This document shows, one piece after another, positions 1 to 54,600 of a DNA stretch of 54,600 bases. The notes under the pieces are model-generated. The model was not told the origin of the DNA. It ran no database searches and worked only from the letters and a program-made list of their open reading frames with translations. The stretch covers positions 1 through 54,600 of the forward strand of contig JAAYEJ010000050.1 in assembly GCA_012728835.1 (NCBI GenBank), in the 5' to 3' direction. The position numbers and the translations under genes were made by a program. Source of the DNA: Candidatus Brocadiaceae bacterium. Lineage in GTDB: Bacteria > Planctomycetota > Brocadiia > SM23-32. The stretch's first letter is position 1. Every line of letters begins with the position of its first letter.

Positions 1-81
1 AGCATCTGGTATGCCGACTACCACCTGTTCAACGTGTTGGGCGTCTACGCCGAGTTCACCATCGTCGCCCATGGTGACTGA
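1..81 (+). CDS. TRL-like protein, C-terminal fragment
   Basis: The window opens inside an open frame that ends with TGA at 79-81. The visible 26 residues end in YADYHLFNVLGVYAEFTIVA, closely matching the end of the next gene (YADYRLFQILGVFGRFTVIA). This is the conserved C-terminal motif of TRL-like proteins, small surface proteins of unknown function. The N-terminus lies outside the window, so a signal peptide cannot be checked. Confidence 0.75.
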   Translation, partial: SIWYADYHLFNVLGVYAEFTIVAHGD

Positions 82-109
82 GCTTCCGCCTCTCGATGGG
101 GGTGAGACC

Positions 110-478
110 ATGCGCGCGTGGAAGCTGATCGCCCTGATGGCCGTCCTGACGGCCGTCACTGCAGGATGCCGGGGGGCCGTCACGATGTCCCAGATGGCCT
201 GCCCGGTCTTGCCGGCCAGCGGGCTCCTCTTCGCCGACATGTGCGGCCCGCTGACCGTCGACTACAACGGGACGCCTGTGGCAGCCAGAAGCGGAGAGGC
301 GTCGACGCTCTACGTGTACGATCCCGTCATCACCGGGCTTGACATCGCCTGGAGCGACGCCAGCATCGCGGCGGCCGCCGCCCAGGGCCGCCTCTCCCGC
401 GTACACTACGCCGACTACCGCCTTTTCCAGATCCTGGGAGTCTTCGGGAGGTTCACCGTCATCGCGTACGGGGAGTAG
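110..478 (+). CDS. TRL-like lipoprotein (tandem paralog)
   Basis: This 122-residue protein starts at ATG 110, 28 bases after the previous stop, with GGGGGTGAG upstream as ribosome site. The N-terminus is a lipoprotein signal: a hydrophobic stretch ending VTAGC, with Cys19 as the predicted lipidated residue. The mature part has the TRL-like pattern: GLLFADMCGPLTVDYNG, then a segment with alternating small residues (DASIAAAAAQGRLSRVHYAD), then the closing ILGVFGRFTVIAYGE. It is a tandem duplicate of the gene at 1-81 and probably co-transcribed with it. Function is unknown for the family, and the family assignment rests on motif memory. Confidence 0.75.
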   Translation: MRAWKLIALMAVLTAVTAGCRGAVTMSQMACPVLPASGLLFADMCGPLTVDYNGTPVAARSGEASTLYVYDPVITGLDIAWSDASIAAAAAQGRLSRVHYADYRLFQILGVFGRFTVIAYGE

Positions 479-565
479 TCCGGCGCAGGCCGGCCGGCTC
501 AGCAACGGTCGCACCCTCCCCCGCCGCCGATCGGCTGCCCTTCCGGCACGTGGCGCAGCCCGCCC

Positions 566-595
566 TTGCAGCCGGCCGCGCCCAGGCGATAGACT
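566..595 (+). promoter_or_regulatory. sigma-70-type promoter before kinase gene
   Basis: TTGCAG at 566-571 and TAGACT at 590-595 are separated by 18 bp. The implied start point near 602 lies downstream of the ATG at 598, so translation more likely begins at ATG 628. TAGACT recurs as a -10 element at 38738 and 45870, which supports the reading. Confidence 0.5.
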
Positions 596-627
596 GGATG
601 TCATCGCCCCTGGATTGCAGTTGGTTG

Positions 628-1563
628 ATGGCCTGCGACACTACTTCTGTACCAGCCGAGGTCGCCACGGCCCTCCTTCGTCGTCTCACCGGCTCCCCGC
701 TCGCCGTCACGGGCATGACCCGGATGCACGGCGGGATGGTCAACAGCGTGCTGGAGCTGACGACGGACGGCAGGCCGGAGCGCGTGGTCGCCAAGTTGTC
801 CGCCCACCCGGACGACGCGGCCTTCGAACGCGAATTCTGTGCCCTCCGGTGGTACCGCCGTCACACCGCGTTCCCCGTGCCGGAGCCCTACGGGGTGGAC
901 GTCTCAGGCGACCTCTTCCCCGGGAGCTGCCTGATGATGCAGCGCCTGCCCGGCGAGAACCTTGCGCAGGCGGCGCTGAGAACGCGCGAAGCGGCCGACG
1001 TCGAACGCCGCATCGCAGACTGCCTGGCCCATCTCCACGGCCTGCACCGCGCGACCTATGGCTTCGCCTACGAACCCGCCGCCGCCGGATGCGGACTCTG
1101 GCTCGACTGGTTCGCGCCGAAGATGCAGGCCGAGTTCGAGGCCGCCGCCGACCGCCTGAGCGCCGACACGCGGGACATCCTCGCCCGCGAACTGGCCCGG
1201 CTCGACCTCTGGCTCCCCGAATGCGGCGCCCCGACGCTGGTCCACGGAGACGTCTGGGCCACCAACGTCATCGTGGACCCACTGGCGCCCGGCGGGCCGG
1301 CCCTGAGCGGATTCGTCGACGGCCGCTGCCGGTTCGCGGACGTCGAATACGAACTGGCCTACCTGCTCGTCTTCCGCACGGTCGGCCGCGCGTTCTTCGA
1401 CGCCTACACCAGGACGCGACCGCTGCGCGACGGCTTCGAACAGCGCTGCCGCCTCTACTGGCTCCACACCATGCTGCTGCACGTCCGCGCCTTCGGCGAC
1501 GCCCACTACATCCGCGCCTGCGAGGCCCTGGCGCACGAGATCGGTTGCCTCGGGCCCCCCTGA
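628..1563 (+). CDS. APH/fructosamine-kinase-fold small-molecule kinase
   Basis: A 311-residue protein of the aminoglycoside phosphotransferase / fructosamine kinase superfamily, which uses ATP to phosphorylate small molecules or sugars in the cytoplasm. The catalytic loop reads LVHGDVWATNVIVD (HGD with a downstream Asn), and the metal-binding Asp sits in SGFVDGRCRFADVEYELA. The N-lobe carries RVVAKLS, with the expected ATP-binding Lys, and MQRLPGENL as hinge. The HGDVW form and the following DxxxxxxDxEYELA are closer to fructosamine kinases than to antibiotic-resistance enzymes. The open frame reaches back to 550, with an ATG at 598, but a promoter at 566-595 favours ATG 628. No Shine-Dalgarno sequence is obvious. 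The substrate is not predictable from sequence. Confidence 0.8.
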   Translation: MACDTTSVPAEVATALLRRLTGSPLAVTGMTRMHGGMVNSVLELTTDGRPERVVAKLSAHPDDAAFEREFCALRWYRRHTAFPVPEPYGVDVSGDLFPGSCLMMQRLPGENLAQAALRTREAADVERRIADCLAHLHGLHRATYGFAYEPAAAGCGLWLDWFAPKMQAEFEAAADRLSADTRDILARELARLDLWLPECGAPTLVHGDVWATNVIVDPLAPGGPALSGFVDGRCRFADVEYELAYLLVFRTVGRAFFDAYTRTRPLRDGFEQRCRLYWLHTMLLHVRAFGDAHYIRACEALAHEIGCLGPP

Positions 1564-1726
1564 GGCGAATCACGCCCCCCCCGACTCGGACATCCGCCGC
1601 CGAATGCCGCCGAACACGAACAGGCCCCCTGCGGAACCCTCTGCAACCCGCCCGGGGACCGCACCGCGGCGCCGCGACACCGCCCTCGGCAGCCGGCCGA
1701 CACGCGCACGCACGCCGGGACGAAAC

Positions 1727-1756
1727 TTGCAGCCCCGGAGCCCGGCGGGCTATACT
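1727..1756 (+). promoter_or_regulatory. promoter of tRNA-Lys
   Basis: TTGCAG (1727-1732) and TATACT (1751-1756) are spaced by 18 bp and placed about 48 bp before the tRNA 5' end. The 240 bases between the kinase gene and the tRNA hold nothing else I can identify. Confidence 0.55.
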
Positions 1757-1803
1757 TGCCTCTCGATCGGCACAGCGGGGAGGGGGAGGGGCGGCCGCAC
1801 CGC

Positions 1804-1879
1804 GAGGGCGTAGCTCAGTCGGAAGAGCAACGGATTTTTAATCCGTAGGCCGAGGGTTCGATCCCCTCCGCCCTCACCA
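1804..1879 (+). tRNA. tRNA-Lys(UUU)
   Basis: A complete cloverleaf can be folded by hand. The acceptor stem is GAGGGCG/CGCCCTC, the D stem GCTC/GAGC, and the anticodon stem ACGGA/TCCGT around loop TTTTTAA with anticodon TTT. The T stem is GAGGG/CCCTC around TTCGATC, the discriminator is A, and CCA is encoded at 1877-1879. All stems pair perfectly. The anticodon reads lysine codons AAA and AAG. A transposase remnant on the other strand begins immediately 3' of the gene. Confidence 0.95.
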
Positions 1880-2242
1880 TCCCGACAGCCCGTTGAAGAA
1901 GTTATACTCCTGGGTGCGGTCGATTTCTTCTGGTGGAAAGGGCGTCCGCTCGTGGCGGGGATGGCCCGGCTGGCCACCGATGTGGCGCTTCTTGCCACGC
2001 CGCCGCGTGGCCGCCGGCGGTTTGACGATGTCCGAGGACGGCGGCTTGTGCGAGTTGGAGGAGTCCTTGCGCAGGCGGGCAACCTCGCGCTCCAGCTCCG
2101 CGTTGCGCGCCTCCAACTGCACGTTGTGCGCCTCCATCTCTTCGAGACGTGCCTCCAGCTTGAGCAGGCTCGCCTCCAGCACTTCGATGCGGGCTTCGAG
2201 TCGTCTGCAATTCGGGCATGTGGCTGGCGCTGCGTCGCTCAT
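1874..2242 (-). pseudogene. IS66-type transposase, N-terminal remnant
   Basis: The frame starts at ATG 2242 with a possible zinc-knuckle start (CPNCRRLEARIEVLE). A leucine-zipper-like coiled coil follows, then the IS66 signature KDSSNSHKPPSSD, and RRGKKRHIGGQPGH. These features are the N-terminal helix-turn-helix and linker region of IS66 TnpC-like transposases. Homology stops near TQEY (about 1909), where the 17-base element end begins. The frame then runs into the tRNA antisense strand and stops at 1874. The catalytic DDE domain of roughly 350 residues is absent, so this is a non-functional fragment. Confidence 0.75.
1886..1902. repeat. terminal sequence shared with the MITE at 33511
   Basis: The 17 bases CAGCCCGTTGAAGAAGT match the ends of the element at 33511-33673: the left end reads CAGCCCGTTGAAGGAGT and the right end, read inward, CGGCCCGTTGAAGAAGT. 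Only one such end is visible here, so this is probably the scar of an insertion that truncated the IS66-type transposase next to the tRNA. Confidence 0.55.
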
Positions 2243-2294
2243 GCCGACGCAGCATACACGTACGCCGAAGGCAAAAGCATCAGGTCTTCAGAGA

Positions 2295-2308
2295 AACCGT
2301 GAACGGTT
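2295..2308. promoter_or_regulatory. palindrome upstream of beta-helix gene
   Basis: AACCGT-GA-ACGGTT is a perfect 6-2-6 inverted repeat in the 164-base gap before the beta-helix gene. It could be an operator, but I see no clear promoter around it and no T-tract that would make it a terminator. Confidence 0.3.
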
Positions 2309-2406
2309 ACTGACCCTGGAATGACAGGCCTGCATCGGCTACAAGTCCTGTGAAAGCGTTCGCCTGAGTCGGTGCAAATCTCGCTGGGCGTGGAGGAGGG
2401 ACTGCC

Positions 2407-4152
2407 GTGGAACGCCGTAGGATGCTGCCGGCTGCACTCGTGTTGGCTGCCCTGGTATGCGGTCCCGCGTCCGGGGAGATCATCCCCGCTGAGCGCAGGA
2501 TGGACTGGACTCCCGGAGTGAACGTCGGCGTGCCGGGCGGCATTCCGCAGCGTACGACTATCGGTGCGACGGTCGACGCGGCAAGGTACGGCACCGGACT
2601 CGTCGACGCCTCAGGCGCGATCGGAGCCGCAATCGACGCGTGCCCGGCCGGGCAAGTGGTATTCATCCCGGCCGGCACCTACCGCATCGACAACCGCGTC
2701 TATCGCCCCTACGCCAGTAACATCACGCTCCGCGGCGCGGGAATGGGGAGGACTGTCCTGAAGGCGAATACCAAAGGACAGGTCCTCCTGTTCGGCACTT
2801 CCGACTGGCCCCGGCCCACCGCCGGACTTGCGATCACGGGGGGCGCCATGAAGGGCAGCGAGGTCCTGACCGTGGCCGACACCTCCACGATTGCCGTCGG
2901 CAATCTGGTCCGCGTCGAGCAGGACAACGCGCCCTACGTCGCCTCGACCTCGGGGCTCCGGCCCGATGTCCGGCTGATGAGCGCCGTGTTCAGGGCGACG
3001 GCGAAGACCGGGACCACGGTGACGGTCGCGCCACCGCTGCCGTTCGATTTCACGCTGTCGCCGAGGCTGGTGCCGTACAAGATCCCGCCCCTGAGCAATA
3101 CGGGTGTGGAAGACCTCACGATCGACTGCAACGCGACCTCGGGGATCGGCATATCGTTTGAGCAGTGCTGGGGATGCTGGATCAAGAACGTGGAGATCGC
3201 CGGGTCCCTGAGCCGCCAGATGCTGTTGGTCCGCTTCGTCAGCGGGGAGATCCGGCGCTGCTATACGCACGATTGCATAGGCGGCGGCCCCAATCACGAG
3301 GGCATTGACTTCTACGAAGACGGATCGTTCAACCTGATCGAGGACAACATCACCTACAACGGCGGCTTCCCTGGCATCATCCTCGGCGATTCCAAGGGCG
3401 GCTGCACCGGCAACGTGATCGCCTACAACTTCTCGTACGCGGGGAACGTCGGCACGCCCACGATGGCGGGCATGGACATCAGCGTTAGCCACGGCCCGCA
3501 CAACATGATGAACCTGGTCGAGGGAAACATCGCCGGGGGCATCGGCAGCGACGGGTATTTCGGCTCCACCAGCCATATTACCTTCGCCCGCAACTGGTGC
3601 ACCGCCACGCATCCCACCGCCGCAGAGAACCTGATCGCGGTGAACGTGGGCAGGTGGAACACCTATTTCAACGTGGTCGGCAACATCCTCGGCACGAACG
3701 GCTTCAGCAGTCAGGGGCTGTTCCAACCGGAGACCCCGTTCGGATATGAGAAGCAGGTGATCTACAAGATCGGCTTCCCCAACATGGGCAACAACGGCTT
3801 CTCGGGGACGTGGGGCCCCACCACCCCGCCGGACTACAGGAGCCAGTGGGCGAACCAGCCGGACCGTCGATCGCCGCAGGAACTGGACCTCAACGTCAAG
3901 AACACCATGATCCGGCACGGGAACTACGACTTCCTCACCCGTGCCGTCGAGTGGAACCCGGCGATCGCAGACCGCGCGCTCCCGAGCAGCTACTTCCGCG
4001 CGAGCAAACCGGCTTACTTTGGGGACCTGGCGTGGCCGCCGTTCGATCCGGCTTCCCCGCCCGCCGCGTTCGATGAGGCCAATGTCTGCAGGATCCCCGC
4101 CGGTTATCGATACGTCCACGGCACCGACCCGCCCGGGGCAGGGAACCCATAA
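2407..4152 (+). CDS. secreted right-handed beta-helix protein (pectate-lyase-3-like)
   Basis: A 581-residue exported protein. GTG 2407 is the chosen start because GGAGGAGGG lies six bases upstream; ATG 2422 is an alternative. Residues 1-24 form a signal peptide (RRRM, then LPAALVLAALVCGPASG). The segment from about residue 45 (DAARYGTGLVDASGAIGAAI, then PAGTYRIDNRVY, then ITLRGAGMGRTVL) is the pectate_lyase_3 start used by many polysaccharide lyases and GH28-like proteins. Repeated coils rich in Asn and Gly follow (LIEDNITYNGG, NVIAYNFSYAG, NLVEGNIAGG), typical of a solenoid. Catalytic residues cannot be assigned. It converges on the esterase operon and may act on an extracellular polysaccharide. 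Confidence 0.75.
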   Translation: MERRRMLPAALVLAALVCGPASGEIIPAERRMDWTPGVNVGVPGGIPQRTTIGATVDAARYGTGLVDASGAIGAAIDACPAGQVVFIPAGTYRIDNRVYRPYASNITLRGAGMGRTVLKANTKGQVLLFGTSDWPRPTAGLAITGGAMKGSEVLTVADTSTIAVGNLVRVEQDNAPYVASTSGLRPDVRLMSAVFRATAKTGTTVTVAPPLPFDFTLSPRLVPYKIPPLSNTGVEDLTIDCNATSGIGISFEQCWGCWIKNVEIAGSLSRQMLLVRFVSGEIRRCYTHDCIGGGPNHEGIDFYEDGSFNLIEDNITYNGGFPGIILGDSKGGCTGNVIAYNFSYAGNVGTPTMAGMDISVSHGPHNMMNLVEGNIAGGIGSDGYFGSTSHITFARNWCTATHPTAAENLIAVNVGRWNTYFNVVGNILGTNGFSSQGLFQPETPFGYEKQVIYKIGFPNMGNNGFSGTWGPTTPPDYRSQWANQPDRRSPQELDLNVKNTMIRHGNYDFLTRAVEWNPAIADRALPSSYFRASKPAYFGDLAWPPFDPASPPAAFDEANVCRIPAGYRYVHGTDPPGAGNP

Positions 4153-4182
4153 CGGGCCGGGTGGCCACCGCCCATCCCGACC

Positions 4183-5181
4183 TCACCTTCGTGAAGAGTC
4201 CGCAGGCGCCTTGAGGATCGCGATCAAGTAGTCCGTGGGGCTCTTGTGCGTCGCACCTGTGGCGCCGGGGTACGCGAGTTCACAGTCAGTGCCCATCTCC
4301 CGGCAACGCTCCTGCAGCTTCACTCCGAAGTTGGCGGTGTGCGTTGGATCCTTCTCCTCCTGGCCAAGGGCCGGAGGGTTCCTATAGGACAGGTAGACGG
4401 GAGGATCATCGGCACTCACGAGCGCCCACGGGGAATACTCGGCGATCCACGGCAGGAGGCTTCCCCGCGCGGCAAGGAACTCCGCGAAGTCGCGTTTTCC
4501 GAAGGCATGGCCCCCGTACCTGCTGTTCGGCGTCCAGTCCTTCATCTGCTGCGGATCGAGCGTGGTCTGCGCGCTCGCAACGGCGGCGCACCACAGGCGA
4601 GTGGATTCACGGGCGACCGGATCCTCGCTTCCGGCGTCAGCGAGATCATCACGGTAAGCCAGCCAGAGGGCCGAACAGCCTCCCGCTGAGACGCCTGCCG
4701 CGCCCATGCGTTCCTTGTCGAGGTTCCACTCGCGCGCCTTGCTGCGGATGAACTGCAGGGCCCGGGCGGCGTCATACAGCGGCGCCTTGACGGGTGGCTC
4801 GATCCCTTCCCGGGTGGCCTGAGAGATATACCGGTAGTTGATGGCAGCCACCGAGATGCCCTCCTTCAGCAGGGCATTCACGTCGACGGAACGGTGCACC
4901 GTCTCCTTGTTGTTGCCTGTCCAACTGCCGCCGTGGATGACCAGGACGAGCGGGGTCGGCCTCTCGGAGGGCGCCTGCCAGAAGTCGAGGACGTTCCGCT
5001 CGTGATCGCCGTAGCGGGCCTCAGCCCGGGTGGGCGTCGGGACGAAAGCCGCATACGCCGTCATGACCTCGGGCTCGACGTTCCTCGGCCGGCCGGCATC
5101 TTGAGCATGAGTGACAGCCACGGCGCCGACAAGACTGAGAAGGCAGCATGCAGCCAGGAAGGTAGAGGTTACGGTCTTCAT
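4183..5181 (-). CDS. secreted alpha/beta hydrolase (carbohydrate-esterase-like)
   Basis: A 332-residue protein starting at ATG 5181, 11 bases after the upstream esterase stop. The signal peptide is MKTVTSTFLAACCLLSLV, followed by small residues up to THAQD. The hydrolase fold is shown by the oxyanion-hole motif VIHGGSW and the nucleophile elbow GVSAGG. Family resemblance is to BD-FAE / alpha-beta hydrolase-3 esterases that remove acyl groups from plant polysaccharides. A candidate catalytic His lies near the end (ATGATHKSP). It is the last gene of the unit that begins at 8656. The open frame extends upstream to 5610, but that part lacks esterase similarity and overlaps the neighbour, so I rejected it. 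Confidence 0.8.
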   Translation of the reverse strand: MKTVTSTFLAACCLLSLVGAVAVTHAQDAGRPRNVEPEVMTAYAAFVPTPTRAEARYGDHERNVLDFWQAPSERPTPLVLVIHGGSWTGNNKETVHRSVDVNALLKEGISVAAINYRYISQATREGIEPPVKAPLYDAARALQFIRSKAREWNLDKERMGAAGVSAGGCSALWLAYRDDLADAGSEDPVARESTRLWCAAVASAQTTLDPQQMKDWTPNSRYGGHAFGKRDFAEFLAARGSLLPWIAEYSPWALVSADDPPVYLSYRNPPALGQEEKDPTHTANFGVKLQERCREMGTDCELAYPGATGATHKSPTDYLIAILKAPADSSRR

Positions 5182-5192
5182 GGAAGGTGTCC

Positions 5193-6518
5193 TTAGCGCT
5201 GGTTCTGCTGGCGGGGCAGCGTCGGGGCCGACGCCTCGTCCCTGTGTTCTCGCAGAAAAGCCCGCAACAGGCGGCTCCAGTTGGGCTTGTCGCCCATATG
5301 GCCGCACAACGGGTCGATGGCGACCTCCTTCGGGCCCCGCAGCGCATTGTAGGCCGCGAAGACCCCTGACGATGGGCAACTGAGGTCCTGGAACGCCACA
5401 CCCACAATGGCGGGCGCGGTTATGCGGCTGGCGAAGTTTACGCCGTCCATGTAACGGGCGGTCGTGAACGTTACGGGGTCCGGCACGGCGCCGTTCATGA
5501 TCACCAGCCTTGGCCGGCCTGTCGCGCGGCCGACCAGGACTCCCGCATAGTCGCACATGCCGGGCGCGTCGATGGCCAGCGCCGTCACGTGGGGGCTCAG
5601 AGCGGCGCAAGCCAGCCCCTGGCCGCCGCCCATGCTGTGGCCGTGGACGGCAAGGGTCCGGCCGTTCCAGTCAGGCCGGGAGGCCACGAACTCCGCCGCG
5701 CGGTAGCAGCGCAAGTACATCGCTCGAAAGTAGGTCGTCTCGCGGCTCTCCCGTCCCTGGAACATGTAACCCGCCAGGCGCCCCGCCATGAGCCGGTCGT
5801 AGTACTCCTGCGGCTGACCGTTGTCGATGTCGTGCGCATTCATCGCGAACGCCAGGTAACCCATGCGTGCGTAGCCGAGCGCCTTGTCGGGGTCCACCGA
5901 GGACACGCCCGCTCCCTGAAACCGCACGAGGCCCGGAAAAGGGCCGGGGCCCGCGGGTCTGGCCAGATAGCCGGTCACCTTGGTGCCGCCCAGGCCCGCC
6001 AGCGTCACTGAAAACAACTTGCAGGCATCGGGGGAAGGCATCGGCGTGAGCACCGGATTCATGGGCACCGCGTCGACCAGTGCTTTCTGGGCCTCCCAGA
6101 ACTGATCGAAATCGTCCGGCGCGGACATGGGCGCCCGGATCTCCTCGTGACTGAAGGCCGCGCCGCCCATCGCCCTGACGGCCCTCCCGCCTGCGGGCGT
6201 GCAGGTGGCCCGGATCCAGAGAAGGGACGGCTCCGGCCGGCTTCCCTGCACCTCCGCACGACCGGCCCTGAGAACGACCTGTCGCCGCTCACTGTGCTCG
6301 AAGGCGTCGGCGGACAGCTCCACATCGAGCAAGGCTTCTGCGACGGGCTGATCGCCGTGCTGCATCTCGATGATGAACGTCACGGTTTCCCCCTTAGCGT
6401 AGACGGCCTCGGGTCGGTCGGTCCGGACCGCGAGCTGCAATGCCTGCTCGGCCGCCGTCGCCACGGGAGAGCCCAAGAGAAGCGCGAAGCCCAAAAGAAC
6501 CGTCGCGGCTCGCGTCAT
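5193..6518 (-). CDS. acetyl xylan esterase (AXE1) family protein
   Basis: A 441-residue secreted esterase of the AXE1 / cephalosporin-C deacetylase family. It has a signal peptide (residues 1-22, ending ATAAE) and an N-terminal beta-sandwich-like region of about 110 residues. The hydrolase follows, beginning DDFDQFWEAQKALVDAVP. The catalytic serine is in VHGHSMGGGQG, the likely Asp in VAFQDLSCPSSG and the His in PLCGHMGDKPNW. It would remove acetyl groups from xylan or similar sugars. Its ATG overlaps the stop of the truncated upstream gene as ATGA, which suggests translational coupling. It is probably co-transcribed with the following esterase. Confidence 0.85.
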   Translation of the reverse strand: MTRAATVLLGFALLLGSPVATAAEQALQLAVRTDRPEAVYAKGETVTFIIEMQHGDQPVAEALLDVELSADAFEHSERRQVVLRAGRAEVQGSRPEPSLLWIRATCTPAGGRAVRAMGGAAFSHEEIRAPMSAPDDFDQFWEAQKALVDAVPMNPVLTPMPSPDACKLFSVTLAGLGGTKVTGYLARPAGPGPFPGLVRFQGAGVSSVDPDKALGYARMGYLAFAMNAHDIDNGQPQEYYDRLMAGRLAGYMFQGRESRETTYFRAMYLRCYRAAEFVASRPDWNGRTLAVHGHSMGGGQGLACAALSPHVTALAIDAPGMCDYAGVLVGRATGRPRLVIMNGAVPDPVTFTTARYMDGVNFASRITAPAIVGVAFQDLSCPSSGVFAAYNALRGPKEVAIDPLCGHMGDKPNWSRLLRAFLREHRDEASAPTLPRQQNQR

Positions 6519-6719
6519 CGTCCTGCCCTTTCATGGTTCGCTCCCGATGGAGCATATCCGGGCATTGTAGCCCCGGCATCCGCCAGTGCCAGAACGTTGT
6601 TCTTGAACTCCCCCGGCGAGAAGTTCTGAACGAGCGAGATGAGACCGGATTGATGGTCGATCAGCAGCAGCGCCGCCTCGTCCCGGGACAAGCGGTTGTA
6701 CGCGAATCCCTTTGCCATA
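6515..6719 (-). pseudogene. truncated isochorismatase-family (YcaC-like) hydrolase
   Basis: From ATG 6719, preceded by a strong AGGAAGGGGG ribosome site, 47 or so residues match the start of YcaC-like isochorismatase-fold hydrolases (RDEAALLLIDHQSGL, then LVQNFSPGEFKNNVLALAD). This includes the first catalytic Asp in LLLIDHQ. The protein then breaks off after ADAGATMPGYAP and stops at 6515, 67 codons in all against about 200 in intact members. The catalytic Lys and Cys are missing. The stop overlaps the next start (ATGA), so the remnant may persist as a translational lead-in. Confidence 0.7.
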
Positions 6720-6872
6720 GTCGCCCCCTTCCTGGCTGTCGTTACGCAGTCCTGTGCCGCGGACCGCTCCCCCATCTGCCTGTCTAATGCGCAGGGCCGC
6801 CGGTGGCAAGCAGGACGAGCCGGCGATCGGATTTCCGTCAGTCGACGCGGCTCGGCGGCCGGCGTGCATTGC

Positions 6873-7628
6873 TCAACTGTCGCCTTTCAGGCCGAGGCTG
6901 CGACCGCCGTCCACGGCCAGTTCCTGGCCGGTGATGAAGTCCGATTCCGGTTGCGCCAGGAACAGCACGGCGCGGGCGACGTCGTCCTGTGTGCAGACGC
7001 GGTTGACGGCAGAGAAGCGGTGCGCGAACGCGGCGGCGTCCTCGATGGGGTCGCGCTGCACCAGGCCCGGCGAGACGCAGTTGACGGTGACGTTGTGCGC
7101 TCCGAGTTCGAGCGCCAGGGAACGGGTCGCCGCAATCAGGCCGCCCTTCGCGGCGCCGTACTCGACGCAGCGCTTCTTGCCGCCCCGCGCTACGATGGAA
7201 GTGACGTTGATGATCGCCCCCTGCTTTGCCGCCACCATGAGCGGCGAGACGGCGCGGATGCAATGCAGCGCGCCGACCAGGTTGACGCTCAGCATGTCAT
7301 GGATGACGTCCAGCGACTGCTCGTGGAACAGCGCCATCTTGTCCCGCGCGCTCCCGCCGGCGCAGTTGACCAGGATGTCGATCCGGCTGAAGCGCCGCAG
7401 CACCTGATCGACCGCCGCGGCGACGGCTTCGTAGCATCGCACGTCGACGGCGAAGGCGGCGCCTCCGTTGCCGGTCTCGCGCAGCATGTCCACGGTCCGT
7501 TCGGCAGCCTGCGACGTGACGTCAAACACCGCCACCCTGGCCCCGTCACCGGCGAGATGGCGACAGATGGCCCTTCCGATCGCGCCGCCGCCGCCCGTGA
7601 CGATCGCCACCTTCTCGGTCAGTGACAT
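6873..7628 (-). CDS. SDR-family NAD(P)-dependent oxidoreductase
   Basis: A 251-residue classical short-chain dehydrogenase/reductase. The Rossmann motif is TGGGGAIG near residue 11, followed by FDVTS and the NCAGG motif. The catalytic residues are Ser in INVTSIV and the Tyr-Lys pair in YGAAKGG. The C-terminus has the usual SPGLV and ITGQELAVDGG motifs. Its start overlaps the end of the upstream Gfo/Idh gene by 10 bases, so the two are translationally linked. Together they suggest oxidation or reduction of a sugar or polyol. The exact substrate is not predictable. Confidence 0.9.
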   Translation of the reverse strand: MSLTEKVAIVTGGGGAIGRAICRHLAGDGARVAVFDVTSQAAERTVDMLRETGNGGAAFAVDVRCYEAVAAAVDQVLRRFSRIDILVNCAGGSARDKMALFHEQSLDVIHDMLSVNLVGALHCIRAVSPLMVAAKQGAIINVTSIVARGGKKRCVEYGAAKGGLIAATRSLALELGAHNVTVNCVSPGLVQRDPIEDAAAFAHRFSAVNRVCTQDDVARAVLFLAQPESDFITGQELAVDGGRSLGLKGDS

Positions 7629-8656
7629 GACGACTGCCTTTCTCCGTATCCCGCCGCCGCCAGCAGTGTTTCCTGCACCAGCAGCTCGTGTTTGTAGTCG
7701 AACGGATTGACTTTCGCGCCCCGGATGATCTCCGCGAACTCCCGGAGTTGCGGAGCATAGCGGTCACCCATTGGACCGCAATCGACCTGGTGGGTGCCGG
7801 CCTCGTGACCGGGCACGGCATGTTTCAGGGTCAGCCGCGCGGTGAGCGGTTGGGTCTCGTATCGGCCGCCCGGCGCCTCCAGCGGACAGATCTCCACCGT
7901 GCCCTCGGTCCCGCAGACGATCAGCCGCCGGTGCTGCATGCCGTCGACCTCCTCGACCGACACGCGAAGGGTGGCGGTAGCATGCTCGTATTCGAGCACC
8001 GCCAGCCCGTTGTCGATGAGGCCGTCGTCGCGGGTGCGTTTCAGAAACGGCACAACCCGATCCGGCCGGCCGAGCATCGTCACCACGACGTCCACCAGGT
8101 ATCCGGCGAAGATGAACATGGCGCCGCCTTTGAACTGCGCCAGCCAGCGGCGATAGGCGGCGTTGTCGCCGTCGTAGCGGCTCATCACCGCATGGATCTC
8201 GAAGATCTCCCCCAGCCAGCCGGCACGCACCGCGCCGATCGCAAAGCGGATCGCCGGATTGTAGCGGTACGCATAGGCAAGCTGAATGGCGAGGCCCTTT
8301 TGTTCGCAGGTCTCGAGCAATCGGCGGAAGGCCGGAAACGACTCCCCGCCGGGCTTGTCCAGGTGGACGTGCAGGCCGCGTTCCGCGCAGCGCTGCGCCG
8401 TCGGAACGAGTTCGAAGCCGTCGGTCTCCACCGCGACCGCATCCAGATGGGGCATGGCCAGAAGCTCGTCTTCGGAAACCCATTCCAGCCCGCGGTAACA
8501 CGGCAAGCCGCCGCGTCTTTCCTTCCACTCCGGATCGGCCTCGGCGACGCCGACGATCTCGAAGAGATCGGGGAGCTTGCGCAGCGATTCCATGTTGCCC
8601 TCGGCATGGTTGTGTCCGATGCCGATCTGCCCGATCCTGATGCGCTTTCCGCTCAT
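7619..8656 (-). CDS. Gfo/Idh/MocA-family oxidoreductase
   Basis: A 345-residue NAD(P)-dependent dehydrogenase. The Rossmann motif is IGQIGIGHNHAEGN at the N-terminus. The conserved Lys-Pro motif appears as LDKPGGES (usually EKP). The C-terminal domain has LAYAYRYNPAIRFA and continues to a typical closing YKHELLVQETLLAA. The ATG at 8656 was chosen over the longer frame from 8698 because similarity begins there and GGAG lies upstream. It is the first gene of the unit running down to 4183 (this gene, SDR, truncated isochorismatase, two esterases). A good promoter lies about 90 bases upstream. Many family members oxidise sugars or inositols. Confidence 0.88.
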   Translation of the reverse strand: MSGKRIRIGQIGIGHNHAEGNMESLRKLPDLFEIVGVAEADPEWKERRGGLPCYRGLEWVSEDELLAMPHLDAVAVETDGFELVPTAQRCAERGLHVHLDKPGGESFPAFRRLLETCEQKGLAIQLAYAYRYNPAIRFAIGAVRAGWLGEIFEIHAVMSRYDGDNAAYRRWLAQFKGGAMFIFAGYLVDVVVTMLGRPDRVVPFLKRTRDDGLIDNGLAVLEYEHATATLRVSVEEVDGMQHRRLIVCGTEGTVEICPLEAPGGRYETQPLTARLTLKHAVPGHEAGTHQVDCGPMGDRYAPQLREFAEIIRGAKVNPFDYKHELLVQETLLAAAGYGERQSSCH

Positions 8657-8744
8657 GCCGTGTTCCACTCCGTCCAGGACCTGCTGCGCGCCTTTCACTG
8701 TCTTTCAGCCGGCGCTCCGATGCCGCACAGGTGTGTGGTCCAGC

Positions 8745-8773
8745 ACTGTAGTTCACGCGCGGTGCAGTGTCCA
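8745..8773 (-). promoter_or_regulatory. promoter of the Gfo/Idh-SDR-esterase unit
   Basis: On the minus strand TGGACA (8773-8768) and TACAGT (8750-8745) are separated by 17 bp. A dyad CACTG-N16-CAGTG (8744-8769) spans the core and could be an operator. Confidence 0.5.
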
Positions 8774-9035
8774 GCGTCGAGCCGCCTCTGCCGCGCGCTC
8801 TGATGCTGATGCAGGCCCTGGTCGCTCCGGGGGCCCGGTGCCGGTTTGCCGGTGGACAGGTTGCCGGCCGGTCTTGCCTGTCCCCTCACACAAACGCCTT
8901 GCCCCCGTGTTCTCGATATGGGGCTCTTCTCCCGGAAGGTGAGCAGAACTGAAGGGGCGGATGTGAGCTGACATCGGCGCCGTTTTTCTGTATCCAGTTG
9001 TTCGTCAAAGACTTCTGGAACAGGAAGGAGCGCCG
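8774..9035. other. intergenic stretch without a recognisable gene
   Basis: Between the promoter at 8745-8773 and the transposase remnant I see no convincing open frame, RNA gene or repeat. The open frames that cross it on both strands have no recognisable domain. Confidence 0.5.
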
Positions 9036-9240
9036 GTGTCGGGCCTCAGTACAGCACGCTATCACCCCTGGAACCGAGTGGTCGTCAGCCGCCAGAGCGT
9101 CAGCGCCCAGGGACACCTCGCCGTCCTCGACCTGGGGCCCGACGAGCGCTTCTCCCCCCTGTGCAGCCGATGCAGGCAGCGGGTCTCCCGCACCTGCTCC
9201 CACGAGGTCCGTGCCGTGCGCGACCTCAACATGGCCTCGG
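9036..9240 (+). pseudogene. ISL3-type transposase, N-terminal remnant
   Basis: About 68 codons resemble the N-terminal zinc-binding region of ISL3-family transposases: YHPWNRVVVSRQ at the start, then FSPLCSRCRQRVSRTCSHE and the hallmark VRDLNMA. The DDE domain is absent. The long frame that continues to 10676 is antisense to the TolC-like gene. The fragment marks the downstream edge of the efflux locus. Confidence 0.55.
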
Positions 9241-9266
9241 CGCGTTCGCCGTGCTTGCCGGGGCGC

Positions 9267-10865
9267 CTACTCGGACGCTGCGGCCGGTTCGCGCGCGATC
9301 AGGGCCACGCCCTTGCGTTGGAGCAGGTCGCCCTGGGCGCGGTAGAGGGCGGCGAGGGCGGAGGCGTAGTCGGTGCGGGCGCCGATTTCGTCCCGCTCGG
9401 CGGCCGCCAGGTCCTGCTGGGCGCTCAGGAGGTCCAGGGCGTCCGAGAGGCCCAGGTCGAAGCTCCGCTCCTCGGCCTTCAGGAGCTGCTCGGCCAGCTC
9501 CCGGGCCTCGACCGCCCGCGTGATCCGCGCCTCGGCCGCCCGCAGGGACTCCAGGGCGTCGGCGATCTCGCGCGTGATCTGCTCGAGCACGTCCGCCTGC
9601 TGCACCAGCGCGATCCGCCGCTGGATCACGGCGATCCGGTGCCGGGCACGCGCCGATCGGTTCGGGAAGGGCCACTCGACGCGCAGCCCGGCCCGCCAGC
9701 TCCCGTAGCGCCCGTCCCGGATGTCGCCCGTGCCGTCGGAGAGGTCGTCGCCCAGGCCGGCCAGGCTGTATTCACCGAATGCCTGCAGCGTCGGCAGGCG
9801 CTGGTTCTCCGCATGTCGCTCGGTCAGATCGGCGTTGGCGATCGCCAGGTTCGCCTGCCTGTAGTCCGGCCGCTCCTGCGCGGCGACGGCCAGCGCGTCG
9901 GCCAGCGTCGTCCGGAAGCCGACGTCCGGCGGGGCGTCCACAAGCTCGAACTCGGCCGACTCCGAGGCGCCGTCCAGCACGCCCATCAGTTGCAGGAGCC
10001 GGTTCCTGGTCTGGCTGACCCGGTTCTCGGCGCTCACGATGTCCACCGACCGGGAGGCCGCGCGCGCCTTCGCGCGCGTCACCTCGATCAGCGCCACGTC
10101 GCCCGCCCGGTGGCGTCCCTCAGCCCGCTTCACGAGACGGTCGGCGCTGTCGCGTTCCTTGCGCCGCACCTCCAGGTCCGCCAGCGCGTAGGTCAGGTCC
10201 CAGTAGGCCTCCTCCACCTCAAGGAGCGTCCGCATCGCCGTGTCACGGAATCCCTCCTCCGTCACGAGCAGGTTGTTGCGCGCGATGGTCACCTGCGTAC
10301 GGTTGATCCCCACGCCGCCGTCCTTCAGCAGGTCCTGGCTGATGCCCAGCGTCACGCCCGGGCTGTACTGGGGGTTCAGGACGCTCGTGTGGGTCCGGTC
10401 GCGCATGTAGCGGCTCGACGCCCTCAGCTCCAGCTCCGTGCCCGTGACCATGCGCCTGCGCAGCCCCATGGACACGTCGGCGTCGGACGTCTCGGTGCGC
10501 GTCACAGGCACACCCGCCACGGGCGTGTCGCTGCGGCCGACGCCGGCCTCGGCAAAGAGGTTGACGTCGAACTCGCCCTCCGCCTGCATGATGCCGGCCT
10601 CCGACGACTCCGTCCGAAGCTGGGCCACCCGGATGTCCTTGTTCGCCGCCAGCGCGCGGAGGAAGCACTCCTGTAGTGTCAGCCGGGCCGGCAGGGCCGG
10701 GACGCCCTCCACCGCCTCGGGCAGTGCTGCATCATGCGGAGGCCTGGCGCCGGCCGCAGCGGTGCACAGCAGGCAGGCCAGGCCAACGACGAGGCCGCAG
10801 ACGGCGCATGCGTGCCGTTTCGTTCGTACGGCCACCGGATTCGGTCCTTCAGGATGTCGAGTCAT
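9267..10865 (-). CDS. TolC-like outer-membrane efflux channel
   Basis: A 532-residue outer-membrane efflux protein starting at ATG 10865, with GAGG upstream. It has a signal peptide ending CTAAAGARP, then two outer-membrane-efflux repeats. Each has long heptad-like helices, for example LTLQECFLRALAANKDIRVA at the start and RAQGDLLQRKGVALI at the end. The strand-turn segments TLLEVEEAYWDLTYALADLE and LAVAAQERPDYRQANLAIAN are typical. It is the last gene of the adaptor-ATPase-permease operon, 20 bases after the permease stop, and would supply the trimeric exit duct. It is the only channel gene in the locus, so both adaptor sets may share it. Confidence 0.9.
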   Translation of the reverse strand: MTRHPEGPNPVAVRTKRHACAVCGLVVGLACLLCTAAAGARPPHDAALPEAVEGVPALPARLTLQECFLRALAANKDIRVAQLRTESSEAGIMQAEGEFDVNLFAEAGVGRSDTPVAGVPVTRTETSDADVSMGLRRRMVTGTELELRASSRYMRDRTHTSVLNPQYSPGVTLGISQDLLKDGGVGINRTQVTIARNNLLVTEEGFRDTAMRTLLEVEEAYWDLTYALADLEVRRKERDSADRLVKRAEGRHRAGDVALIEVTRAKARAASRSVDIVSAENRVSQTRNRLLQLMGVLDGASESAEFELVDAPPDVGFRTTLADALAVAAQERPDYRQANLAIANADLTERHAENQRLPTLQAFGEYSLAGLGDDLSDGTGDIRDGRYGSWRAGLRVEWPFPNRSARARHRIAVIQRRIALVQQADVLEQITREIADALESLRAAEARITRAVEARELAEQLLKAEERSFDLGLSDALDLLSAQQDLAAAERDEIGARTDYASALAALYRAQGDLLQRKGVALIAREPAAASE

Positions 10866-10885
10866 GTGTGGTCCTCTGCGTTTGT

Positions 10886-12130
10886 TCACTCCCTGCGCAC
10901 GGCCTCGGCCGGATCGATGCGCGCCGCCTGCCAGGCCGGGAAGATGCCGAACGTCAGCCCCACCGCTCCGCTCACGCAGAGCGCCAGCAGCACGAACCCC
11001 GGCGCGATCAGCACGCGCCAGCCCGTATAGAGCGCAATGGCCTTCACCAGCGCCCAGCCGACGGCCAGGCCCAGAAGACCGCCCAGCGCGCTCACGCACA
11101 CCGCCTCGGTCACGAAGTGCAGCAGGATGTCCTTCCGGCTCGCGCCGACCGCACGCCGGATGCCGATCTCGCGCGTGCGCTCGCTCACGCCGGCCAGCAT
11201 GATGTTCATGATGCCGATGCCGCCCACAAGCAGCGAGATGCCGGCGATGGCGCCCATGACCATGTTGAAGACGCGCTGGGTCGCCTGCGCCTGCTCCAGC
11301 AGCTCCTGGGGCACCATCACGCTGAAATCGTCCGCCTCGCGGTGCCGAAGAGAGACCACGCGGTGGATGGCGGCGGCCGACTCGCGCAGCAGGTCCTCGT
11401 CGTCGATGGTCAGGCTGATCTCGGTCAGTTCGCTCACGTAGCGCTCGTGCGCGAAGGTGTAGATCGCCGCCGTCACCGGCACGTAGACGTCGTAGTTCGA
11501 GTCGGCGACGCTGAGTGCCTTCACCTTGCCCTCCACCATGTGGCGGGGCGACATCACGCCGACGATGACGTACGGGGAGAAGCCGACCGAGATCACCTCC
11601 CCGACCGCCTTCCCCTCCTCGCCGAACAGGTCCCGCCGCACGGCCTCGCCCAGGACGCAGACCTTGTTGACGTTCGTCACGTCGGCGGCCTCCAGAAACC
11701 GCCCGGCGGCCACCGGCCAGTCCATCGGCACGATGAACTCGTCGGTCGTGCCCACCACGCGCGCGTGCGCCGCCTCGGCCTGACCGCGCGTGACGCTCGC
11801 CTCCACGGTGCGCACGGGCACGGACGAGACGACGGTGGGGACGATCTCTTTGAGCGCCTTCGCGTCGTCGATCGAGAGGCCCCAGGAGCCCTGACGGCGG
11901 GCCTCCAGGAGCTTCTCGCCTTCCAGGGCGGCGTCGCTGACACGGATGTTATTGATGCCGAGCTGGCGGATCTGGTCCAGCGCCTCCTCCTTCGCGCCGG
12001 CGCCGATGCCCGACATGGCGATCACCGCCGCCACGCCGAACATGACGCCCAGCACGCTCAGGAGCGTGCGCAGCCGGTGCCGCGCCAGACCGTCCACCAG
12101 GGCCGTCGAGAGTATGTCGTTCCAGCGCAT
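10886..12130 (-). CDS. MacB-like ABC permease (separate from its ATPase)
   Basis: A 414-residue inner-membrane protein with the MacB/FtsX plan. One N-terminal membrane helix (LRTLLSVLGVMFGVAAVIAM) is followed by a large periplasmic domain, residues about 45-275. Three C-terminal helices then surround the conserved SERTREIGIRRAVGASRKDI loop, with a closing PAWQAARIDPAEAVR. In MacB the ATPase is fused; here it is the preceding gene, as in DevC/DevA systems. The ATG at 12130 lies one base beyond the ATPase stop, so the two are coupled. MacB-type proteins act as dimers and work mechanically on substrates in the periplasm, passing them to adaptor and TolC. Confidence 0.9.
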   Translation of the reverse strand: MRWNDILSTALVDGLARHRLRTLLSVLGVMFGVAAVIAMSGIGAGAKEEALDQIRQLGINNIRVSDAALEGEKLLEARRQGSWGLSIDDAKALKEIVPTVVSSVPVRTVEASVTRGQAEAAHARVVGTTDEFIVPMDWPVAAGRFLEAADVTNVNKVCVLGEAVRRDLFGEEGKAVGEVISVGFSPYVIVGVMSPRHMVEGKVKALSVADSNYDVYVPVTAAIYTFAHERYVSELTEISLTIDDEDLLRESAAAIHRVVSLRHREADDFSVMVPQELLEQAQATQRVFNMVMGAIAGISLLVGGIGIMNIMLAGVSERTREIGIRRAVGASRKDILLHFVTEAVCVSALGGLLGLAVGWALVKAIALYTGWRVLIAPGFVLLALCVSGAVGLTFGIFPAWQAARIDPAEAVRRE

Positions 12131-12131
12131 G

Positions 12132-12884
12132 CTAAGCTCCCTGGCCTGGGGCGGGTTGGTCCTCCGACGGCTCGCCGGCAAGCTGCTCGGTCGACTCTGC
12201 CGTGAAGGTATCCGAATGGATCCGGCCGTCCACGATGTGCAGCACGCGCCGGCAGCGGCTCACGATGCTGTGGTCGTGGCTGACCATGGCGATCGTGATG
12301 CCCTCGCGGTGCAGGTCGATCAGCAGGTCGAGCACCTCGTGCGCCGTGTGCGAGTCCAGGTTGCCGGTCGGCTCGTCAGCGAAGAGCACCCTCGGCTCGC
12401 CGACCAGCGCGCGGGCGATGCCGGCCCGCTGCGCCTGGCCGCCGCTCAGTTCCGCCGGCCGGTGCGTGAGCCGGTCGCCCAGGCCGACGCGCTCCGCCAT
12501 CTCGGCGGCGCGCCGTCGCCTCTGGGCACGCGCCACACCCTGGTAGGCGAGCGGCAGCGCGATGTTCTCCACCACGTCCAGCCGCTGCAGAAGGTTGAAC
12601 GACTGGAACACGAACCCGACCACCGAACTGCGCACGCGCGACAGCTCCCGGTCTTCCAGCGCCGCCACGTCCCGACCGTCCAGGCGGTAGACGCCCCCGC
12701 TCGGGCGGTCCAGACAGCCCATGATGTGCAGCAGCGTCGACTTGCCCGAGCCGGACGGCCCGGCGATCCCGACGAACTCGCCTTCGTCGATCTTCAGGCT
12801 GACGTCGTCCACCGCGCGCACTTGCACGCCGCCGCGCACGCCGTAGACCTTGCTCAGCCCCTCGACCTCGATCAGACTACCCAT
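12132..12884 (-). CDS. MacB/LolD-type ABC transporter ATPase
   Basis: A 250-residue ABC ATPase. Walker A is GPSGSGKST at about residues 41-49, the Q-loop is in FVFQSFNLLQ, the signature is LSGGQAQR, Walker B is VLFADEPTGNLD and the switch His is in VSHDH. The GNLD variant and the short length are typical of the MacB/LolD/DevA group. It starts at ATG 12884 inside the last codons of adaptor D1. The C-terminus carries about 25 extra polar residues. Its first 70 bases are nearly identical to 20860-20929, where a second copy of the gene has been reduced to 20 codons. Confidence 0.92.
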   Translation of the reverse strand: MGSLIEVEGLSKVYGVRGGVQVRAVDDVSLKIDEGEFVGIAGPSGSGKSTLLHIMGCLDRPSGGVYRLDGRDVAALEDRELSRVRSSVVGFVFQSFNLLQRLDVVENIALPLAYQGVARAQRRRRAAEMAERVGLGDRLTHRPAELSGGQAQRAGIARALVGEPRVLFADEPTGNLDSHTAHEVLDLLIDLHREGITIAMVSHDHSIVSRCRRVLHIVDGRIHSDTFTAESTEQLAGEPSEDQPAPGQGA

Positions 12885-15357
12885 GAGATGCTCCCTCGCT
12901 GGATGTTGCCTCGCCCTCCCCCGCCGGAGTCGCGGCCGCACCCTCCGGCAGCGGGAACACCTCCACCATCGCCGACATGCCAATGCACAACGGCGGCTCT
13001 TCGTCCAATGCCACGACCACCTGGAACAGCCGCCCATCCCGCACGCGCGTCTCCCCGACGTACTGCCGCGTCCAGTGCGCGAGCTCGGGCCAGGCGACGA
13101 CGTCCGTGACGCGGCCGCTGAACGTCCGCCCGGGCACACCCGCCAGCGTCAGACGCGCCGGCGCGCCCCGCCGGACCTTGAAGTAGTCCGATTCGTCCAG
13201 CATGGCGTGGACGGCAGCCTGCTCCATGTCGGCGATACCCATGAAATGCCAGCCCTGCTGCAACTCGGAGCCCTTCTCGGCCCAGCACCACGCCACGAGG
13301 CCGTTGACCGGAGAGACGATCTCGGCCCGGCCAGCCTTGCGGAGGCGACGCTCGGCCTGCGCACGGTAAGCTTCGAGCCGGGCGCCTGCCGTCTGGAGCT
13401 CGGCTTCGGCTTCTCTGACGTCAAGCTCGGCCAGCGCACGGGTTCGGGCAAGGGCGGCGCGCGCACGCTTCAGCCCGGCTCGGGCCGCCACGCGCTCCAA
13501 CGCCGCCGCGCCCGCCAGGATGTCCTGCAGAATGGCGTCCTTCTCGGCAAGCGTGGCCTCCGCGCGTCCCACCTGAAGCTCGGCCTGACGCACGTCGGCC
13601 GCACGCGCATTGCCCTCGGCAACGAGATCTGCGCAGGATTCCAGCCTACGCTTCGCCCATTCCAGTTGCCATTCGGCCTCGGACCGCTCGTTCTCCGCGT
13701 GGATGCGCTCCCGCGCCTCTGGTCGCGAGGCCAGCTCCTCGACGCCCAGTTGGGCGAGCGTGACGTCCGCCTCGGCTTCCGCTACGAGGAGCGGGACGAG
13801 TTCCTCCTTGAGGTGCACCTCGATCTCGGACGCTCGCCGAAGGACCTCCAGCCTGGCCAACTCGCTGGCGTCCTGCGCCCGCCAGTCCACCGCCAGGTCG
13901 GGGACGAGCGTTGCGACCACCTCCCCCTCTTTGACAGGAGTGCCTGCCGGAACAACCGAGATCAGTCTCCCCTGGAAGGGACAGCGTATCTGATGCGTCG
14001 ATTCCGCCGCAAGGCGGCCCCGCAGAAGCAATGCCGGTCGACCAAGCCGGCTGTCCGGCACCCGGTGCACGGGCTCCCACGCCGCCGCGTCGTCGGGTCC
14101 AGGGAAGATGCGCACGTCGGCCTTCATGCCCGGCCGCACACGCCGGCCGGCGTCACTCACCGCCACCAGCACACAGCCTTCGCTGTCGAGGATCTGGGTA
14201 GCGGTCTCCGCAGTCTCCCGCCGCGACGTCGACACTAACGCAAGCACGGACTCTACGGCGCCACGGTAGACGGTATCGGGCACACCGGGAAAGCCGATCT
14301 CGGCGCGGTCCCCCTCCTTCACGCGGAGCAGCTCCTCCTCGGGGACCTTCGCGGCGACCCGCACTTGACCCGGATCGACGACGGACGCAATCCTCTGCCC
14401 GTAGAACACGGGAGCGCCGGGCCCGAACCGCTGACCTTCCATGTGGAGCCAGTAGCCGTCTCGATCTCCGTAGAGGATCTCCCCCGCTGCGGGGGCGCGG
14501 ACCGTCAAGGCTTGCGTGCGTTTGAGGCTCAGTTCATATTCGCGCTTCGCCTGGCCGACTCCTTTCTCCCGGCTGGCGTCACAGAGCAAGCGCCGGCGCT
14601 CAGACTCGAGCTGCGCTCGCAACTCGGCCGCCTTCAGCCTCGTCCGGAGCTTCTCCACGTTCGCGGCCGCCTTCTCCTCCTCGAAGCAAGAGCCCTGCGA
14701 ACGCAGCCAATCGCCGAGGCTCTGCAGGTAAGCCGCGTCGGCCGTCCTGCTTTCGCAGCCATGCCGGGCCGTCATCAGTTCTGTCTCGGAGCAGAGACCT
14801 TCTGCACTGAGCTGGACCATTCGGTCCAACCGATCCTTGGCCTCCGTCCGTCGGGCCTCGTTCTCGGCGACCCGCGCGTCGAGTTGCGCCACGTCCACGG
14901 CACACGGGAGGGCCTGGAGAGCGGCCAGGTGCTGCTCCGCACCACGCAGGTCCGTGCGGGCCGCGAGCACGGCGGCCCGCAGATCCCCCAACGCGGCAGC
15001 CGCCTCCGCCTCGGTCCGACGCGCAACGGCCTCCGCCTGGCGCAACAGTCGCTCCTTGTCGCGCTGTTCGTCTTCAAGCCACGGGGTCTGGAGTTCCGCG
15101 ATCACGTCGCCCGCCTGCACGCGGCTCCACTCGGGGACGATTCTGGTGATCGTCGGCGCGAACGCTCCGTTCAACTCGACGTTCCAGAAGACGTCTCGCG
15201 GTTCAATGGCCTCGGCCGTTCCCTCGGCGGTGATGACCGCTGGCAGAGCGACGTCAGCGGCCGGCGCACCTCCACCGCCCTGGCCCTGCCCAAGGGCCAG
15301 GATCAGCGACAACGCTGCCGCCACGCATGCCATTCTCTGCTGGAACAACGCCCCCAC
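12877..15357 (-). CDS. adaptor D1: two HlyD/MacA modules in one chain
   Basis: An 826-residue periplasmic adaptor, about twice the usual length. GTG 15357 has GAGGAG eight bases upstream. After a signal segment (ACVAAALSLILAL), module 1 has a lipoyl half (RIVPEWSRVQAGDVIAEL), a long coiled coil, the second lipoyl half (LTVRAPAAGEILYG), and a beta-barrel ending RRVRPGMKADVRIFPG. A linker of about 25 residues follows. Module 2 repeats the plan: CPFQGRLISVVPAGTPVKEG, a coiled coil, AEIVSPVNGLVAWC, a barrel, and CIGMSAMVEVFP. Neither module has the membrane-proximal domain found in A and C. It sits five bases after C1 and overlaps the ATPase gene. Confidence 0.88.
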   Translation of the reverse strand: MGALFQQRMACVAAALSLILALGQGQGGGGAPAADVALPAVITAEGTAEAIEPRDVFWNVELNGAFAPTITRIVPEWSRVQAGDVIAELQTPWLEDEQRDKERLLRQAEAVARRTEAEAAAALGDLRAAVLAARTDLRGAEQHLAALQALPCAVDVAQLDARVAENEARRTEAKDRLDRMVQLSAEGLCSETELMTARHGCESRTADAAYLQSLGDWLRSQGSCFEEEKAAANVEKLRTRLKAAELRAQLESERRRLLCDASREKGVGQAKREYELSLKRTQALTVRAPAAGEILYGDRDGYWLHMEGQRFGPGAPVFYGQRIASVVDPGQVRVAAKVPEEELLRVKEGDRAEIGFPGVPDTVYRGAVESVLALVSTSRRETAETATQILDSEGCVLVAVSDAGRRVRPGMKADVRIFPGPDDAAAWEPVHRVPDSRLGRPALLLRGRLAAESTHQIRCPFQGRLISVVPAGTPVKEGEVVATLVPDLAVDWRAQDASELARLEVLRRASEIEVHLKEELVPLLVAEAEADVTLAQLGVEELASRPEARERIHAENERSEAEWQLEWAKRRLESCADLVAEGNARAADVRQAELQVGRAEATLAEKDAILQDILAGAAALERVAARAGLKRARAALARTRALAELDVREAEAELQTAGARLEAYRAQAERRLRKAGRAEIVSPVNGLVAWCWAEKGSELQQGWHFMGIADMEQAAVHAMLDESDYFKVRRGAPARLTLAGVPGRTFSGRVTDVVAWPELAHWTRQYVGETRVRDGRLFQVVVALDEEPPLCIGMSAMVEVFPLPEGAAATPAGEGEATSSEGASHG

Positions 15358-15361
15358 GAGT

Positions 15362-16765
15362 TCACTCCTCGGGGTTCAGCAGGATCCATTCCCCTTCGGC
15401 GAGCCCGCCGCGGATCACCGCAGTCGAGCTGTCCGCCGCCAGGACGTCGACCGATCGAGTTTCCCGGGTGCCGCCGGTCCAGATGACGACCTTGCCGTCG
15501 CGAAGGCACGCCCTCGGAACGATCAGGCCGTCAGCGTGCGCCACCTCTATGGAGGCGTCCCCCGTCATGTACGGCCGCATGTTCGGGGGCACGGCGTCCA
15601 GTTTGATCTCCACCTCAAGGTACTGCACGTCCGGCTCATCTTCGGCCTCGGCCAAGGCTTCCCCCACCTTCGACACCACGCCCGTCGCGGCCAGGTCAGG
15701 ACGCGCAAGAAACTGGACGCGGGCAGGCTGGTCGAGTGCGACAAGCCGGGAATCAGCTTCCCGCACGCGCCCCTGAAACACGAGAGCGTCGGTGTCGGCC
15801 AATTCAGCAACCACGAAGCCCCGCCAGACGGCGCGGCCGATCTCGACCTTCCCGCCCGACGGGGAGAACACCACGCCATCCCGCGGGGCCGTGATGCGCG
15901 TGTTCTGCAGGTCGTCTTCGAGCTGCGAGAGCTTCTGTCGCAGCGCATCGAGCGCGCTCTGCGCGGCCTTCTGTTGCGACTCGGCCTGCCGGATGCGTGC
16001 GTCTCGGCTCTGAGCCGCCTGCTCGTGCGAGACGCGGGCCTCGGTCAGGTGCGCCCGGGCGGTTTCCAGATCCTCAGCGCGCGCACCTGCCGAGGTGTCC
16101 TCCAGGACCTTCTGCGCTTGGGAGCGTTCCAGCACGGCGGCGGCGTACTCCAGTTCGGCGGCCCGCACGTCCTTCCCGCTCACGGCGCCCTCCTCGAACA
16201 TCTCACGCATCGATGCGAGCCGGTCCTCGGCGTAGCGGAACGACGCCTCGGCTCGAGCCACCCGCGCCCGGGCGACGGCGAGAGCACCAGGCAAAGGTCG
16301 GCTCTGCTCCAGGTCGAACTGCGCCTGCGCCACCTCTTGCGCGGCCGCCAGTTCGGCGATCTGGCCCTCGACGTCGGCCTTCGCCCGTTCGAGGGCGATT
16401 CGGGCCTCCGAGAGGGCCATCTCGGCAGACACCATATCCTCCTTGACGGTCAGGATGCCATCCTCGATATCGGTCGCATCCAGTTCGATTATCACCTCTC
16501 CCTGCCGTACCGCAGTGCCGTCGGGGACCACGCTCACCACCGACAGGCCGTCCAGCGCGCTAGTCACCCGTGTCTTCTCCGCTGGCTGCAACTTGCCAGG
16601 GACCCTTACCATCTGCCGGAAGGCCCCCCGCCGCACCTGCGCGAGAAGCGCACCAGGCGCATGCGGGGCGTTCGGCGTGCGCGTTGAGGCAGCCAGCAGG
16701 AGCAGCAGACAGAGGCCGCCTGTCCATCTCGCCCACCACAGGAGCCTTGTCTTTGCGCGTGCCAT
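15362..16765 (-). CDS. adaptor C1: single HlyD module with membrane-proximal domain
   Basis: A 467-residue adaptor starting at ATG 16765. An N-terminal hydrophobic anchor (WWARWTGGLCLLLLLAAST) is followed by a first lipoyl half (SVVPDGTAVRQGEVIIELDA) and a coiled-coil hairpin from about residue 100 to 275. The second lipoyl half is NTRITAPRDGVVFSP, then a beta-barrel ending PYMTGDASIEV. The membrane-proximal domain begins GLIVPRACLRDGKVVIW and ends AVIRGGLAEGEWILLNP. That last domain is absent from B and D. It lies between B1 and D1 with gaps of ten and four bases. Its paralog is C2 at 24259. Confidence 0.88.
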   Translation of the reverse strand: MARAKTRLLWWARWTGGLCLLLLLAASTRTPNAPHAPGALLAQVRRGAFRQMVRVPGKLQPAEKTRVTSALDGLSVVSVVPDGTAVRQGEVIIELDATDIEDGILTVKEDMVSAEMALSEARIALERAKADVEGQIAELAAAQEVAQAQFDLEQSRPLPGALAVARARVARAEASFRYAEDRLASMREMFEEGAVSGKDVRAAELEYAAAVLERSQAQKVLEDTSAGARAEDLETARAHLTEARVSHEQAAQSRDARIRQAESQQKAAQSALDALRQKLSQLEDDLQNTRITAPRDGVVFSPSGGKVEIGRAVWRGFVVAELADTDALVFQGRVREADSRLVALDQPARVQFLARPDLAATGVVSKVGEALAEAEDEPDVQYLEVEIKLDAVPPNMRPYMTGDASIEVAHADGLIVPRACLRDGKVVIWTGGTRETRSVDVLAADSSTAVIRGGLAEGEWILLNPEE

Positions 16766-16775
16766 GTTCAGAGGC

Positions 16776-19238
16776 CTACTCCTTGCCCGTCCGGGCGGCG
16801 GCCAACTCAACCGTCCCCGTCATTCCCGGCAACACCCGCAGCTCTTCGCCCTGCGGCAATTCGACAAGGACGTCCACTCGCGCCGCTCGGACGCCGGAGA
16901 GGCGGGGAGCGTCGACCATCGTTGACAGGATCTCCTCCCGGTCCGTCACGAGCGGCACGACCGAGAGCACTTCGCCGTCGAAGGCCCGCCCTGGGAATGC
17001 TAGTAGCTCGACCCGCGCCTTGTCGCCGATCGCCACGCGACCCAGATAAGGCTCCTCGACGACTGCGCAGAACTTGAGTCGCGACAAGTCCACGATGTAC
17101 CCGACACACTGGACCGACGCCGGAAGGTCGTCCCCAATGGAGACGCGCTTGCGAAGGTAATGGATGTAGGGGTTGTACATGATGCTCCCGGCTACGGGGG
17201 CGCGCACGATCCTGTACTCGTACTGGTCCTTGTAGTGCTGGGACTCCTCGTCAGCGTCGGCCACAGCAGCCTGAGCGACGGCCAGCTCCGCCTCGGTGAC
17301 GGACGCCATCTTGTCCGCCATTGCTTCGGCGAACGCGAGCTTCCCCTCGGCCTCTTCGAGGTCGAGTTCGGCCTCGCGGATCCGGGCGGCGGGAGCGCCT
17401 GCTTTCACCTTCGCCAGGCGGATCTCCGCCTCCCGAACGGCCAAATCGGCGAGCGACTCCGCCAGTTCCTTCGCCTGCAGTTCGCGGACCGAGTCCAGAC
17501 CGGCCTCCCGGGCCAGCGCCAGCCGTTGCCGGGCGCGCTCGCGTTCGATCTCGGCCCGGCGGAGTCTGGCCTCTTCCGCCGCAATGGGGTGCGGACCGGG
17601 CTGGGCCCGGAGCAGATCAAGTCGCAAGCCGGCGACTTTGCGCGCCATTTGCGCCTTCCTGACCTCCGCCCGCCAGCGACTCGTTTCGTTGTCCATCTTG
17701 CGGCGCAGTTGTTCGAGTTCGGCGCGCGCAAACTTGGGGGGATCCTCCGCCCGCTTCACATAGGCGTGCGTGTGGTAGCCGTTCGTCTCCAGGACCGCGT
17801 CGCCTTCGTTCAGCCAGCTATACTGCGGCGCCAGACGGATGATGGTCCCGGCGACGCTGTTGTGGGTGAGGACGGCCGTGCTGCGCACGGGTTCGACGGC
17901 CCCGGCGAATCGCAGTGCGTCCGGGGCGCTTTGCAGGGCTGGTCCGTGTGCGGAGCGCCCGGACGACCCTTCCGGCGTGGCGTCGGCGACTATCGTGGCT
18001 TCGCCGCCGAGGCCCGGCAGGAGCCCGTCCGGCGGGTTGTCGATCTCGATGAGCACCTCAAACTCCTTCGGCCGAGGCGATTCCAGTTCCGCGACAGCGG
18101 GCCGCTCCTCGTCTTCCCTGGCGCTGGCCACATCCAGCGACGTGACGCGGCCCGTGAGGACCTGTTCCGGAAGCGCTGACAGTGTGACCCGGGCAGTCTG
18201 CCCGGCATGGATACGCCCCAGGACACCCTCGCCGGCCCGTCCGCGGAAGCGGAATGCTCTCCCGCCGAAGATGGAGCAGATGCGCTCACCCCATCCGACC
18301 TCGACGCCGGGGCCCACCTTCTCAAACTGTCCGGACCCGACGTACGTCTTCTCGTAAGCAACAAAGCCGTCAGCGGGCGCCGTCCGCACGGCACCCGCAA
18401 TGATGCCTTCCCAGAGATCGACCTCCCTTTGGGCGAGGGAGAGCCGGTACTCCCCACCGCGCACGTCCAGGCGCGCTCTCTCGACTGCCAGCGACTTCTC
18501 GGCAATATCCAAATCGGCGTCCATCCGTGCCATGGCCAGTTCCGACTCAGCAATCTCGATCTCCCGCGATTCGGCACCTTGCTCCACTTCGCTCAGTTCT
18601 GCGCGCGCGACATCGGCGTCGGCAGCAGCGATGTCGGCGGCAAGCCGAGCCTCCATCACGGCCTGCCGGGCCTCCGCCTGGGACTCGACCATCGCATCGA
18701 CTGCCTCGACCTGTCGACGTGCCTCCTTCGAGTGCGCAAGCCGCAGCTCCAGGTCCGATCGGGCGGCAGACAGCTCGATCGGGTCGGGCAGCCCCCGGAG
18801 CCGTTCGACCGCCAGTTGCAGGGGCTGGAGGCGGGGCGCAGCCTTCTTCTTGGTCGCCTCAAGATCGGCCTGGGCGGCGCTGAGCCGGGCCTCTGCGCCC
18901 GCCAGTTCGGCTTCACGTCTCTTGACTAGCCCCTGGCAGTTGTCCCTCTCGCGCTCCCACAGGTTCGTCTCTACGCTCAGTAGGAAGTCGCCCTTGTGGA
19001 CGAAGGTTCCCTCAGGCACGATTTCCCTGATAACGTCACCCCGGAACTTCCAGTGGACCTCGCGCCGCCCAACCCAGACAGCATCGGCGGCCGAAATCTC
19101 GCCGGGGATCTGGATGCCCTGGACCACAGCCGCCGCATGCTCCTCGGCCGCTTGGGTCGACACGCCCCAGGAGCAGACCACAGCCAGCACGGCCAGGACC
19201 ACCTCGCACACTGCGCTCTTTGAGGAGAATCCACGCAC
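16776..19238 (-). CDS. adaptor B1: two HlyD/MacA modules in one chain
   Basis: An 820-residue double adaptor. GTG 19238 has AGGAGG eight bases upstream. A signal peptide (CEVVLAVLAVVCSWGV to TQAAE) precedes module 1: REIVPEGTFVHKGDFLLSVE, a coiled coil, VRTAPADGFVAYEKT, a barrel and GLLPGLGGEATIVAD. Module 2 begins near residue 425 with RFAGAVEPVRSTAV and GTIIRLAPQYSWLNEGDAVL. It continues through another coiled coil, YRIVRAPVAGSIMYNP, and a barrel ending LRVLPGMTGTVELAA. Neither half has a membrane-proximal domain. Coiled-coil content is very high in both halves. Paralog of B2 at 25661. Confidence 0.88.
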   Translation of the reverse strand: MRGFSSKSAVCEVVLAVLAVVCSWGVSTQAAEEHAAAVVQGIQIPGEISAADAVWVGRREVHWKFRGDVIREIVPEGTFVHKGDFLLSVETNLWERERDNCQGLVKRREAELAGAEARLSAAQADLEATKKKAAPRLQPLQLAVERLRGLPDPIELSAARSDLELRLAHSKEARRQVEAVDAMVESQAEARQAVMEARLAADIAAADADVARAELSEVEQGAESREIEIAESELAMARMDADLDIAEKSLAVERARLDVRGGEYRLSLAQREVDLWEGIIAGAVRTAPADGFVAYEKTYVGSGQFEKVGPGVEVGWGERICSIFGGRAFRFRGRAGEGVLGRIHAGQTARVTLSALPEQVLTGRVTSLDVASAREDEERPAVAELESPRPKEFEVLIEIDNPPDGLLPGLGGEATIVADATPEGSSGRSAHGPALQSAPDALRFAGAVEPVRSTAVLTHNSVAGTIIRLAPQYSWLNEGDAVLETNGYHTHAYVKRAEDPPKFARAELEQLRRKMDNETSRWRAEVRKAQMARKVAGLRLDLLRAQPGPHPIAAEEARLRRAEIERERARQRLALAREAGLDSVRELQAKELAESLADLAVREAEIRLAKVKAGAPAARIREAELDLEEAEGKLAFAEAMADKMASVTEAELAVAQAAVADADEESQHYKDQYEYRIVRAPVAGSIMYNPYIHYLRKRVSIGDDLPASVQCVGYIVDLSRLKFCAVVEEPYLGRVAIGDKARVELLAFPGRAFDGEVLSVVPLVTDREEILSTMVDAPRLSGVRAARVDVLVELPQGEELRVLPGMTGTVELAAARTGKE

Positions 19239-19259
19239 GCATGCTCCTCCTGGTGCTGG

Positions 19260-20774
19260 TCAGTCGCTCAGAATCGCCACTTCGTCGCCAGGCTCGAGCC
19301 CTGCGGCAATCACGGCCATTCCGTTGTGCTCCCCGGCGACTTCCACGGCCTGCGGTAGCCACGCGCCGCCGCGACGGACGAGGGCCCAGCGGCTATCCGC
19401 GGCCTCACGGAGGCATGCCTGTGGCACAAGCAGGACGGTGCGTGCCTCCGCGAGCGCTATCACGGCTTCACCGCTCATGTTCTGCGGCAGGTTCAGTCCT
19501 GCCGCGTGGTCGACGGCGATCACGACATCGTAGACGTTCACACCCGCATCTGGGCGCTCCTCCCAATTGGCGAACTGCGCCGTCCTCGAAAGGTCGTCGG
19601 CTGTGGCGCCGACCGCCGCCACCGTCCCGGCGAGCGTTCTGCCCGGCAAGCCGGGAATGCTGAGTTCGACCGGCTGCCCCACCGATATCTGCGCTACCTC
19701 GTCCTCGCCGGCGCGAGCGACAAACGCCCACTGCGACGGATCCAGAACCTGGGCGATCGTCGCCGTCCAGAGCGGTCCGACGCCGGGACGTGCCTTGCCG
19801 CCGACGTAGATGGGAGGGCGAACAACGATGCCGGCCATCGGCGCCCTGCGCGTCTCCCGCTCCTGGCACCCCAGCCAGTGGTCGAGCGCGGCCTGCTGCA
19901 CTTCGCCCGCACGCTCCGCCTGCGCGAGGTTCGCCGCGTGCAGTGCGCGGGCAGCGGCCGCCGCCTCTCGCGCCGACTCGAGCGCCGACTCCGCCTGGGT
20001 GACCGCGCGCCGCGTGTCGAGCAACTCGGCATCGCCAGGCTGGTGCGTCAGGACGGCCAGGTCCGCCTTCGCTTTCTTCAACTGTGCCTCGGCCAGGCGG
20101 TGCTTGTGATCGAGTTCCCGTGCGCTTTCCCGCGCGGTCAGGCCCTTCTCCGCCAGGCCCTTTGCGCGGGTCAGAGCGGTGGCCGCTGCGTCGCGCTCCA
20201 GCCGACAGCGCTCGCACGCCAACTGAGCCAACTGGAGGTCGCCCTCAAGGGGCCCTTCGTCGAGCGCCTCCAGGCGTATCCGGGCGCGGCGGAGCGCAAT
20301 GTCCGCCGCGCGCACGGTCTGCTGGTCCGTCATCTCGGCCAACTCGAAACGGGCGCGGGAGAGGCCCTCGCGCACCTTCCCGCGTCGCAAGTCCCGCTTC
20401 CGCTCCGCGACCCGTGTCTCGACCGTCTCGTTGAACACCGACGCCACTGGATCGCCCGCAGCTACGGCACTCGCTTCGTCCGCCATCCAGCCGACGATCA
20501 TCCAGTAGCAGTAGTGGCTGACGATGTCGTGCCAGTGCGTGGATCTCACCTCGCCGGGCAGCGTCAGCGTGGGCACGAATACATGACGGCCAGCGACTAC
20601 GCTCAGGCCGCTTGGCGTGAGCCGCGGAGGCGCGCTGAGGTCCTCCGCGCCCCAGGCAAGCCTCGCAGCATGCACGCACACGAGGAGCGCGACCGCCCGC
20701 ACGACTCGCCGGCTATCCACAGGCAACACGGGCCGTCCTCGCAGGAAGCAGGAAGACACGCCGTCCTCAGGCAT
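19260..20774 (-). CDS. adaptor A1: single HlyD module with membrane-proximal domain
   Basis: A 504-residue adaptor from ATG 20774. A signal anchor (VVRAVALLVCVHAARLAWG) is followed by a divergent first lipoyl half and a coiled-coil hairpin from about residue 125 to 290. The second half begins TRRAPMAGIVVRPPIYVGGK, then a barrel. The membrane-proximal domain starts LLVPQACLREAADSRWALVR and ends VIAAGLEPGDEVAILSD. The first 60 codons are nearly identical at DNA level to the truncated gene at 30169-30941 and then diverge abruptly. Its start lies inside the end of the ATPase remnant, so translation could be coupled to that fragment. Paralog of A2. Confidence 0.87.
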   Translation of the reverse strand: MPEDGVSSCFLRGRPVLPVDSRRVVRAVALLVCVHAARLAWGAEDLSAPPRLTPSGLSVVAGRHVFVPTLTLPGEVRSTHWHDIVSHYCYWMIVGWMADEASAVAAGDPVASVFNETVETRVAERKRDLRRGKVREGLSRARFELAEMTDQQTVRAADIALRRARIRLEALDEGPLEGDLQLAQLACERCRLERDAAATALTRAKGLAEKGLTARESARELDHKHRLAEAQLKKAKADLAVLTHQPGDAELLDTRRAVTQAESALESAREAAAAARALHAANLAQAERAGEVQQAALDHWLGCQERETRRAPMAGIVVRPPIYVGGKARPGVGPLWTATIAQVLDPSQWAFVARAGEDEVAQISVGQPVELSIPGLPGRTLAGTVAAVGATADDLSRTAQFANWEERPDAGVNVYDVVIAVDHAAGLNLPQNMSGEAVIALAEARTVLLVPQACLREAADSRWALVRRGGAWLPQAVEVAGEHNGMAVIAAGLEPGDEVAILSD

Positions 20775-20870
20775 GAGCGGCCGGCACCCACGCTCCGGCC
20801 GCAGGCATTATGGCCGCACCCGGCACCACCGTCAACACACATTCGGCCGCCTGCACCTCCACGCCGCCGC
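20594..20870. repeat. 277-bp repeat, copy 1
   Basis: This stretch aligns without gaps to 30761-31037, with six mismatches by my count. It covers codons 1-60 of adaptor A1, the coupling region before it and the fused tail of the ATPase remnant. Both copies have the same orientation. Copy 1 stops exactly where the ATPase codons begin (20860-20870). Confidence 0.9.
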
Positions 20871-20919
20871 GCACGCCGTAGACCTTGCTCAGCCCCTCGA
20901 CCTCGATCAGGCTACTCAT
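20767..20919 (-). pseudogene. ABC ATPase remnant (first 20 codons) fused to a 30-codon tail
   Basis: ATG 20919 opens a 50-codon frame whose first 20 codons (SSLIEVEGLSKVYGVRGGV after Met) match the start of the intact ATPase at 12884. The DNA matches 12825-12894 with three differences. The rest (EVQAAECVLT onward) comes from the 277-bp repeat and has no ATPase similarity, so Walker motifs are absent. Its stop lies at 20767, just inside adaptor A1, giving an ATGCCTGA overlap. The ATG overlaps the D-fragment stop as ATGA. This marks a deletion that removed the rest of this ATPase and probably a permease and channel gene. Confidence 0.85.
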
Positions 20920-21641
20920 GGGATGCTCCCTACACTGGATGTCTCCTCGTCCTCAGCCGCTCCCCCATCCGCCCCGCCTTCAGGAGCGGCGAAGATCTCC
21001 ACCATCGCCGACATGCCAATGCACAGCGGCGGCTCCTCGTCCAATGCCACAATCGCCTGGAACAACTGCCCGCCCCTCACGACCGTCTCGTCGCCCCTGG
21101 GGCGCACCCACCAGTCAAGCTCGGGCCAGGCCACGACGTCCGCGACGCGCCCGCTCAATCTGCGCTTGGGCACCCCCGCAAGGCTGACGAGCGCCGGCGC
21201 CCCTCTCTGCACCTTGAAGAAATCCGACTCGTCCAGCAAGGCGTGGACCTTCAGCTGAGTGTCGTCGGCGACGCCCATGAGGTACCTGCCCTTCTGCACC
21301 TCCTCACCGTCTTCCACAAAGCGATCAACGACCAGCCCCGACACGGGCGACATCACGTCTGCCTGAACCGACCGTTCGACTCGCCTGCGGGCGCCCTCGC
21401 GAAATGCGGCGAGGCCGGCCTCCGCGGCCTTCATCGATGCCCTGGCGACCTCCAGGTTCACCTCCGCCAGGACCTCCAACTCCTGAAGGGAAGCGCGCGC
21501 CACTTCGAGGGCGGAACGTGCGACAGCGCGCTCCGCCTCCGTCGCGCCGGCCAGCACGCGGTCATGCCGTGCGACCTTTGACTGGAGGATACAGAGCGCG
21601 TACGCCAATGCCGCCGTCCAGCTGCTTGCAGAACTGCCCAC
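20916..21641 (-). pseudogene. adaptor D remnant (C-terminal half of module 2)
   Basis: A 241-codon frame, with GTG 21641 as first possible start, matches the end of the D adaptors. It has part of a coiled coil, then ADVMSPVSGLVVDRFVEDGE, HALLDESDFFKVQRGAPAL, VADVVAWPELDWW and PPLCIGMSAMVEIFAAPEG. D1 has the counterparts HAMLDESDYFKVRRGAPARL and PPLCIGMSAMVEVFPLPEG. Everything before the middle of module 2 is missing. It lies 24 bases after intact D2 and keeps the D-to-ATPase overlap on its other side. It is the tail of a third D gene left by a deletion or unequal crossover. It might still be translated, but it lacks a signal peptide. Confidence 0.85.
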
Positions 21642-21665
21642 AGATCAGCAACCAGAAGCCCTCCG

Positions 21666-24254
21666 CTAACGCGTCCGGCTAGCAGGGGACAACCCTCCGA
21701 CTTCGCCCTGCGCAGCGGGCGAACGCGATGTCTGCGCCGCGGGCTCCGGCCGGTCACTGCGGTGAGGCACTCGGCTGTCGGCAGTGGGAAGGATCTCAAC
21801 CACGGCGGACATTCCAATGCATATTGGGGGATCCTCCTCAAGTTCAACTGTCGCCCTGAAGAGCCTACCTGCTCGGCCTTTCAACGAATCGGCGCCCGGT
21901 CGGTACCATGGCGGCGTGCCGAGCCAGTCCGTAATGGCAGACACGCGGCCGTGGAAGACCTCGTCGGGCAGGGCGGCCAGGCGAACGGACGCGCGGTCCC
22001 CGATCGCCAGGCGAAAGAAACCAGACTCGTCCATCATCGCATGCACGCATCCCCTCTCCATTTGGGCGACGCGCATCAACCACCAGCCCGCCTGGACTTC
22101 TTCCCCTTGCTGCACATAGAGGTCGCACACGATTCCCGTCGCGGGCGATTTCACAACTGCCAAGGCCGCTCTCTGACGGTGCCGGTCAACTTCGCGCCGG
22201 AACGCAGCAAGCCGTGCGGCGGCAACCTTCGCCTGAGCCGCCGCAACGCGAGTGTCCGCCTGAACGCGGGCGTCCACTTGCTGGAGCTCAGTGCGCGCAC
22301 GCTTCAGGTTGGCCTCGGCAACGGCGATCTCGACTGCAGGAGCGCCCCGTGCAACTCGGGCCAGCGCGGCGGACGCAGCTACTTCGTGCGCTGCGCTCAC
22401 GGCTTCTGCCAACTCACGCTGCTCGACATCCACAGCGGAAATGAGACCTGGGCCAAGCATGTCCCGGCTCGCGGCGAGGCGGTCACAGTCATCTTGGAGT
22501 TCCCGTTGGGACTCCACAAGCTCGTTCTCCGCCCTGATCCGTTCGGACGCGAGGGGGCGGGACGTCACCCGCTCCAGCGCGAGTTCCTGCAGAGCCACGT
22601 CCGTTTCCGCCGCGCGGCGCAGGAGCGGGGCAGACTGATCCCGGAGTTGCTGCTCGAGTTCAGCCGCACGCAGCAACCCCGTCAGGCGTCGTAGTTCGCT
22701 CTCGTCCTCGCTACGCCAGTCTTCCTCCAGTCCAGCCTCGACGCGCGCCACGACGTCGCCGGCCTGGACGAGGGTTCCCTCCTCGACGACCTCCGTGACC
22801 CGTCCCGAAAAGGGCGCGGTGACAGCGCGCTCCGACTCCCCCGCCAGGAGGCCGGACAGAACGATGGCATCCGGACGCAGAGAGGATGCGTCATCAGCAC
22901 TGCGTGAAATGCCTGGCCGGCCCCGCGAGGCGCCCGTGCTGCCGGCCTCACGGTCCGGCCCGCCCGACGCAGGGGAGATCCACCCGACGGCAGCCATGCC
23001 GGGACGGGCGCGTGCACCCGCGTCCCTCACGACGATGATAACGGTGCCGCACGGCGTGCCGCCCCCGCCGCCGGTCTCCGGATGCGCGAGCCGGCTCGCT
23101 CGCACGACGGGGAGCACAGTCTCCACTTCGCCCTTGCAGGTCAACCCGGGGATGGCGCGGAATCTCACCTCTGCCTCGTCGCCTCGGGTGATCGCTAGGA
23201 GGTCCTGTTCTGCGACCTCGGCCCTGACACGGAGGCCGTCGCCACCGACAACGGAAGCGACCGGTTGGCCACCGTAGACGGGCGTTCCGGGTGAGACCCT
23301 CCCGTCCGTCCCCAGCCCGTACGCAACATCCCAGTTGTCGCCGTGGCGCACACGCCCGGGCGCAGGCGCGCGGATCGTCAGGGCCTCCACCTTCCTTTCC
23401 AGGACGGCCAGCTGCTTCGTGGCCTGCGCCAACTCCTCCAGCTGCGCCACCTCGCAGAGCACGTGCCGCCTCTGCGTCTCGACTTCGTACCGGACCTCCG
23501 CGATCTCCAGGTCCAGGGCCGCCCGCTGGGCCTCGAGTGCCGCCTGCCGTGCGGCGAAGGAGGCGCCCTCTCCCTCGACCTCTTGCAGCACCTGTCGGAG
23601 GCAGTCGCTGTGGGATGCAAGTCGGAGGGTCTCACGCTGCGCGTCTGTCATGTCCCGGTCCGAACAGACCCCCGCCTCCTGTGACTCGGAGAGAATCCCG
23701 AGCCTCAGCTCCGCGAACCGGCAGCGGGCCTCATTGGATTCGAGATGGAGCTTGGCCAGACGTTGGTCCTCGTCGGTCGGCATCGCCTTGAGCAGCGCCA
23801 GCCGGTCGTTCGCCTGCTGAACCCTCATCCGAGCCGTGCTGCACTCGGCGCGAAGCCGGGCGAATGCGGCGCTTGCGTCCGCCCCGACCTTCTGCGACTT
23901 GGCATCCAGAACCTGCAGTTGGTGTTGGCTGATCGAGCGCTCCTCCATGAGGTACGGGGCATCCAGGAGCACAATAGCGTCCCCCTCCTCCACAGGAGCC
24001 CACTCGGGCACCATCGTGTGCACGACCGGCACATGCATCCGGTTGATGTGTATGGTGCACAATGCGTCCTTCGACAGCATCGGCTCGGCAACGCCCTCGA
24101 AAGCAATGCGAGTAGCGGCCCCCGCAGACGGAGGCGAGGGTCCCGTCGCATCTGCGGCCAGCCCGAGGCCGAAGGCAGACGCCGCCCACGCCAGCAACGC
24201 CACGCCGCAGGTCACCGAACCCACTGCCCTCTTGTGATCTGTCCACACAGACAC
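21666..24254 (-). CDS. adaptor D2: two HlyD/MacA modules in one chain
   Basis: An 862-residue paralog of D1 starting at GTG 24254, five bases after C2. The signal segment (VTCGVALLAWAASAFGL) is followed by module 1 (HTMVPEWAPVEEGDAIVLLD, coiled coil, LTIRAPAPGRVRHGDN, barrel, RARPGMAAVGWIS). A long Gly/Ser/Arg-rich linker of about 45 residues follows. Module 2 has APFSGRVTEVVEEGTLVQAG, a coiled coil, AVVKSPATGIVCDLYVQQGE, a barrel and PPICIGMSAVVEILPT. No membrane-proximal domain is seen. The C-terminus is longer than in D1 and disordered-looking. The next codons downstream belong to the D remnant, not to an intact ATPase. Confidence 0.88.
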   Translation of the reverse strand: MSVWTDHKRAVGSVTCGVALLAWAASAFGLGLAADATGPSPPSAGAATRIAFEGVAEPMLSKDALCTIHINRMHVPVVHTMVPEWAPVEEGDAIVLLDAPYLMEERSISQHQLQVLDAKSQKVGADASAAFARLRAECSTARMRVQQANDRLALLKAMPTDEDQRLAKLHLESNEARCRFAELRLGILSESQEAGVCSDRDMTDAQRETLRLASHSDCLRQVLQEVEGEGASFAARQAALEAQRAALDLEIAEVRYEVETQRRHVLCEVAQLEELAQATKQLAVLERKVEALTIRAPAPGRVRHGDNWDVAYGLGTDGRVSPGTPVYGGQPVASVVGGDGLRVRAEVAEQDLLAITRGDEAEVRFRAIPGLTCKGEVETVLPVVRASRLAHPETGGGGGTPCGTVIIVVRDAGARARPGMAAVGWISPASGGPDREAGSTGASRGRPGISRSADDASSLRPDAIVLSGLLAGESERAVTAPFSGRVTEVVEEGTLVQAGDVVARVEAGLEEDWRSEDESELRRLTGLLRAAELEQQLRDQSAPLLRRAAETDVALQELALERVTSRPLASERIRAENELVESQRELQDDCDRLAASRDMLGPGLISAVDVEQRELAEAVSAAHEVAASAALARVARGAPAVEIAVAEANLKRARTELQQVDARVQADTRVAAAQAKVAAARLAAFRREVDRHRQRAALAVVKSPATGIVCDLYVQQGEEVQAGWWLMRVAQMERGCVHAMMDESGFFRLAIGDRASVRLAALPDEVFHGRVSAITDWLGTPPWYRPGADSLKGRAGRLFRATVELEEDPPICIGMSAVVEILPTADSRVPHRSDRPEPAAQTSRSPAAQGEVGGLSPASRTR

Positions 24255-24258
24255 GCCG

Positions 24259-25671
24259 CTACCCCTCGGGAAGCAAACGGACCCACTGGCCGGTGGTGAG
24301 GCCGGACTTCACGACGGCGAAGGTTCCGTCGGTCGCCAACAGCTCGATCGCCGTCACCCGGGCACGGTCACCATCGAGGACGGTGACCGTCCCGCCGCGG
24401 ACGCATGCCTGCGGGATGACGAGCGCGCTCGGCACCCCAGCCACCGTGACCTCCGCCCGACCGCCCATTCCTGGCTGGACGCCGGCCGGCGCAGAAGCAA
24501 GCTCGATGTCGACCTCCAGGAAGCGCATGCCGGGCACCCCTTCCTCCTCGACCAGGGCACTGCCCACGCTCACAACCGTTCCCTCCAGCGGCTGCCGCGG
24601 GAGCGACAGCAGGCAAACCCGGGCGCTCTGGCCTGCCTCGATGAGCTGGGAATCACACTCCCGGGCTCTGGCGCTGAACAGGAGCGTGGACGTGTCCGCA
24701 AGCTGCACAAGCGCCCTGCCCCGACGCGCTCCCTCCCCGAGGGCGGCCCTTCGGCCGCCAGGCGCGAAGACCGTCCCGTCGTGCGGGGCCTCGATCCTCG
24801 TTCCGGCCAAGTCCTCGCGCAGTCCTGCCAGCTTGGCCCGCAGGCGTTCGAGGTCCTCCCTCGCGGAGGCAACGGCCACCTCAGCCTGTCGGGCGCGCCC
24901 CTCGCTGCTTCCGCGAGCTTCTTCCAGCGAGGCCCGCACGCCTGCCAGTTCCGCCCGGGCGGCGTCCAGGTCCTCCTGGCCTGCTCCCTCCTGCACCAGG
25001 TCGAGCAAGCCCCGGGTCTTCTGTTGCTCCAGCGCCGCAGTGTAATGCGCGAGTTCGGCTTCCCTGAGTTCACGTTGGCTCAGAACGCCGTCGTCGAACA
25101 GGATCCGCGAGATCTCCCGCCAGCGTTCTGCATAGGCGCACCTGGCCGATGCCTCGTCCAGTGCGGCTTGTGCCGATGCCAGGTCCTCAGCGAACGGCCG
25201 GCCCTCCACCATCGCCAGCCGCGCCTCGGCCACGGTCAGGTCCGCTTCCAGGTTCTCTATGTTGGCGCCGATTCCCCATTTGGTCCTCTCGGAGGCGGCT
25301 TCAGCGGCGGCCAGTTCGGCTTCCGCTGTGTTGATCTCGCCCACAACGTCCTCGACCTGACTCTCCAGAGACGTCGGATCCAACCGGACGATCACGTCGC
25401 CCGCCTTGACCGCGGCCCCTTCGGGAGCCATGTAGGTGATGACGGGCCCTGACAGCGGGCTCGTGATCTGCGTCGCCTCGGCCGCGCGCAGGTCCCCGAC
25501 GCACTGAACAACGTGCTCGAAGTCGCGCAGACGCGCCTGACTGGCAAGGGGGCCCCCGGCGGGTTGCTGCGGCTGCACGCCCACTGCACCCACAGCGCAC
25601 AGGGCCAGCGCACAGGCAACCGGCGTGCGCCTGCGCCGTGCGAAGCGGCTCCCTGTCGGTTCAGTCCGCAT
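24259..25671 (-). CDS. adaptor C2: single HlyD module with membrane-proximal domain
   Basis: A 470-residue paralog of C1. ATG 25671 overlaps the end of B2 by 11 bases. The N-terminus is a short basic segment and a hydrophobic stretch (VACALALCAVGAVGV). First lipoyl half: TYMAPEGAAVKAGDVIVRLD. A coiled-coil hairpin follows. Second half: GTRIEAPHDGTVFAPGGR. The barrel ends AGVQPGMGGRAEVTVAG. The membrane-proximal domain runs from ALVIPQACVRGGTVTVLDG to VVKSGLTTGQWVRLLPEG. It holds the same position in the A-B-C-D order as C1. Confidence 0.88.
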   Translation of the reverse strand: MRTEPTGSRFARRRRTPVACALALCAVGAVGVQPQQPAGGPLASQARLRDFEHVVQCVGDLRAAEATQITSPLSGPVITYMAPEGAAVKAGDVIVRLDPTSLESQVEDVVGEINTAEAELAAAEAASERTKWGIGANIENLEADLTVAEARLAMVEGRPFAEDLASAQAALDEASARCAYAERWREISRILFDDGVLSQRELREAELAHYTAALEQQKTRGLLDLVQEGAGQEDLDAARAELAGVRASLEEARGSSEGRARQAEVAVASAREDLERLRAKLAGLREDLAGTRIEAPHDGTVFAPGGRRAALGEGARRGRALVQLADTSTLLFSARARECDSQLIEAGQSARVCLLSLPRQPLEGTVVSVGSALVEEEGVPGMRFLEVDIELASAPAGVQPGMGGRAEVTVAGVPSALVIPQACVRGGTVTVLDGDRARVTAIELLATDGTFAVVKSGLTTGQWVRLLPEG

Positions 25672-28171
25672 CGTCGGCCGCTCCCGATATGGACTCCTTG
25701 TCTGTGCTCCGAGCATAGCCCGTCATCTCGGGCAGAACGTCGCTGGCCTCCATGTCCTCGGGCAGGCCAAACGCAATATCGACTCGACCGCACTGGACGC
25801 CGGACGCCCGCTTTGTCTGGCCGTCCCGACTCAGGACCTCCTCCCGGTCCTGCAGGATGGGCATGACGCCGAGAACGGTCCCCTGGAAGACCCGCCCCGG
25901 AAAGCACAGGAGTTCGATGCTCATCTCCATCCCCGGCTTGAACCGGGAGACATACGGCTCCTCCACAACGGCGTGGAACACAAGGGACGTCAGATCGGCA
26001 ACGTAGCCGACGTTCACGCCTGCGACCGAGTCGCCGTCGCTGAGGCGGGCCTCCGTGTACTGAACGCTCTCGCAGAACACGACGTGCCCGGATCCGGGCG
26101 ACCGGACAACGCGCGCCTCGTACTGCTCCTTGAACAAGCTCAAGAGATGCGACACGCGCGCCAGCGACACCTCGGTCTTGACCACAGCGGTCTCCTGCTG
26201 TGCCGCCGACAGTTCCCCCTCTGTACGCATCGCGTCGAGGTCGCTGCGCAGGCGCCGAACAGCACGCTCCGCCTTACCGAGCTCCGGGGCGTGGGTCCTG
26301 TTCTGCATCTGCGCCAACCGCAGGTTCTCCTCCTCAACCGCGAGCCCGGCGAGCACCGCCGCCAGCTCCAGCTCCTCAAGCCTGGCCTGTGAGTCGACCG
26401 CCGCCTCGCGAACAGCGAGCAGCCGGGCCAGGGCGATCTCGTGTTCCGCCTCCGCCCTGCGGACACGGGCCTCCGCCATCTCCGTCGCCGAAGAGGACGG
26501 GCGAGCCCGAAGCTGGGCCACGCGGAGTTCAGCAATGCGCAGGCGGAGGCCGGCCTCGTGCAACGCGTCCCGGTGCAGACGCGCGTCCTCCTCGCCCTTG
26601 AGCCTGGCCATGGCCAGTTCGGTCTCCAGCACTGTCGGGCCGTCTTCCCTTGTGCGGAGCAGCTCACGGGCAGCGTCGCCCGTGCACCGGACGATGACAT
26701 CCCCTTCCTCGACCCGCTCATACTGGTCCGCGATGTCGGTGACGTGGCCGCCGGCCCACGGCAGGAAGATCCAGGCCTTGTCCTGGGCATCGACGCACCC
26801 GGGAAGCCGCAGGAAAGGAGGGTCGCCGGTCGGTCGCTCGCCATCGGTCCCCCCGGCAGGACCGGCGTCGCCGCCTGACACGGGCAAGACCACGTCCGCC
26901 GTGCCGCTGAGGCCGGGCATCAAACCGTCGGGCACCTCGCTGAGCGACACGACGATGTCGAAGAACTTGGGCCTGACCGCCTCCAGTTCGCGGGCCACGG
27001 AGAACCCCGACGGCTGGGTTGTCAGTGGGATGTCGACGTCTGCCACCTTGCCAGACAGCACGACACCGGGCAGGGCACTCAGACGGACCTCCGCCGCTTG
27101 CCCGGCTTGCAGGCGGCCGAGAAATGCCTCGCTTGCCTTCGCTCGGAAGCAGAAGGACTCACCCCCGATCAAGGCAGCCACGCGCTGGGACAGCTGGATC
27201 TCCGTCCCCGGCGCTACCTTCTCAGTTCCCCCACCGCCGGGAAGCCGTGCGTAGACGACGACGCCGTCGCTTGGAGCGCAGTGCGTAGTGCTGCTGAGGT
27301 TCCGCTTCGCCAGATCCAGTCGGCTCTGCGCCCGCTCGCACAGCGTGCGGCTGAACCGAACGCCGATCTCCGCCCGAGCGACCTGGTGTTCGGCCGCCGC
27401 AACAGCGGCGTCTGCCTTCGCTGCAGCGATCTCCTCCTCCAGTCGGGCGATGGCGAGTTCGTCGGGGTCAGCCCCGCGCTGCACACGGGCCAAGTCGGCC
27501 TCCGCACATGCCCACTCAGCCGACGCGATGTCGCGTGAAAGACGTGCGAGCGTCTTGGCCAGTTCGGACGTCCCGTGTTCCTCCGCAAGCTCCAGAACCG
27601 CCGCATACTGCCGCTCGGCCTCCTGCAGCATGGCCTTGCGTGCGGCGAATGTCGACTCTGCCCGGAGCAGGTCCGCACGGGTGGGCAGTGACTCCAGGTG
27701 AGCGATGCGAGCCCGGCAGAGCGCTAGGTCAGCATCTGTGCGCCCCCGCGCGACCTCCAGTTCGCCCTGACGCGTGGCGCGCTGCAACTGGGCGGACTCC
27801 AAGTTGAGTTCCGCCTTCTTGAGTGCGGACTCGGCAGCCTTCAGAGCTCTCCCGAACTTGGTCTGATCGACCTGGAACAGGAAGTCGCCCTCCTTGACGT
27901 GCGACCCCTCTGGGACGATCTTGTCGATCACAGTACTCTGATACTCCCAGTCGCATGTTCGACAGCCCACCCACACGGCGTCTGTGGCCTCTAACACGCC
28001 GGCCAACGCAACGACCTCGGAGGAAGCGGCAGGGCGGACGGACGCGGCAGTCCCGGCATGGGGGTCTGATGACTGGGCCCCCATGACCATGGCCAGGCAG
28101 CACAGGCCCGGAGCAAGCACGGAACCCAGCGCCAGCCACGCTGCCCTTGCCCGCACTCCCATCGACACCAT
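25661..28171 (-). CDS. adaptor B2: two HlyD/MacA modules in one chain
   Basis: An 836-residue paralog of B1. ATG 28171 has AGGAGG seven bases upstream; the open frame reaches 28339, but the extra part lacks adaptor features. A signal peptide (AAWLALGSVLAPGLCCLAMV) is followed by module 1: DKIVPEGSHVKEGDFLFQVD, coiled coil, SDGVVVYARLPGGGG, barrel, DGLMPGLSGTADVVLPV. Module 2: RLPGCVDAQDKAWIFLPW, DIADQYERVEEGDVIVR, a coiled coil, ARVVRSPGSGHVVF, and a barrel ending DVLPEMTGYARST. There is no membrane-proximal domain. The pair-specific signature VVEEPYVSRFKPG corresponds to VVEEPYLGRVAIG in B1. Confidence 0.88.
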   Translation of the reverse strand: MVSMGVRARAAWLALGSVLAPGLCCLAMVMGAQSSDPHAGTAASVRPAASSEVVALAGVLEATDAVWVGCRTCDWEYQSTVIDKIVPEGSHVKEGDFLFQVDQTKFGRALKAAESALKKAELNLESAQLQRATRQGELEVARGRTDADLALCRARIAHLESLPTRADLLRAESTFAARKAMLQEAERQYAAVLELAEEHGTSELAKTLARLSRDIASAEWACAEADLARVQRGADPDELAIARLEEEIAAAKADAAVAAAEHQVARAEIGVRFSRTLCERAQSRLDLAKRNLSSTTHCAPSDGVVVYARLPGGGGTEKVAPGTEIQLSQRVAALIGGESFCFRAKASEAFLGRLQAGQAAEVRLSALPGVVLSGKVADVDIPLTTQPSGFSVARELEAVRPKFFDIVVSLSEVPDGLMPGLSGTADVVLPVSGGDAGPAGGTDGERPTGDPPFLRLPGCVDAQDKAWIFLPWAGGHVTDIADQYERVEEGDVIVRCTGDAARELLRTREDGPTVLETELAMARLKGEEDARLHRDALHEAGLRLRIAELRVAQLRARPSSSATEMAEARVRRAEAEHEIALARLLAVREAAVDSQARLEELELAAVLAGLAVEEENLRLAQMQNRTHAPELGKAERAVRRLRSDLDAMRTEGELSAAQQETAVVKTEVSLARVSHLLSLFKEQYEARVVRSPGSGHVVFCESVQYTEARLSDGDSVAGVNVGYVADLTSLVFHAVVEEPYVSRFKPGMEMSIELLCFPGRVFQGTVLGVMPILQDREEVLSRDGQTKRASGVQCGRVDIAFGLPEDMEASDVLPEMTGYARSTDKESISGAADDAD

Positions 28172-28182
28172 CTCCGGGCCTC

Positions 28183-29679
28183 CTACTCGGCCAGCAGGGC
28201 CACTGTCTCGCCGGCCTCCAGCCCCAACGTCACGGCGAAGTGGTCCTCGTCCATCAGGTGCCCTTCCAGTTCGCGCGGACGCCACGCGCCCCCGGCCTTC
28301 ACCAGAACCCACGCTCCGTCCGACGCAATCGCCACGCACGCCCGCGGCAGGACGAGACGTTGGGCCGGGGCCCCAACCTGCAGGGCAGCCCTACCGTTCA
28401 TCCCTGCGCGGACATCGGCACCGCCGACGGTGCTGATGGTCACGTCGTAGAGCCCAACCCCTGTCCGCTCCCACGACTCCTCCTGGCCGAAGAACTGCCG
28501 TTCCGCCAGGTCGCGGGTTGTCAGGGCCACGGACGTCACCGTGCCGGCCAGCGGCCGCCCGCCCAGAGCAGACAGGTACACTGTCGCCGGTTGTCCCACG
28601 GAGAGGCGAGCCACATCGCGCTCGGCGGCGGACGCAACGAACACAACGCTGCCAGGATCAACAATCGTCACTATGGGAGAGACACAGAGCGTGTTCAGGC
28701 CCGGTCGTGCCTTCCCGCCCTTGTAGGTCGCGGGCCAACAGGTGACACCTGAGCGGTCCGCCTCGATCCGCAAGCTCGCCCGTCTCTTCGCCCACACGAC
28801 TGCAGCCGCTTCTGCCGACCCGGCTGCTGCCTCAGCCACGGCCACGTCAGCACTCAGGCTCTCCTGCTCGCCAGCCAGAGCGTCCCGAGCTGCGGCCAGT
28901 GCCGCCTCTGCCTCCTCAACCTGGCCGCGCGCCGCCAGCAGGTCCTCACCCGACGCGCCTCGCAGAGTCTTCTGCAATGTCAACTCCGCCTCGTCCCAGT
29001 CGTAGCCGGCCAACGTGAGCTTGTGACGGATTGCCTCCTCGTCACAGCCCGCACGCGCATCGCTGGGAAGTGCCGCCAGCCTCGCGAGCGACTTGGCGAA
29101 GCTCTGGGATCTCAGGCGTGCCTTCTTGACGGCCACCTGCACGAGCGCCACTGCCTCGGGGGAGGGACCAGCCTCCAAGTCGCTCAGGTACGCCCGGGCT
29201 TCTTCCAGATCTTCCTCCGCCTTGCGCAATGCGTCCTCCGCCCGGTGCCTTGCAGCCGCGGCCCTCGCCTGAGCGATCCGCAGATCGGCCTGCGCCTCCC
29301 TGGCACGGTACGGTGCCTCCTCAACGCTGAGGAAGAACCATATGTAACTTCCCAGCACCGCTACCAGGTCCCCGGGCGCGACCACTTCTCCCTCGGGAAT
29401 CAGCCACCGAATGCTCATCCACGTCGCATCACTGGATAGCACGTTCTGCTTCTGCGTCGCGACGGTCTCCCCAGGCAGCACGACAACTGGCGCAACGTCT
29501 GTGGCCTGCACGCGCACCTGGACCCCACTTGGCACAAGCCTGGGAGATCGCGACGCCTCCCGACCGCCCCCCCCAACAACCTGCACTGGCAGAGACGCAA
29601 TGGCCGACGCTAGCCAACCAGCGACTACGAGCACACCCACACCCACAACAACACCTGCGCACTTCGGGGTGATTGCCAT
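28183..29679 (-). CDS. adaptor A2: single HlyD module with membrane-proximal domain
   Basis: A 498-residue paralog of A1, first gene of the upstream adaptor set. ATG 29679 is preferred to GTG 29709 because a typical anchor (GVVVGVGVLVVAGWLASAIA) follows directly. First lipoyl half: RWLIPEGEVVAPGDLVAVLG. A coiled coil follows. The second half contains TCWPATYKGGKARPGLNTLC, where A1 has the equivalent YVGGKARPGVGPLW. Barrel, then a membrane-proximal domain from LVLPRACVAIASDGAWVLV to VTLGLEAGETVALLAE. It does not share the 277-bp repeat with A1. A consensus promoter lies about 95-120 bases upstream. Confidence 0.87.
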   Translation of the reverse strand: MAITPKCAGVVVGVGVLVVAGWLASAIASLPVQVVGGGGREASRSPRLVPSGVQVRVQATDVAPVVVLPGETVATQKQNVLSSDATWMSIRWLIPEGEVVAPGDLVAVLGSYIWFFLSVEEAPYRAREAQADLRIAQARAAAARHRAEDALRKAEEDLEEARAYLSDLEAGPSPEAVALVQVAVKKARLRSQSFAKSLARLAALPSDARAGCDEEAIRHKLTLAGYDWDEAELTLQKTLRGASGEDLLAARGQVEEAEAALAAARDALAGEQESLSADVAVAEAAAGSAEAAAVVWAKRRASLRIEADRSGVTCWPATYKGGKARPGLNTLCVSPIVTIVDPGSVVFVASAAERDVARLSVGQPATVYLSALGGRPLAGTVTSVALTTRDLAERQFFGQEESWERTGVGLYDVTISTVGGADVRAGMNGRAALQVGAPAQRLVLPRACVAIASDGAWVLVKAGGAWRPRELEGHLMDEDHFAVTLGLEAGETVALLAE

Positions 29680-29773
29680 GCCAACAGCGCCCCTGGATCG
29701 GAGGGTCACACAAAGATGGAGTTCTGGAACGTACTACAACGACCCTACGGCTGCCATCCAGATATGGAGCGTC

Positions 29774-29801
29774 ATTATAGTGGTTTCCCCCACTCTGTCA
29801 A
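29774..29801 (-). promoter_or_regulatory. consensus sigma-70 promoter of adaptor set 2
   Basis: On the minus strand a perfect TTGACA (29801-29796) and a perfect TATAAT (29779-29774) are separated by 16 bp. The expected start is near 29767, giving a leader of about 90 bases before adaptor A2. It is the strongest promoter in the window and lies between A2 and the IS4 remnant. Confidence 0.75.
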
Positions 29802-29910
29802 CCCGTGTGATCCCTGACTCGTCCCCAGTTTGCGGGACAGATGGGGCGGAGATTTGCGGAGGACTTAAGTCTTTGCTCTGCAATGTCTTGAAGGGTTTAC
29901 TGTACATGGA

Positions 29911-29984
29911 AGAGCGCCTTCCTCTACGAAGTTTTTGTCAACATGTCCCCAGTGGGAGGAACTTCAATGGACAGAAGGCGCTCT
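29911..29984 (+). promoter_or_regulatory. hairpin covering the IS4-type transposase start (remnant copy)
   Basis: AGAGCGCCTTC (29911-29921) pairs perfectly with GAAGGCGCTCT (29974-29984), codons 3-6 of the transposase. The pairing encloses the ribosome site GGGAGGA and ATG 29967. The equivalent hairpin at 54497-54565 has different but still complementary arms. Confidence 0.6.
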
Positions 29985-30168
29985 CTGGCGGCCATGATTG
30001 GACGGCATTTCGCTCCCTGGCGCAAGAGCCGACGCACGACGCTGACCGCGTTGGTCTTCGGATTACTGATGGGCCGGCGGCTGGGGCTGGCCGCCATCGC
30101 CCGCCGGATGGCCGGTCCGGTCAGCGTGCGCCACAAGATCAAGCGGATCGGTCGCTTTGCCGGCAATG
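29967..30168 (+). pseudogene. IS4-family transposase, N-terminal remnant
   Basis: From ATG 29967, with GGGAGGA upstream, about 67 codons match the start of IS4-type transposases: MIGRHFAPWRKSRRTTLTAL, then GLLMGRRLGLAAIARRMAG and KIKRIGRFAGN. The match ends near 30168. Beyond it the DNA is the antisense strand of a truncated HlyD gene. The DDE catalytic region is missing. A related transposase begins at 54550. Confidence 0.75.
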
Positions 30169-30941
30169 GCGGCGTGCGCAGCGAGGAGATCGAGTTCGCC
30201 GGCGCCCGCGGTGAGGATGCGCAGTCCTTGCTCCGCCCTATCGAGCTTCAGCTTCGCAAGCGAGACCCCGTGCTCGCAGATCGCCAGTTCCTCCCCGGTG
30301 GCAACCGTGCCGGACTCGACCAGGCCCCGCTGCCTTGCGAGCCGCTTCCTCGCCGCATCGAGCTCGACGCGGGCCGCCTGCACCGACAACTCGGCCAGCG
30401 CGACGTCGGACGGATCGGGGCCTTGCGCAAGCGTCTCCAGACGGTGCTCGGCCTGATCCAGGCGCCACTTCGCACGCAACGTCTTCCGGCGACGGTCGGC
30501 CGCCTCAAGGTCGGTCTCGGCACGCAACGCGGCCTCGTCCGCACGGTTGCGGGGTACGCGCCAGACTTCGTGCTGCGTCCCCAGGCCGAAGCCGTAGTTG
30601 TCGACGGTCGCGACGAGATCTCCCTCGTTAACGAATGCCCCCTCGGCAGCGAGCCAGCTTATGCCGGTGTACTGTCGGTAGCTGCTGATGACGTCCCGTG
30701 ACTTCGTCGAGACGAGACGACCGGACAGCTCCAAAGTCGGCACGAACGCGCGGCGCTCCACGACTACACTCAGGCCGCTTGGCGTGAGCCGCGGAGGCGC
30801 GCTGAGGTCCTCCGCGCCCCAGGCAAGCCTCGTAGCGTGCACGCACACGAGGAGCGCGACCGCCCGCACGACTCGCCGGCTATCCACAGGCAACACGGGC
30901 CGCCCTCGCAGGAAGCAGGAAGACACGCCGTCCTCAGGCAT
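30169..30941 (-). pseudogene. adaptor A3, truncated by the IS4 remnant
   Basis: From ATG 30941 the frame has the same first 60 residues as A1, apart from one substitution. It then carries a diverged first lipoyl half (LSGRLVSTKSRDVISSYRQ, AEGAFVNEGDLVATVDNYG) and most of the outgoing coiled coil. Similarity to A1 ends at LLAAHAAIAGK near 30169, where the IS4 remnant begins. The second lipoyl half, barrel and membrane-proximal domain are gone. The frame itself continues antisense through the IS to 30063. This is the third A gene of the locus and is surely not functional as an adaptor. Confidence 0.82.
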
Positions 30942-31037
30942 GAGCGGCCGGCACCCACGCTCCGGCCGCAGGCATTATGGCCGCACCCGGCACCATCGTC
31001 AACACACATTCGGCCGCCTGCACATCCACGCCGCCGC
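30761..31037. repeat. 277-bp repeat, copy 2
   Basis: Gap-free match to 20594-20870 with six mismatches by my count. It covers codons 1-60 of the truncated adaptor A3 and its leader. After 31037 the two copies are unrelated: copy 1 continues into ATPase codons, copy 2 into sequence with no recognisable gene up to 31092. Confidence 0.9.
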
Positions 31038-31091
31038 TTGGGCGGGCGCCGCGTCCCCTGCCGGCGGGGATCCGCACGCGCCGCCAGACGA

Positions 31092-31445
31092 TCAGCGGCG
31101 GACGGACAGCAGGTCGTTCTGCGCGTTGCGCGCGTAGGTCGTCACCCAGGTGAGGGGGCCGTCCCCGCGACGGGCGATGACGGCGAGCAGCTCGGTCGCG
31201 CCCGCCTCGAGCCGGAAGTACCAAGACACCACGCCGCGCGCGCGCCGTCGCGCGCATGCGGGCCGGTATCCGCGTGCGAACAGCTCGTCGCGGGGCACCA
31301 GCACAGCACCGAGGAAGAGCGCCAGCGCCTCCTCACCGGACAGGTCCAGGCCCGCCCTGGCGTGCAGCCGGCTCAGGGCGTGTGCCGACACGTCCAGGGT
31401 CTCGGCACCGCAGAGCTTGAGGAACCGTGCACCGCTCGTGGCCAT
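31092..31445 (-). CDS. 117-residue protein of unknown function
   Basis: ATG 31445 has a perfect AAGGAGG upstream. I do not recognise the family with confidence. The pattern of SAHALSRLHARAGLDLSGEE and a closing ELLAVIARRGDGPLTWVTTY loosely recalls small RelE-fold or DUF4258-type proteins, with the central Arg-rich stretch ARRRARG as a possible RNA-binding element. No membrane segment or signal is seen. It is the second gene of a two-gene unit behind a sigma-54-type promoter, divergent from a sigma-54 activator. That placement suggests it is an effector whose expression is normally off. Confidence 0.65.
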   Translation of the reverse strand: MATSGARFLKLCGAETLDVSAHALSRLHARAGLDLSGEEALALFLGAVLVPRDELFARGYRPACARRRARGVVSWYFRLEAGATELLAVIARRGDGPLTWVTTYARNAQNDLLSVRR

Positions 31446-31474
31446 CGTACGCCTCCTTCGATCCGGGGCCTCGT

Positions 31475-31690
31475 TCAGACGTTCTCCCGTCCCAGGCGCG
31501 GGGCGGGCCGCTGCAGGGCCAGGGCGGCCTTGAACCGGGCCTTGAGCCGGGCCTCGAGCCGGGCGGCGGCCGGCTCCCACTGGGGCGCAAAGGCGCGAAC
31601 CGACGCCTGCCCGTCCGACGCCCAGACGGCGTACGCCGGTTCGGGCCGCCGCTCCCCCTCCTGCCGAATGTGCACCACCCACTGCCGCAT
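31475..31690 (-). CDS. 71-residue protein of unknown function
   Basis: ATG 31690 has GGGAGG upstream and lies about 50 bases downstream of a sigma-54-type promoter. The protein has a short beta-strand-like start (MRQWVVHIRQEGE), then AYAVWASDGQASVRAF, and an amphipathic helix rich in Ala, Arg and Lys (LEARLKARFKAALALQR). The next gene starts 29 bases after its stop. The pair could be a sensor/effector or toxin/antitoxin pair, but nothing in the sequence proves this. Confidence 0.6.
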   Translation of the reverse strand: MRQWVVHIRQEGERRPEPAYAVWASDGQASVRAFAPQWEPAAARLEARLKARFKAALALQRPAPRLGRENV

Positions 31691-31740
31691 CGCCGTCCTC
31701 CCTGTGCTGAAGAAGGTGTCCGCAGACCGCGCTCCCCATG

Positions 31741-31756
31741 AGCACCGGCCGTGCCA
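31741..31756 (-). promoter_or_regulatory. sigma-54 (-24/-12) promoter of the two small genes
   Basis: The minus strand reads TGGCACGGCCGGTGCT, close to the sigma-54 consensus TGGCAC-N5-TTGCW with the required GG-N10-GC spacing. It faces the gene at 31690, with the start expected near 31730. The divergent gene encodes a sigma-54 activator. Confidence 0.75.
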
Positions 31757-31824
31757 GCCGCCGGGCCCGGGCCGTTTTTCTGCGTAAGCTCTGCCCCGCC
31801 AAGCGTTTACGACACCCGAGCCCG

Positions 31825-31841
31825 CGCCGCCCGAGGCGGCG
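31825..31841. promoter_or_regulatory. candidate activator-binding palindrome
   Basis: CGCCGC-CCGAG-GCGGCG is a perfect 6-5-6 inverted repeat about 70-85 bases upstream of the sigma-54 promoter. That is within the usual distance range of enhancer sites bound by such activators. GC-rich dyads are common in this genome, so this is tentative. Confidence 0.4.
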
Positions 31842-31878
31842 TGCACCGCAGGCGTCCATCAGTTATTAGTCTGCCTCC

Positions 31879-31917
31879 GTCAACGGTTGACATGCGCCGG
31901 GCGTCGTCGGGTATGAT
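31879..31917 (+). promoter_or_regulatory. promoter of the sigma-54 activator gene, with overlapping palindrome
   Basis: TTGACA (31887-31892) and TATGAT (31912-31917) are separated by 19 bp, slightly long. The perfect palindrome GTCAAC-G-GTTGAC (31879-31891) overlaps the -35 box. It could be an autoregulatory site or a second activator site for the divergent promoter. Confidence 0.5.
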
Positions 31918-31944
31918 GGGGCCACCACAGGGAGGATGCAGGGG

Positions 31945-33510
31945 ATGGCGAAGCGACGGGACGTGGCGGTGCTGACCTACAACGGGGTGGACGGCGCGTG
32001 CGCGGCGGCCATGGCGCTCCTGAGGCATCCGCGCGCCGAGGTGCTGGTGACGAGCGCGAAGCGCGTGGGCGGCACGCTGCGCGCACTGGCCGGGCGCACG
32101 TGCACGCCGGCGGAGGTGCTGGTGTGCGGGTTGGGCGTCTACTGCCCGTGGGAGGAGGTGCGCGAACCGGCCGCCCGCCTGCGCAGGAGGGGCGCCGAGA
32201 TCACGTGGTTCTGCGGCCGCGGCTATCTGGAGCCGGAGGAGGCCGAGTTTGCGCGCGTGTGCCGGCCCGTGTTCGGCAGTCAGGGGAGCAACACAGGGTG
32301 CGTGTGCACGCACCTGGGCCTGGAGGCGCACGCACGGGCACGCGCCCTGCTGGACCTGGCCGGACGCGACCCGCGCATCGCGCCGCGCGCGGGCACGGCG
32401 CCGCCGGACCAGGCGTTCTGGATCGACCTGATCGAGGCGTCCGTGGGCGAGTACTTCAAGTATCAGGACGAGGAGACCTACACGCAGACCATCGGGAAGC
32501 TCGCTGCGGGCGAGCGCACCGAGGCCGACCGCAAGCGGGTGGAGGTGCACCGCCGGACGGGCCTGGCGCACGTGCTCTGGGGCCGGCGGGCAAGCATGCA
32601 GAGACTACGGACGAGGATCCGCCTGTGCGCCGAGGCCGACGAGCCGGTGCTGATCGTCGGAGAGTCCGGCACGGGCAAGGAGTACGTCGCGCACCTGGTC
32701 CATGAACGCAGCGCGCGCGCCATGGCCCCCCTGATCCCGGTGAACTGCGCGCTGTTCGCCGGCAACGCCGCGCTGGCGAACTCGACGCTGTTCGGGCACG
32801 TGCGGGGCGCGTTCACGGGCGCCGTGCAGGACCGGGACGGGGCGTTCGTGTCGGCCGACTCCGGCATCCTGTTCCTGGACGAACTGGCCGAGCTGCCCCT
32901 GGAGGTTCAGGGGAAGCTGCTGCGGGTGCTGGAGGACGGGTGGGTCACGCCCGAGGGGAGCGACCGCCCCCGGAAGGTCGACGTGCGCATAGTGACGGCC
33001 ACGAACCGCAACCTGCCGGCGTGCATTCGCGCGGGCACGTTCCGCAGCGACCTCTACCACCGGCTGGACACGTTCACGATCCACGTGCCCGCCCTGCGCG
33101 ACCACGTGGACGACGTGGAGGCCATCGCGCGGGCCGTCCTGCCCTCACTGCTGCCCGAGGGGCGCCGGCTGAAGCTGTCGGCGCAGGACGTCGAGCACCT
33201 GCGCGGCTACGACTGGCCGGGCAACGTGCGCCAGCTCATCAAGGTGCTGAAACGGGCGGCCTGTCTGGGCATGTCGCCGGCCGACGCCATCGACGAGGAG
33301 CGCGCGCTGGGCCCGCTGGTCGAACAGGCGGAGGGCGAAGCCGCGGGCGGCCGCCTGTGGCCGCAGAGCGCCGAGGACGTGCGGACCATGGCCGAGATGA
33401 GGGCCGACTACGCTGCATGCGCGCTGGCGCTGCATGCCGGGAACCTCTCGGCGACGGCCCGCCGCCTGGACATCGCCGTCAACACGCTGAAGTCCTACCT
33501 GGCCGGATAG
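31945..33510 (+). CDS. sigma-54 transcription activator with degenerate DHH-like sensor domain
   Basis: A 521-residue regulator. ATG 31945 has GGGAGG nine bases upstream; the ATG at 31936 directly abuts that site and is unlikely. Residues 1-200 look like a DHH-phosphoesterase fold: VAVLTYNGVDGACAAAMALL replaces the usual THGDxDG start, and EITWFCGRGYL stands where a DHH motif is expected. The catalytic Asp/His residues are therefore largely lost, which suggests ligand sensing. Residues 218-440 form the AAA+ domain with Walker A GESGTGKE (239-246), GAFTGA (288-293) and Walker B ILFLDELAEL. Residues 480-521 form a Fis-type helix-turn-helix (GNLSATARRLDIAVNTLKSY). The target is probably the divergent gene pair. 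Confidence 0.88.
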   Translation: MAKRRDVAVLTYNGVDGACAAAMALLRHPRAEVLVTSAKRVGGTLRALAGRTCTPAEVLVCGLGVYCPWEEVREPAARLRRRGAEITWFCGRGYLEPEEAEFARVCRPVFGSQGSNTGCVCTHLGLEAHARARALLDLAGRDPRIAPRAGTAPPDQAFWIDLIEASVGEYFKYQDEETYTQTIGKLAAGERTEADRKRVEVHRRTGLAHVLWGRRASMQRLRTRIRLCAEADEPVLIVGESGTGKEYVAHLVHERSARAMAPLIPVNCALFAGNAALANSTLFGHVRGAFTGAVQDRDGAFVSADSGILFLDELAELPLEVQGKLLRVLEDGWVTPEGSDRPRKVDVRIVTATNRNLPACIRAGTFRSDLYHRLDTFTIHVPALRDHVDDVEAIARAVLPSLLPEGRRLKLSAQDVEHLRGYDWPGNVRQLIKVLKRAACLGMSPADAIDEERALGPLVEQAEGEAAGGRLWPQSAEDVRTMAEMRADYAACALALHAGNLSATARRLDIAVNTLKSYLAG

Positions 33511-33673
33511 CAGCCCGTTGAAGGAGTGTGGAACAGCCGCCCCGCCCGCCCCGGCGGGCAAGCCCCGTCGGGCAGGCCTCGGCTGTCGGCCCAGATCTGG
33601 AACGGCCTCACTGCAGGCAAGAACGCACAGGCGAGGGCGCCTGTGCCACACAAAAGGACTTCTTCAACGGGCC
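33511..33673. mobile_element. MITE-like non-coding element
   Basis: The 163-bp stretch begins CAGCCCGTTGAAGGAGTGTG and ends with the inverted counterpart, which read inward is CGGCCCGTTGAAGAAGT followed by TGTGTGG. The two ends are imperfect inverted repeats of about 25 bases. GGCCGGAT occurs at both edges (33501-33508 and 33670-33677) and could be a target duplication. No open frame is credible inside. It lies one base after the activator stop codon. A single copy of the same end occurs at 1886-1902. Confidence 0.6.
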
Positions 33674-33694
33674 GGATGGGCCCGGGCGGGGCCG

Positions 33695-34282
33695 TCACGG
33701 CGCGATGGCGGCCGCGATCTCCCGGCTCAGATCGGCAAGGGCCCGGCTATGCGCGGCGACGGCCGCTGCGGCGGTGCGGCCGTCAAGCGGCACGTGCACG
33801 ACGGACAGGCGGTCGGCGACCTCCCCCTCCCCTCCCGCCCGGGTGACCGACCACCGGGCCGAGAGGACGACCTCGCGATCGTCCACACATTCGAAACCCA
33901 GGACGAAGACGGCCACCGCGAAGTCTGCGCGCGCGGCCTGTGCAGCGGGGCCGTAGGTGACTCGTTCGCTGGGGAGGAGGCCGGACAGGTTGTCCGCCAG
34001 CGTCCGCGCGATGCCCTCGTCGAGCGGCTCGCCCCATCGGTCGAACTCCGCCAGCGTCAGCTCCGAGGCCCCGCGGCGGGTGGTGAGCGGACTTCGGTCA
34101 AGATAGGCGGGCACCGACACACGGGCGACGGCCACCGAGGGGCCCTGTGCGCCCTGCGTCGTCGCCCGGGGCACGGCGGCCGTCAGCACGTACAGGCGAG
34201 CCGGATCGCTGCGCATGCATCCGGCCAGGGCCATCGCGAACGCCGTTGCCAGTGCCAGTTCTCGCACGGCCGGCCGCGCCAT
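33695..34282 (-). CDS. PqiC-like ABC transport auxiliary lipoprotein
   Basis: A 195-residue lipoprotein with signal ELALATAFAMALAGC (lipobox LAGC). The mature part starts ARLYVLTAAVP and contains VAVARVSVPAYLDRSPLTTR, the hallmark of the DUF330/PqiC family that accompanies MCE-type lipid transporters. The C-terminus (LADLSREIAAAIAP) is also typical. ATG 34282 lies two bases before the MCE gene stop, so it is translationally coupled. It likely anchors or extends the MCE tunnel at the outer membrane. Confidence 0.85.
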   Translation of the reverse strand: MARPAVRELALATAFAMALAGCMRSDPARLYVLTAAVPRATTQGAQGPSVAVARVSVPAYLDRSPLTTRRGASELTLAEFDRWGEPLDEGIARTLADNLSGLLPSERVTYGPAAQAARADFAVAVFVLGFECVDDREVVLSARWSVTRAGGEGEVADRLSVVHVPLDGRTAAAAVAAHSRALADLSREIAAAIAP

Positions 34283-34283
34283 C

Positions 34284-35381
34284 TCAGCGTCCTCCTTTGC
34301 CGTAGACCAGCGACTCGGGGTGTCTCTCCAGGTAGTCGGCCAACTCCCGCACTGCGCGGGCGGCGGCGTTGAGTTCTCGAAGGGCGGCGTTCACGTCCTG
34401 CCGCACGCCCGCCGGGCCTGAGGCCGCCGCCTCCACGGACTGCAGCACTGCCGAGGCGGCGCGGATGACCGACTCGGCCGACGCGAGCGTCTCGGCGACG
34501 GCCCCCCCGACCGACTGCACCTGGCCGTCCGTGCGCTCGATGAGCGCGTCGAGCCGGCGCAGCGTCTCGGTGTCGGCCCTCCGCACCATGCGGCGGCCCT
34601 CGGCCAGGGCGGTGCCGACGGCGGCGACGATGAGGTCGATCCTCGAGTCCGTGCGCTCGATCACGCACCGGGCCTCGGCCAGGAGGCCCCGCAGGTCGGC
34701 CGGCAGTCCGCCGGCGTCCGTGACGGCCTTGAGGTTCCCCACCAGCTCGTCCAGGGACTGGACGACTCGTCGCAGATCGGCGGAGTTGACCAGTTCATCG
34801 ATGGCTTCGGCGGTGCTCTGCAGGTTGGCGACCATCTCCTCGAACGGCAGGTTCTCCAGCGTCCGGGCAATCTGCTCGATGCTGGTGGGGATGGTGGCGA
34901 GTTCCGGGTAGGCGCTCTCGATCCCGGTCAGCCTGGGCTCGGAGCCGGGTCGGAACTCGAGCGCAACCTGCAGCATGCCGGTGACGAAGTTGCGCGTCTG
35001 CAACTGGGCGCGGAAGCCGGCGGTCGTCAGCATCTCGGCCAGCCCGTGGGCATCCGGCGCCGGGTCCGCGTCCAGCGTCCGGCCGTCGCGGACCCGGCGG
35101 AACGCACTGCGTTCCACCTCGATGACGACGGGGGCCAGTTGTTCAAACGTCTCCACGTCGAGCAGGACCGATATCTCCTCCACCGATCCCACCTGGACGC
35201 CGGAGAGCGTCACGGGCGATCCGACGCTGAGCCCCTTGAGCGAGCCGCGGAAGCAGACGACAAAGCGCACGGTGTCGGCAAAGAAGCGGCCGCCCCCGAA
35301 CACCAGAACACCGGCGACCGCCAGCACGGCGGCGCCCAGGGCAAAGGCCCCGATCATCGTCGGGTTCGCTCTCCTGGCCAT
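34284..35381 (-). CDS. mlaD: MCE/MlaD-family lipid-transport protein
   Basis: A 365-residue protein with an N-terminal membrane anchor (MIGAFALGAAVLAVAGVLVF). One MCE domain follows at about residues 38-150 (CFRGSLKGLSVGSPVTLSGV, then LDVETFEQLAPVVIEVE). The long C-terminal region from about residue 170 is helical with repeated LxxL-type patterns, as in PqiB/LetB or Mce-like needle proteins. MCE proteins form hexameric rings that conduct lipids between membranes. It follows the MlaF-type ATPase by 42 bases. Symbol by family; orthology to E. coli MlaD is not implied. Confidence 0.87.
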   Translation of the reverse strand: MARRANPTMIGAFALGAAVLAVAGVLVFGGGRFFADTVRFVVCFRGSLKGLSVGSPVTLSGVQVGSVEEISVLLDVETFEQLAPVVIEVERSAFRRVRDGRTLDADPAPDAHGLAEMLTTAGFRAQLQTRNFVTGMLQVALEFRPGSEPRLTGIESAYPELATIPTSIEQIARTLENLPFEEMVANLQSTAEAIDELVNSADLRRVVQSLDELVGNLKAVTDAGGLPADLRGLLAEARCVIERTDSRIDLIVAAVGTALAEGRRMVRRADTETLRRLDALIERTDGQVQSVGGAVAETLASAESVIRAASAVLQSVEAAASGPAGVRQDVNAALRELNAAARAVRELADYLERHPESLVYGKGGR

Positions 35382-35423
35382 AGGTCTCGTCCTTTCCCAG
35401 GGCCTCCACCGGAGCGAGGCCGG

Positions 35424-36197
35424 TCAACGGGCGCGCCCGCCCCCTTCCTCGCCGCGCGTCAGGAACGCCCGGACGCGCGGGTCCTGCGACTCCTCCCGGA
35501 GCGTCCTCGGATCGCCGGCGGCGATGATCGTGCGCGCCTCCGAATCCAGCAGTACGGCGCGGTTGCCGATAGTGAAGATGCTGGCCAGTTCGTGCGAGAC
35601 CATCACGATGGTGGTCCCCAGGCTGTCGCGAAGCTCCATGATCAGGTCGTCCAGCCGGCGGGCGTTGACGGGGTCGAGTCCCGCCGAGGGCTCGTCGAAG
35701 AACAGCACGTCCGGGTCCAGGGCCATGGCGCGCGCCAGGGCCGCACGCTTGCGCATGCCGCCGCTGATCTGCGCGGGGTAGTAGCCCTCGAACCCCGCCA
35801 GGCCCACGAGCGCCAGCTTCAGGGCCGCCAGGTCCCGCACCTGCGAGCGCGGCATGTCGGTGAACTGCTCCAGGGGCAGTGCGACGTTCTCGGCCAGGGT
35901 CAGGGCGCTGAAGAGCGCGCCGGACTGGAAGGACACGCCGATGCGCCGCTGCACCCGGCGGCGCCCGTCGGGGTCGGCGTCCCACAGGCTCACGCCGTCG
36001 TAGAGCACCCGGCCGGAGGCGGGCTTCTTCAGCCCGACGAGGGCGCGCAGCACGGTGCTCTTGCCGCTCCCGCTGGGGCCCATGATCACGAACACGTCAC
36101 CGCAGCGGACCTGGAAGCTGAGCCCGCGCAAGGTCACCTCCTCGCCGTAGGCCAGGGTCAGGTCCTCCACCTCGATGCACGCATTGCCTGAGGCCAT
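35424..36197 (-). CDS. mlaF: MlaF-type ABC ATPase
   Basis: A 257-residue ABC ATPase. Walker A is GPSGSGKST near residue 40, the signature is ISGGMRKRAALARA, Walker B is DVLFFDEPSAGLDP and the switch His is in VSHELASI. SGGMRKRAALARA and the DPVNARRLDDLI segment are typical of MlaF-like ATPases that pair with MlaE permeases. The C-terminal end (TLREESQDPRVRAFLTRGEE) resembles the MlaF tail. It starts 16 bases after the permease stop and belongs to the four-gene MCE operon. Confidence 0.92.
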   Translation of the reverse strand: MASGNACIEVEDLTLAYGEEVTLRGLSFQVRCGDVFVIMGPSGSGKSTVLRALVGLKKPASGRVLYDGVSLWDADPDGRRRVQRRIGVSFQSGALFSALTLAENVALPLEQFTDMPRSQVRDLAALKLALVGLAGFEGYYPAQISGGMRKRAALARAMALDPDVLFFDEPSAGLDPVNARRLDDLIMELRDSLGTTIVMVSHELASIFTIGNRAVLLDSEARTIIAAGDPRTLREESQDPRVRAFLTRGEEGGGRAR

Positions 36198-36213
36198 TAT
36201 CGCCCAATTCGGG

Positions 36214-37347
36214 TCAAATGCCCAACACCGTCGACATGACGGCGGCCACCGAATCGATCACGATGACGGCGACGATGCCCGTCACAACCGCCGAGGTGGC
36301 CGCCAGGCCCACGGCGGCGGCGCTGCGCCCGCACTGCAGGCCGCGCAGGCATCCCGCCACGGCCACGGCGACGCCGAAGATCAGGGCCTTGCCGACGCCG
36401 ATGCCGAAGTCCGTGAGCCGGACGGCCGCCCAGGTCTCCTCGAAGTACTGCGCCAGCGGAATCCCGAACATGGCCCACCCGACCGCCGCCCCGCCCAGTA
36501 TGCCCATCAGGTTGGAGTAGAGGCACAGCATCGGCATCATGAGGGCCATCGCCAGGATGCGCGGCATCACCAGGAAGTCGAACGGCGAGACGCCCATCGT
36601 CTCGAACGCGTCCACCTCCTCGTTGACCCGCATGGTGCCGATCTCGGCGGCGAAGGCGGCGCCCGAACGGCCGGCCAGCAGGATGCCCGTCATGACCGGG
36701 GCCATCTCCCGCACCATGCCGAGCCCGACGCCGGCAGCGATGAAGACCTCCGCCCCGAACGCACGGAGCTGATAGGCGCCGACGAAGGCCAGGATCATCC
36801 CGACCAACGCGCTGATCAGAGCCACGATCGGCAGCGCGCGCACGCCCGAGTCCTGGATGACCAGCCAGAGGTCGACCGGCCGGAACACGGCGCGCCCCCG
36901 CAGAAGCCGCCCCAGCGAGAGCAGAGAGTCGCCCAGGAAGGCCAGCAGCTCCCCTGCCGACCGAACCAGTTCCGCCACCCGCTCCCCGACCCCGGCCAGG
37001 AGCCCCGTGCGCACGGACGGCCGCGGCACATCGCGGCGCGGCGCCACGGCCGAGGCCAGCGACAGAAGACGCGTCAGGCCGGCCGGCATGTCCTCGAGGA
37101 CCACCGGCAGACCGCTCTCGTCCCCATAGGCCTGCAGGGCGCGCAGCAGCGCCAGGAGCGTGGAATCCCAGTCCGCGATCCCGCGGCCGCTGCAGTCGAT
37201 GCGGCCCGTGGCCTTGCCGACGCCCTCCAGGATCCGGGACCGTTCGGCCGCCACGTCCACCGTCACCCAGCGCCCCGACAGGGCCACCCGCAGGCTCCCC
37301 TGCGGCGTGGCCTCCAGGGCGGTCTCATGGCCCGCGTCCATGCACAT
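36214..37347 (-). CDS. mlaE: STAS-MlaE fusion, MCE transporter permease
   Basis: A 377-residue protein. Residues about 15-105 resemble a STAS domain (GRIDCSGRGIADWDSTLLAL, then LVVLEDMP-like strands), corresponding to MlaB. The rest is an MlaE permease with five or six membrane segments and the conserved VREMAPVMTGILLAGRSGAA, IGTMRVNEEVDAFETMGV and MPRILAMALMMP. The ATG at 37347 has AAAGGTG upstream. The open frame runs on to 38454, but that region is antisense-frame shadow of the M28 gene. Fusion of the STAS regulator with the permease is known in other bacteria. Confidence 0.9.
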   Translation of the reverse strand: MCMDAGHETALEATPQGSLRVALSGRWVTVDVAAERSRILEGVGKATGRIDCSGRGIADWDSTLLALLRALQAYGDESGLPVVLEDMPAGLTRLLSLASAVAPRRDVPRPSVRTGLLAGVGERVAELVRSAGELLAFLGDSLLSLGRLLRGRAVFRPVDLWLVIQDSGVRALPIVALISALVGMILAFVGAYQLRAFGAEVFIAAGVGLGMVREMAPVMTGILLAGRSGAAFAAEIGTMRVNEEVDAFETMGVSPFDFLVMPRILAMALMMPMLCLYSNLMGILGGAAVGWAMFGIPLAQYFEETWAAVRLTDFGIGVGKALIFGVAVAVAGCLRGLQCGRSAAAVGLAATSAVVTGIVAVIVIDSVAAVMSTVLGI

Positions 37348-37360
37348 GCACCTTTCGACG

Positions 37361-37383
37361 GCCGGGCCGCTGAAACGGCCGGC
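37361..37383 (-). terminator. stem-loop between M28 and MCE genes
   Basis: GCCGGGCCG-CTGAAA-CGGCCGGC forms a strong stem with one bulged G in the 83-base gap. There is no T-tract, so termination is uncertain. It lies directly upstream of the mlaE ribosome site and could also be an attenuator. Confidence 0.3.
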
Positions 37384-37430
37384 ACGTCCATTCCGACGCA
37401 CACCCGCCGGGACGGCACAGACGGCCCCGC

Positions 37431-38597
37431 TCACACCCCCCGGCAGGTCACGCCGAACTGACCCATCCACTCCTTCACCAGCTCCACGCCCACGTCGACG
37501 CACCGGTCCAGGTTCGCGCGGTCGACCCATCGCAGGTCGTCCATCGGGCTGTGCGTCGGCGGCCGGCGCCCGGAGCAGTCCGAGCCGATCGACACGGCCT
37601 CGACGCCGATGGGCACGAAGGTCGAGGCGTCGCCGCCGCCGCGATTGCGCACGACGAACGCCACGTCGCTGCGCCGCTCGGCGTAGGCGCCGACCTGCCG
37701 CTGCAGGCCCTCGCTGCCGCAGACGCTGATGCGGGGCCGGGAGTCGGGGGCGCCGACGACGTCGAAGACCAGCAGCCGCTTCACCTTCAGCGCCTCGTCC
37801 CGACAGTTGTCCACGTACCACTTCGAGCCGAACACGCCGAACTCGTGCCCGCCCCAGCCGACGAACCGCAGCCGGGCCCCGCATTCGGCCCCGGCGAACC
37901 GCTGCGCGATCGCCAGCACCACGCCGATGCCGGAGGCGTCGTCGCTGGCGCCCGGCGAGTTCGGGGACGCCTCGTGGTGGGCGCAGACCAGGATCACGGG
38001 GCCGTCTTCCGGGCCCTTCTCGCCGAACACGTTCCCGGTGGTGCTCTCGGTCTGACGCGCCCGGATCACCATCCGCACGTCCTTGCCCGCCGCCTCGAAC
38101 AACTGCGGCCCGACCTCCCCGCTCACGCCCATCGCCGGCAGCTTCGACTCCGGCGTGCGGAACATCTTGGTCGAATAGGTGTCCGGGAGGACGCTCTGCA
38201 TCACCGCGCCGACCGCCCCGGCGGCCTCGAGGTTCAGGAGCAGCGGGTTCCGGTCGGTCACCTCGTTCGTCTCGGACTCCCTGACCAGGGCGATCCTGCC
38301 CGCCACGTCGCCTGAGAAGCCGCCGGTCCCGTCCGGCCGGACGGGCGCCAGCGGGGCCGTCACGTCGCACCCCACGCTGTAGAACTGCGCGCCGGCTTCG
38401 ATGGGCCGGCCCTCCAGGTACATCTCCTCGCCTTCGAACTCCCAACCCGGACACGGGAAGCGCATCTGGCGCGTCTCGTAGCCCATGGCTGCGAGCTGCG
38501 CCTCCATCCAGTCACCCGATTCCCGCTCTCCGGGCGAGCCGGTCCAGCGATTCGGCCACGTCTCAACCAGGTGCTCACAGTAGTCCAACGCATCCAT
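37431..38597 (-). CDS. M28-family zinc peptidase
   Basis: A 388-residue metallopeptidase without signal peptide. ATG 38597 has GAGGAG eight bases upstream. The di-zinc site is visible: CAHHEASPNSPGASDDASG supplies the first His and bridging Asp, GWGGHEFGVFGS the catalytic and metal Glu, FDVVGAPDS another Asp, and THSPMDD the last His. A PA-domain-like insert lies between residues 60 and 190. M28 enzymes are aminopeptidases or carboxypeptidases. Its role here is not clear from context. It is divergent from the GH2-like gene and has its own promoter. Confidence 0.87.
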   Translation of the reverse strand: MDALDYCEHLVETWPNRWTGSPGERESGDWMEAQLAAMGYETRQMRFPCPGWEFEGEEMYLEGRPIEAGAQFYSVGCDVTAPLAPVRPDGTGGFSGDVAGRIALVRESETNEVTDRNPLLLNLEAAGAVGAVMQSVLPDTYSTKMFRTPESKLPAMGVSGEVGPQLFEAAGKDVRMVIRARQTESTTGNVFGEKGPEDGPVILVCAHHEASPNSPGASDDASGIGVVLAIAQRFAGAECGARLRFVGWGGHEFGVFGSKWYVDNCRDEALKVKRLLVFDVVGAPDSRPRISVCGSEGLQRQVGAYAERRSDVAFVVRNRGGGDASTFVPIGVEAVSIGSDCSGRRPPTHSPMDDLRWVDRANLDRCVDVGVELVKEWMGQFGVTCRGV

Positions 38598-38637
38598 CGT
38601 TCGGCTCCTCTGTCGGCACGGAGGACATCCAGTGCCT

Positions 38638-38666
38638 AAGATACGCCCGAACCGCCGGCGATGCAA
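38638..38666 (-). promoter_or_regulatory. promoter of the M28 peptidase gene
   Basis: Minus strand TTGCAT (38666-38661), 17 bp, TATCTT (38643-38638). The start point would lie about 35 bases before ATG 38597. Confidence 0.5.
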
Positions 38667-38714
38667 CCTCGGCGCCGCCCGGGCACGCGGCGGGCACGGC
38701 CCGCGCGGCGCCTG

Positions 38715-38743
38715 TTGAACACCGATGGGGGTTGTCGTAGACT
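38715..38743 (+). promoter_or_regulatory. promoter of the GH2-like gene
   Basis: TTGAAC (38715-38720), 17 bp, TAGACT (38738-38743). The start would be near 38750, about 50 bases before ATG 38800. This argues against the longer frame that begins at 38725. Confidence 0.6.
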
Positions 38744-38799
38744 CGCCGGCGAGTGCTGTGCAATCCGGCTTCTGGACTCTGCGGGGCGGAGGGACGGTC

Positions 38800-41700
38800 A
38801 TGGTGAAATGGGACAGGGCTTGTCGCCGGGCGACGCCGACACGTGAGCGGGTCTTCCTTCACGGGCTGTGGCAGTGGCAGCCGGGGGACGACGCGGCCGC
38901 AGCGGCTCCGGCCGACGGGTGGACCGAGGTGCCGGTCCCGGGCCCGTGGCCCGGCGGGGAGGGCCGGCCGGACGTGGACGCCGCGTGGTATCAGACGCGC
39001 ATCGTCGTGCCGGAGCACTGGGCCGGCCGCCGCGTGGCACTGACCGCCGAGTTCGTCAACTCCTTCGCCACCGTCTACCTGGACGGCCGGAAGGTGGCCG
39101 ACATCCGCTTCCCGGCCGGCGAGGCCGACCTGACCCCCATGTGCCGGCCAGGCGGCGAGCATGTGCTGAGCATCCTGGTGCGCGCCATGCCGCTGCGCGC
39201 CGTGATGATGTCCTACAACGACTCCGACGCGGCCAAGGAGGTGAAGGGCCGGGTGGGCATGCGCGGCCTGTGCGGCGACGTCTGCCTGGAGGGCACCCCC
39301 CGCGCGGCCCGCATCGACCACGTGCGCGTCGAGACCTCCGTCCGCGCGTGGCGCCTCGCCTTCAGCACGGCCCTGAAGGACGTCGACCCCGCAGCCACCT
39401 ACGTCCTGCGAGCCGAGGTGCGCGACGGCGTCGAGACGGTCAAGGAAGTCGTCGGCGAGCCGTTCCGAGGGGCCGACGCCCTGGCCGGGCGCGTGACCTT
39501 CGGCGAGGACTGGCATCCGGACAAGCTCTGGGACATGCACACCCCCGGGAACCAGTATGAGGCGACCGTCTCGCTGCTGGCCGCCGACGGGACGCTGCTG
39601 GACGAGGCCCTGCCGGAGCGGTTCGGCTTCCGCGAGTTCTGGATCGAGGGCCGCGATTTCTACCTGAACGGCACGCGCGTGTTCCTGTCCTTCGCCCGCG
39701 GCCAGCGGGGCTGGACCTACGAGGAGACGCGCAGGAGCCTGGAGCAGCGCCGCAGCGTCGGCATCAACTTCGTGGCGGTGGGCGGCTTCGGATGCCTGCC
39801 GGGCGCCCACCGGGGCTTCGACGGCGTGCTGCGCGCCTCCGACGACTACGGCACCGTCGTGGCCCTGACCCAGCCGCACTTCAGCGCGTACGACTGGGAC
39901 GCCCCCGACGCCGAGCAGACGAACGGCTACGCGCGGCACGCGGAGTTCTACGCGCGCGTGGCCGGCAACCATCCGTCCGTCGTCTTCTACGCCGCCAGCC
40001 ACAACGGCACCGGCTATGCCGAGGACATGAATCCGGACCTGATCGACGGCCTGGTGGACCGCACGCAGTGGTCGCGCGGCCCCAACGTGGAACGCGCCGA
40101 ACGCGTGCGGGCGATCATCGAGCGCACGGATCCCACGCGCGTGATGTACCATCACTCGTCCGGCAACCTGGCCACGATGCACACCAGCAACTTCTACTCG
40201 AACTTCACGCCCGTGCAGGAGATGAGTGACTGGTTCGGCCACTGGGGCACCGTCGGCGTCAAGCCCGTGCACACCTGCGAGTATGGCGCGCCCCTGTGCT
40301 GGGACTGGGCGATGTACCGCGGCTGGTACAAGGGCAAGCGCGAGTACGGCAGCGCCTCCGTGCCCTGGGAGTTCTGCATCGCCGAGTGGAACGCGCAGTT
40401 CATGGACGCCGAGTCGTACAAGATCAGCGCGCACGAGGCGGAGAACCTGCGCTGGGAGGCCGAGCGGTTCCGCAACGGCGAACTCTGGCACCGCTGGGAC
40501 TGGCCCTACGACCTGAACTACCTGCATCCGGAACGCGACCCCGTGCTGGCGATGTACTTCGCCGAGAACTGGCGTGCGTTCCGCACGTGGGGAATGTCGA
40601 TCACCGCGCCTGAGGGCTACGGGAGCCCGCTCTCGACCGCCGCCCTGATGCGCAACAACCGCCCGCTCCTGGCCTACATCGGCGGCCCGTCCGGCGCCTT
40701 CACCCGCAAGGACCACAACTTCCGGCCCGGCGAGTCGTTCGAGAAGCAGCTCATCGTCATCAACAACTCACGGGTGACCGTCACGGCCGACTGCACCTGG
40801 ACGTTGCACCTGCCGCGGCCCGTCCACGGAAAGCGGGTCATCACGCTGCCCACGGGCGAGCAGGAACGCATCCCGCTCCGGTTCGCACTGCCGGCGGGCC
40901 TGCCGGCCGGCCGCTATGAGTTGACAGCCATGGTGCACTTCAGCAGCGGCGAGACGCAGGCCGACACCTTCGCGATCGACGTGCTGCCGGCGCCCGCCGC
41001 CGTGCGCGCGCGCCGCCGGATCGCGCTCTTCGACCCGAAGGGCGAGACCGCCGCGATGCTGAAGAAGCTGGGCATCGCCTACCGGCCCGTGGACGCAACG
41101 TCGGACCTGAGCCGCTACAGCGTGCTGGTCATCGGCAAGGGCGCCCTGACGCTCGACGGCCCGGCCCCCGACGTCACCCGCGTGCGCGACGGGCTGAAGG
41201 TGGTCGTCTTCGAACAGACGGGCGAGGTGCTCGAGAAGCGCTTCGGCTTCCGGATCGCCGAATACGGCCTGCGATGGGTCTACAAGCGCGTGCCGGACCA
41301 TCCGCTCCTCGCCGGCCTCGCCGGCGAGCACCTCCGCAACTGGCGCGGGGATTCGACGACGCTCCCGCCGCGGCTGAAGTACGAACTGGCCGTCCACTTC
41401 GATGGCCCCGAGGTCGAATGGGCCGGCCTGCCCGTCTCGCGCGGCTGGCGCTGCGGCAACCGCGGCAACGTCGCCTCGGCGGTGATCGAGAAGCCGGCGG
41501 CCGGCGACTTCCTGCCCATCCTCGACGGCGGCTACTCCCTGCAGTATGCCTCGCTGATGGAATACCGCGAGGGCGACGGCATGGTGCTGTTCTGCCAGAC
41601 CGACGTGACCGGCCGCACCGAGGCGGACCCCGCCGCCGAGGCGCTGGTGGCCAACATCGTGCGCTACGTCGCCGCCTGGAAGCCGACGCCGCGCCGGACG

Positions 41701-42360
41701 GTCGTCTACGCGGGCCAGAAGCCGGGCCTCCAGTATCTGAAGGCCGCCGGCGTGTCCCCGACCGCCTACGCCGGCCGCCTGTCGGCCGACCAGGTGCTGG
41801 TGCTCGGCCCCGGCGCGCGCCGGGCCGTCGGCGAGAAGGCCGCCTCCGTGAAGCGATGGGTCAAGGGCGGCGGGCCGGTGCTGGCCGTCGGGCTGACCGG
41901 CAAGGAGGCCTCCGAACTGCTGCCCCTGGAGGTGAAGACCACCCGGGCGGAGCACATCGCCGCCTGGTTCGAGGCCTTCGGCGTCGGGTCGCCGCTGGTC
42001 GGCGTCTCGCCGGCCGACGTCCACAACCGCGACCCGCGCACGCTGCCCCTGGTGGACGACGGGGCGACGCCGGTCGGCAACGGCGTCCTGGCCTTCGCCG
42101 AGGACTTCGGCGTCGTCTTCTGCCAGCTTCCCCCGTGGAAGCTCGACTACTCGGGCGAGAAGATGAACGTCAAGCGCACGTTCCGCCGGCTGGCCTATGC
42201 CGCCAACCGGCTCCTGGCCAACCTGGGCGCCGCCGGTGCGACGCCGCTGCTGGCGAGCGTCTCCCGGCCGGTCGGCGACGGCGAACGGCGCTGGCTGGAC
42301 GGGCTCTACCTGGACGTGCCGGAGGAGTGGGACGACCCGTACCGCTTCTTCCGCTGGTAG
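38800..42360 (+). CDS. large GH2-like protein, possibly catalytically altered
   Basis: A 1186-residue protein starting at ATG 38800, with GGAGGG upstream. Residues 1-170 are a GH2 sugar-binding jelly roll (FLHGLWQWQPGD, WYQTRIVVPEHWAGRRVAL, VNSFATVYLDGRKVAD). An Ig-like domain follows, then a TIM barrel from about residue 280 (GFREFWIEGRDFYLNGTRVF). The barrel has the nucleophile motif HTCEYGAP, with Glu at about 494. The acid/base motif, normally NE after HPSV, reads NHPSVVFYAASHNG, so the Glu appears replaced. C-terminal domains include a glutamine-amidotransferase-like stretch. No signal peptide is seen. Confidence 0.78.
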   Translation: MVKWDRACRRATPTRERVFLHGLWQWQPGDDAAAAAPADGWTEVPVPGPWPGGEGRPDVDAAWYQTRIVVPEHWAGRRVALTAEFVNSFATVYLDGRKVADIRFPAGEADLTPMCRPGGEHVLSILVRAMPLRAVMMSYNDSDAAKEVKGRVGMRGLCGDVCLEGTPRAARIDHVRVETSVRAWRLAFSTALKDVDPAATYVLRAEVRDGVETVKEVVGEPFRGADALAGRVTFGEDWHPDKLWDMHTPGNQYEATVSLLAADGTLLDEALPERFGFREFWIEGRDFYLNGTRVFLSFARGQRGWTYEETRRSLEQRRSVGINFVAVGGFGCLPGAHRGFDGVLRASDDYGTVVALTQPHFSAYDWDAPDAEQTNGYARHAEFYARVAGNHPSVVFYAASHNGTGYAEDMNPDLIDGLVDRTQWSRGPNVERAERVRAIIERTDPTRVMYHHSSGNLATMHTSNFYSNFTPVQEMSDWFGHWGTVGVKPVHTCEYGAPLCWDWAMYRGWYKGKREYGSASVPWEFCIAEWNAQFMDAESYKISAHEAENLRWEAERFRNGELWHRWDWPYDLNYLHPERDPVLAMYFAENWRAFRTWGMSITAPEGYGSPLSTAALMRNNRPLLAYIGGPSGAFTRKDHNFRPGESFEKQLIVINNSRVTVTADCTWTLHLPRPVHGKRVITLPTGEQERIPLRFALPAGLPAGRYELTAMVHFSSGETQADTFAIDVLPAPAAVRARRRIALFDPKGETAAMLKKLGIAYRPVDATSDLSRYSVLVIGKGALTLDGPAPDVTRVRDGLKVVVFEQTGEVLEKRFGFRIAEYGLRWVYKRVPDHPLLAGLAGEHLRNWRGDSTTLPPRLKYELAVHFDGPEVEWAGLPVSRGWRCGNRGNVASAVIEKPAAGDFLPILDGGYSLQYASLMEYREGDGMVLFCQTDVTGRTEADPAAEALVANIVRYVAAWKPTPRRTVVYAGQKPGLQYLKAAGVSPTAYAGRLSADQVLVLGPGARRAVGEKAASVKRWVKGGGPVLAVGLTGKEASELLPLEVKTTRAEHIAAWFEAFGVGSPLVGVSPADVHNRDPRTLPLVDDGATPVGNGVLAFAEDFGVVFCQLPPWKLDYSGEKMNVKRTFRRLAYAANRLLANLGAAGATPLLASVSRPVGDGERRWLDGLYLDVPEEWDDPYRFFRW

Positions 42361-42370
42361 CGGAAGGACG

Positions 42371-42400
42371 ACGCCCCGCCGCGAGCAGTCGACGGGGCGT
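42371..42400. terminator. bidirectional stem-loop between converging genes
   Basis: ACGCCCCG (42371-42378) pairs perfectly with CGGGGCGT (42393-42400) across a 14-base loop. It sits between the ends of the GH2-like gene and the converging histidine kinase gene. No T-tract follows on either strand. Confidence 0.5.
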
Positions 42401-42447
42401 GCGCGCTCGATCGGGGCCGGCTCGTCGGCGCAGGAGGCCGGCCCCCG

Positions 42448-45400
42448 TCATCCGGGCCGGCAGGCGCGCACGGTGGCGATGAGTTCCTCGGTCGGACCGT
42501 CCTTGGTGAGATAGGCGATCGCCCCGGCCTCACGCATCGCCTGGGCGACCTCTCCGTCCAGGTGCATCGAGAGGCCGATGACCTTCGCGCGTGACCCGTC
42601 GGCCAGTATCCGTCGGGTGGCCTCCACCCCGCTCATCGCGCCCAGAGACACGTCCATGATGATGACGTCGGGCTGAAGCTGCCGCGCCAGCTCGATGGCC
42701 TGGGGGCCGTCGGCAGCGTGCCCGACGACCTCGATGTCGGACTCGAACTGGAACAGGCCCGCCAGGCCCTCCCGCACCATCTTGTGGTCGTCCACGATCA
42801 GCACGCGGCAGAGGGCGCTCTTGCGACGGATGGCCACCGTCTCCTCGCTCACGCGGCCGGCGGGCTCCTCGGCCGGGCGCGGCGGCTGCTCGGCCGACGG
42901 CGCGGTGAGCGTCACGCGCGTGCCCTTCCCCGGCGCCGTCTCCAGCACCATCTGCCCGCCGACCTGCGCCAGGCGTTCCTGGATGCTGAACAGACCGAAG
43001 GTCGCGTCGGCGGCGCTGCGCCTGCGCAGGCGGTCGGGGTCGAACCCCTTCCCCTCATCCCGGACGATGATGCGCACGCGCCTGTCGCCCGTCTGCAGGA
43101 GCGTCACGCCGGCCTCGGCGGTCCCGGCATGCTTGACGACGTTGAACAGCAGCTCGCGGACGCACTCGAAGAGCAGCGCGCGTATCTCCTCGGAGCGCGG
43201 GTCGGCCTTCGTCTCGGCCCGCACGACCACGGTCAACTGGTGCCGCTCCTTCATGCAGGACGCCAGCCAGTTGATCGCCGCGCTCAGACCCGCCTCGTGC
43301 AGCACGGGCGGGCAGAGGTCCAGCGCCAGATTCCGGCACGCCGAGAGCGCCTCGCCGAGGATGGCGTCGACGCCCCGGACGGTGGCGAGCAGGCGTTCGC
43401 CTTCGGCCTCGCGCTTGACCCATCGCACCTGCATGCGGGCGGCGGCCAGCAACTGCTGGACGTGGTCGTGGAGGATGGTGGCCAGCCGCCTGCGTTCGCG
43501 CTGCTCGGCCCGGCCCAACTCGCTGGCGAGGGCGCGCAACTGGTCCGCCTGGTGCTGAACCTGGGCCGTGCGCCGCAGGACGCGCTGCTCCAGCGAGTTG
43601 TTCAGCACCCTGAGCGCCCGCTGCGCGTCGATGCGCTGGACGGCCACGGCCACATGGTCGGTGACCGACTTCATCAGGGCCACCTCTTCGACGCCGAAGG
43701 CATCGCGCGAGCGCACCCCGAACGAGAGCGTGCCCAGCAGGGCGCCCTGGGCCACCAGGGGGTGGCAGCAGTATGCGCGGATGCCGTGGGACGCGAGCAG
43801 CTCCCTGCGAGCGTCCTGCCGCCGCTTGACGGTGCCCGGCACCGCGATGTGGTGGCCATCCGCCGCGGCGCCCCAGTCGGCCGTTTCGAGGTCGATGCGG
43901 GCGATCTCCCGGGCGACCTCGGGCGGGATGCCCGCGCAGGCGCTGACGGACAACTCGCGCCCCGGCCGGTCGATGACGCAGATCGAGAAGCACTCGCAGT
44001 TCAGGTGCGCCATGCTCAGGCGGCCCACGTCATCCACGGCCTGGTACGGGCCCACCGCCCGCAGCAGGCGTTCGGCGACGGTGGCCAGCAGCTCCAGGCG
44101 GCTTCGGCTCGACTCCAGCGCCGCCACCATCCTCCTGTGCTCGCTGATGTCGCTGAACAGCACGGCCACCTGCCTGTCCTCGGGGCGGCCGTGTCGGAAG
44201 GCATACACGTCGTACCAGCATCCCAGTTGCGCGGCTCGGCTCTGGAAGCGGCGGGGCTCGCCCGTCAAGGCCACCTGCCCGAAGGCCTCGAACCAGTAGT
44301 CCTCGTGCCCGGGGCAGAGTTCGCCCATCGTCCGGCCCTCCGCCTGCGTGAGCCCCGTCTGCCGCACGAAGGCCGGGTTCGTCTCCAGATACCTGTAATC
44401 GACGGCCCGGCCGTCGTCCGCGAAGATGACCTCGATGATGCAGAATCCCTCGTCGATGGACTCGAACAGGCTTCGGTAGCGCGCTCGGCTCTCGCGCAGT
44501 GCCCTCTCGGCCGCCTTGCTGCCGGTGATGTCGATGTTCACGCCGAAAATGCCCTGCACCGCCCCCCCGACGTGGACGGGAGCCACGACGTTCCGGAAGA
44601 CCCGCACGCCGTCCCGTCGCCGATAGGTCACCTCTCCGGTGACGACCTCGCCGCCGAACGCCCGCTCGTTGTTCGAAAGCCACTGTCGGAGGACCTCCTC
44701 GGACGGGGCGACCTCCTCCGGGCGCTTCCCGACGCGCGGCCCCCAACCGGACCGGCAGACGGGATTGGCGAACGTGTAGCGGCCCTCGGCACTCATGGCC
44801 CAGACCTCGAACGGCAGGTTGTCCACCAGCGCACGCAGGCGGGCCTCGCTCTCCACCAGGGCCCGCTCCGCCTGCTTGCTCTCGCGCAGGTCCCGGCCGA
44901 TGCCCACCATGGTGTCGGCGTTGAACGGCACGTTGCACCACTCGCTCGGGATCACGCCGCCGTCCCCCGTTGCCACATTCCACTCGCGCCACTGCGGCGT
45001 GAGCGACCGCATGAAGGCGCTCACCTCGGCGCGTTCGTCCGGATCCGGGAACAGCCGGCTCATGAACTCCCCGTCGGCCGCCGCCGCGTCGGACCATCCG
45101 AGGACGCGCCGCGCATGGGTGTTCAGGATGAACCGCTTCAGCTCGGGCTCCCAGATGATCAGCATCATCGGGATGGAGTCGACGATGCCGGACAGTTGGG
45201 CCCGCTCCCGGTCGACAGACTCCTGCGCGGTCTTGCGGGCGGTGATGTCGCTGACGGCCAACACAACCTGGCCCGGCGTCGGCGCATACCCGCGCACCTC
45301 GAACCAGGCGTCCCGCTGGACGTCGTGGTGCTCGTAGACAACCGGCTCGGCGCTGCCGGCCGCCCGCGCGAACGCCTCGGCCCAGGCCCCGTCGGGCTCC

Positions 45401-45720
45401 GGCAGCACGTCGCGCAAGGTCCGCCCCACCAGGTCGCCCCGGCTCAGGCCCGTCAGCCGCTCGAAGGCGGGGTTCACGTCCAGGAACCGGCCGTCGCACG
45501 GCCGGCCGGCCGCATCCGTGATGACCTCCTGCAGGGCCAGCCCCTCGGCCGCGTGCTCGAACAGGGCCCGGTAACGCCGTTCCGACGCCTGCAGAGCCTC
45601 CTCAACCCGGCGCAGGCGCGTCCGAGACGCACCGGCCCGCACGCCGACGGGATCTCCCCCGGTTCGCTCCGGTCCCGGCCGCAGTCCCTCTTCCGTCTCG
45701 CTCACGAAGTCAACCCCCAT
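42448..45720 (-). CDS. multi-PAS hybrid histidine kinase with C-terminal receiver
   Basis: A 1090-residue soluble sensor kinase. In order: four PAS domains (about 45-165, 170-280, 285-405, 410-530), a GAF domain (540-700), a NarL/DesK-type HisKA_3 dimerisation domain, an ATPase domain (845-945) and a receiver (971-1085). The phospho-His is H751 in RRRLATILHDHVQQLL. The ATPase domain has ELLFNVVKHAG and DEGKGFD. The receiver has Asp pair 977/978, phospho-acceptor D1023 in VIIMDVSLG and Lys1073. No membrane helix is present, so it senses cytoplasmic signals. The receiver resembles NarL-type regulators but lacks the DNA-binding domain. The ATG at 45720 has its own promoter. Confidence 0.9.
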   Translation of the reverse strand: MGVDFVSETEEGLRPGPERTGGDPVGVRAGASRTRLRRVEEALQASERRYRALFEHAAEGLALQEVITDAAGRPCDGRFLDVNPAFERLTGLSRGDLVGRTLRDVLPEPDGAWAEAFARAAGSAEPVVYEHHDVQRDAWFEVRGYAPTPGQVVLAVSDITARKTAQESVDRERAQLSGIVDSIPMMLIIWEPELKRFILNTHARRVLGWSDAAAADGEFMSRLFPDPDERAEVSAFMRSLTPQWREWNVATGDGGVIPSEWCNVPFNADTMVGIGRDLRESKQAERALVESEARLRALVDNLPFEVWAMSAEGRYTFANPVCRSGWGPRVGKRPEEVAPSEEVLRQWLSNNERAFGGEVVTGEVTYRRRDGVRVFRNVVAPVHVGGAVQGIFGVNIDITGSKAAERALRESRARYRSLFESIDEGFCIIEVIFADDGRAVDYRYLETNPAFVRQTGLTQAEGRTMGELCPGHEDYWFEAFGQVALTGEPRRFQSRAAQLGCWYDVYAFRHGRPEDRQVAVLFSDISEHRRMVAALESSRSRLELLATVAERLLRAVGPYQAVDDVGRLSMAHLNCECFSICVIDRPGRELSVSACAGIPPEVAREIARIDLETADWGAAADGHHIAVPGTVKRRQDARRELLASHGIRAYCCHPLVAQGALLGTLSFGVRSRDAFGVEEVALMKSVTDHVAVAVQRIDAQRALRVLNNSLEQRVLRRTAQVQHQADQLRALASELGRAEQRERRRLATILHDHVQQLLAAARMQVRWVKREAEGERLLATVRGVDAILGEALSACRNLALDLCPPVLHEAGLSAAINWLASCMKERHQLTVVVRAETKADPRSEEIRALLFECVRELLFNVVKHAGTAEAGVTLLQTGDRRVRIIVRDEGKGFDPDRLRRRSAADATFGLFSIQERLAQVGGQMVLETAPGKGTRVTLTAPSAEQPPRPAEEPAGRVSEETVAIRRKSALCRVLIVDDHKMVREGLAGLFQFESDIEVVGHAADGPQAIELARQLQPDVIIMDVSLGAMSGVEATRRILADGSRAKVIGLSMHLDGEVAQAMREAGAIAYLTKDGPTEELIATVRACRPG

Positions 45721-45760
45721 TCAGCCCCCGGAAGCACGCCTGACGCCCCTGCAGATGCGC

Positions 45761-45790
45761 CTTATACGGCATCCTCCGCCACTCCGTCAA
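45761..45790 (-). promoter_or_regulatory. promoter of the hybrid histidine kinase gene
   Basis: Minus strand TTGACG (45790-45785), 18 bp, TATAAG (45766-45761), about 40 bases before the start codon. Confidence 0.5.
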
Positions 45791-45846
45791 GCGAGCAATG
45801 TCGCGCCCGCGACGGCCTGCCCGATGCGGCGCCCCTCGCCCCGCAG

Positions 45847-45875
45847 TTGGCATCGGCCGTCCACAGGAGTAGACT
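45847..45875 (+). promoter_or_regulatory. promoter of the uronate-isomerase-like gene
   Basis: TTGGCA (45847-45852), 17 bp, TAGACT (45870-45875). The start would be near 45882, some 70 bases before ATG 45951. Confidence 0.6.
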
Positions 45876-45950
45876 GCCCCTCGGACCATGCATCGTGCCG
45901 CACGGACGCCGTCTAAAGGAAGCCCCGCCGACCGGGGCACAGGAGCCGTC

Positions 45951-47237
45951 ATGAAGAGCGCAACGCAGGTCATTCAAGACGCGCTGGACAGCGTGCCGGT
46001 CTACGACCCCCACTGCCATCTGCGGCCGCAGAAGCCCTGGGCCGACAGCCTGGCGGACATCGCGCTGTACCATCACGTCTGGATCGAACTCGTCTCGAGC
46101 GGCCTGGGCCAGACGGCCGTCACCGAGACCGGGCTGCCGCACGAGATCTCGGACCCCGGCCTCCCGCCGCTCGAACGCCTGCGGCGGGCGCTGCCGTACC
46201 TGCCCAACGTCCGCAACACCACGGCCGGCCTCTGCCTGCGCTGGATCCTGGGGGACCTCTACGGCCTGGACGGCGACCTGAACGAACGGAACCTCGAGGC
46301 CGCGTTCCGGGCCGTGGAAGAGCATGCGGACAGCCGGGAGTGGAACGAGCACGTCCTGCGCGAGCGATGCCGCATCGAGTACAACATCACCGTCAAGGAC
46401 GGCGAGCCGCACGGGCCGCGCCTGCTGCAGGGCCGGGAGAGGATCCCCATCCACCTGGGCGGGAGCCGCTGGGCGCCGCACGAGGCCCTGGCGCGCTACG
46501 AGGAGCGGTTCGGGTTCCCGATCCGGAACGCCGACGACTACGGGCGCCTGCTGGCCGCGACGGCCCGCGCCATCGGCAAGGAGGGACTCCGCTTCATCGG
46601 CATATCGCTGCCCCCCACGACCGCGCCCGAAGGCGCCCGCCCGGAGGACATCGACGCCGTCATCCGGAAGGCGCTGAACCGGGAGCCGCTCAGCCGGGAG
46701 GAACTCGGCGGCGTCTCCCACTTCGCCATCCGGCGGCTGCTCCAGGAACTGCGCGCGACGCCGCTGCGCACGGTGCAGATGCTGGCCGGCGCGCAGGTGC
46801 TGCCGCCGCATCGGTCGCTCCCTCAATGGGACGGCGGCTTCACCGGCCACCTCGGCCGGCTCGCAGCCGAGTTCGAGGACTTCCACTTCAACATCTCCGC
46901 CGCATCGGACAACTACACGCACGACATCGCCGTCCTGGCCAAGCACGTGCCCAACATCAGCGTGGCCGGGCACTGGTGGCACACGCTCTACCCGCATTAC
47001 ATCCGCCGCGCGATCGAGACGCGCATCGACCTGGTGCCGATGCCCAAGATCGTCGCCTACTTCTCGGACGCCTACCACAGCGAGTGGTGCTACCCGAAGC
47101 TGAAGCTCATCAAGGCGATCTGGGCGGACGTGCTGTCGGAGCGCGTCGAGCGCGGTTGGATGGACACGGGCACGGCGACGGACCTGATCCGGGCGGCCTT
47201 CTGGGAGAACCCGCGCCGCATCTACGGCGGCCCGTAG
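45951..47237 (+). CDS. uronate-isomerase-like amidohydrolase-fold protein
   Basis: A 428-residue protein. ATG 45951 has AGGAG upstream; an in-frame start at 45888 has none. The metal-binding motif is VYDPHCHLRP near residue 20. Further family features are WILGDLYGLDG-like helices, FHFNISAASDNYTHDIA with Asn and Asp near the metal site, AGHWWHTLYP, and the closing FWENPRRIYG. These fit the glucuronate/uronate isomerase branch of the amidohydrolase superfamily, which interconverts hexuronates and ketohexuronates. It is shorter than UxaC (about 470) and could act on a related substrate. It converges on the pilT-like gene with only seven bases between. Confidence 0.72.
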   Translation: MKSATQVIQDALDSVPVYDPHCHLRPQKPWADSLADIALYHHVWIELVSSGLGQTAVTETGLPHEISDPGLPPLERLRRALPYLPNVRNTTAGLCLRWILGDLYGLDGDLNERNLEAAFRAVEEHADSREWNEHVLRERCRIEYNITVKDGEPHGPRLLQGRERIPIHLGGSRWAPHEALARYEERFGFPIRNADDYGRLLAATARAIGKEGLRFIGISLPPTTAPEGARPEDIDAVIRKALNREPLSREELGGVSHFAIRRLLQELRATPLRTVQMLAGAQVLPPHRSLPQWDGGFTGHLGRLAAEFEDFHFNISAASDNYTHDIAVLAKHVPNISVAGHWWHTLYPHYIRRAIETRIDLVPMPKIVAYFSDAYHSEWCYPKLKLIKAIWADVLSERVERGWMDTGTATDLIRAAFWENPRRIYGGP

Positions 47238-47244
47238 GCTGCGG

Positions 47245-48324
47245 CTACTGCGTTGCGGCGGACTTGTATCCGTCGCTGATCATGCGCGGATCGCGTGCGT
47301 GCGAGACGGCGGCGTCATACGAGATCGAGGCGGCCTCGTAGAGGCGGCGCAGCGAATCGTCCATCGAGTGCATCCCGGACCGACGTCCGGTCTGAATCAC
47401 GCTCTGCAGCTTGGACAGGTCATTTTCCCGGATGACCGATCGGACGGCCGTATTGGCCACCAGCACCTCGGTGGCCAGCACCCGGCCTTTCTTGTCCGCG
47501 CGCGTCAGCAGCAGCTGCGCGACGACGCCCTGCAGGCAGTTGGCCAGCTGCGTGATCACCTGGTTCTGCTGTCCGGCCGGAAAGACGTCGACAATCCGCT
47601 CCACGGTCTGGAGCGCGTTGGGTGTGTGCAGCGTGGCGATGACGAGGTGGCCCGTCTCGGCGGCAGTAAGTGCGGTGGATATGGTCTCCAGGTTGCGCAT
47701 CTCGCCCACGCAGATCACGTCGGGGTCCTGCCGGAGCACGTGCACGAGCGCGCGGGCGAACGAGTGGACGTCGGTGCCGACTTCCTGCTGGACGACGATG
47801 GCCTTCTTGCAGCGGTGGAGGTACTCGATGGGGTCTTCGATCGTGACGATCTTGCAGCGCCTCTCGCTGTTGATCAGGTCCAGCATGTAGTTCAACGTGG
47901 TGGTCTTGCCCATGCCGGTCGGGCCTGTGACGAGCACGAGGCCGGACGTCATCCGGGCGAACTCGTCGACGATCTCCGGCAGGCCGAGCATATCCCGCGT
48001 GGGGATGACGGTGTTGCACGACCGCAGGGCCATTTCGGGATGGCCGCCGTGGTAGTAGGCGGTGACGCGGAAGCGACCGAGGGCGCCGTCCTTGATGGAG
48101 ACGGAAAGCTCCCATTCCTTTTCGAGCTGCGCCCGCTGCTGTTCGGTGAGCAGGCTCAGCGTCATGTGCGCCGCCTGCGCGGGCGTCAGCGGCGGGGCGT
48201 CGGCGAGGATGATCTCGCCATGGATCCGGAAGGCCGGCGGGAGCCCGGCGATGACGTGCACGTCGCTGGCCATTGCCTCCCGGGCCTTCTTCATGAGCCG
48301 CGCTACCTGGCGATCAAGCTCCAT
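47245..48324 (-). CDS. PilT-like type IV pilus retraction ATPase
   Basis: A 359-residue secretion ATPase. Residues 1-100 form a PAS-like N-terminal domain (SDVHVIAGLPPAFRIHGEI). Walker A is GPTGMGKTTT, the Asp box TIEDPIEYLH, Walker B ICVGEMRNLETI and the His box ATLHT. VGEMRNLETI is characteristic of PilT rather than PilB. ATG 48324 overlaps the TPR gene by 11 bases. No pilin or other pilus gene is present in the window. It is the last gene of the nine-gene unit headed by the rhomboid-like protein, so it may power something other than a classical pilus. Confidence 0.9.
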   Translation of the reverse strand: MELDRQVARLMKKAREAMASDVHVIAGLPPAFRIHGEIILADAPPLTPAQAAHMTLSLLTEQQRAQLEKEWELSVSIKDGALGRFRVTAYYHGGHPEMALRSCNTVIPTRDMLGLPEIVDEFARMTSGLVLVTGPTGMGKTTTLNYMLDLINSERRCKIVTIEDPIEYLHRCKKAIVVQQEVGTDVHSFARALVHVLRQDPDVICVGEMRNLETISTALTAAETGHLVIATLHTPNALQTVERIVDVFPAGQQNQVITQLANCLQGVVAQLLLTRADKKGRVLATEVLVANTAVRSVIRENDLSKLQSVIQTGRRSGMHSMDDSLRRLYEAASISYDAAVSHARDPRMISDGYKSAATQ

Positions 48325-49108
48325 TGTCGCTCCGTGTAAACCAGCGTTTGACGTATCCCCACAGGCTCCTGCGCCGCCGTGCCAGCCGCAGGCGGGCCTG
48401 GTCGCACAGCGGGTCGAGCTGCAGGGCTTCCGTGAAGGACTGGGCCGCGTCGGGCAGGCCCAGGGATTCCTGGCAGAGGCCCACCTCGAGCGCGACCGCC
48501 GCGTGAAGCGGCATCGCCGCCTGCGCAGCCTTTGCATGGTAGAGCGCCTCCGACCGCCGCCCGTAGCGGCGCAGCACGCGCGCCACCTCGACGTTCATCC
48601 AGGCCCGGTCCACCGTGGCCGGGCTTTCGGCGATCGCGCGCAGAAGGCATTCGCCGGCCATGCGCCCGCGACGGGCCAGGAGGACCTCGCCGCGCGCCAG
48701 CCACGTGTAGGGGCTGCCGTCCCTGCCGGCCATCGCGCTGTCGGAGAACGCCATCGCGCGGCTGTCCATGCCCGTGCGGGCGCAGATGACGGCGCGGGCG
48801 GCGAGCAGGTCCGGGTGGTCCGGGAACATCTCCAGCGCCTTATCCGCCCACACGCCCGCCTCCGTGTACTCCTCCAGTTCGATCAGGATGCGCACCTGCA
48901 TGAGCCAGCAGCCGCAGGCCGTCGTGTCGCATTCGAGCGCGCGCGAGTAGCTGCGCAGGGCCGCCTCCAGCCGCCCCAGCCGGTATTCCTCGCCGGCGGC
49001 CTCCCGGAAATACGAGCAGTCGCGGACCGGCGTCCCCGTGGTCTCGCCGGAATGCCGTCGAGGCCCCGCCTTCGGCCGCTCAAACTCCAGGCTGTCGAAC
49101 CGGCTCAT
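48314..49108 (-). CDS. TPR-repeat protein
   Basis: A 264-residue soluble protein of tandem TPR-like helical pairs between about residues 30 and 245. Examples are EYRLGRLEAALRSYSRALEC, LEEYTEAGVWADKALEMFPD, RRSEALYHAKAAQAAMPLHA and LGLPDAAQSFTEALQLDPLC. Six or so repeats are visible. No catalytic domain is present. Its start overlaps the preceding S26-like gene by four bases (ATGA type), and its end overlaps pilT. It is likely a scaffold for the other proteins of the operon. Confidence 0.8.
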   Translation of the reverse strand: MSRFDSLEFERPKAGPRRHSGETTGTPVRDCSYFREAAGEEYRLGRLEAALRSYSRALECDTTACGCWLMQVRILIELEEYTEAGVWADKALEMFPDHPDLLAARAVICARTGMDSRAMAFSDSAMAGRDGSPYTWLARGEVLLARRGRMAGECLLRAIAESPATVDRAWMNVEVARVLRRYGRRSEALYHAKAAQAAMPLHAAVALEVGLCQESLGLPDAAQSFTEALQLDPLCDQARLRLARRRRSLWGYVKRWFTRSDNGA

Positions 49109-50127
49109 CCGCCGGGCTCCTCCTTCGGGGCACGCGGAAGCCAGCGGGCGCGCCGAAGCGGCCGCCAGAGCATGAACGCCCGTCCCGCCAGACCGGTCAG
49201 ACGCGGCATCGCCACGGTCTGGATATACGTGGATACGGGCGGAGCGTCCCCGCCGTGGTCGGTCCGTGCATACTGAGGCGGCAGACAGAGGCAGTGATCT
49301 GCCGGAACGACGATCTCCGTCGCACCCGCAACGGGCAGCGGCGAGATGTCATACCGCGTCTGCCGGCCATCCGCCCTGGTCACCGTCACCTCCGCGTGGT
49401 GAATCTTCACCGTGTCGCCGGCCAGGGCGATCACCTGGCTCATGACCTCACCCCCACCGAGCCGATAGCCGGCGCCTCCGGCCGGTTCGATCGGATAGAG
49501 AACCAGGTCCCCCCGCCGCGGCGCCCGGGCACCGCCGCGATGCACAAGGAGGAGATCCCCCTGGCGGACGGGGCCTGCATCGACGGCGGATCGTGCGCTC
49601 CGCACAAGCCGCCCGGCGGCGGCTCGGACCGGCGCGTACAATCCGAACGCAAGCAGCAGGAACAGACAGAGTGATGCACCGATCCGCAGCCATGCGCTGT
49701 TCAGGCGCTTGTTGAGGTCAACGGAGTCGGCCGCAACATGGGCGTGCAGCGCCACGGCCAGGCCCAGGAGCCAGCCGCCGGGCGTCGTGCCGTAGAGTGC
49801 CAGCCCCGCCAGAAGGCAGCCGCCCCAGCCGGCGGTGAACCAGCGGACGCGCCGGCCCCTGCCGGTGAGCAGGTGGCCGAGGCCAGGGACAACTGAGGCT
49901 GCACCCGCCCACAGGGGACCCGGGAGGGGGCCGGCCGGCGCCCGCCTGGGGGATCTGAGGAAGCCCAGCGCGTTTCCGAGCCGGTATCGCATGCGGCGCA
50001 GCCGGCGCGGTCCGCGGGCGCGCGGCGGCGTGACGCTGATCGGCTCGCGCACGACCAGCACGCCGCTGCATCGCCCGCAACGTTCCAGGCCGGGCATGTT
50101 CTCGAAACCGCACCGTCCGCACCGCAT
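49105..50127 (-). CDS. zinc-ribbon S26 signal-peptidase-like membrane protein, probably inactive
   Basis: A 340-residue protein from ATG 50127, with GGGAGGG upstream. It begins with a zinc ribbon (MRCGRCGFENMPGLERCGRC). At least three membrane segments follow between residues about 75 and 175. The C-terminal half has the S26 shape: VRQGDLLLV, RRGDLVLY and MSQVIALAGDTVKI. In active enzymes the first is preceded by SMxPT and the last reads KRVIGLPGD. Here no SMxP is present and the Lys is replaced (MSQV), so the Ser-Lys dyad is missing. It could bind rather than cut peptides. Confidence 0.7.
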   Translation of the reverse strand: MRCGRCGFENMPGLERCGRCSGVLVVREPISVTPPRARGPRRLRRMRYRLGNALGFLRSPRRAPAGPLPGPLWAGAASVVPGLGHLLTGRGRRVRWFTAGWGGCLLAGLALYGTTPGGWLLGLAVALHAHVAADSVDLNKRLNSAWLRIGASLCLFLLLAFGLYAPVRAAAGRLVRSARSAVDAGPVRQGDLLLVHRGGARAPRRGDLVLYPIEPAGGAGYRLGGGEVMSQVIALAGDTVKIHHAEVTVTRADGRQTRYDISPLPVAGATEIVVPADHCLCLPPQYARTDHGGDAPPVSTYIQTVAMPRLTGLAGRAFMLWRPLRRARWLPRAPKEEPGG

Positions 50128-50146
50128 CGGGCGCCCTCCCGGCGGG

Positions 50147-50371
50147 CTATGCCTCGTTCGATTCCCTGACGTGCTGGACCTGCTCGGCATCGACGCGCAC
50201 GCGACCATCCCGCTCGTAGTACTCCTGCGTCAGTCGCCGCTCCGCCACCGGCCCCACGACGTCCGCAAGGAAGTTCACGTATTCGAGGCACTGCTCGCCC
50301 TTGACTCCGCGAACGTGCACTTTCACCCGCCCGTCCCGCGCGATCTCGATTTCGATGTTGCGTTCTTTCAT
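50147..50371 (-). CDS. DUF2997 family protein
   Basis: A 74-residue protein. The family pattern is clear: ERNIEIEIARDGRVKVHVRG followed by VKGEQCLEYVNFL and VVGP. DUF2997 members are small, of unknown function, and typically neighbour DUF1257 and Ycf46-type ATPase genes, as here. ATG 50371 has GGAGGG six bases upstream; GTG 50377 is possible. The C-terminal part (LTQEYYERDGRVRVDAEQ) is longer than in short members. Confidence 0.8.
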   Translation of the reverse strand: MKERNIEIEIARDGRVKVHVRGVKGEQCLEYVNFLADVVGPVAERRLTQEYYERDGRVRVDAEQVQHVRESNEA

Positions 50372-50389
50372 GCGCACCCTCCGGCTCGT

Positions 50390-50878
50390 TCAGACCGCCT
50401 GCCGGCGGACGTGGATATGAACCGTCTCATCCTGGGCGACGCCTTCCTGGATGACGGTGAACCCCTTGTTCTTCAGCTCCGTCATGACCCGGTTGTAGAC
50501 GTACATCTGGGTCACCTTGTCGACAACCTGGCGGCCGATCTCCCGCAGTTCCTCGCTGCCCCTGCCCGCGCCTTCCACGCAGACCTTCAGCGCCCCGCGA
50601 AGGTCGCGCGAGATGCGCACGCGGACGCTGTCCCTGACGAGCACCAGCTCCTGCTCTCCCGCGAGGCTCTCGCCGAGCACCTCGGAATTCTCCACCTCGA
50701 CTTCGACGGTGGTCTGCTCTTCCTGTCCGGCCTGCACGGCCGCGGCGGCTTCTACGGACGCGCGCACGCCCTCCCTGGCCATCGAGAAACCCAGTGCCGC
50801 GGCCGCGCCCGCCACGGCGGCGCTGATCATCGGCCAGCCCGCTATGATCGTCGGCGTGAGAATGCATACGGCGCTCAT
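50390..50878 (-). CDS. DUF1257 (Ycf35-like) protein
   Basis: A 162-residue protein from ATG 50878. The C-terminal half matches the DUF1257 plan: IGRQVVDKVTQMYVYNRVMT, then ELKNKGFTVIQEGVAQDETV and a closing HIHVRR. The N-terminal 35 residues are hydrophobic and Ala-rich (MISAAVAGAAAALGFSMARE), so it may touch the membrane, unlike typical members. Position between DUF2997 and the AAA ATPase follows the conserved gene neighbourhood. The molecular function is unknown. Confidence 0.75.
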   Translation of the reverse strand: MSAVCILTPTIIAGWPMISAAVAGAAAALGFSMAREGVRASVEAAAAVQAGQEEQTTVEVEVENSEVLGESLAGEQELVLVRDSVRVRISRDLRGALKVCVEGAGRGSEELREIGRQVVDKVTQMYVYNRVMTELKNKGFTVIQEGVAQDETVHIHVRRQAV

Positions 50879-50907
50879 GTCGTCGCCTCCTCTCCCTGTT
50901 TCGGTGT

Positions 50908-52470
50908 CTAAAGCTCGATCTTGCGCCGCACGTCGGCGACGTCCTGCGGCCGTGGGACCGCCGCGTTGCGGGCCCGGCCGTCCGCCCACCGGCGCAGGCG
51001 CGCGATCTCCTCTTCCATGGTCTTCGACAGCGGCACGGTCTCCCGGATGCACTTCAGGATGGCCTTCGTCGAGAGGTCTTTCTTGTCGTAGAAGGCATCG
51101 AAGAGCGCGGAGACGATGCTCTCCTCGATTTCGGCTCCGCTGAATCCTTCCGAGAAACCGGCCAATTCGTCCAGGTCGAAGGCGGCCGGATCCCGCTTGC
51201 GCTTCTCGATGTGGATGCGGAAGATCTCCCTGCGTTCGCTGCCCGACGGCAGGTCGACGAAGAAGACCTCGTCGAAGCGCCCCTTGCGGATCAGCTCCGG
51301 CGGCAGGGCGCGGATGTCGTTGGCCGTGGCCACCACGAAGACCGGCGCCTGCTTCTCCGCCAGCCAGGTCACGAACGTGCCGAAAACGCGGGACGCCGTC
51401 CCGCCGTCCGTCACGGCCGTCCCGCTCTGGCGCGCGAAGGCCTTGTCGATCTCGTCGATCCACAGGATGGCCGGTGCGACCGACTCCGCCACCTTGATGG
51501 CCCGCCGGATGTTCTCCTCCGAGGAGCCCACGAGGCTGCCGAAGACGCGGCCGACGTCGAACCGGAGCAGGGGAAGGTCCCAGAGGCGCCCGATGGCCTT
51601 GGCCGTCAGGCTCTTGCCGCAGCCCTGCACGCCCAGGAGCAGTATGCCGCGCGGCGCCGGCAGTCCGAACTCCTGGGCGTCGTCCGAGAAGGCCGCCACG
51701 CGCTTTTCGAGCCACGACTTCAGCCCGTCCATGCCGCCCACGCCGGACAGGTTATCCGCGGTCTCGCAATACTCCAGAAGGCCGCTCTTGCGGATGATCT
51801 GCTTCTTCTCGCCGACCACGCGCGGCACCTGTGTTTCGTCCAGCCGCCGCGCCGTGACGAGGATCTTCGCGAAGACGTTCTCCGCTTCCGTCAGCGTCAG
51901 GCCGAGCGCAGCCTTGACGAGCTTCTCCCGCGCGCCGTTGTCCAGGTCGATCCTCACCTGGGGGTTCTCGCCCAGCTCTTTCTGGACCCTTCCCAGCAGG
52001 GCGTTGATCTCGCCCGGGCCCGGCAGGTCGAAGTCGATCACCGTTACGTCCTTTTCCAGGTCGAGCGGGATCTCCATGATCGGCGCGATGAGGATCACCG
52101 TCTTGTAGCTGTGCTTCAGGCTCTGGACGATTTCGCGCAGGCGGCGGACGACCGTGAAGTTGCCCCTGGACAGGAAGTGGTGGAAGTCCTTGAAGATGTA
52201 GATCGCCGGCTCTACGTCGCTGATGACCCTGTCCAGGGCCACGAGCGGATCCTTGGTGGCGGCATCCCGATGGTGGTCCGACTGAAGCGACGTGCCGACG
52301 GGCACGAGGCCGGTCGTGATGGACCATTCGTAGACCTGCTTGTCCCGCTTCCGCGCCAGCGTGGTGATGTCGGCGACGACGCGCGCCTCCTCCCACGTCG
52401 TCACGTAGATGACCGGGTAGCGGGCGCGGATCAGCACCTCCACTTCACTTGCCTGCTTCAGCATCGCCAT
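50908..52470 (-). CDS. Ycf46-type AAA+ ATPase
   Basis: A 520-residue AAA+ protein. The N-terminal region ([20 protein letters not shown]) to about residue 230 is typical of Ycf46-like ATPases. The AAA domain has Walker [16 protein letters not shown], Walker [14 protein letters not shown], sensor-1 region [20 protein letters not shown], and the Arg finger area [16 protein letters not shown] 52470 has GGAG eight bases upstream. The start overlaps the small upstream gene by 26 bases. Ycf46 proteins are widespread in cyanobacteria and other phyla, and their substrate is unknown. Here it is the probable motor of the operon. Confidence 0.9.
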
Positions 52471-52660
52471 GTCGGGTCTCCGCGTCTTGCTGAGGGGTCC
52501 GGGAAGGGCGGCGGGGCAGCGCCAGGCGGCGGCGGACGGCCGTTTCGCGCGGATGGAGCGCCGCGGCAAGGTCGAGCAGATCGCCGCTCAGACCGTCCAG
52601 ATAGACGCGTCCGTCGGGCCGTATCCGCACCTGGATCGGGTTTTCGGGGCCAGTTGCCAT
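52445..52660 (-). CDS. 71-residue operon protein of unknown function
   Basis: ATG 52660 has GGAG upstream within the overlapping end of the radical SAM gene. The first 36 residues look ordered: NPIQVRIRPDGRVYLDGLSG followed by DLLDLAAALHP. The IRPDGRVYLD strand pattern echoes the ARDGRVKVHVRG start of the DUF2997 protein, so it may be a distant small relative. The C-terminal half is basic and polar. It overlaps the AAA gene by 26 bases, consistent with tight coupling. I do not recognise a family. Confidence 0.55.
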   Translation of the reverse strand: MATGPENPIQVRIRPDGRVYLDGLSGDLLDLAAALHPRETAVRRRLALPRRPSRTPQQDAETRHGDAEAGK

Positions 52661-52663
52661 GCT

Positions 52664-53494
52664 TCACTCCACCAGTTCAATGCCGGCCGCGCACGCGGCG
52701 TCCCGGGCGCGATCCAGCTCCTCATCCGTTATATACGCCGCCGGCGCCCCGTCATTTGCCTGGGGCGGCATGTATTCGCCCTTGAGCGCCAGCCGCGGCG
52801 AGTCCAGGGACGAAGACAGCCATGCCAGGATGGGGCGGAAGCAGCATTCGAAGTGCCCCGGCAGCAGCAGATGCCGCACGATGAGTTCGCTCGCCGTCCC
52901 TGCCTGCAGGAGGTTCCTGGTGACCGTCTCGAAGTAATCCGGCGCGTCCGCTATGCGCCGGGCGCATCCGTCGTTTCCGAACTTCAGGTCCGCCACGTAG
53001 ACGTCGACGACGCCCGACAGGGTCTCCAGGGCGCCGGACGACATGTACATGTTGGTATCCCAGGCGACCGGGGGGACCGAAGGCAGCCGCGCCAGCAGGT
53101 CGAGGGCAGCCGGCAGGTTCACCGTGGGCTCCCCGCCGACGAAGAGGAGCGTGCGCGCGCCTTCTTCTTTCCGCGCCGCCACCCGGGAGGCCATGGCCGC
53201 GGCGTCCATGGGCGCCGCGGCGCTTGGGCGGGCGTTCCACTCCGCCGCCGTGCAGAAGCCGCACCGCATGTTGCAGCCCGCCAGGTAGACGGCGTGGGCG
53301 GGCGCGATCTCCAGCTCGACGCCGAAATGGAGCATCTCCCGGAAGCAGTGGGCCTCAGGTCCGAGGCCGCAGTAGCCGCGCTCGCCCCGAAGCCGGTCGA
53401 CGCCGCAGTCCCTCGCGCAGAGGCTGCACGAGCGCAGCAGACGCCGGGCGGCCCGCGCCCGCTCTCCCAGGCTGTCTGCGGTCGCCGGCTGCAT
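52664..53494 (-). CDS. radical SAM protein (PFL-activase-like)
   Basis: A 276-residue protein from ATG 53494, with AGGAGG nine bases upstream. An N-terminal four-Cys cluster (CSLCARDCGVDRLRGERGYC) precedes the radical-SAM motif AGCNMRCGFC (CX3CX2C), which binds the 4Fe-4S cluster. Later motifs are LLFVGGEPTVNL (the GGEP loop), WDTNMYMS and DVYVADLKFGNDGC. This layout fits the pyruvate formate-lyase-activating-enzyme-like group used for peptide or protein modification. No glycyl-radical enzyme is encoded in the window, so the target is likely another protein, perhaps within this operon. Confidence 0.88.
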   Translation of the reverse strand: MQPATADSLGERARAARRLLRSCSLCARDCGVDRLRGERGYCGLGPEAHCFREMLHFGVELEIAPAHAVYLAGCNMRCGFCTAAEWNARPSAAAPMDAAAMASRVAARKEEGARTLLFVGGEPTVNLPAALDLLARLPSVPPVAWDTNMYMSSGALETLSGVVDVYVADLKFGNDGCARRIADAPDYFETVTRNLLQAGTASELIVRHLLLPGHFECCFRPILAWLSSSLDSPRLALKGEYMPPQANDGAPAAYITDEELDRARDAACAAGIELVE

Positions 53495-53507
53495 CGTTCG
53501 ATGCCTC

Positions 53508-54209
53508 CTATCCGTCCAGGTCGATCTCACTGAACCGCTTCGCCGGGGCGCGGGGCTTGCCCGGACGGCCCCGCAACCGCCACGACCGGCTGCAGAGCTC
53601 CGCGTAGAGAAGCCCGAAGGCGGCTCCCGACAGCCAGAGGATGCCGGCGACGGGCACGAGGTTGAAAAGCAGGATCACGACGAGCGCGCCAATGACCACA
53701 TAGGGGACGGCGATGGGACCCGGTGCGAGGATGAGCCAGATCTTTTCGCCCCGGCAGACGTGCCCAAAGGCCGCCAGGACCGCGCAGAGCAACCCGGTGC
53801 TGCCGACGAGGACCATGCCGGATTCTGTCTCCGGCAGCACACGGATCAGGCCGGCAGCGGCCGAGGTCAGCACGCAGAACAGGAGGAAGCGCGCCGTGCC
53901 CCACGCGCGCTCCAGGCGGCTGCCGCAGAAGAGAAGGATGAAGAGGAAGGAGATCAGCAGCCCGACGAGGCACGGAGTCGGGTAGAGCCCGGCGTAGGTC
54001 AGCGGCTGCCAGAGGCGCAGGCGGTGAAACAGGCCGTCGGCGCCCAATCCCAGCGCCAGCACGAGCGAGACCGCGCTCTGCTCCGGCATGAACAGCGGCA
54101 CGGCGAACCCCAGGATGTGGAGACACGCAATCGCGGCCACCCCGGGGGTCAGAAGTCGTCCGCCCGCCGTCTGAGGCAGCTCCACACGCTCCCAGCGCAC
54201 CTGCTCCAT
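53508..54209 (-). CDS. rhomboid-like membrane protein lacking catalytic residues
   Basis: A 233-residue protein with six membrane segments between about residues 20 and 215. The rhomboid fold is suggested by WQPLTYAGLYPTPCLVGLLI, ERAWGTARFLLFCVLTSAAA, LVGSTGLLCAVLAAFGH and GILWLSGAAFGLLYAE. In active rhomboids these last two read GxSG and HxxGxxxG. Here the Ser position reads Thr (GSTG) and the His position reads Trp (WLSGAAFG), so it is a predicted pseudoprotease. ATG 54209 has GGGAGG upstream. It is the first gene of the nine-gene unit. I see no convincing promoter in the 287 bases before it. Confidence 0.78.
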   Translation of the reverse strand: MEQVRWERVELPQTAGGRLLTPGVAAIACLHILGFAVPLFMPEQSAVSLVLALGLGADGLFHRLRLWQPLTYAGLYPTPCLVGLLISFLFILLFCGSRLERAWGTARFLLFCVLTSAAAGLIRVLPETESGMVLVGSTGLLCAVLAAFGHVCRGEKIWLILAPGPIAVPYVVIGALVVILLFNLVPVAGILWLSGAAFGLLYAELCSRSWRLRGRPGKPRAPAKRFSEIDLDG

Positions 54210-54477
54210 CCTGCGCCTCCCGCCTTGTCTGTGCCGGTAGCCTCAATCCCTCCCGTAGCCTGCGGACTTCCCAACTTTAGCCATGGCTGCCCTGAAGTCC
54301 ATTGTACACCGCGGTACCGCAGGCGGAGTCTCTCCTCCCATCATCTATCCGCCTCCCGGGCATGGAATATCAGCTTCGCCGCGCAAAACCGTGCGCGTGT
54401 TGGGTCGATGCCGGCTCCACGCCGCGAGACCCTGATCCGTACCCACTTTGTAAAGCATTGCTACATAAGTATGTATG

Positions 54478-54565
54478 GCATTCTCTGGTACGAAGAGATG
54501 CCTTCTGGTATGAAAGGGGCGTCCATTTCGCAAGAAGGGAGGCCCTCGCATGACCAGAAGGCATC
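54478..54565 (+). promoter_or_regulatory. hairpins covering the IS4-type transposase start
   Basis: GATGCCTTCTGGT (54497-54509) pairs perfectly with ACCAGAAGGCATC (54553-54565), codons 2-6 of the transposase. The pairing encloses ribosome site and ATG. A second stem, GGCAT-T-CTCT (54478-54487) with AGAGATGCC (54494-54502), uses part of the same left arm, so the two are mutually exclusive. The first stem has its counterpart at 29911-29984. Confidence 0.6.
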
Positions 54566-54600
54566 GTGTCGGAGAGTTGATTGGACGGCATTTCGGGGCG
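54550..54600 (+). CDS. IS4-family transposase, start only
   Basis: The last 17 codons of the window, from ATG 54550, read TRRHRVGELIGRHFGA after Met. They match the beginning of the IS4 remnant at 29967 (DRRRSLAAMIGRHFAP). GGGAGG is the ribosome site. The spacing from the conserved GAAGAG block to the ATG is 58 bases in both copies. The gene leaves the window, so its integrity is unknown. Confidence 0.7.
   Translation, partial: MTRRHRVGELIGRHFGA

Follow-up and report, generated by a model that had tools for sequence, protein, structure and literature searches.

Two complete sets of four adaptor genes stand ahead of a single MacB-type export pump in a planctomycete genome, and the proteins of each set carry six distinct HlyD/MacA modules between them. 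From the sequences we slightly favour the reading in which the four proteins of a set, A, B, C, and D, would join at 1:1:1:1 in a single ring with six different modules. The usual view of an adaptor ring is of one protein in six equivalent copies, which obscures the matching of a dimeric pump to a trimeric channel; in the window, each ring position seems to have been labelled by evolution with its own protein or module.

Two adaptor gene sets and their pump

The window analysed here (the whole stretch of 54,600 nucleotides, 69% GC) belongs to one metagenome-assembled contig of a genome of 3.07 Mb in 82 contigs. A neighbouring contig encodes a protein bearing an LEPRVMLS motif. The adaptor run lies at 12877-29709 on the minus strand and comprises two complete four-gene sets, each ordered A-B-C-D; read along the minus strand from 30941 to 9267, the full order is an A-like remnant, A2-B2-C2-D2, a D-like remnant, A1-B1-C1-D1, ATPase, permease, and channel. 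In set 1, A1 (19260..20774, minus strand; Pfam HlyD_D23, 1e-9) is a single-module adaptor with its module at residues 311-439 and a membrane-proximal tail of 65 aa, and C1 (15362..16810, likely start 16765, minus strand) is likewise a single-module adaptor, with its module at residues 308-421 and a membrane-proximal tail of 61 aa. B1 (16776..19238, minus strand; modules at residues 287-416 and 680-811, tail of 9 aa) and D1 (12877..15357, minus strand; modules at residues 288-417 and 682-800) are two-module adaptors without a membrane-proximal tail. Set 2, also on the minus strand, repeats this pattern with the single-module adaptors A2 (28183..29709; 34% identical to A1) and C2 (24259..25716, likely start 25671) and the two-module adaptors B2 (25661..28171; the start is estimated and the open frame reaches 28339) and D2 (21666..24254; 37% identical to D1). 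Intergenic spacing inside the sets ranges from -11 to +21 bp.

Pfam HlyD_D23/HlyD_3 matches occur in all adaptors of both sets. For module counting we built a local profile from all six modules of set 1, covering the lipoyl C-half and the beta-barrel; it finds one module in each A and C and two in each B and D, the same in both sets, giving a tally of 1+2+1+2 = 6 in set 1 and set 2 alike. Both methods thereby bear out the original prediction of two A-B-C-D sets with six modules each, although the run as a whole amounts to 13 modules (6+6+1) once the D-like remnant is included. With its end at 29679, the interval first proposed leaves out 30 bp of the A2 frame, which extends to 29709; it took in the adaptor sets and omitted the ATPase, permease, and channel genes at 9267-12884.

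Those three genes, all on the minus strand, encode a MacB/LolD-type ABC ATPase (12132..12884; Pfam ABC_tran, 1.6e-30; N-terminal part of the NCBIfam MacB model, 4.8e-69), a MacB permease with periplasmic core (10886..12130; MacB_PCD, 6.7e-35; FtsX, 6.8e-21; residues 263-648 of the NCBIfam MacB model at 1.4e-62, which is below the equivalog cut-off), and a TolC-like outer-membrane channel (9267..10889; Pfam OEP, 8.3e-46; TolC-family model at 4.3e-27, below cut-off). The D1, ATPase, permease, and channel genes touch or overlap, with an overlap of 8 bp between D1 and the ATPase. Only three MacB_PCD proteins are present in the genome, namely that of the window locus, one on contig C47 with its own adaptors, and one longer protein elsewhere, so this assembly holds no separate pump for set 2.

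Set 2 is bordered on both sides by broken genes. Between the two sets, the D-like remnant (20916..21641, minus strand; 20847-21641 with part of the D/ATPase junction) preserves the C-terminal end of a third D (241 aa), is 54-55% identical to D1 residues 613-823, and matches the D1/ATPase junction at its end over 458 bp at 77% DNA identity. Upstream of set 2, the A-like remnant (30063..30941, minus strand; DNA piece 30063-31037) encodes the N-terminal ~255 aa of a third A and then runs out of frame; it is 48-49% identical to A1 residues 1-252, and 317 bp match the A1 start region (20554-20870) at 93% DNA identity. Because one remnant resembles the A1 start and the other the D1/ATPase junction, set 2 is framed by the ends of a third, broken set, and it looks like a replacement or insertion inside an older set copy.

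Beyond the adaptor run, a sigma-54 interaction-domain protein is encoded upstream and divergently on the plus strand (31936-33510) and is a candidate regulator. An MlaD protein, an ABC ATPase, and an ABC_trans_aux lipoprotein follow in a row at 33695-36197, forming a Mla-type lipid transport cluster that adjoins the pump locus.

Anatomy and conservation of the six positions

Alignment of all modules reveals that each of the six consists of a lipoyl N-half, a helical hairpin, a lipoyl C-half, and a barrel. The AlphaFold2 model of D1 (six input sequences; mean pLDDT 74.5, pTM 0.48) resolves the chain into two complete lipoyl/hairpin/barrel units, one after the other. Each comprises short strands and three long helices and ends in a beta-rich part, and the short linker between the units (residues 421-440) has low model confidence; a fold search matched EmrA and MacA. 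Past the barrel, A and C continue for ~61-67 residues with a conserved membrane-proximal pattern, and B and D for only 9-41 residues, so that the membrane-proximal domain is confined to A and C. In line with this, the A1 model contains an additional beta domain (residues 445-502, together with N-terminal strands at 54-66), and no such domain appears in the D1 model. As A and C alone carry it, a ring of six modules would hold two membrane-proximal domains, a number that may match the two MacB subunits. In a locus from the wider survey described below (L100, 7836-10406), a two-module adaptor has kept this domain after module 1 and lacks it after module 2, and compared with the window adaptors it is an intermediate state of membrane-proximal domain loss.

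The set recurs outside the genus. One intact A-B-C-D set of 1+2+1+2 modules is found in another genus of the same family (genome G001, contig DAOVRD010000058.1, locus L027), followed downstream by the same ATPase and permease as far as the contig end. Its proteins are 52-59% identical to those of set 1, with codon differences of 0.23-0.33 at positions 1 and 2 and 0.52-0.55 at position 3; as the first two positions differ far less than the third, purifying selection acts on the adaptor proteins. G003, from a third genus, contributes an A and the start of a B before its contig ends. Among nine family genomes searched, several of them incomplete, we found no other clear orthologues of the set, and a scan of genome contigs returned just the G001 locus and one weak Elusimicrobia match.

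In the module tree, the copies from set 1, set 2, and G001 come together in one clade at each of the positions A, B-m1, B-m2, C, D-m1, and D-m2 (m1 and m2 being the first and second modules of a chain), supported at 99-100. The six roles therefore predate the separation of the two sets. Position-specific marks common to all copies are visible in the alignment as well: B-m2, for example, has a 3-residue deletion at its hairpin tip, and D-m2 lacks a loop.

Module totals and the composition of the ring

We searched 392 Planctomycetota genomes with B and, separately and independently of the adaptors, with the MacB permease, fetched ~120 loci, and counted modules within the same-strand gene run of each. 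The total is one module in 95 loci, two in L002, L201, and the cut loci L036 and L121 (= L217), three in L028, L099, L100, L101, L102, L104, L110, L113, L139, and L140, and six in L027, with the window standing at 6+6 plus remnant. Ten loci have none, seven of which lie near a contig end, and totals of four or five are absent from the ~120 loci. The whole sample amounts to ~430 Planctomycetota genomes. Runs from the permease search only (n=79) divide into 66 with one module, 1 with two, 2 with three, and 10 with none. Very long single-adaptor reading frames were inspected for a hidden second module, and none was found; their N-terminal extensions mostly have non-coding codon-position GC.

The expectation that related loci would always total six thus fails when taken literally, with totals of one, two, and three observed, and holds for G001. 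Because one, two, and three all divide six, these totals count against "always six" and not against a six-membered ring; the smaller loci fit such a ring only with several copies in use, the three-module loci with two copies of three. That all totals divide six is suggestive, and the pattern reflects few independent events, with one origin for the six-set in this sample and one or a few for the three-sets.

Comparison among three-module loci suggests what is being counted. L028 has three separate adaptors (1+1+1), and L099 and L100 have one single and one double (1+2), beside a fused MacB. In the module tree, the first, second, and third adaptors of L028 pair, respectively, with the first adaptor of L099/L100 and with the first and second modules of their double (SH-aLRT 93, 98, and 95; starred in a second tree). 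Given this correspondence of positions, a fusion (or a split) of genes 2 and 3 left the total unchanged. A parallel case is a two-module chain in G003 that resembles two neighbouring adaptors from the second MacB locus of the window's genome. Such equivalence is the strongest indication that counting would go by module and not by gene. Separately, L101, L102, L104, L110, L112, L113, L139, and L140 represent a widespread three-adaptor Planctomycetota MacB system in which every position forms its own clade, and which seemingly has no description in the open literature searched.

We propose that the window encodes a planctomycete MacAB-TolC-like ABC export pump whose adaptor ring would combine six different modules in place of one protein repeated six times. 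We infer that single copies of A, B, C, and D would supply the six modules of one ring between the MacB dimer and the TolC-like trimer. The ring order would probably be the gene order, A-B(m1)-B(m2)-C-D(m1)-D(m2), and fused modules would sit side by side; A and C would then lie three places apart, where the membrane-proximal domain of each could meet one MacB subunit. With two complete sets and one shared pump, two alternative rings may exist. Exactly six modules per set are found in set 1, set 2, and L027, and are in this way conserved between genera. The fixed mixed ring of the original prediction has become likelier through the G001 set, the fusion with constant total, the position-specific clades, and the two membrane-proximal domains. 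More tentative is the full picture, to which we give somewhat less than even weight, in which each set forms an ordered ring of six non-equivalent modules with two pump-contacting domains, the cell chooses between the two rings, and Planctomycetota present a series of one, two, three, and six distinct modules.

The main rival to one mixed ring per set is a pair of alternative rings, A2B2 and C2D2, in which each pair of proteins would provide three modules and one membrane-proximal domain and be used in two copies. By module counting this equals 1:1:1:1 (B3 or D3 homotrimers also give six), the membrane-proximal tail is kept in both A and C, and for L099 and L100, with one single and one two-module protein beside a fused MacB, a 2x(1+2) ring is the simplest arrangement. 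However, set 1, set 2, and G001 all retain the four genes side by side, and no locus with A+B only or C+D only occurs among the searched genomes (the G003 contig ends after the start of B), which makes separate A2B2 and C2D2 rings unlikely in our judgement. Less probable again are independent homomeric rings, A6, B3, C6, and D3, which would give the pump four alternative adaptors for different substrates or conditions. Such rings would follow the rule that adaptors are homohexameric (PMC5985334), and the 95 surveyed MacB loci with one single-module adaptor are the majority; yet the membrane-proximal domain is absent from B and D, the four genes overlap or lie 4-21 bp apart within sets, every position is strictly conserved as a set member, and free loss of members would predict totals of four or five, which the surveyed loci do not display.

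Mixing of set 1 and set 2 subunits at each position, yielding a family of rings, appears improbable at an identity of just 34-37% between the sets, enough for their interfaces to have diverged, even though both sets precede one pump in a genome that has no more than three MacB_PCD proteins, one of which is served by separate adaptors, and the position-specific clades denote equivalent positions. We find it very hard to credit that the run is an accidental tandem-duplication expansion with no fixed ring, in which six would be a coincidence. The locus is clearly duplicated and broken, with a remnant A and a remnant D framing set 2, and recent duplicates do occur in two-adaptor loci; against this, the 1+2+1+2 order recurs in another genus at 52-59% identity with codon differences typical of conserved proteins, and only the remnants are broken, whereas both full sets are intact.

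If one mixed ring per set is correct, the genetics of MacB pumps could be done position by position, separating positions that touch the pump, positions that touch the channel, and positions that are dispensable. Loci with one, two, three, and six modules would offer a natural series for the transition from homomeric to heteromeric rings.

Known systems and origin of the six-module set

In MacAB-TolC, MacB is present as one dimer, MacA as a hexamer, and TolC as a trimer (PMC5985334). The window resembles this pump in having a MacB-type permease (a MacB periplasmic core with an FtsX-like domain), a MacB/LolD-type ATPase in the same operon, an adjacent TolC-like channel, and MacA-like adaptors with a lipoyl/hairpin/barrel arrangement in every unit. 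It differs in that MacAB-TolC has one MacA gene, whereas the window has four adaptor genes and six distinct modules per set, in two sets, and in that ATPase and permease are separate genes. Judged from the genes, the window lacks both a single adaptor gene and a membrane-proximal domain in every adaptor unit.

TriABC-OpmH of Pseudomonas aeruginosa needs both TriA and TriB, which presumably assemble as a mixed hexamer or as a trimer of dimers (PMC4338810). Like the window locus, it combines different adaptor proteins with a single pump in a presumed mixed ring, but the two one-module adaptors of TriABC sit on an RND trimer, in contrast to four proteins with six modules on a MacB dimer; the window pump is of the MacB type and not an RND transporter. 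DSY0927 of Desulfitobacterium hafniense is a natural two-adaptor fusion (PMC4338810, PMC4446572), and fused AcrA dimers are functional (PMC4446572). Like B and D, DSY0927 joins two different adaptor modules naturally and is an adaptor of an ABC transporter; its N-terminal half is reported without a coiled coil, whereas D1 is modelled with full hairpins in both modules, and the window pairs two fused chains with two single-module adaptors. The three-module MacB loci of Planctomycetota share the arrangement of several position-specific adaptor modules ahead of one MacB pump, and differ in having three modules, two copies of which would make a ring, where the window sets have six. DevBCA-type exporters have one DevB adaptor; the DevB-family model matches A1 at 1.3e-9 and the DevA-family model matches the ATPase at 4.1e-54, both below cut-off and lower than the scores of other models.

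Heteromeric adaptors and fused adaptors are both already known, and the window set is a variant of them. The original statement that no system with this design had been described was too strong in view of the TriA/TriB heteromeric pair and the DSY0927 fusion (PMC4338810, PMC4446572). For a four-protein, six-module 1:1:1:1 adaptor set on a MacB pump, we found no description in the open literature searched.

In the permease tree, three-module and six-module pumps are grouped (support 87), and the six-module pumps fall inside a 98-supported clade with the three-module pumps of L028, L099, and L100. This placement makes it plausible that a 1+2 half-ring was doubled to give the six-set. When scored by profile against the positions of L028, L099, and L100, five of the six window modules fall in collinear order, and type II three-module loci give no collinear match to the window positions by such scores. 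Among 36 constrained maximum-likelihood trees, the collinear doubling ranked 11th, 52 log units under the free tree; AU tests gave p values of 0.126 for B-m1 with D-m1, 0.054 for B-m2 with D-m2, and 0.277 for A with C. ABCD as a simple doubled three-module set is therefore plausible from the permease tree but not supported by the constrained trees.

Two-adaptor loci can be recent duplicates, as in L201, where the two adaptors are sisters in the module tree. The second MacB locus of the window's own genome (L002; G000:C47, 3293-9289) has two adjacent long single-module adaptors of 650 and 689 aa. A two-module adaptor of 1073 aa in G003 (L093; C134, 1401-4622), with a membrane-proximal tail on each half and no pump genes beside it on its 7.2 kb contig, resembles both adjacent L002 adaptors joined in one chain. 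On another contig of the window's genome (L001, 6732-10884), adjacent proteins of 727 and 651 aa each carry a C-terminal HlyD-like module, and by eye the N-terminal part of the first is membrane protein-like and that of the second GAF-like.

Follow-up and report, generated by a model that had tools for sequence, protein, structure and literature searches.

The window analysed here, a 54,600-nucleotide stretch of a Candidatus Brocadiaceae genome, carries on its minus strand (54209-47245) a nine-gene operon that may encode a membrane-tethered AAA+ remodelling machine built around the ATPase Ycf46, organised through short docking peptides and equipped with an Fe-S/radical-SAM sub-module, a reading to which we give a probability of roughly 0.4. 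Surveys of related loci, all 86 of which carry a Ycf46 homologue, establish a modular system with a core of Ycf46, a TPR protein and a PilT-family ATPase. To our knowledge, Ycf46 and Ycf35 (DUF1257) are still hypothetical proteins, despite being retained in cyanobacteria and algal plastids, and a literature search for the present gene combination found nothing. The genes and terminal peptides are listed below.

53508..54209, minus: gene 1, rhomboid-like membrane protein, 233 aa (Pfam Rhomboid, 6.5e-8)
53511..53537, minus: C-terminal peptide RFSEIDLDG of the putative pseudo-rhomboid, similar to the RFxxLE tag (homologue C-termini)
52664..53494, minus: gene 2, radical SAM enzyme, activase/COG1313-like (Pfam, alignment)
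52445..52660, minus: gene 3, small 71 aa protein containing a DGR(V/I) hairpin (33 homologues in the equivalent position)
50908..52470, minus: gene 4, Ycf46-type AAA+ ATPase, 520 aa, N-terminal domain and C-terminal AAA (Pfam AAA, 9.5e-28)
50911..50928, minus: C-terminal tail RRKIEL of Ycf46 (same tail type in DUF1257/DUF2997-associated Ycf46)
50390..50878, minus: gene 5, DUF1257 (Ycf35) family, 162 aa (Pfam, 1.9e-6)
50147..50371, minus: gene 6, DUF2997 protein carrying an invariant GxxGxxC motif (Pfam, 8.4e-15; alignment)
49105..50127, minus: gene 7, zinc ribbon, membrane segment(s) and S26 signal-peptidase-like domain (weak Pfam/NCBIfam S26, alignments)
48314..49108, minus: gene 8, TPR protein, 264 aa (Pfam TPR, alignment)
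49082..49102, minus: RFDSLEF tag at the N-terminus of the TPR protein (alignment)
47245..48324, minus: gene 9, PilT-family ATPase (TIGR01420, tree)

All nine co-directional open reading frames were confirmed, with starts corrected to ATG 53494 for the radical SAM enzyme, ATG 52470 for Ycf46, ATG 50878 for DUF1257, ATG 50371 (or GTG 50377) for DUF2997, ATG 50127 for the S26-like protein and ATG 48324 for PilT. The intergenic spacings from gene 1 to gene 9 are 13, 3, -26, 29, 18, 19, -4 and -11 bp, such that no gap exceeds 29 bp and three junctions overlap, in agreement with the tightly packed, same-direction genes described in the first-pass annotation. The order radical SAM-Ycf46-DUF1257-DUF2997-S26-like-TPR-PilT recurs in 28 other loci across the Planctomycetota and Verrucomicrobiota, and partial versions of this seven-gene set are found in the Riflebacteria/Ozemobacteraceae and at one further locus (L092). 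That annotation had made its proposal depend on the additional genes being kept beside the Ycf46-DUF1257-DUF2997 trio in other genomes, and it is at these 28 loci in two phyla that they are found.

The core can be separated from the remaining genes: Ycf46-TPR-PilT is found without the radical SAM enzyme, and in eight Verrucomicrobiota genomes with an isolated ycf46 gene, the TPR-PilT block is still present at another position. The radical SAM, DUF1257, DUF2997 and S26-like genes are gained and lost together as an accessory set; no operon-type radical SAM gene was found in genomes lacking DUF1257/DUF2997, and a truncated copy is present in one genome (G078). The rhomboid is not a core part, as it is present in only 12 of the analysed loci. 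The nine-gene machine originally envisaged survives in that its extra partners are conserved beside the trio, but the unit is modular rather than a fixed set of nine. The accompanying idea of a membrane-bound machine with two ATPases is plausible, whereas assigning it to assembly or modification is still interpretation.

The ATPase itself is related to its cyanobacterial counterparts, a profile built from relatives of the window Ycf46 recovering cyanobacterial Ycf46 over its full length at ~1e-195, beside DUF1257; the closest solved structure to its AAA domain by sequence is p97 D2. In the proposed machine, Ycf46 would be the engine, on which the TPR protein would dock as an adaptor through its N-terminal peptide. 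The residues R3, F4, L7 and E8 of this tag are invariant in 24 homologues, and RFxxLE is found at the N-terminus of 36 of the 37 operon TPR proteins. Newly described here is the recurrence of the same motif in other phyla, at the start of unrelated proteins of NHL and zinc-ribbon type whose genes immediately follow that of Ycf46; there, an NHL propeller or zinc-ribbon protein might likewise serve as the Ycf46 adaptor. A strict rule (an ATG start and RFxx(L/I)E) identified seven other tagged open reading frames among 6,606, all directly 3' of Ycf46, while looser rules added two or three genes 3' of Ycf46 together with around 15 background matches. As some genomes with tagged TPR or NHL proteins yielded no DUF1257 or DUF2997 match, Ycf46 is the constant partner of the tag. 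In cyanobacteria, no tagged open reading frame was found less than 1.5 kb from ycf46. The possibility that the tag is a genome-wide client label was rejected on the basis that the TPR gene contains the only in-frame match in the source genome.

At its opposite end, Ycf46 carries a second candidate docking peptide. The (R/K)(L/I/M)E(F/L/I) tail occurs almost exclusively where DUF1257/DUF2997 are encoded nearby (65/12 versus 6/56), from Planctomycetota through to cyanobacteria (...YQRMEF), where it is found beside ycf35, and to small genomes of the cyanobacterial phylum that have a different radical SAM enzyme. Three loci are exceptions, with DUF1257/DUF2997 present and the tail missing (L053, L055 and L058). 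Following phylogenetic correction the correlation is borderline: of 10 independent contrasts, approximately five agree, none oppose and approximately five are uninformative (median p ~0.06). This apparent tracking of DUF1257/DUF2997 by the tail, also new here and of the same borderline standing, would be explained if the tail docks on one or both of these proteins.

Two of the encoded proteins resemble proteases that have lost their catalytic residues, and both look inactive. Gene 1 passes the rhomboid superfamily cut-off (PF01694, 33.3 bits versus 22.6) with approximately 5-6 hydrophobic segments, but GSTG replaces the GxSG motif; among the operon rhomboids the variants at this site include GSTG, GNVG, GSAAC, GVSAC and GANAC, and the catalytic serine and TM6 histidine are absent from all the aligned homologues. 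It therefore looks like a pseudo-rhomboid rather than a rhomboid protease. Gene 7 matches Peptidase_S26 below the Pfam cut-off (0.0023), and alignments of the operon copies contain neither the SMxPT motif nor a lysine at the catalytic lysine position; it has a single strong hydrophobic stretch, so that only gene 1 fits the earlier description of two polytopic membrane proteins. Together, these proteins might anchor the machine at the inner membrane along with its client, a membrane or secreted protein that would be left uncut. The C-termini of the pseudo-rhomboid homologues (RFADLD, GFVDID, GFVDLE, RVARLEL, RIRRLEL and DFIDLD) bear a likeness to the N-terminal tag that is short and was spotted by eye; such an F/VxxL(D/E)-like peptide could recruit the same complex, much as the tail motif of Derlin engages Cdc48/p97. 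The tag-like C-termini of S26-like proteins (SRFGRIE) were not counted as tags, since a canonical signal peptidase (L112) ends in QRIGTLD.

Within the accessory sub-module, gene 2 scores above the Radical_SAM cut-off (1.3e-11; 45.3 bits versus 29.5) and possesses a CxxxCxxC motif (CNMRCGFC) and seven further invariant cysteines. It falls far short of the known equivalogs PflA, NrdG2 and AmmeMemoSam (best NCBIfam score 31.1 bits, cut-off 174). The DUF1257 match of gene 5 covers the C-terminal part only (28.5 bits versus 22.2), and that of gene 6 to DUF2997 is stronger (54.8 bits versus 24.1), with G22, G25 and C28 invariant. Comparison with hhalign is suggestive of relatedness between DUF1257 and DUF2997 (probability 49%, P 1.7e-4) and makes gene 3 a possible remote DUF2997 relative (probability 21%, a weak match), gene 3 producing no match to DUF1257. 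Searches of solved structures by sequence returned no match for DUF1257 or the radical SAM enzyme. The AlphaFold model of DUF2997 is poor (pLDDT 62.8); that of DUF1257 (pLDDT 80.7) had no Foldseek match at E<=0.001, and VIA-align gave only moderate scores (the best, Z 6.0, to a BamC domain, with 92 aligned and rmsd 4.1). The DUF1257 fold was therefore not used to assign a function.

The foremost alternative, which we consider doubtful, takes the radical SAM enzyme as the heart of a protein-modification pathway, with DUF2997 or the 71 aa protein modified, Ycf46 chaperoning the product and the remaining proteins delivering it. The resemblance of gene 2 to activase-type enzymes, its travelling with DUF1257/DUF2997, the invariant DUF2997 residues and the distinct, NrdG-like radical SAM gene that adjoins in small genomes of the cyanobacterial phylum are all consistent with such a role. 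By contrast, the DUF2997 cysteine is also retained in copies with no radical SAM gene seen nearby (L277), the core occurs without the enzyme, and a ferredoxin takes this place in cyanobacteria, ycf35, DUF2997 and a [4Fe-4S] ferredoxin forming one operon in Synechocystis (PMC4284462). In the remodelling machine, the Fe-S enzyme would instead belong to an accessory sub-module with DUF1257, DUF2997 and the S26-like protein, perhaps maturing or reading out one of its small proteins.

Next in line, and in our view unlikely, is a type IV pilus accessory operon, in which pili or pseudopili would be retracted or regulated by PilT, a motor that Ycf46 and its partners would assemble or tune. Gene 9 retains the family motifs (GPTGxGKTTT, HvLRQDPDVI, GEMR and AAETGHLV) and exceeds the TIGR01420 (pilT_fam) cut-off (404.9 bits versus 319.1), and T2SSF platform proteins and other PilTs were present in all 18 operon genomes tested. 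However, the operon contains no pilin, PilB or PilC gene, and it is another PilT of the source genome (C45:83037) that adjoins a PilB-like gene (C45:81799). Furthermore, the operon PilTs form one supported, dedicated clade, apart from 20 other PilTs from the same kind of genomes, and in Armatimonadota Ycf46 is accompanied by tagged NHL proteins without an adjacent PilT. As part of the remodelling machine, this dedicated ATPase, encoded beside the adaptor, would act as a second motor.

An anti-phage defence operon is very improbable: the PADLOC IetA match (1.2e-23) involves the AAA domain only, the IetS subtilisin partner that defines IetAS is absent from the nine genes, none of the others has a meaningful defence match, and an order kept over two phyla, with cyanobacterial and plastid relatives, suggests housekeeping. 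A fortuitous grouping of unrelated genes within a single lineage, in keeping with the lack of a close Ycf46 in the eight same-family genomes searched and with strong matches to operon-type DUF1257 in only ~17 of 392 genomes of the phylum, is contradicted by the surveys and has next to no probability, given the recurrence of the gene order in 28 other loci, the coherent co-loss and the operon-specific PilT clade.

The partner set, the co-travelling module and the two terminal peptides make the function of Ycf46 and Ycf35 directly testable, including in Synechocystis, and the matching short end-peptides suggest how the parts of the machine may fit together. If the remodelling machine is real, protease-like membrane proteins have been reused in bacteria as scaffolds for an AAA+ ATPase. 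A broader, more speculative generalisation, unlikely as it stands, is of an AAA+ system, widespread in bacteria and analogous to Cdc48-Derlin, in which unrelated adaptors and an inactive rhomboid would share one short RFxxLE-type Ycf46 docking code, the Ycf46 tail would dock a DUF1257/DUF2997 module, and this module would be tied to Fe-S chemistry by a radical SAM enzyme or a ferredoxin.

Among known systems, bacterial signal peptidase I is matched weakly by the second half of gene 7, which differs in its missing catalytic serine and lysine and, in Planctomycetota, its added zinc ribbon. The type IV pilus ATPases PilT/PilU share family membership and conserved ATPase motifs with the operon PilT, which is nevertheless set apart by its clade and its pilus-free operon. 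Cyanobacterial and plastid Ycf46 (Slr0374) is similar in that DUF1257 adjoins it, DUF2997 is in an operon with DUF1257 and the tail is of the same type; in the short stretches read, no radical SAM, S26-like, tagged TPR or PilT gene lies beside ycf46. Derlin/Dfm1-Cdc48/p97 differs in its ubiquitin system, which the operon lacks, and in its SHP rather than RFxxLE-like peptide, the analogy being functional only, but it likewise brings together a rhomboid pseudoprotease, an AAA ATPase and short tail motifs (PMC8641752).

The nine genes run in one direction and are tightly packed, as the first-pass annotation had proposed, on the minus strand from 54209 to 47245, with intergenic spacings between likely start codons and preceding genes of 13, 3, -26, 29, 18, 19, -4 and -11 bp from gene 1 to gene 9. 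Their identities were assigned by Pfam and NCBIfam matches: rhomboid-like, radical SAM, a 71-aa protein, Ycf46, DUF1257 (Ycf35), DUF2997, S26-like, TPR and PilT. The view upstream of gene 1 is limited to 391 bp by the contig end; the flanking genes, as read from the sequence, are:

42448-45720, minus strand: PAS/GAF sensor with a response-regulator end, 1090 aa
45888-47237, plus strand: convergent hydrolase-like ORF, 449 aa

A Ycf46 alignment was used to scan named genomes, yielding 80 loci, all ORFs of which were searched with profiles of the nine window proteins. The order radical SAM-Ycf46-DUF1257-DUF2997-S26-like-TPR-PilT was found at 25 of these and in three further genomes of the window's phylum, the taxa being Planctomycetota (Phycisphaerae, Pirellulaceae and others) and Verrucomicrobiota; the genes suspected of belonging with the Ycf46, DUF1257 and DUF2997 trio are therefore conserved beside it in other genomes of two phyla. 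The rhomboid-like gene is present in 12 loci. In Riflebacteria/Ozemobacteraceae (L097, L105) and at locus L092 the set is rearranged, with the operon-type radical SAM not adjacent. Strong matches to the operon-type DUF1257 occur in approximately 17 of 392 genomes of the window's phylum, hence the system is sporadic there, and none of eight same-family genomes searched contained a close Ycf46. Tandem duplications include two DUF1257 genes in one operon (L050, 5034-6005) and two Ycf46 paralogues (L092, 3-3164), of which the second alone ends in a tail-like sequence.

Genome-wide searches of genomes with the minimal form, Ycf46 with TPR-PilT, found neither DUF1257 nor DUF2997, and only weaker relatives (~1e-40) of the operon-type radical SAM; such absences are provisional, because most genomes surveyed are drafts. 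In several Verrucomicrobiota Ycf46 stands alone, preceded by genes for an ECF sigma factor and for a small protein; in eight of them a TPR-PilT block lies at another site, in some cases accompanied by DUF1257, DUF2997 and an S26-like gene. In genome G078 (L037) the radical SAM is truncated, the S26-like protein is reduced to a 94-aa remnant, and there is no DUF1257 or DUF2997; this looks like decay of the accessory module, a picture that draft quality could also give. Upstream of radical SAM/Ycf46 in Verrucomicrobiota, the ECF sigma factor is accompanied by a ~75-aa protein of conserved sequence (..EFxSxEExLRxDA..WWRRL; L051:696-1268, L041:8087-8314 and relatives), and the two are possibly a sigma/anti-sigma pair controlling these genes. 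Within the window's own class, loci L035 and L036 (G036, G030) contain a second, divergent trio: a remote Ycf46-like gene with 34-36% identity, then a small protein recognised by eye as DUF1257-like, then DUF2997.

The N-terminal RFxxLE tag is found on 36 of 37 operon TPR proteins, with R3, F4, L7 and E8 invariant across the 24 aligned. It recurs on NHL propellers directly 3' of Ycf46 in Chthonomonadaceae and others (L086, L087, L090, L094, L101, L109), zinc-ribbon proteins in Omnitrophota and at L095 (L091, L095, L098), TPR proteins in Sumerlaeota (L155-L157) and, in deltaproteobacterial records (L113, L116), the products of genes that follow Ycf46. Under a strict rule, seven more tagged ORFs occur among 6,606, all seven being the gene right after Ycf46. 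The receptor is most likely Ycf46, since tagged TPR and NHL proteins remain in genomes in which neither DUF1257 nor DUF2997 was detected.

The Ycf46 of the window has RRKIEL as its C-terminus, and most operon copies have a similar ending. Cyanobacterial Ycf46 adjoining DUF1257 mostly ends in YQRMEF or YQRLEF, endings missing from copies without DUF1257, and small genomes of that phylum, probably Vampirovibrionia, combine DUF2997 and an NrdG-like radical SAM with a Ycf46 ending in RGGRTIEF or RGGRALDV. The NrdG-like protein is paired with Ycf46 and DUF2997 at L269-L274, and L270 encodes a DUF1257-like protein of 420 aa. Counting neighbours within 3 kb, 65 sequences had both tail and DUF1257/DUF2997, 12 the DUF only, six the tail only and 56 neither (Fisher 5e-20, from mutually related sequences; a few cyanobacterial rows are DUF-minus merely through the profile threshold). 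On the tree, ten independent contrasts gave approximately five agreeing, none opposing and approximately five invariant (median p 0.06), making the association suggestive, not proven.

The operon rhomboids are without the catalytic Ser and TM6 His, and the S26-like proteins without Ser and Lys; both are best read, from their residues, as non-catalytic. The pseudo-rhomboid C-terminal peptide (RFSEIDLDG in the window; RFADLD, GFVDID and RVARLEL in homologues) resembles the N-terminal tag, a likeness spotted post hoc: a loose pattern lies near the C-terminus of 11 of 12 rhomboid profile matches, the exception, L099, being an unrelated rhomboid, and a strict F-pattern in 7 of 12 versus 1% of background ORFs. 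Besides CxxxCxxC, the operon radical SAM (52664-53494; alignment A7) has seven more invariant Cys, those of CxxCxxxC, Cys at 42, C177 and CC at 217-218, which would be enough for additional Fe-S clusters. The operon PilTs keep the ATPase motifs, and in a 63-sequence tree the 42 of them (Planctomycetota, Verrucomicrobiota, Riflebacteria and L092) group in a single clade (97*) separate from 20 others; the window's own genome encodes three more PilT-family proteins above the cut-off, one near a PilB-like gene, and also platform proteins.

Our preferred reading, with a probability of roughly 40%, is that the operon encodes an AAA+ remodelling machine that would be tethered to the membrane, joined by adaptors through docking peptides, and equipped with the PilT-type ATPase as a second motor and an Fe-S sub-module as a further part; the contacts, the client and the role of the radical SAM are putative.

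A literature search for the combined operon found no paper. DUF2997-ycf35-fed7 form one operon (PMC4284462), and in red algal plastids the losses of ycf35 and ycf46 have a like habitat association (PMC5940233). According to PMC7496141, which cites Jiang et al. 2015, the gene for Synechocystis Ycf46 belongs to an operon that responds to stress, and EcaB activity falls when Ycf46 is inactivated. Derlins recruit Cdc48 via a tail motif (PMC8641752).
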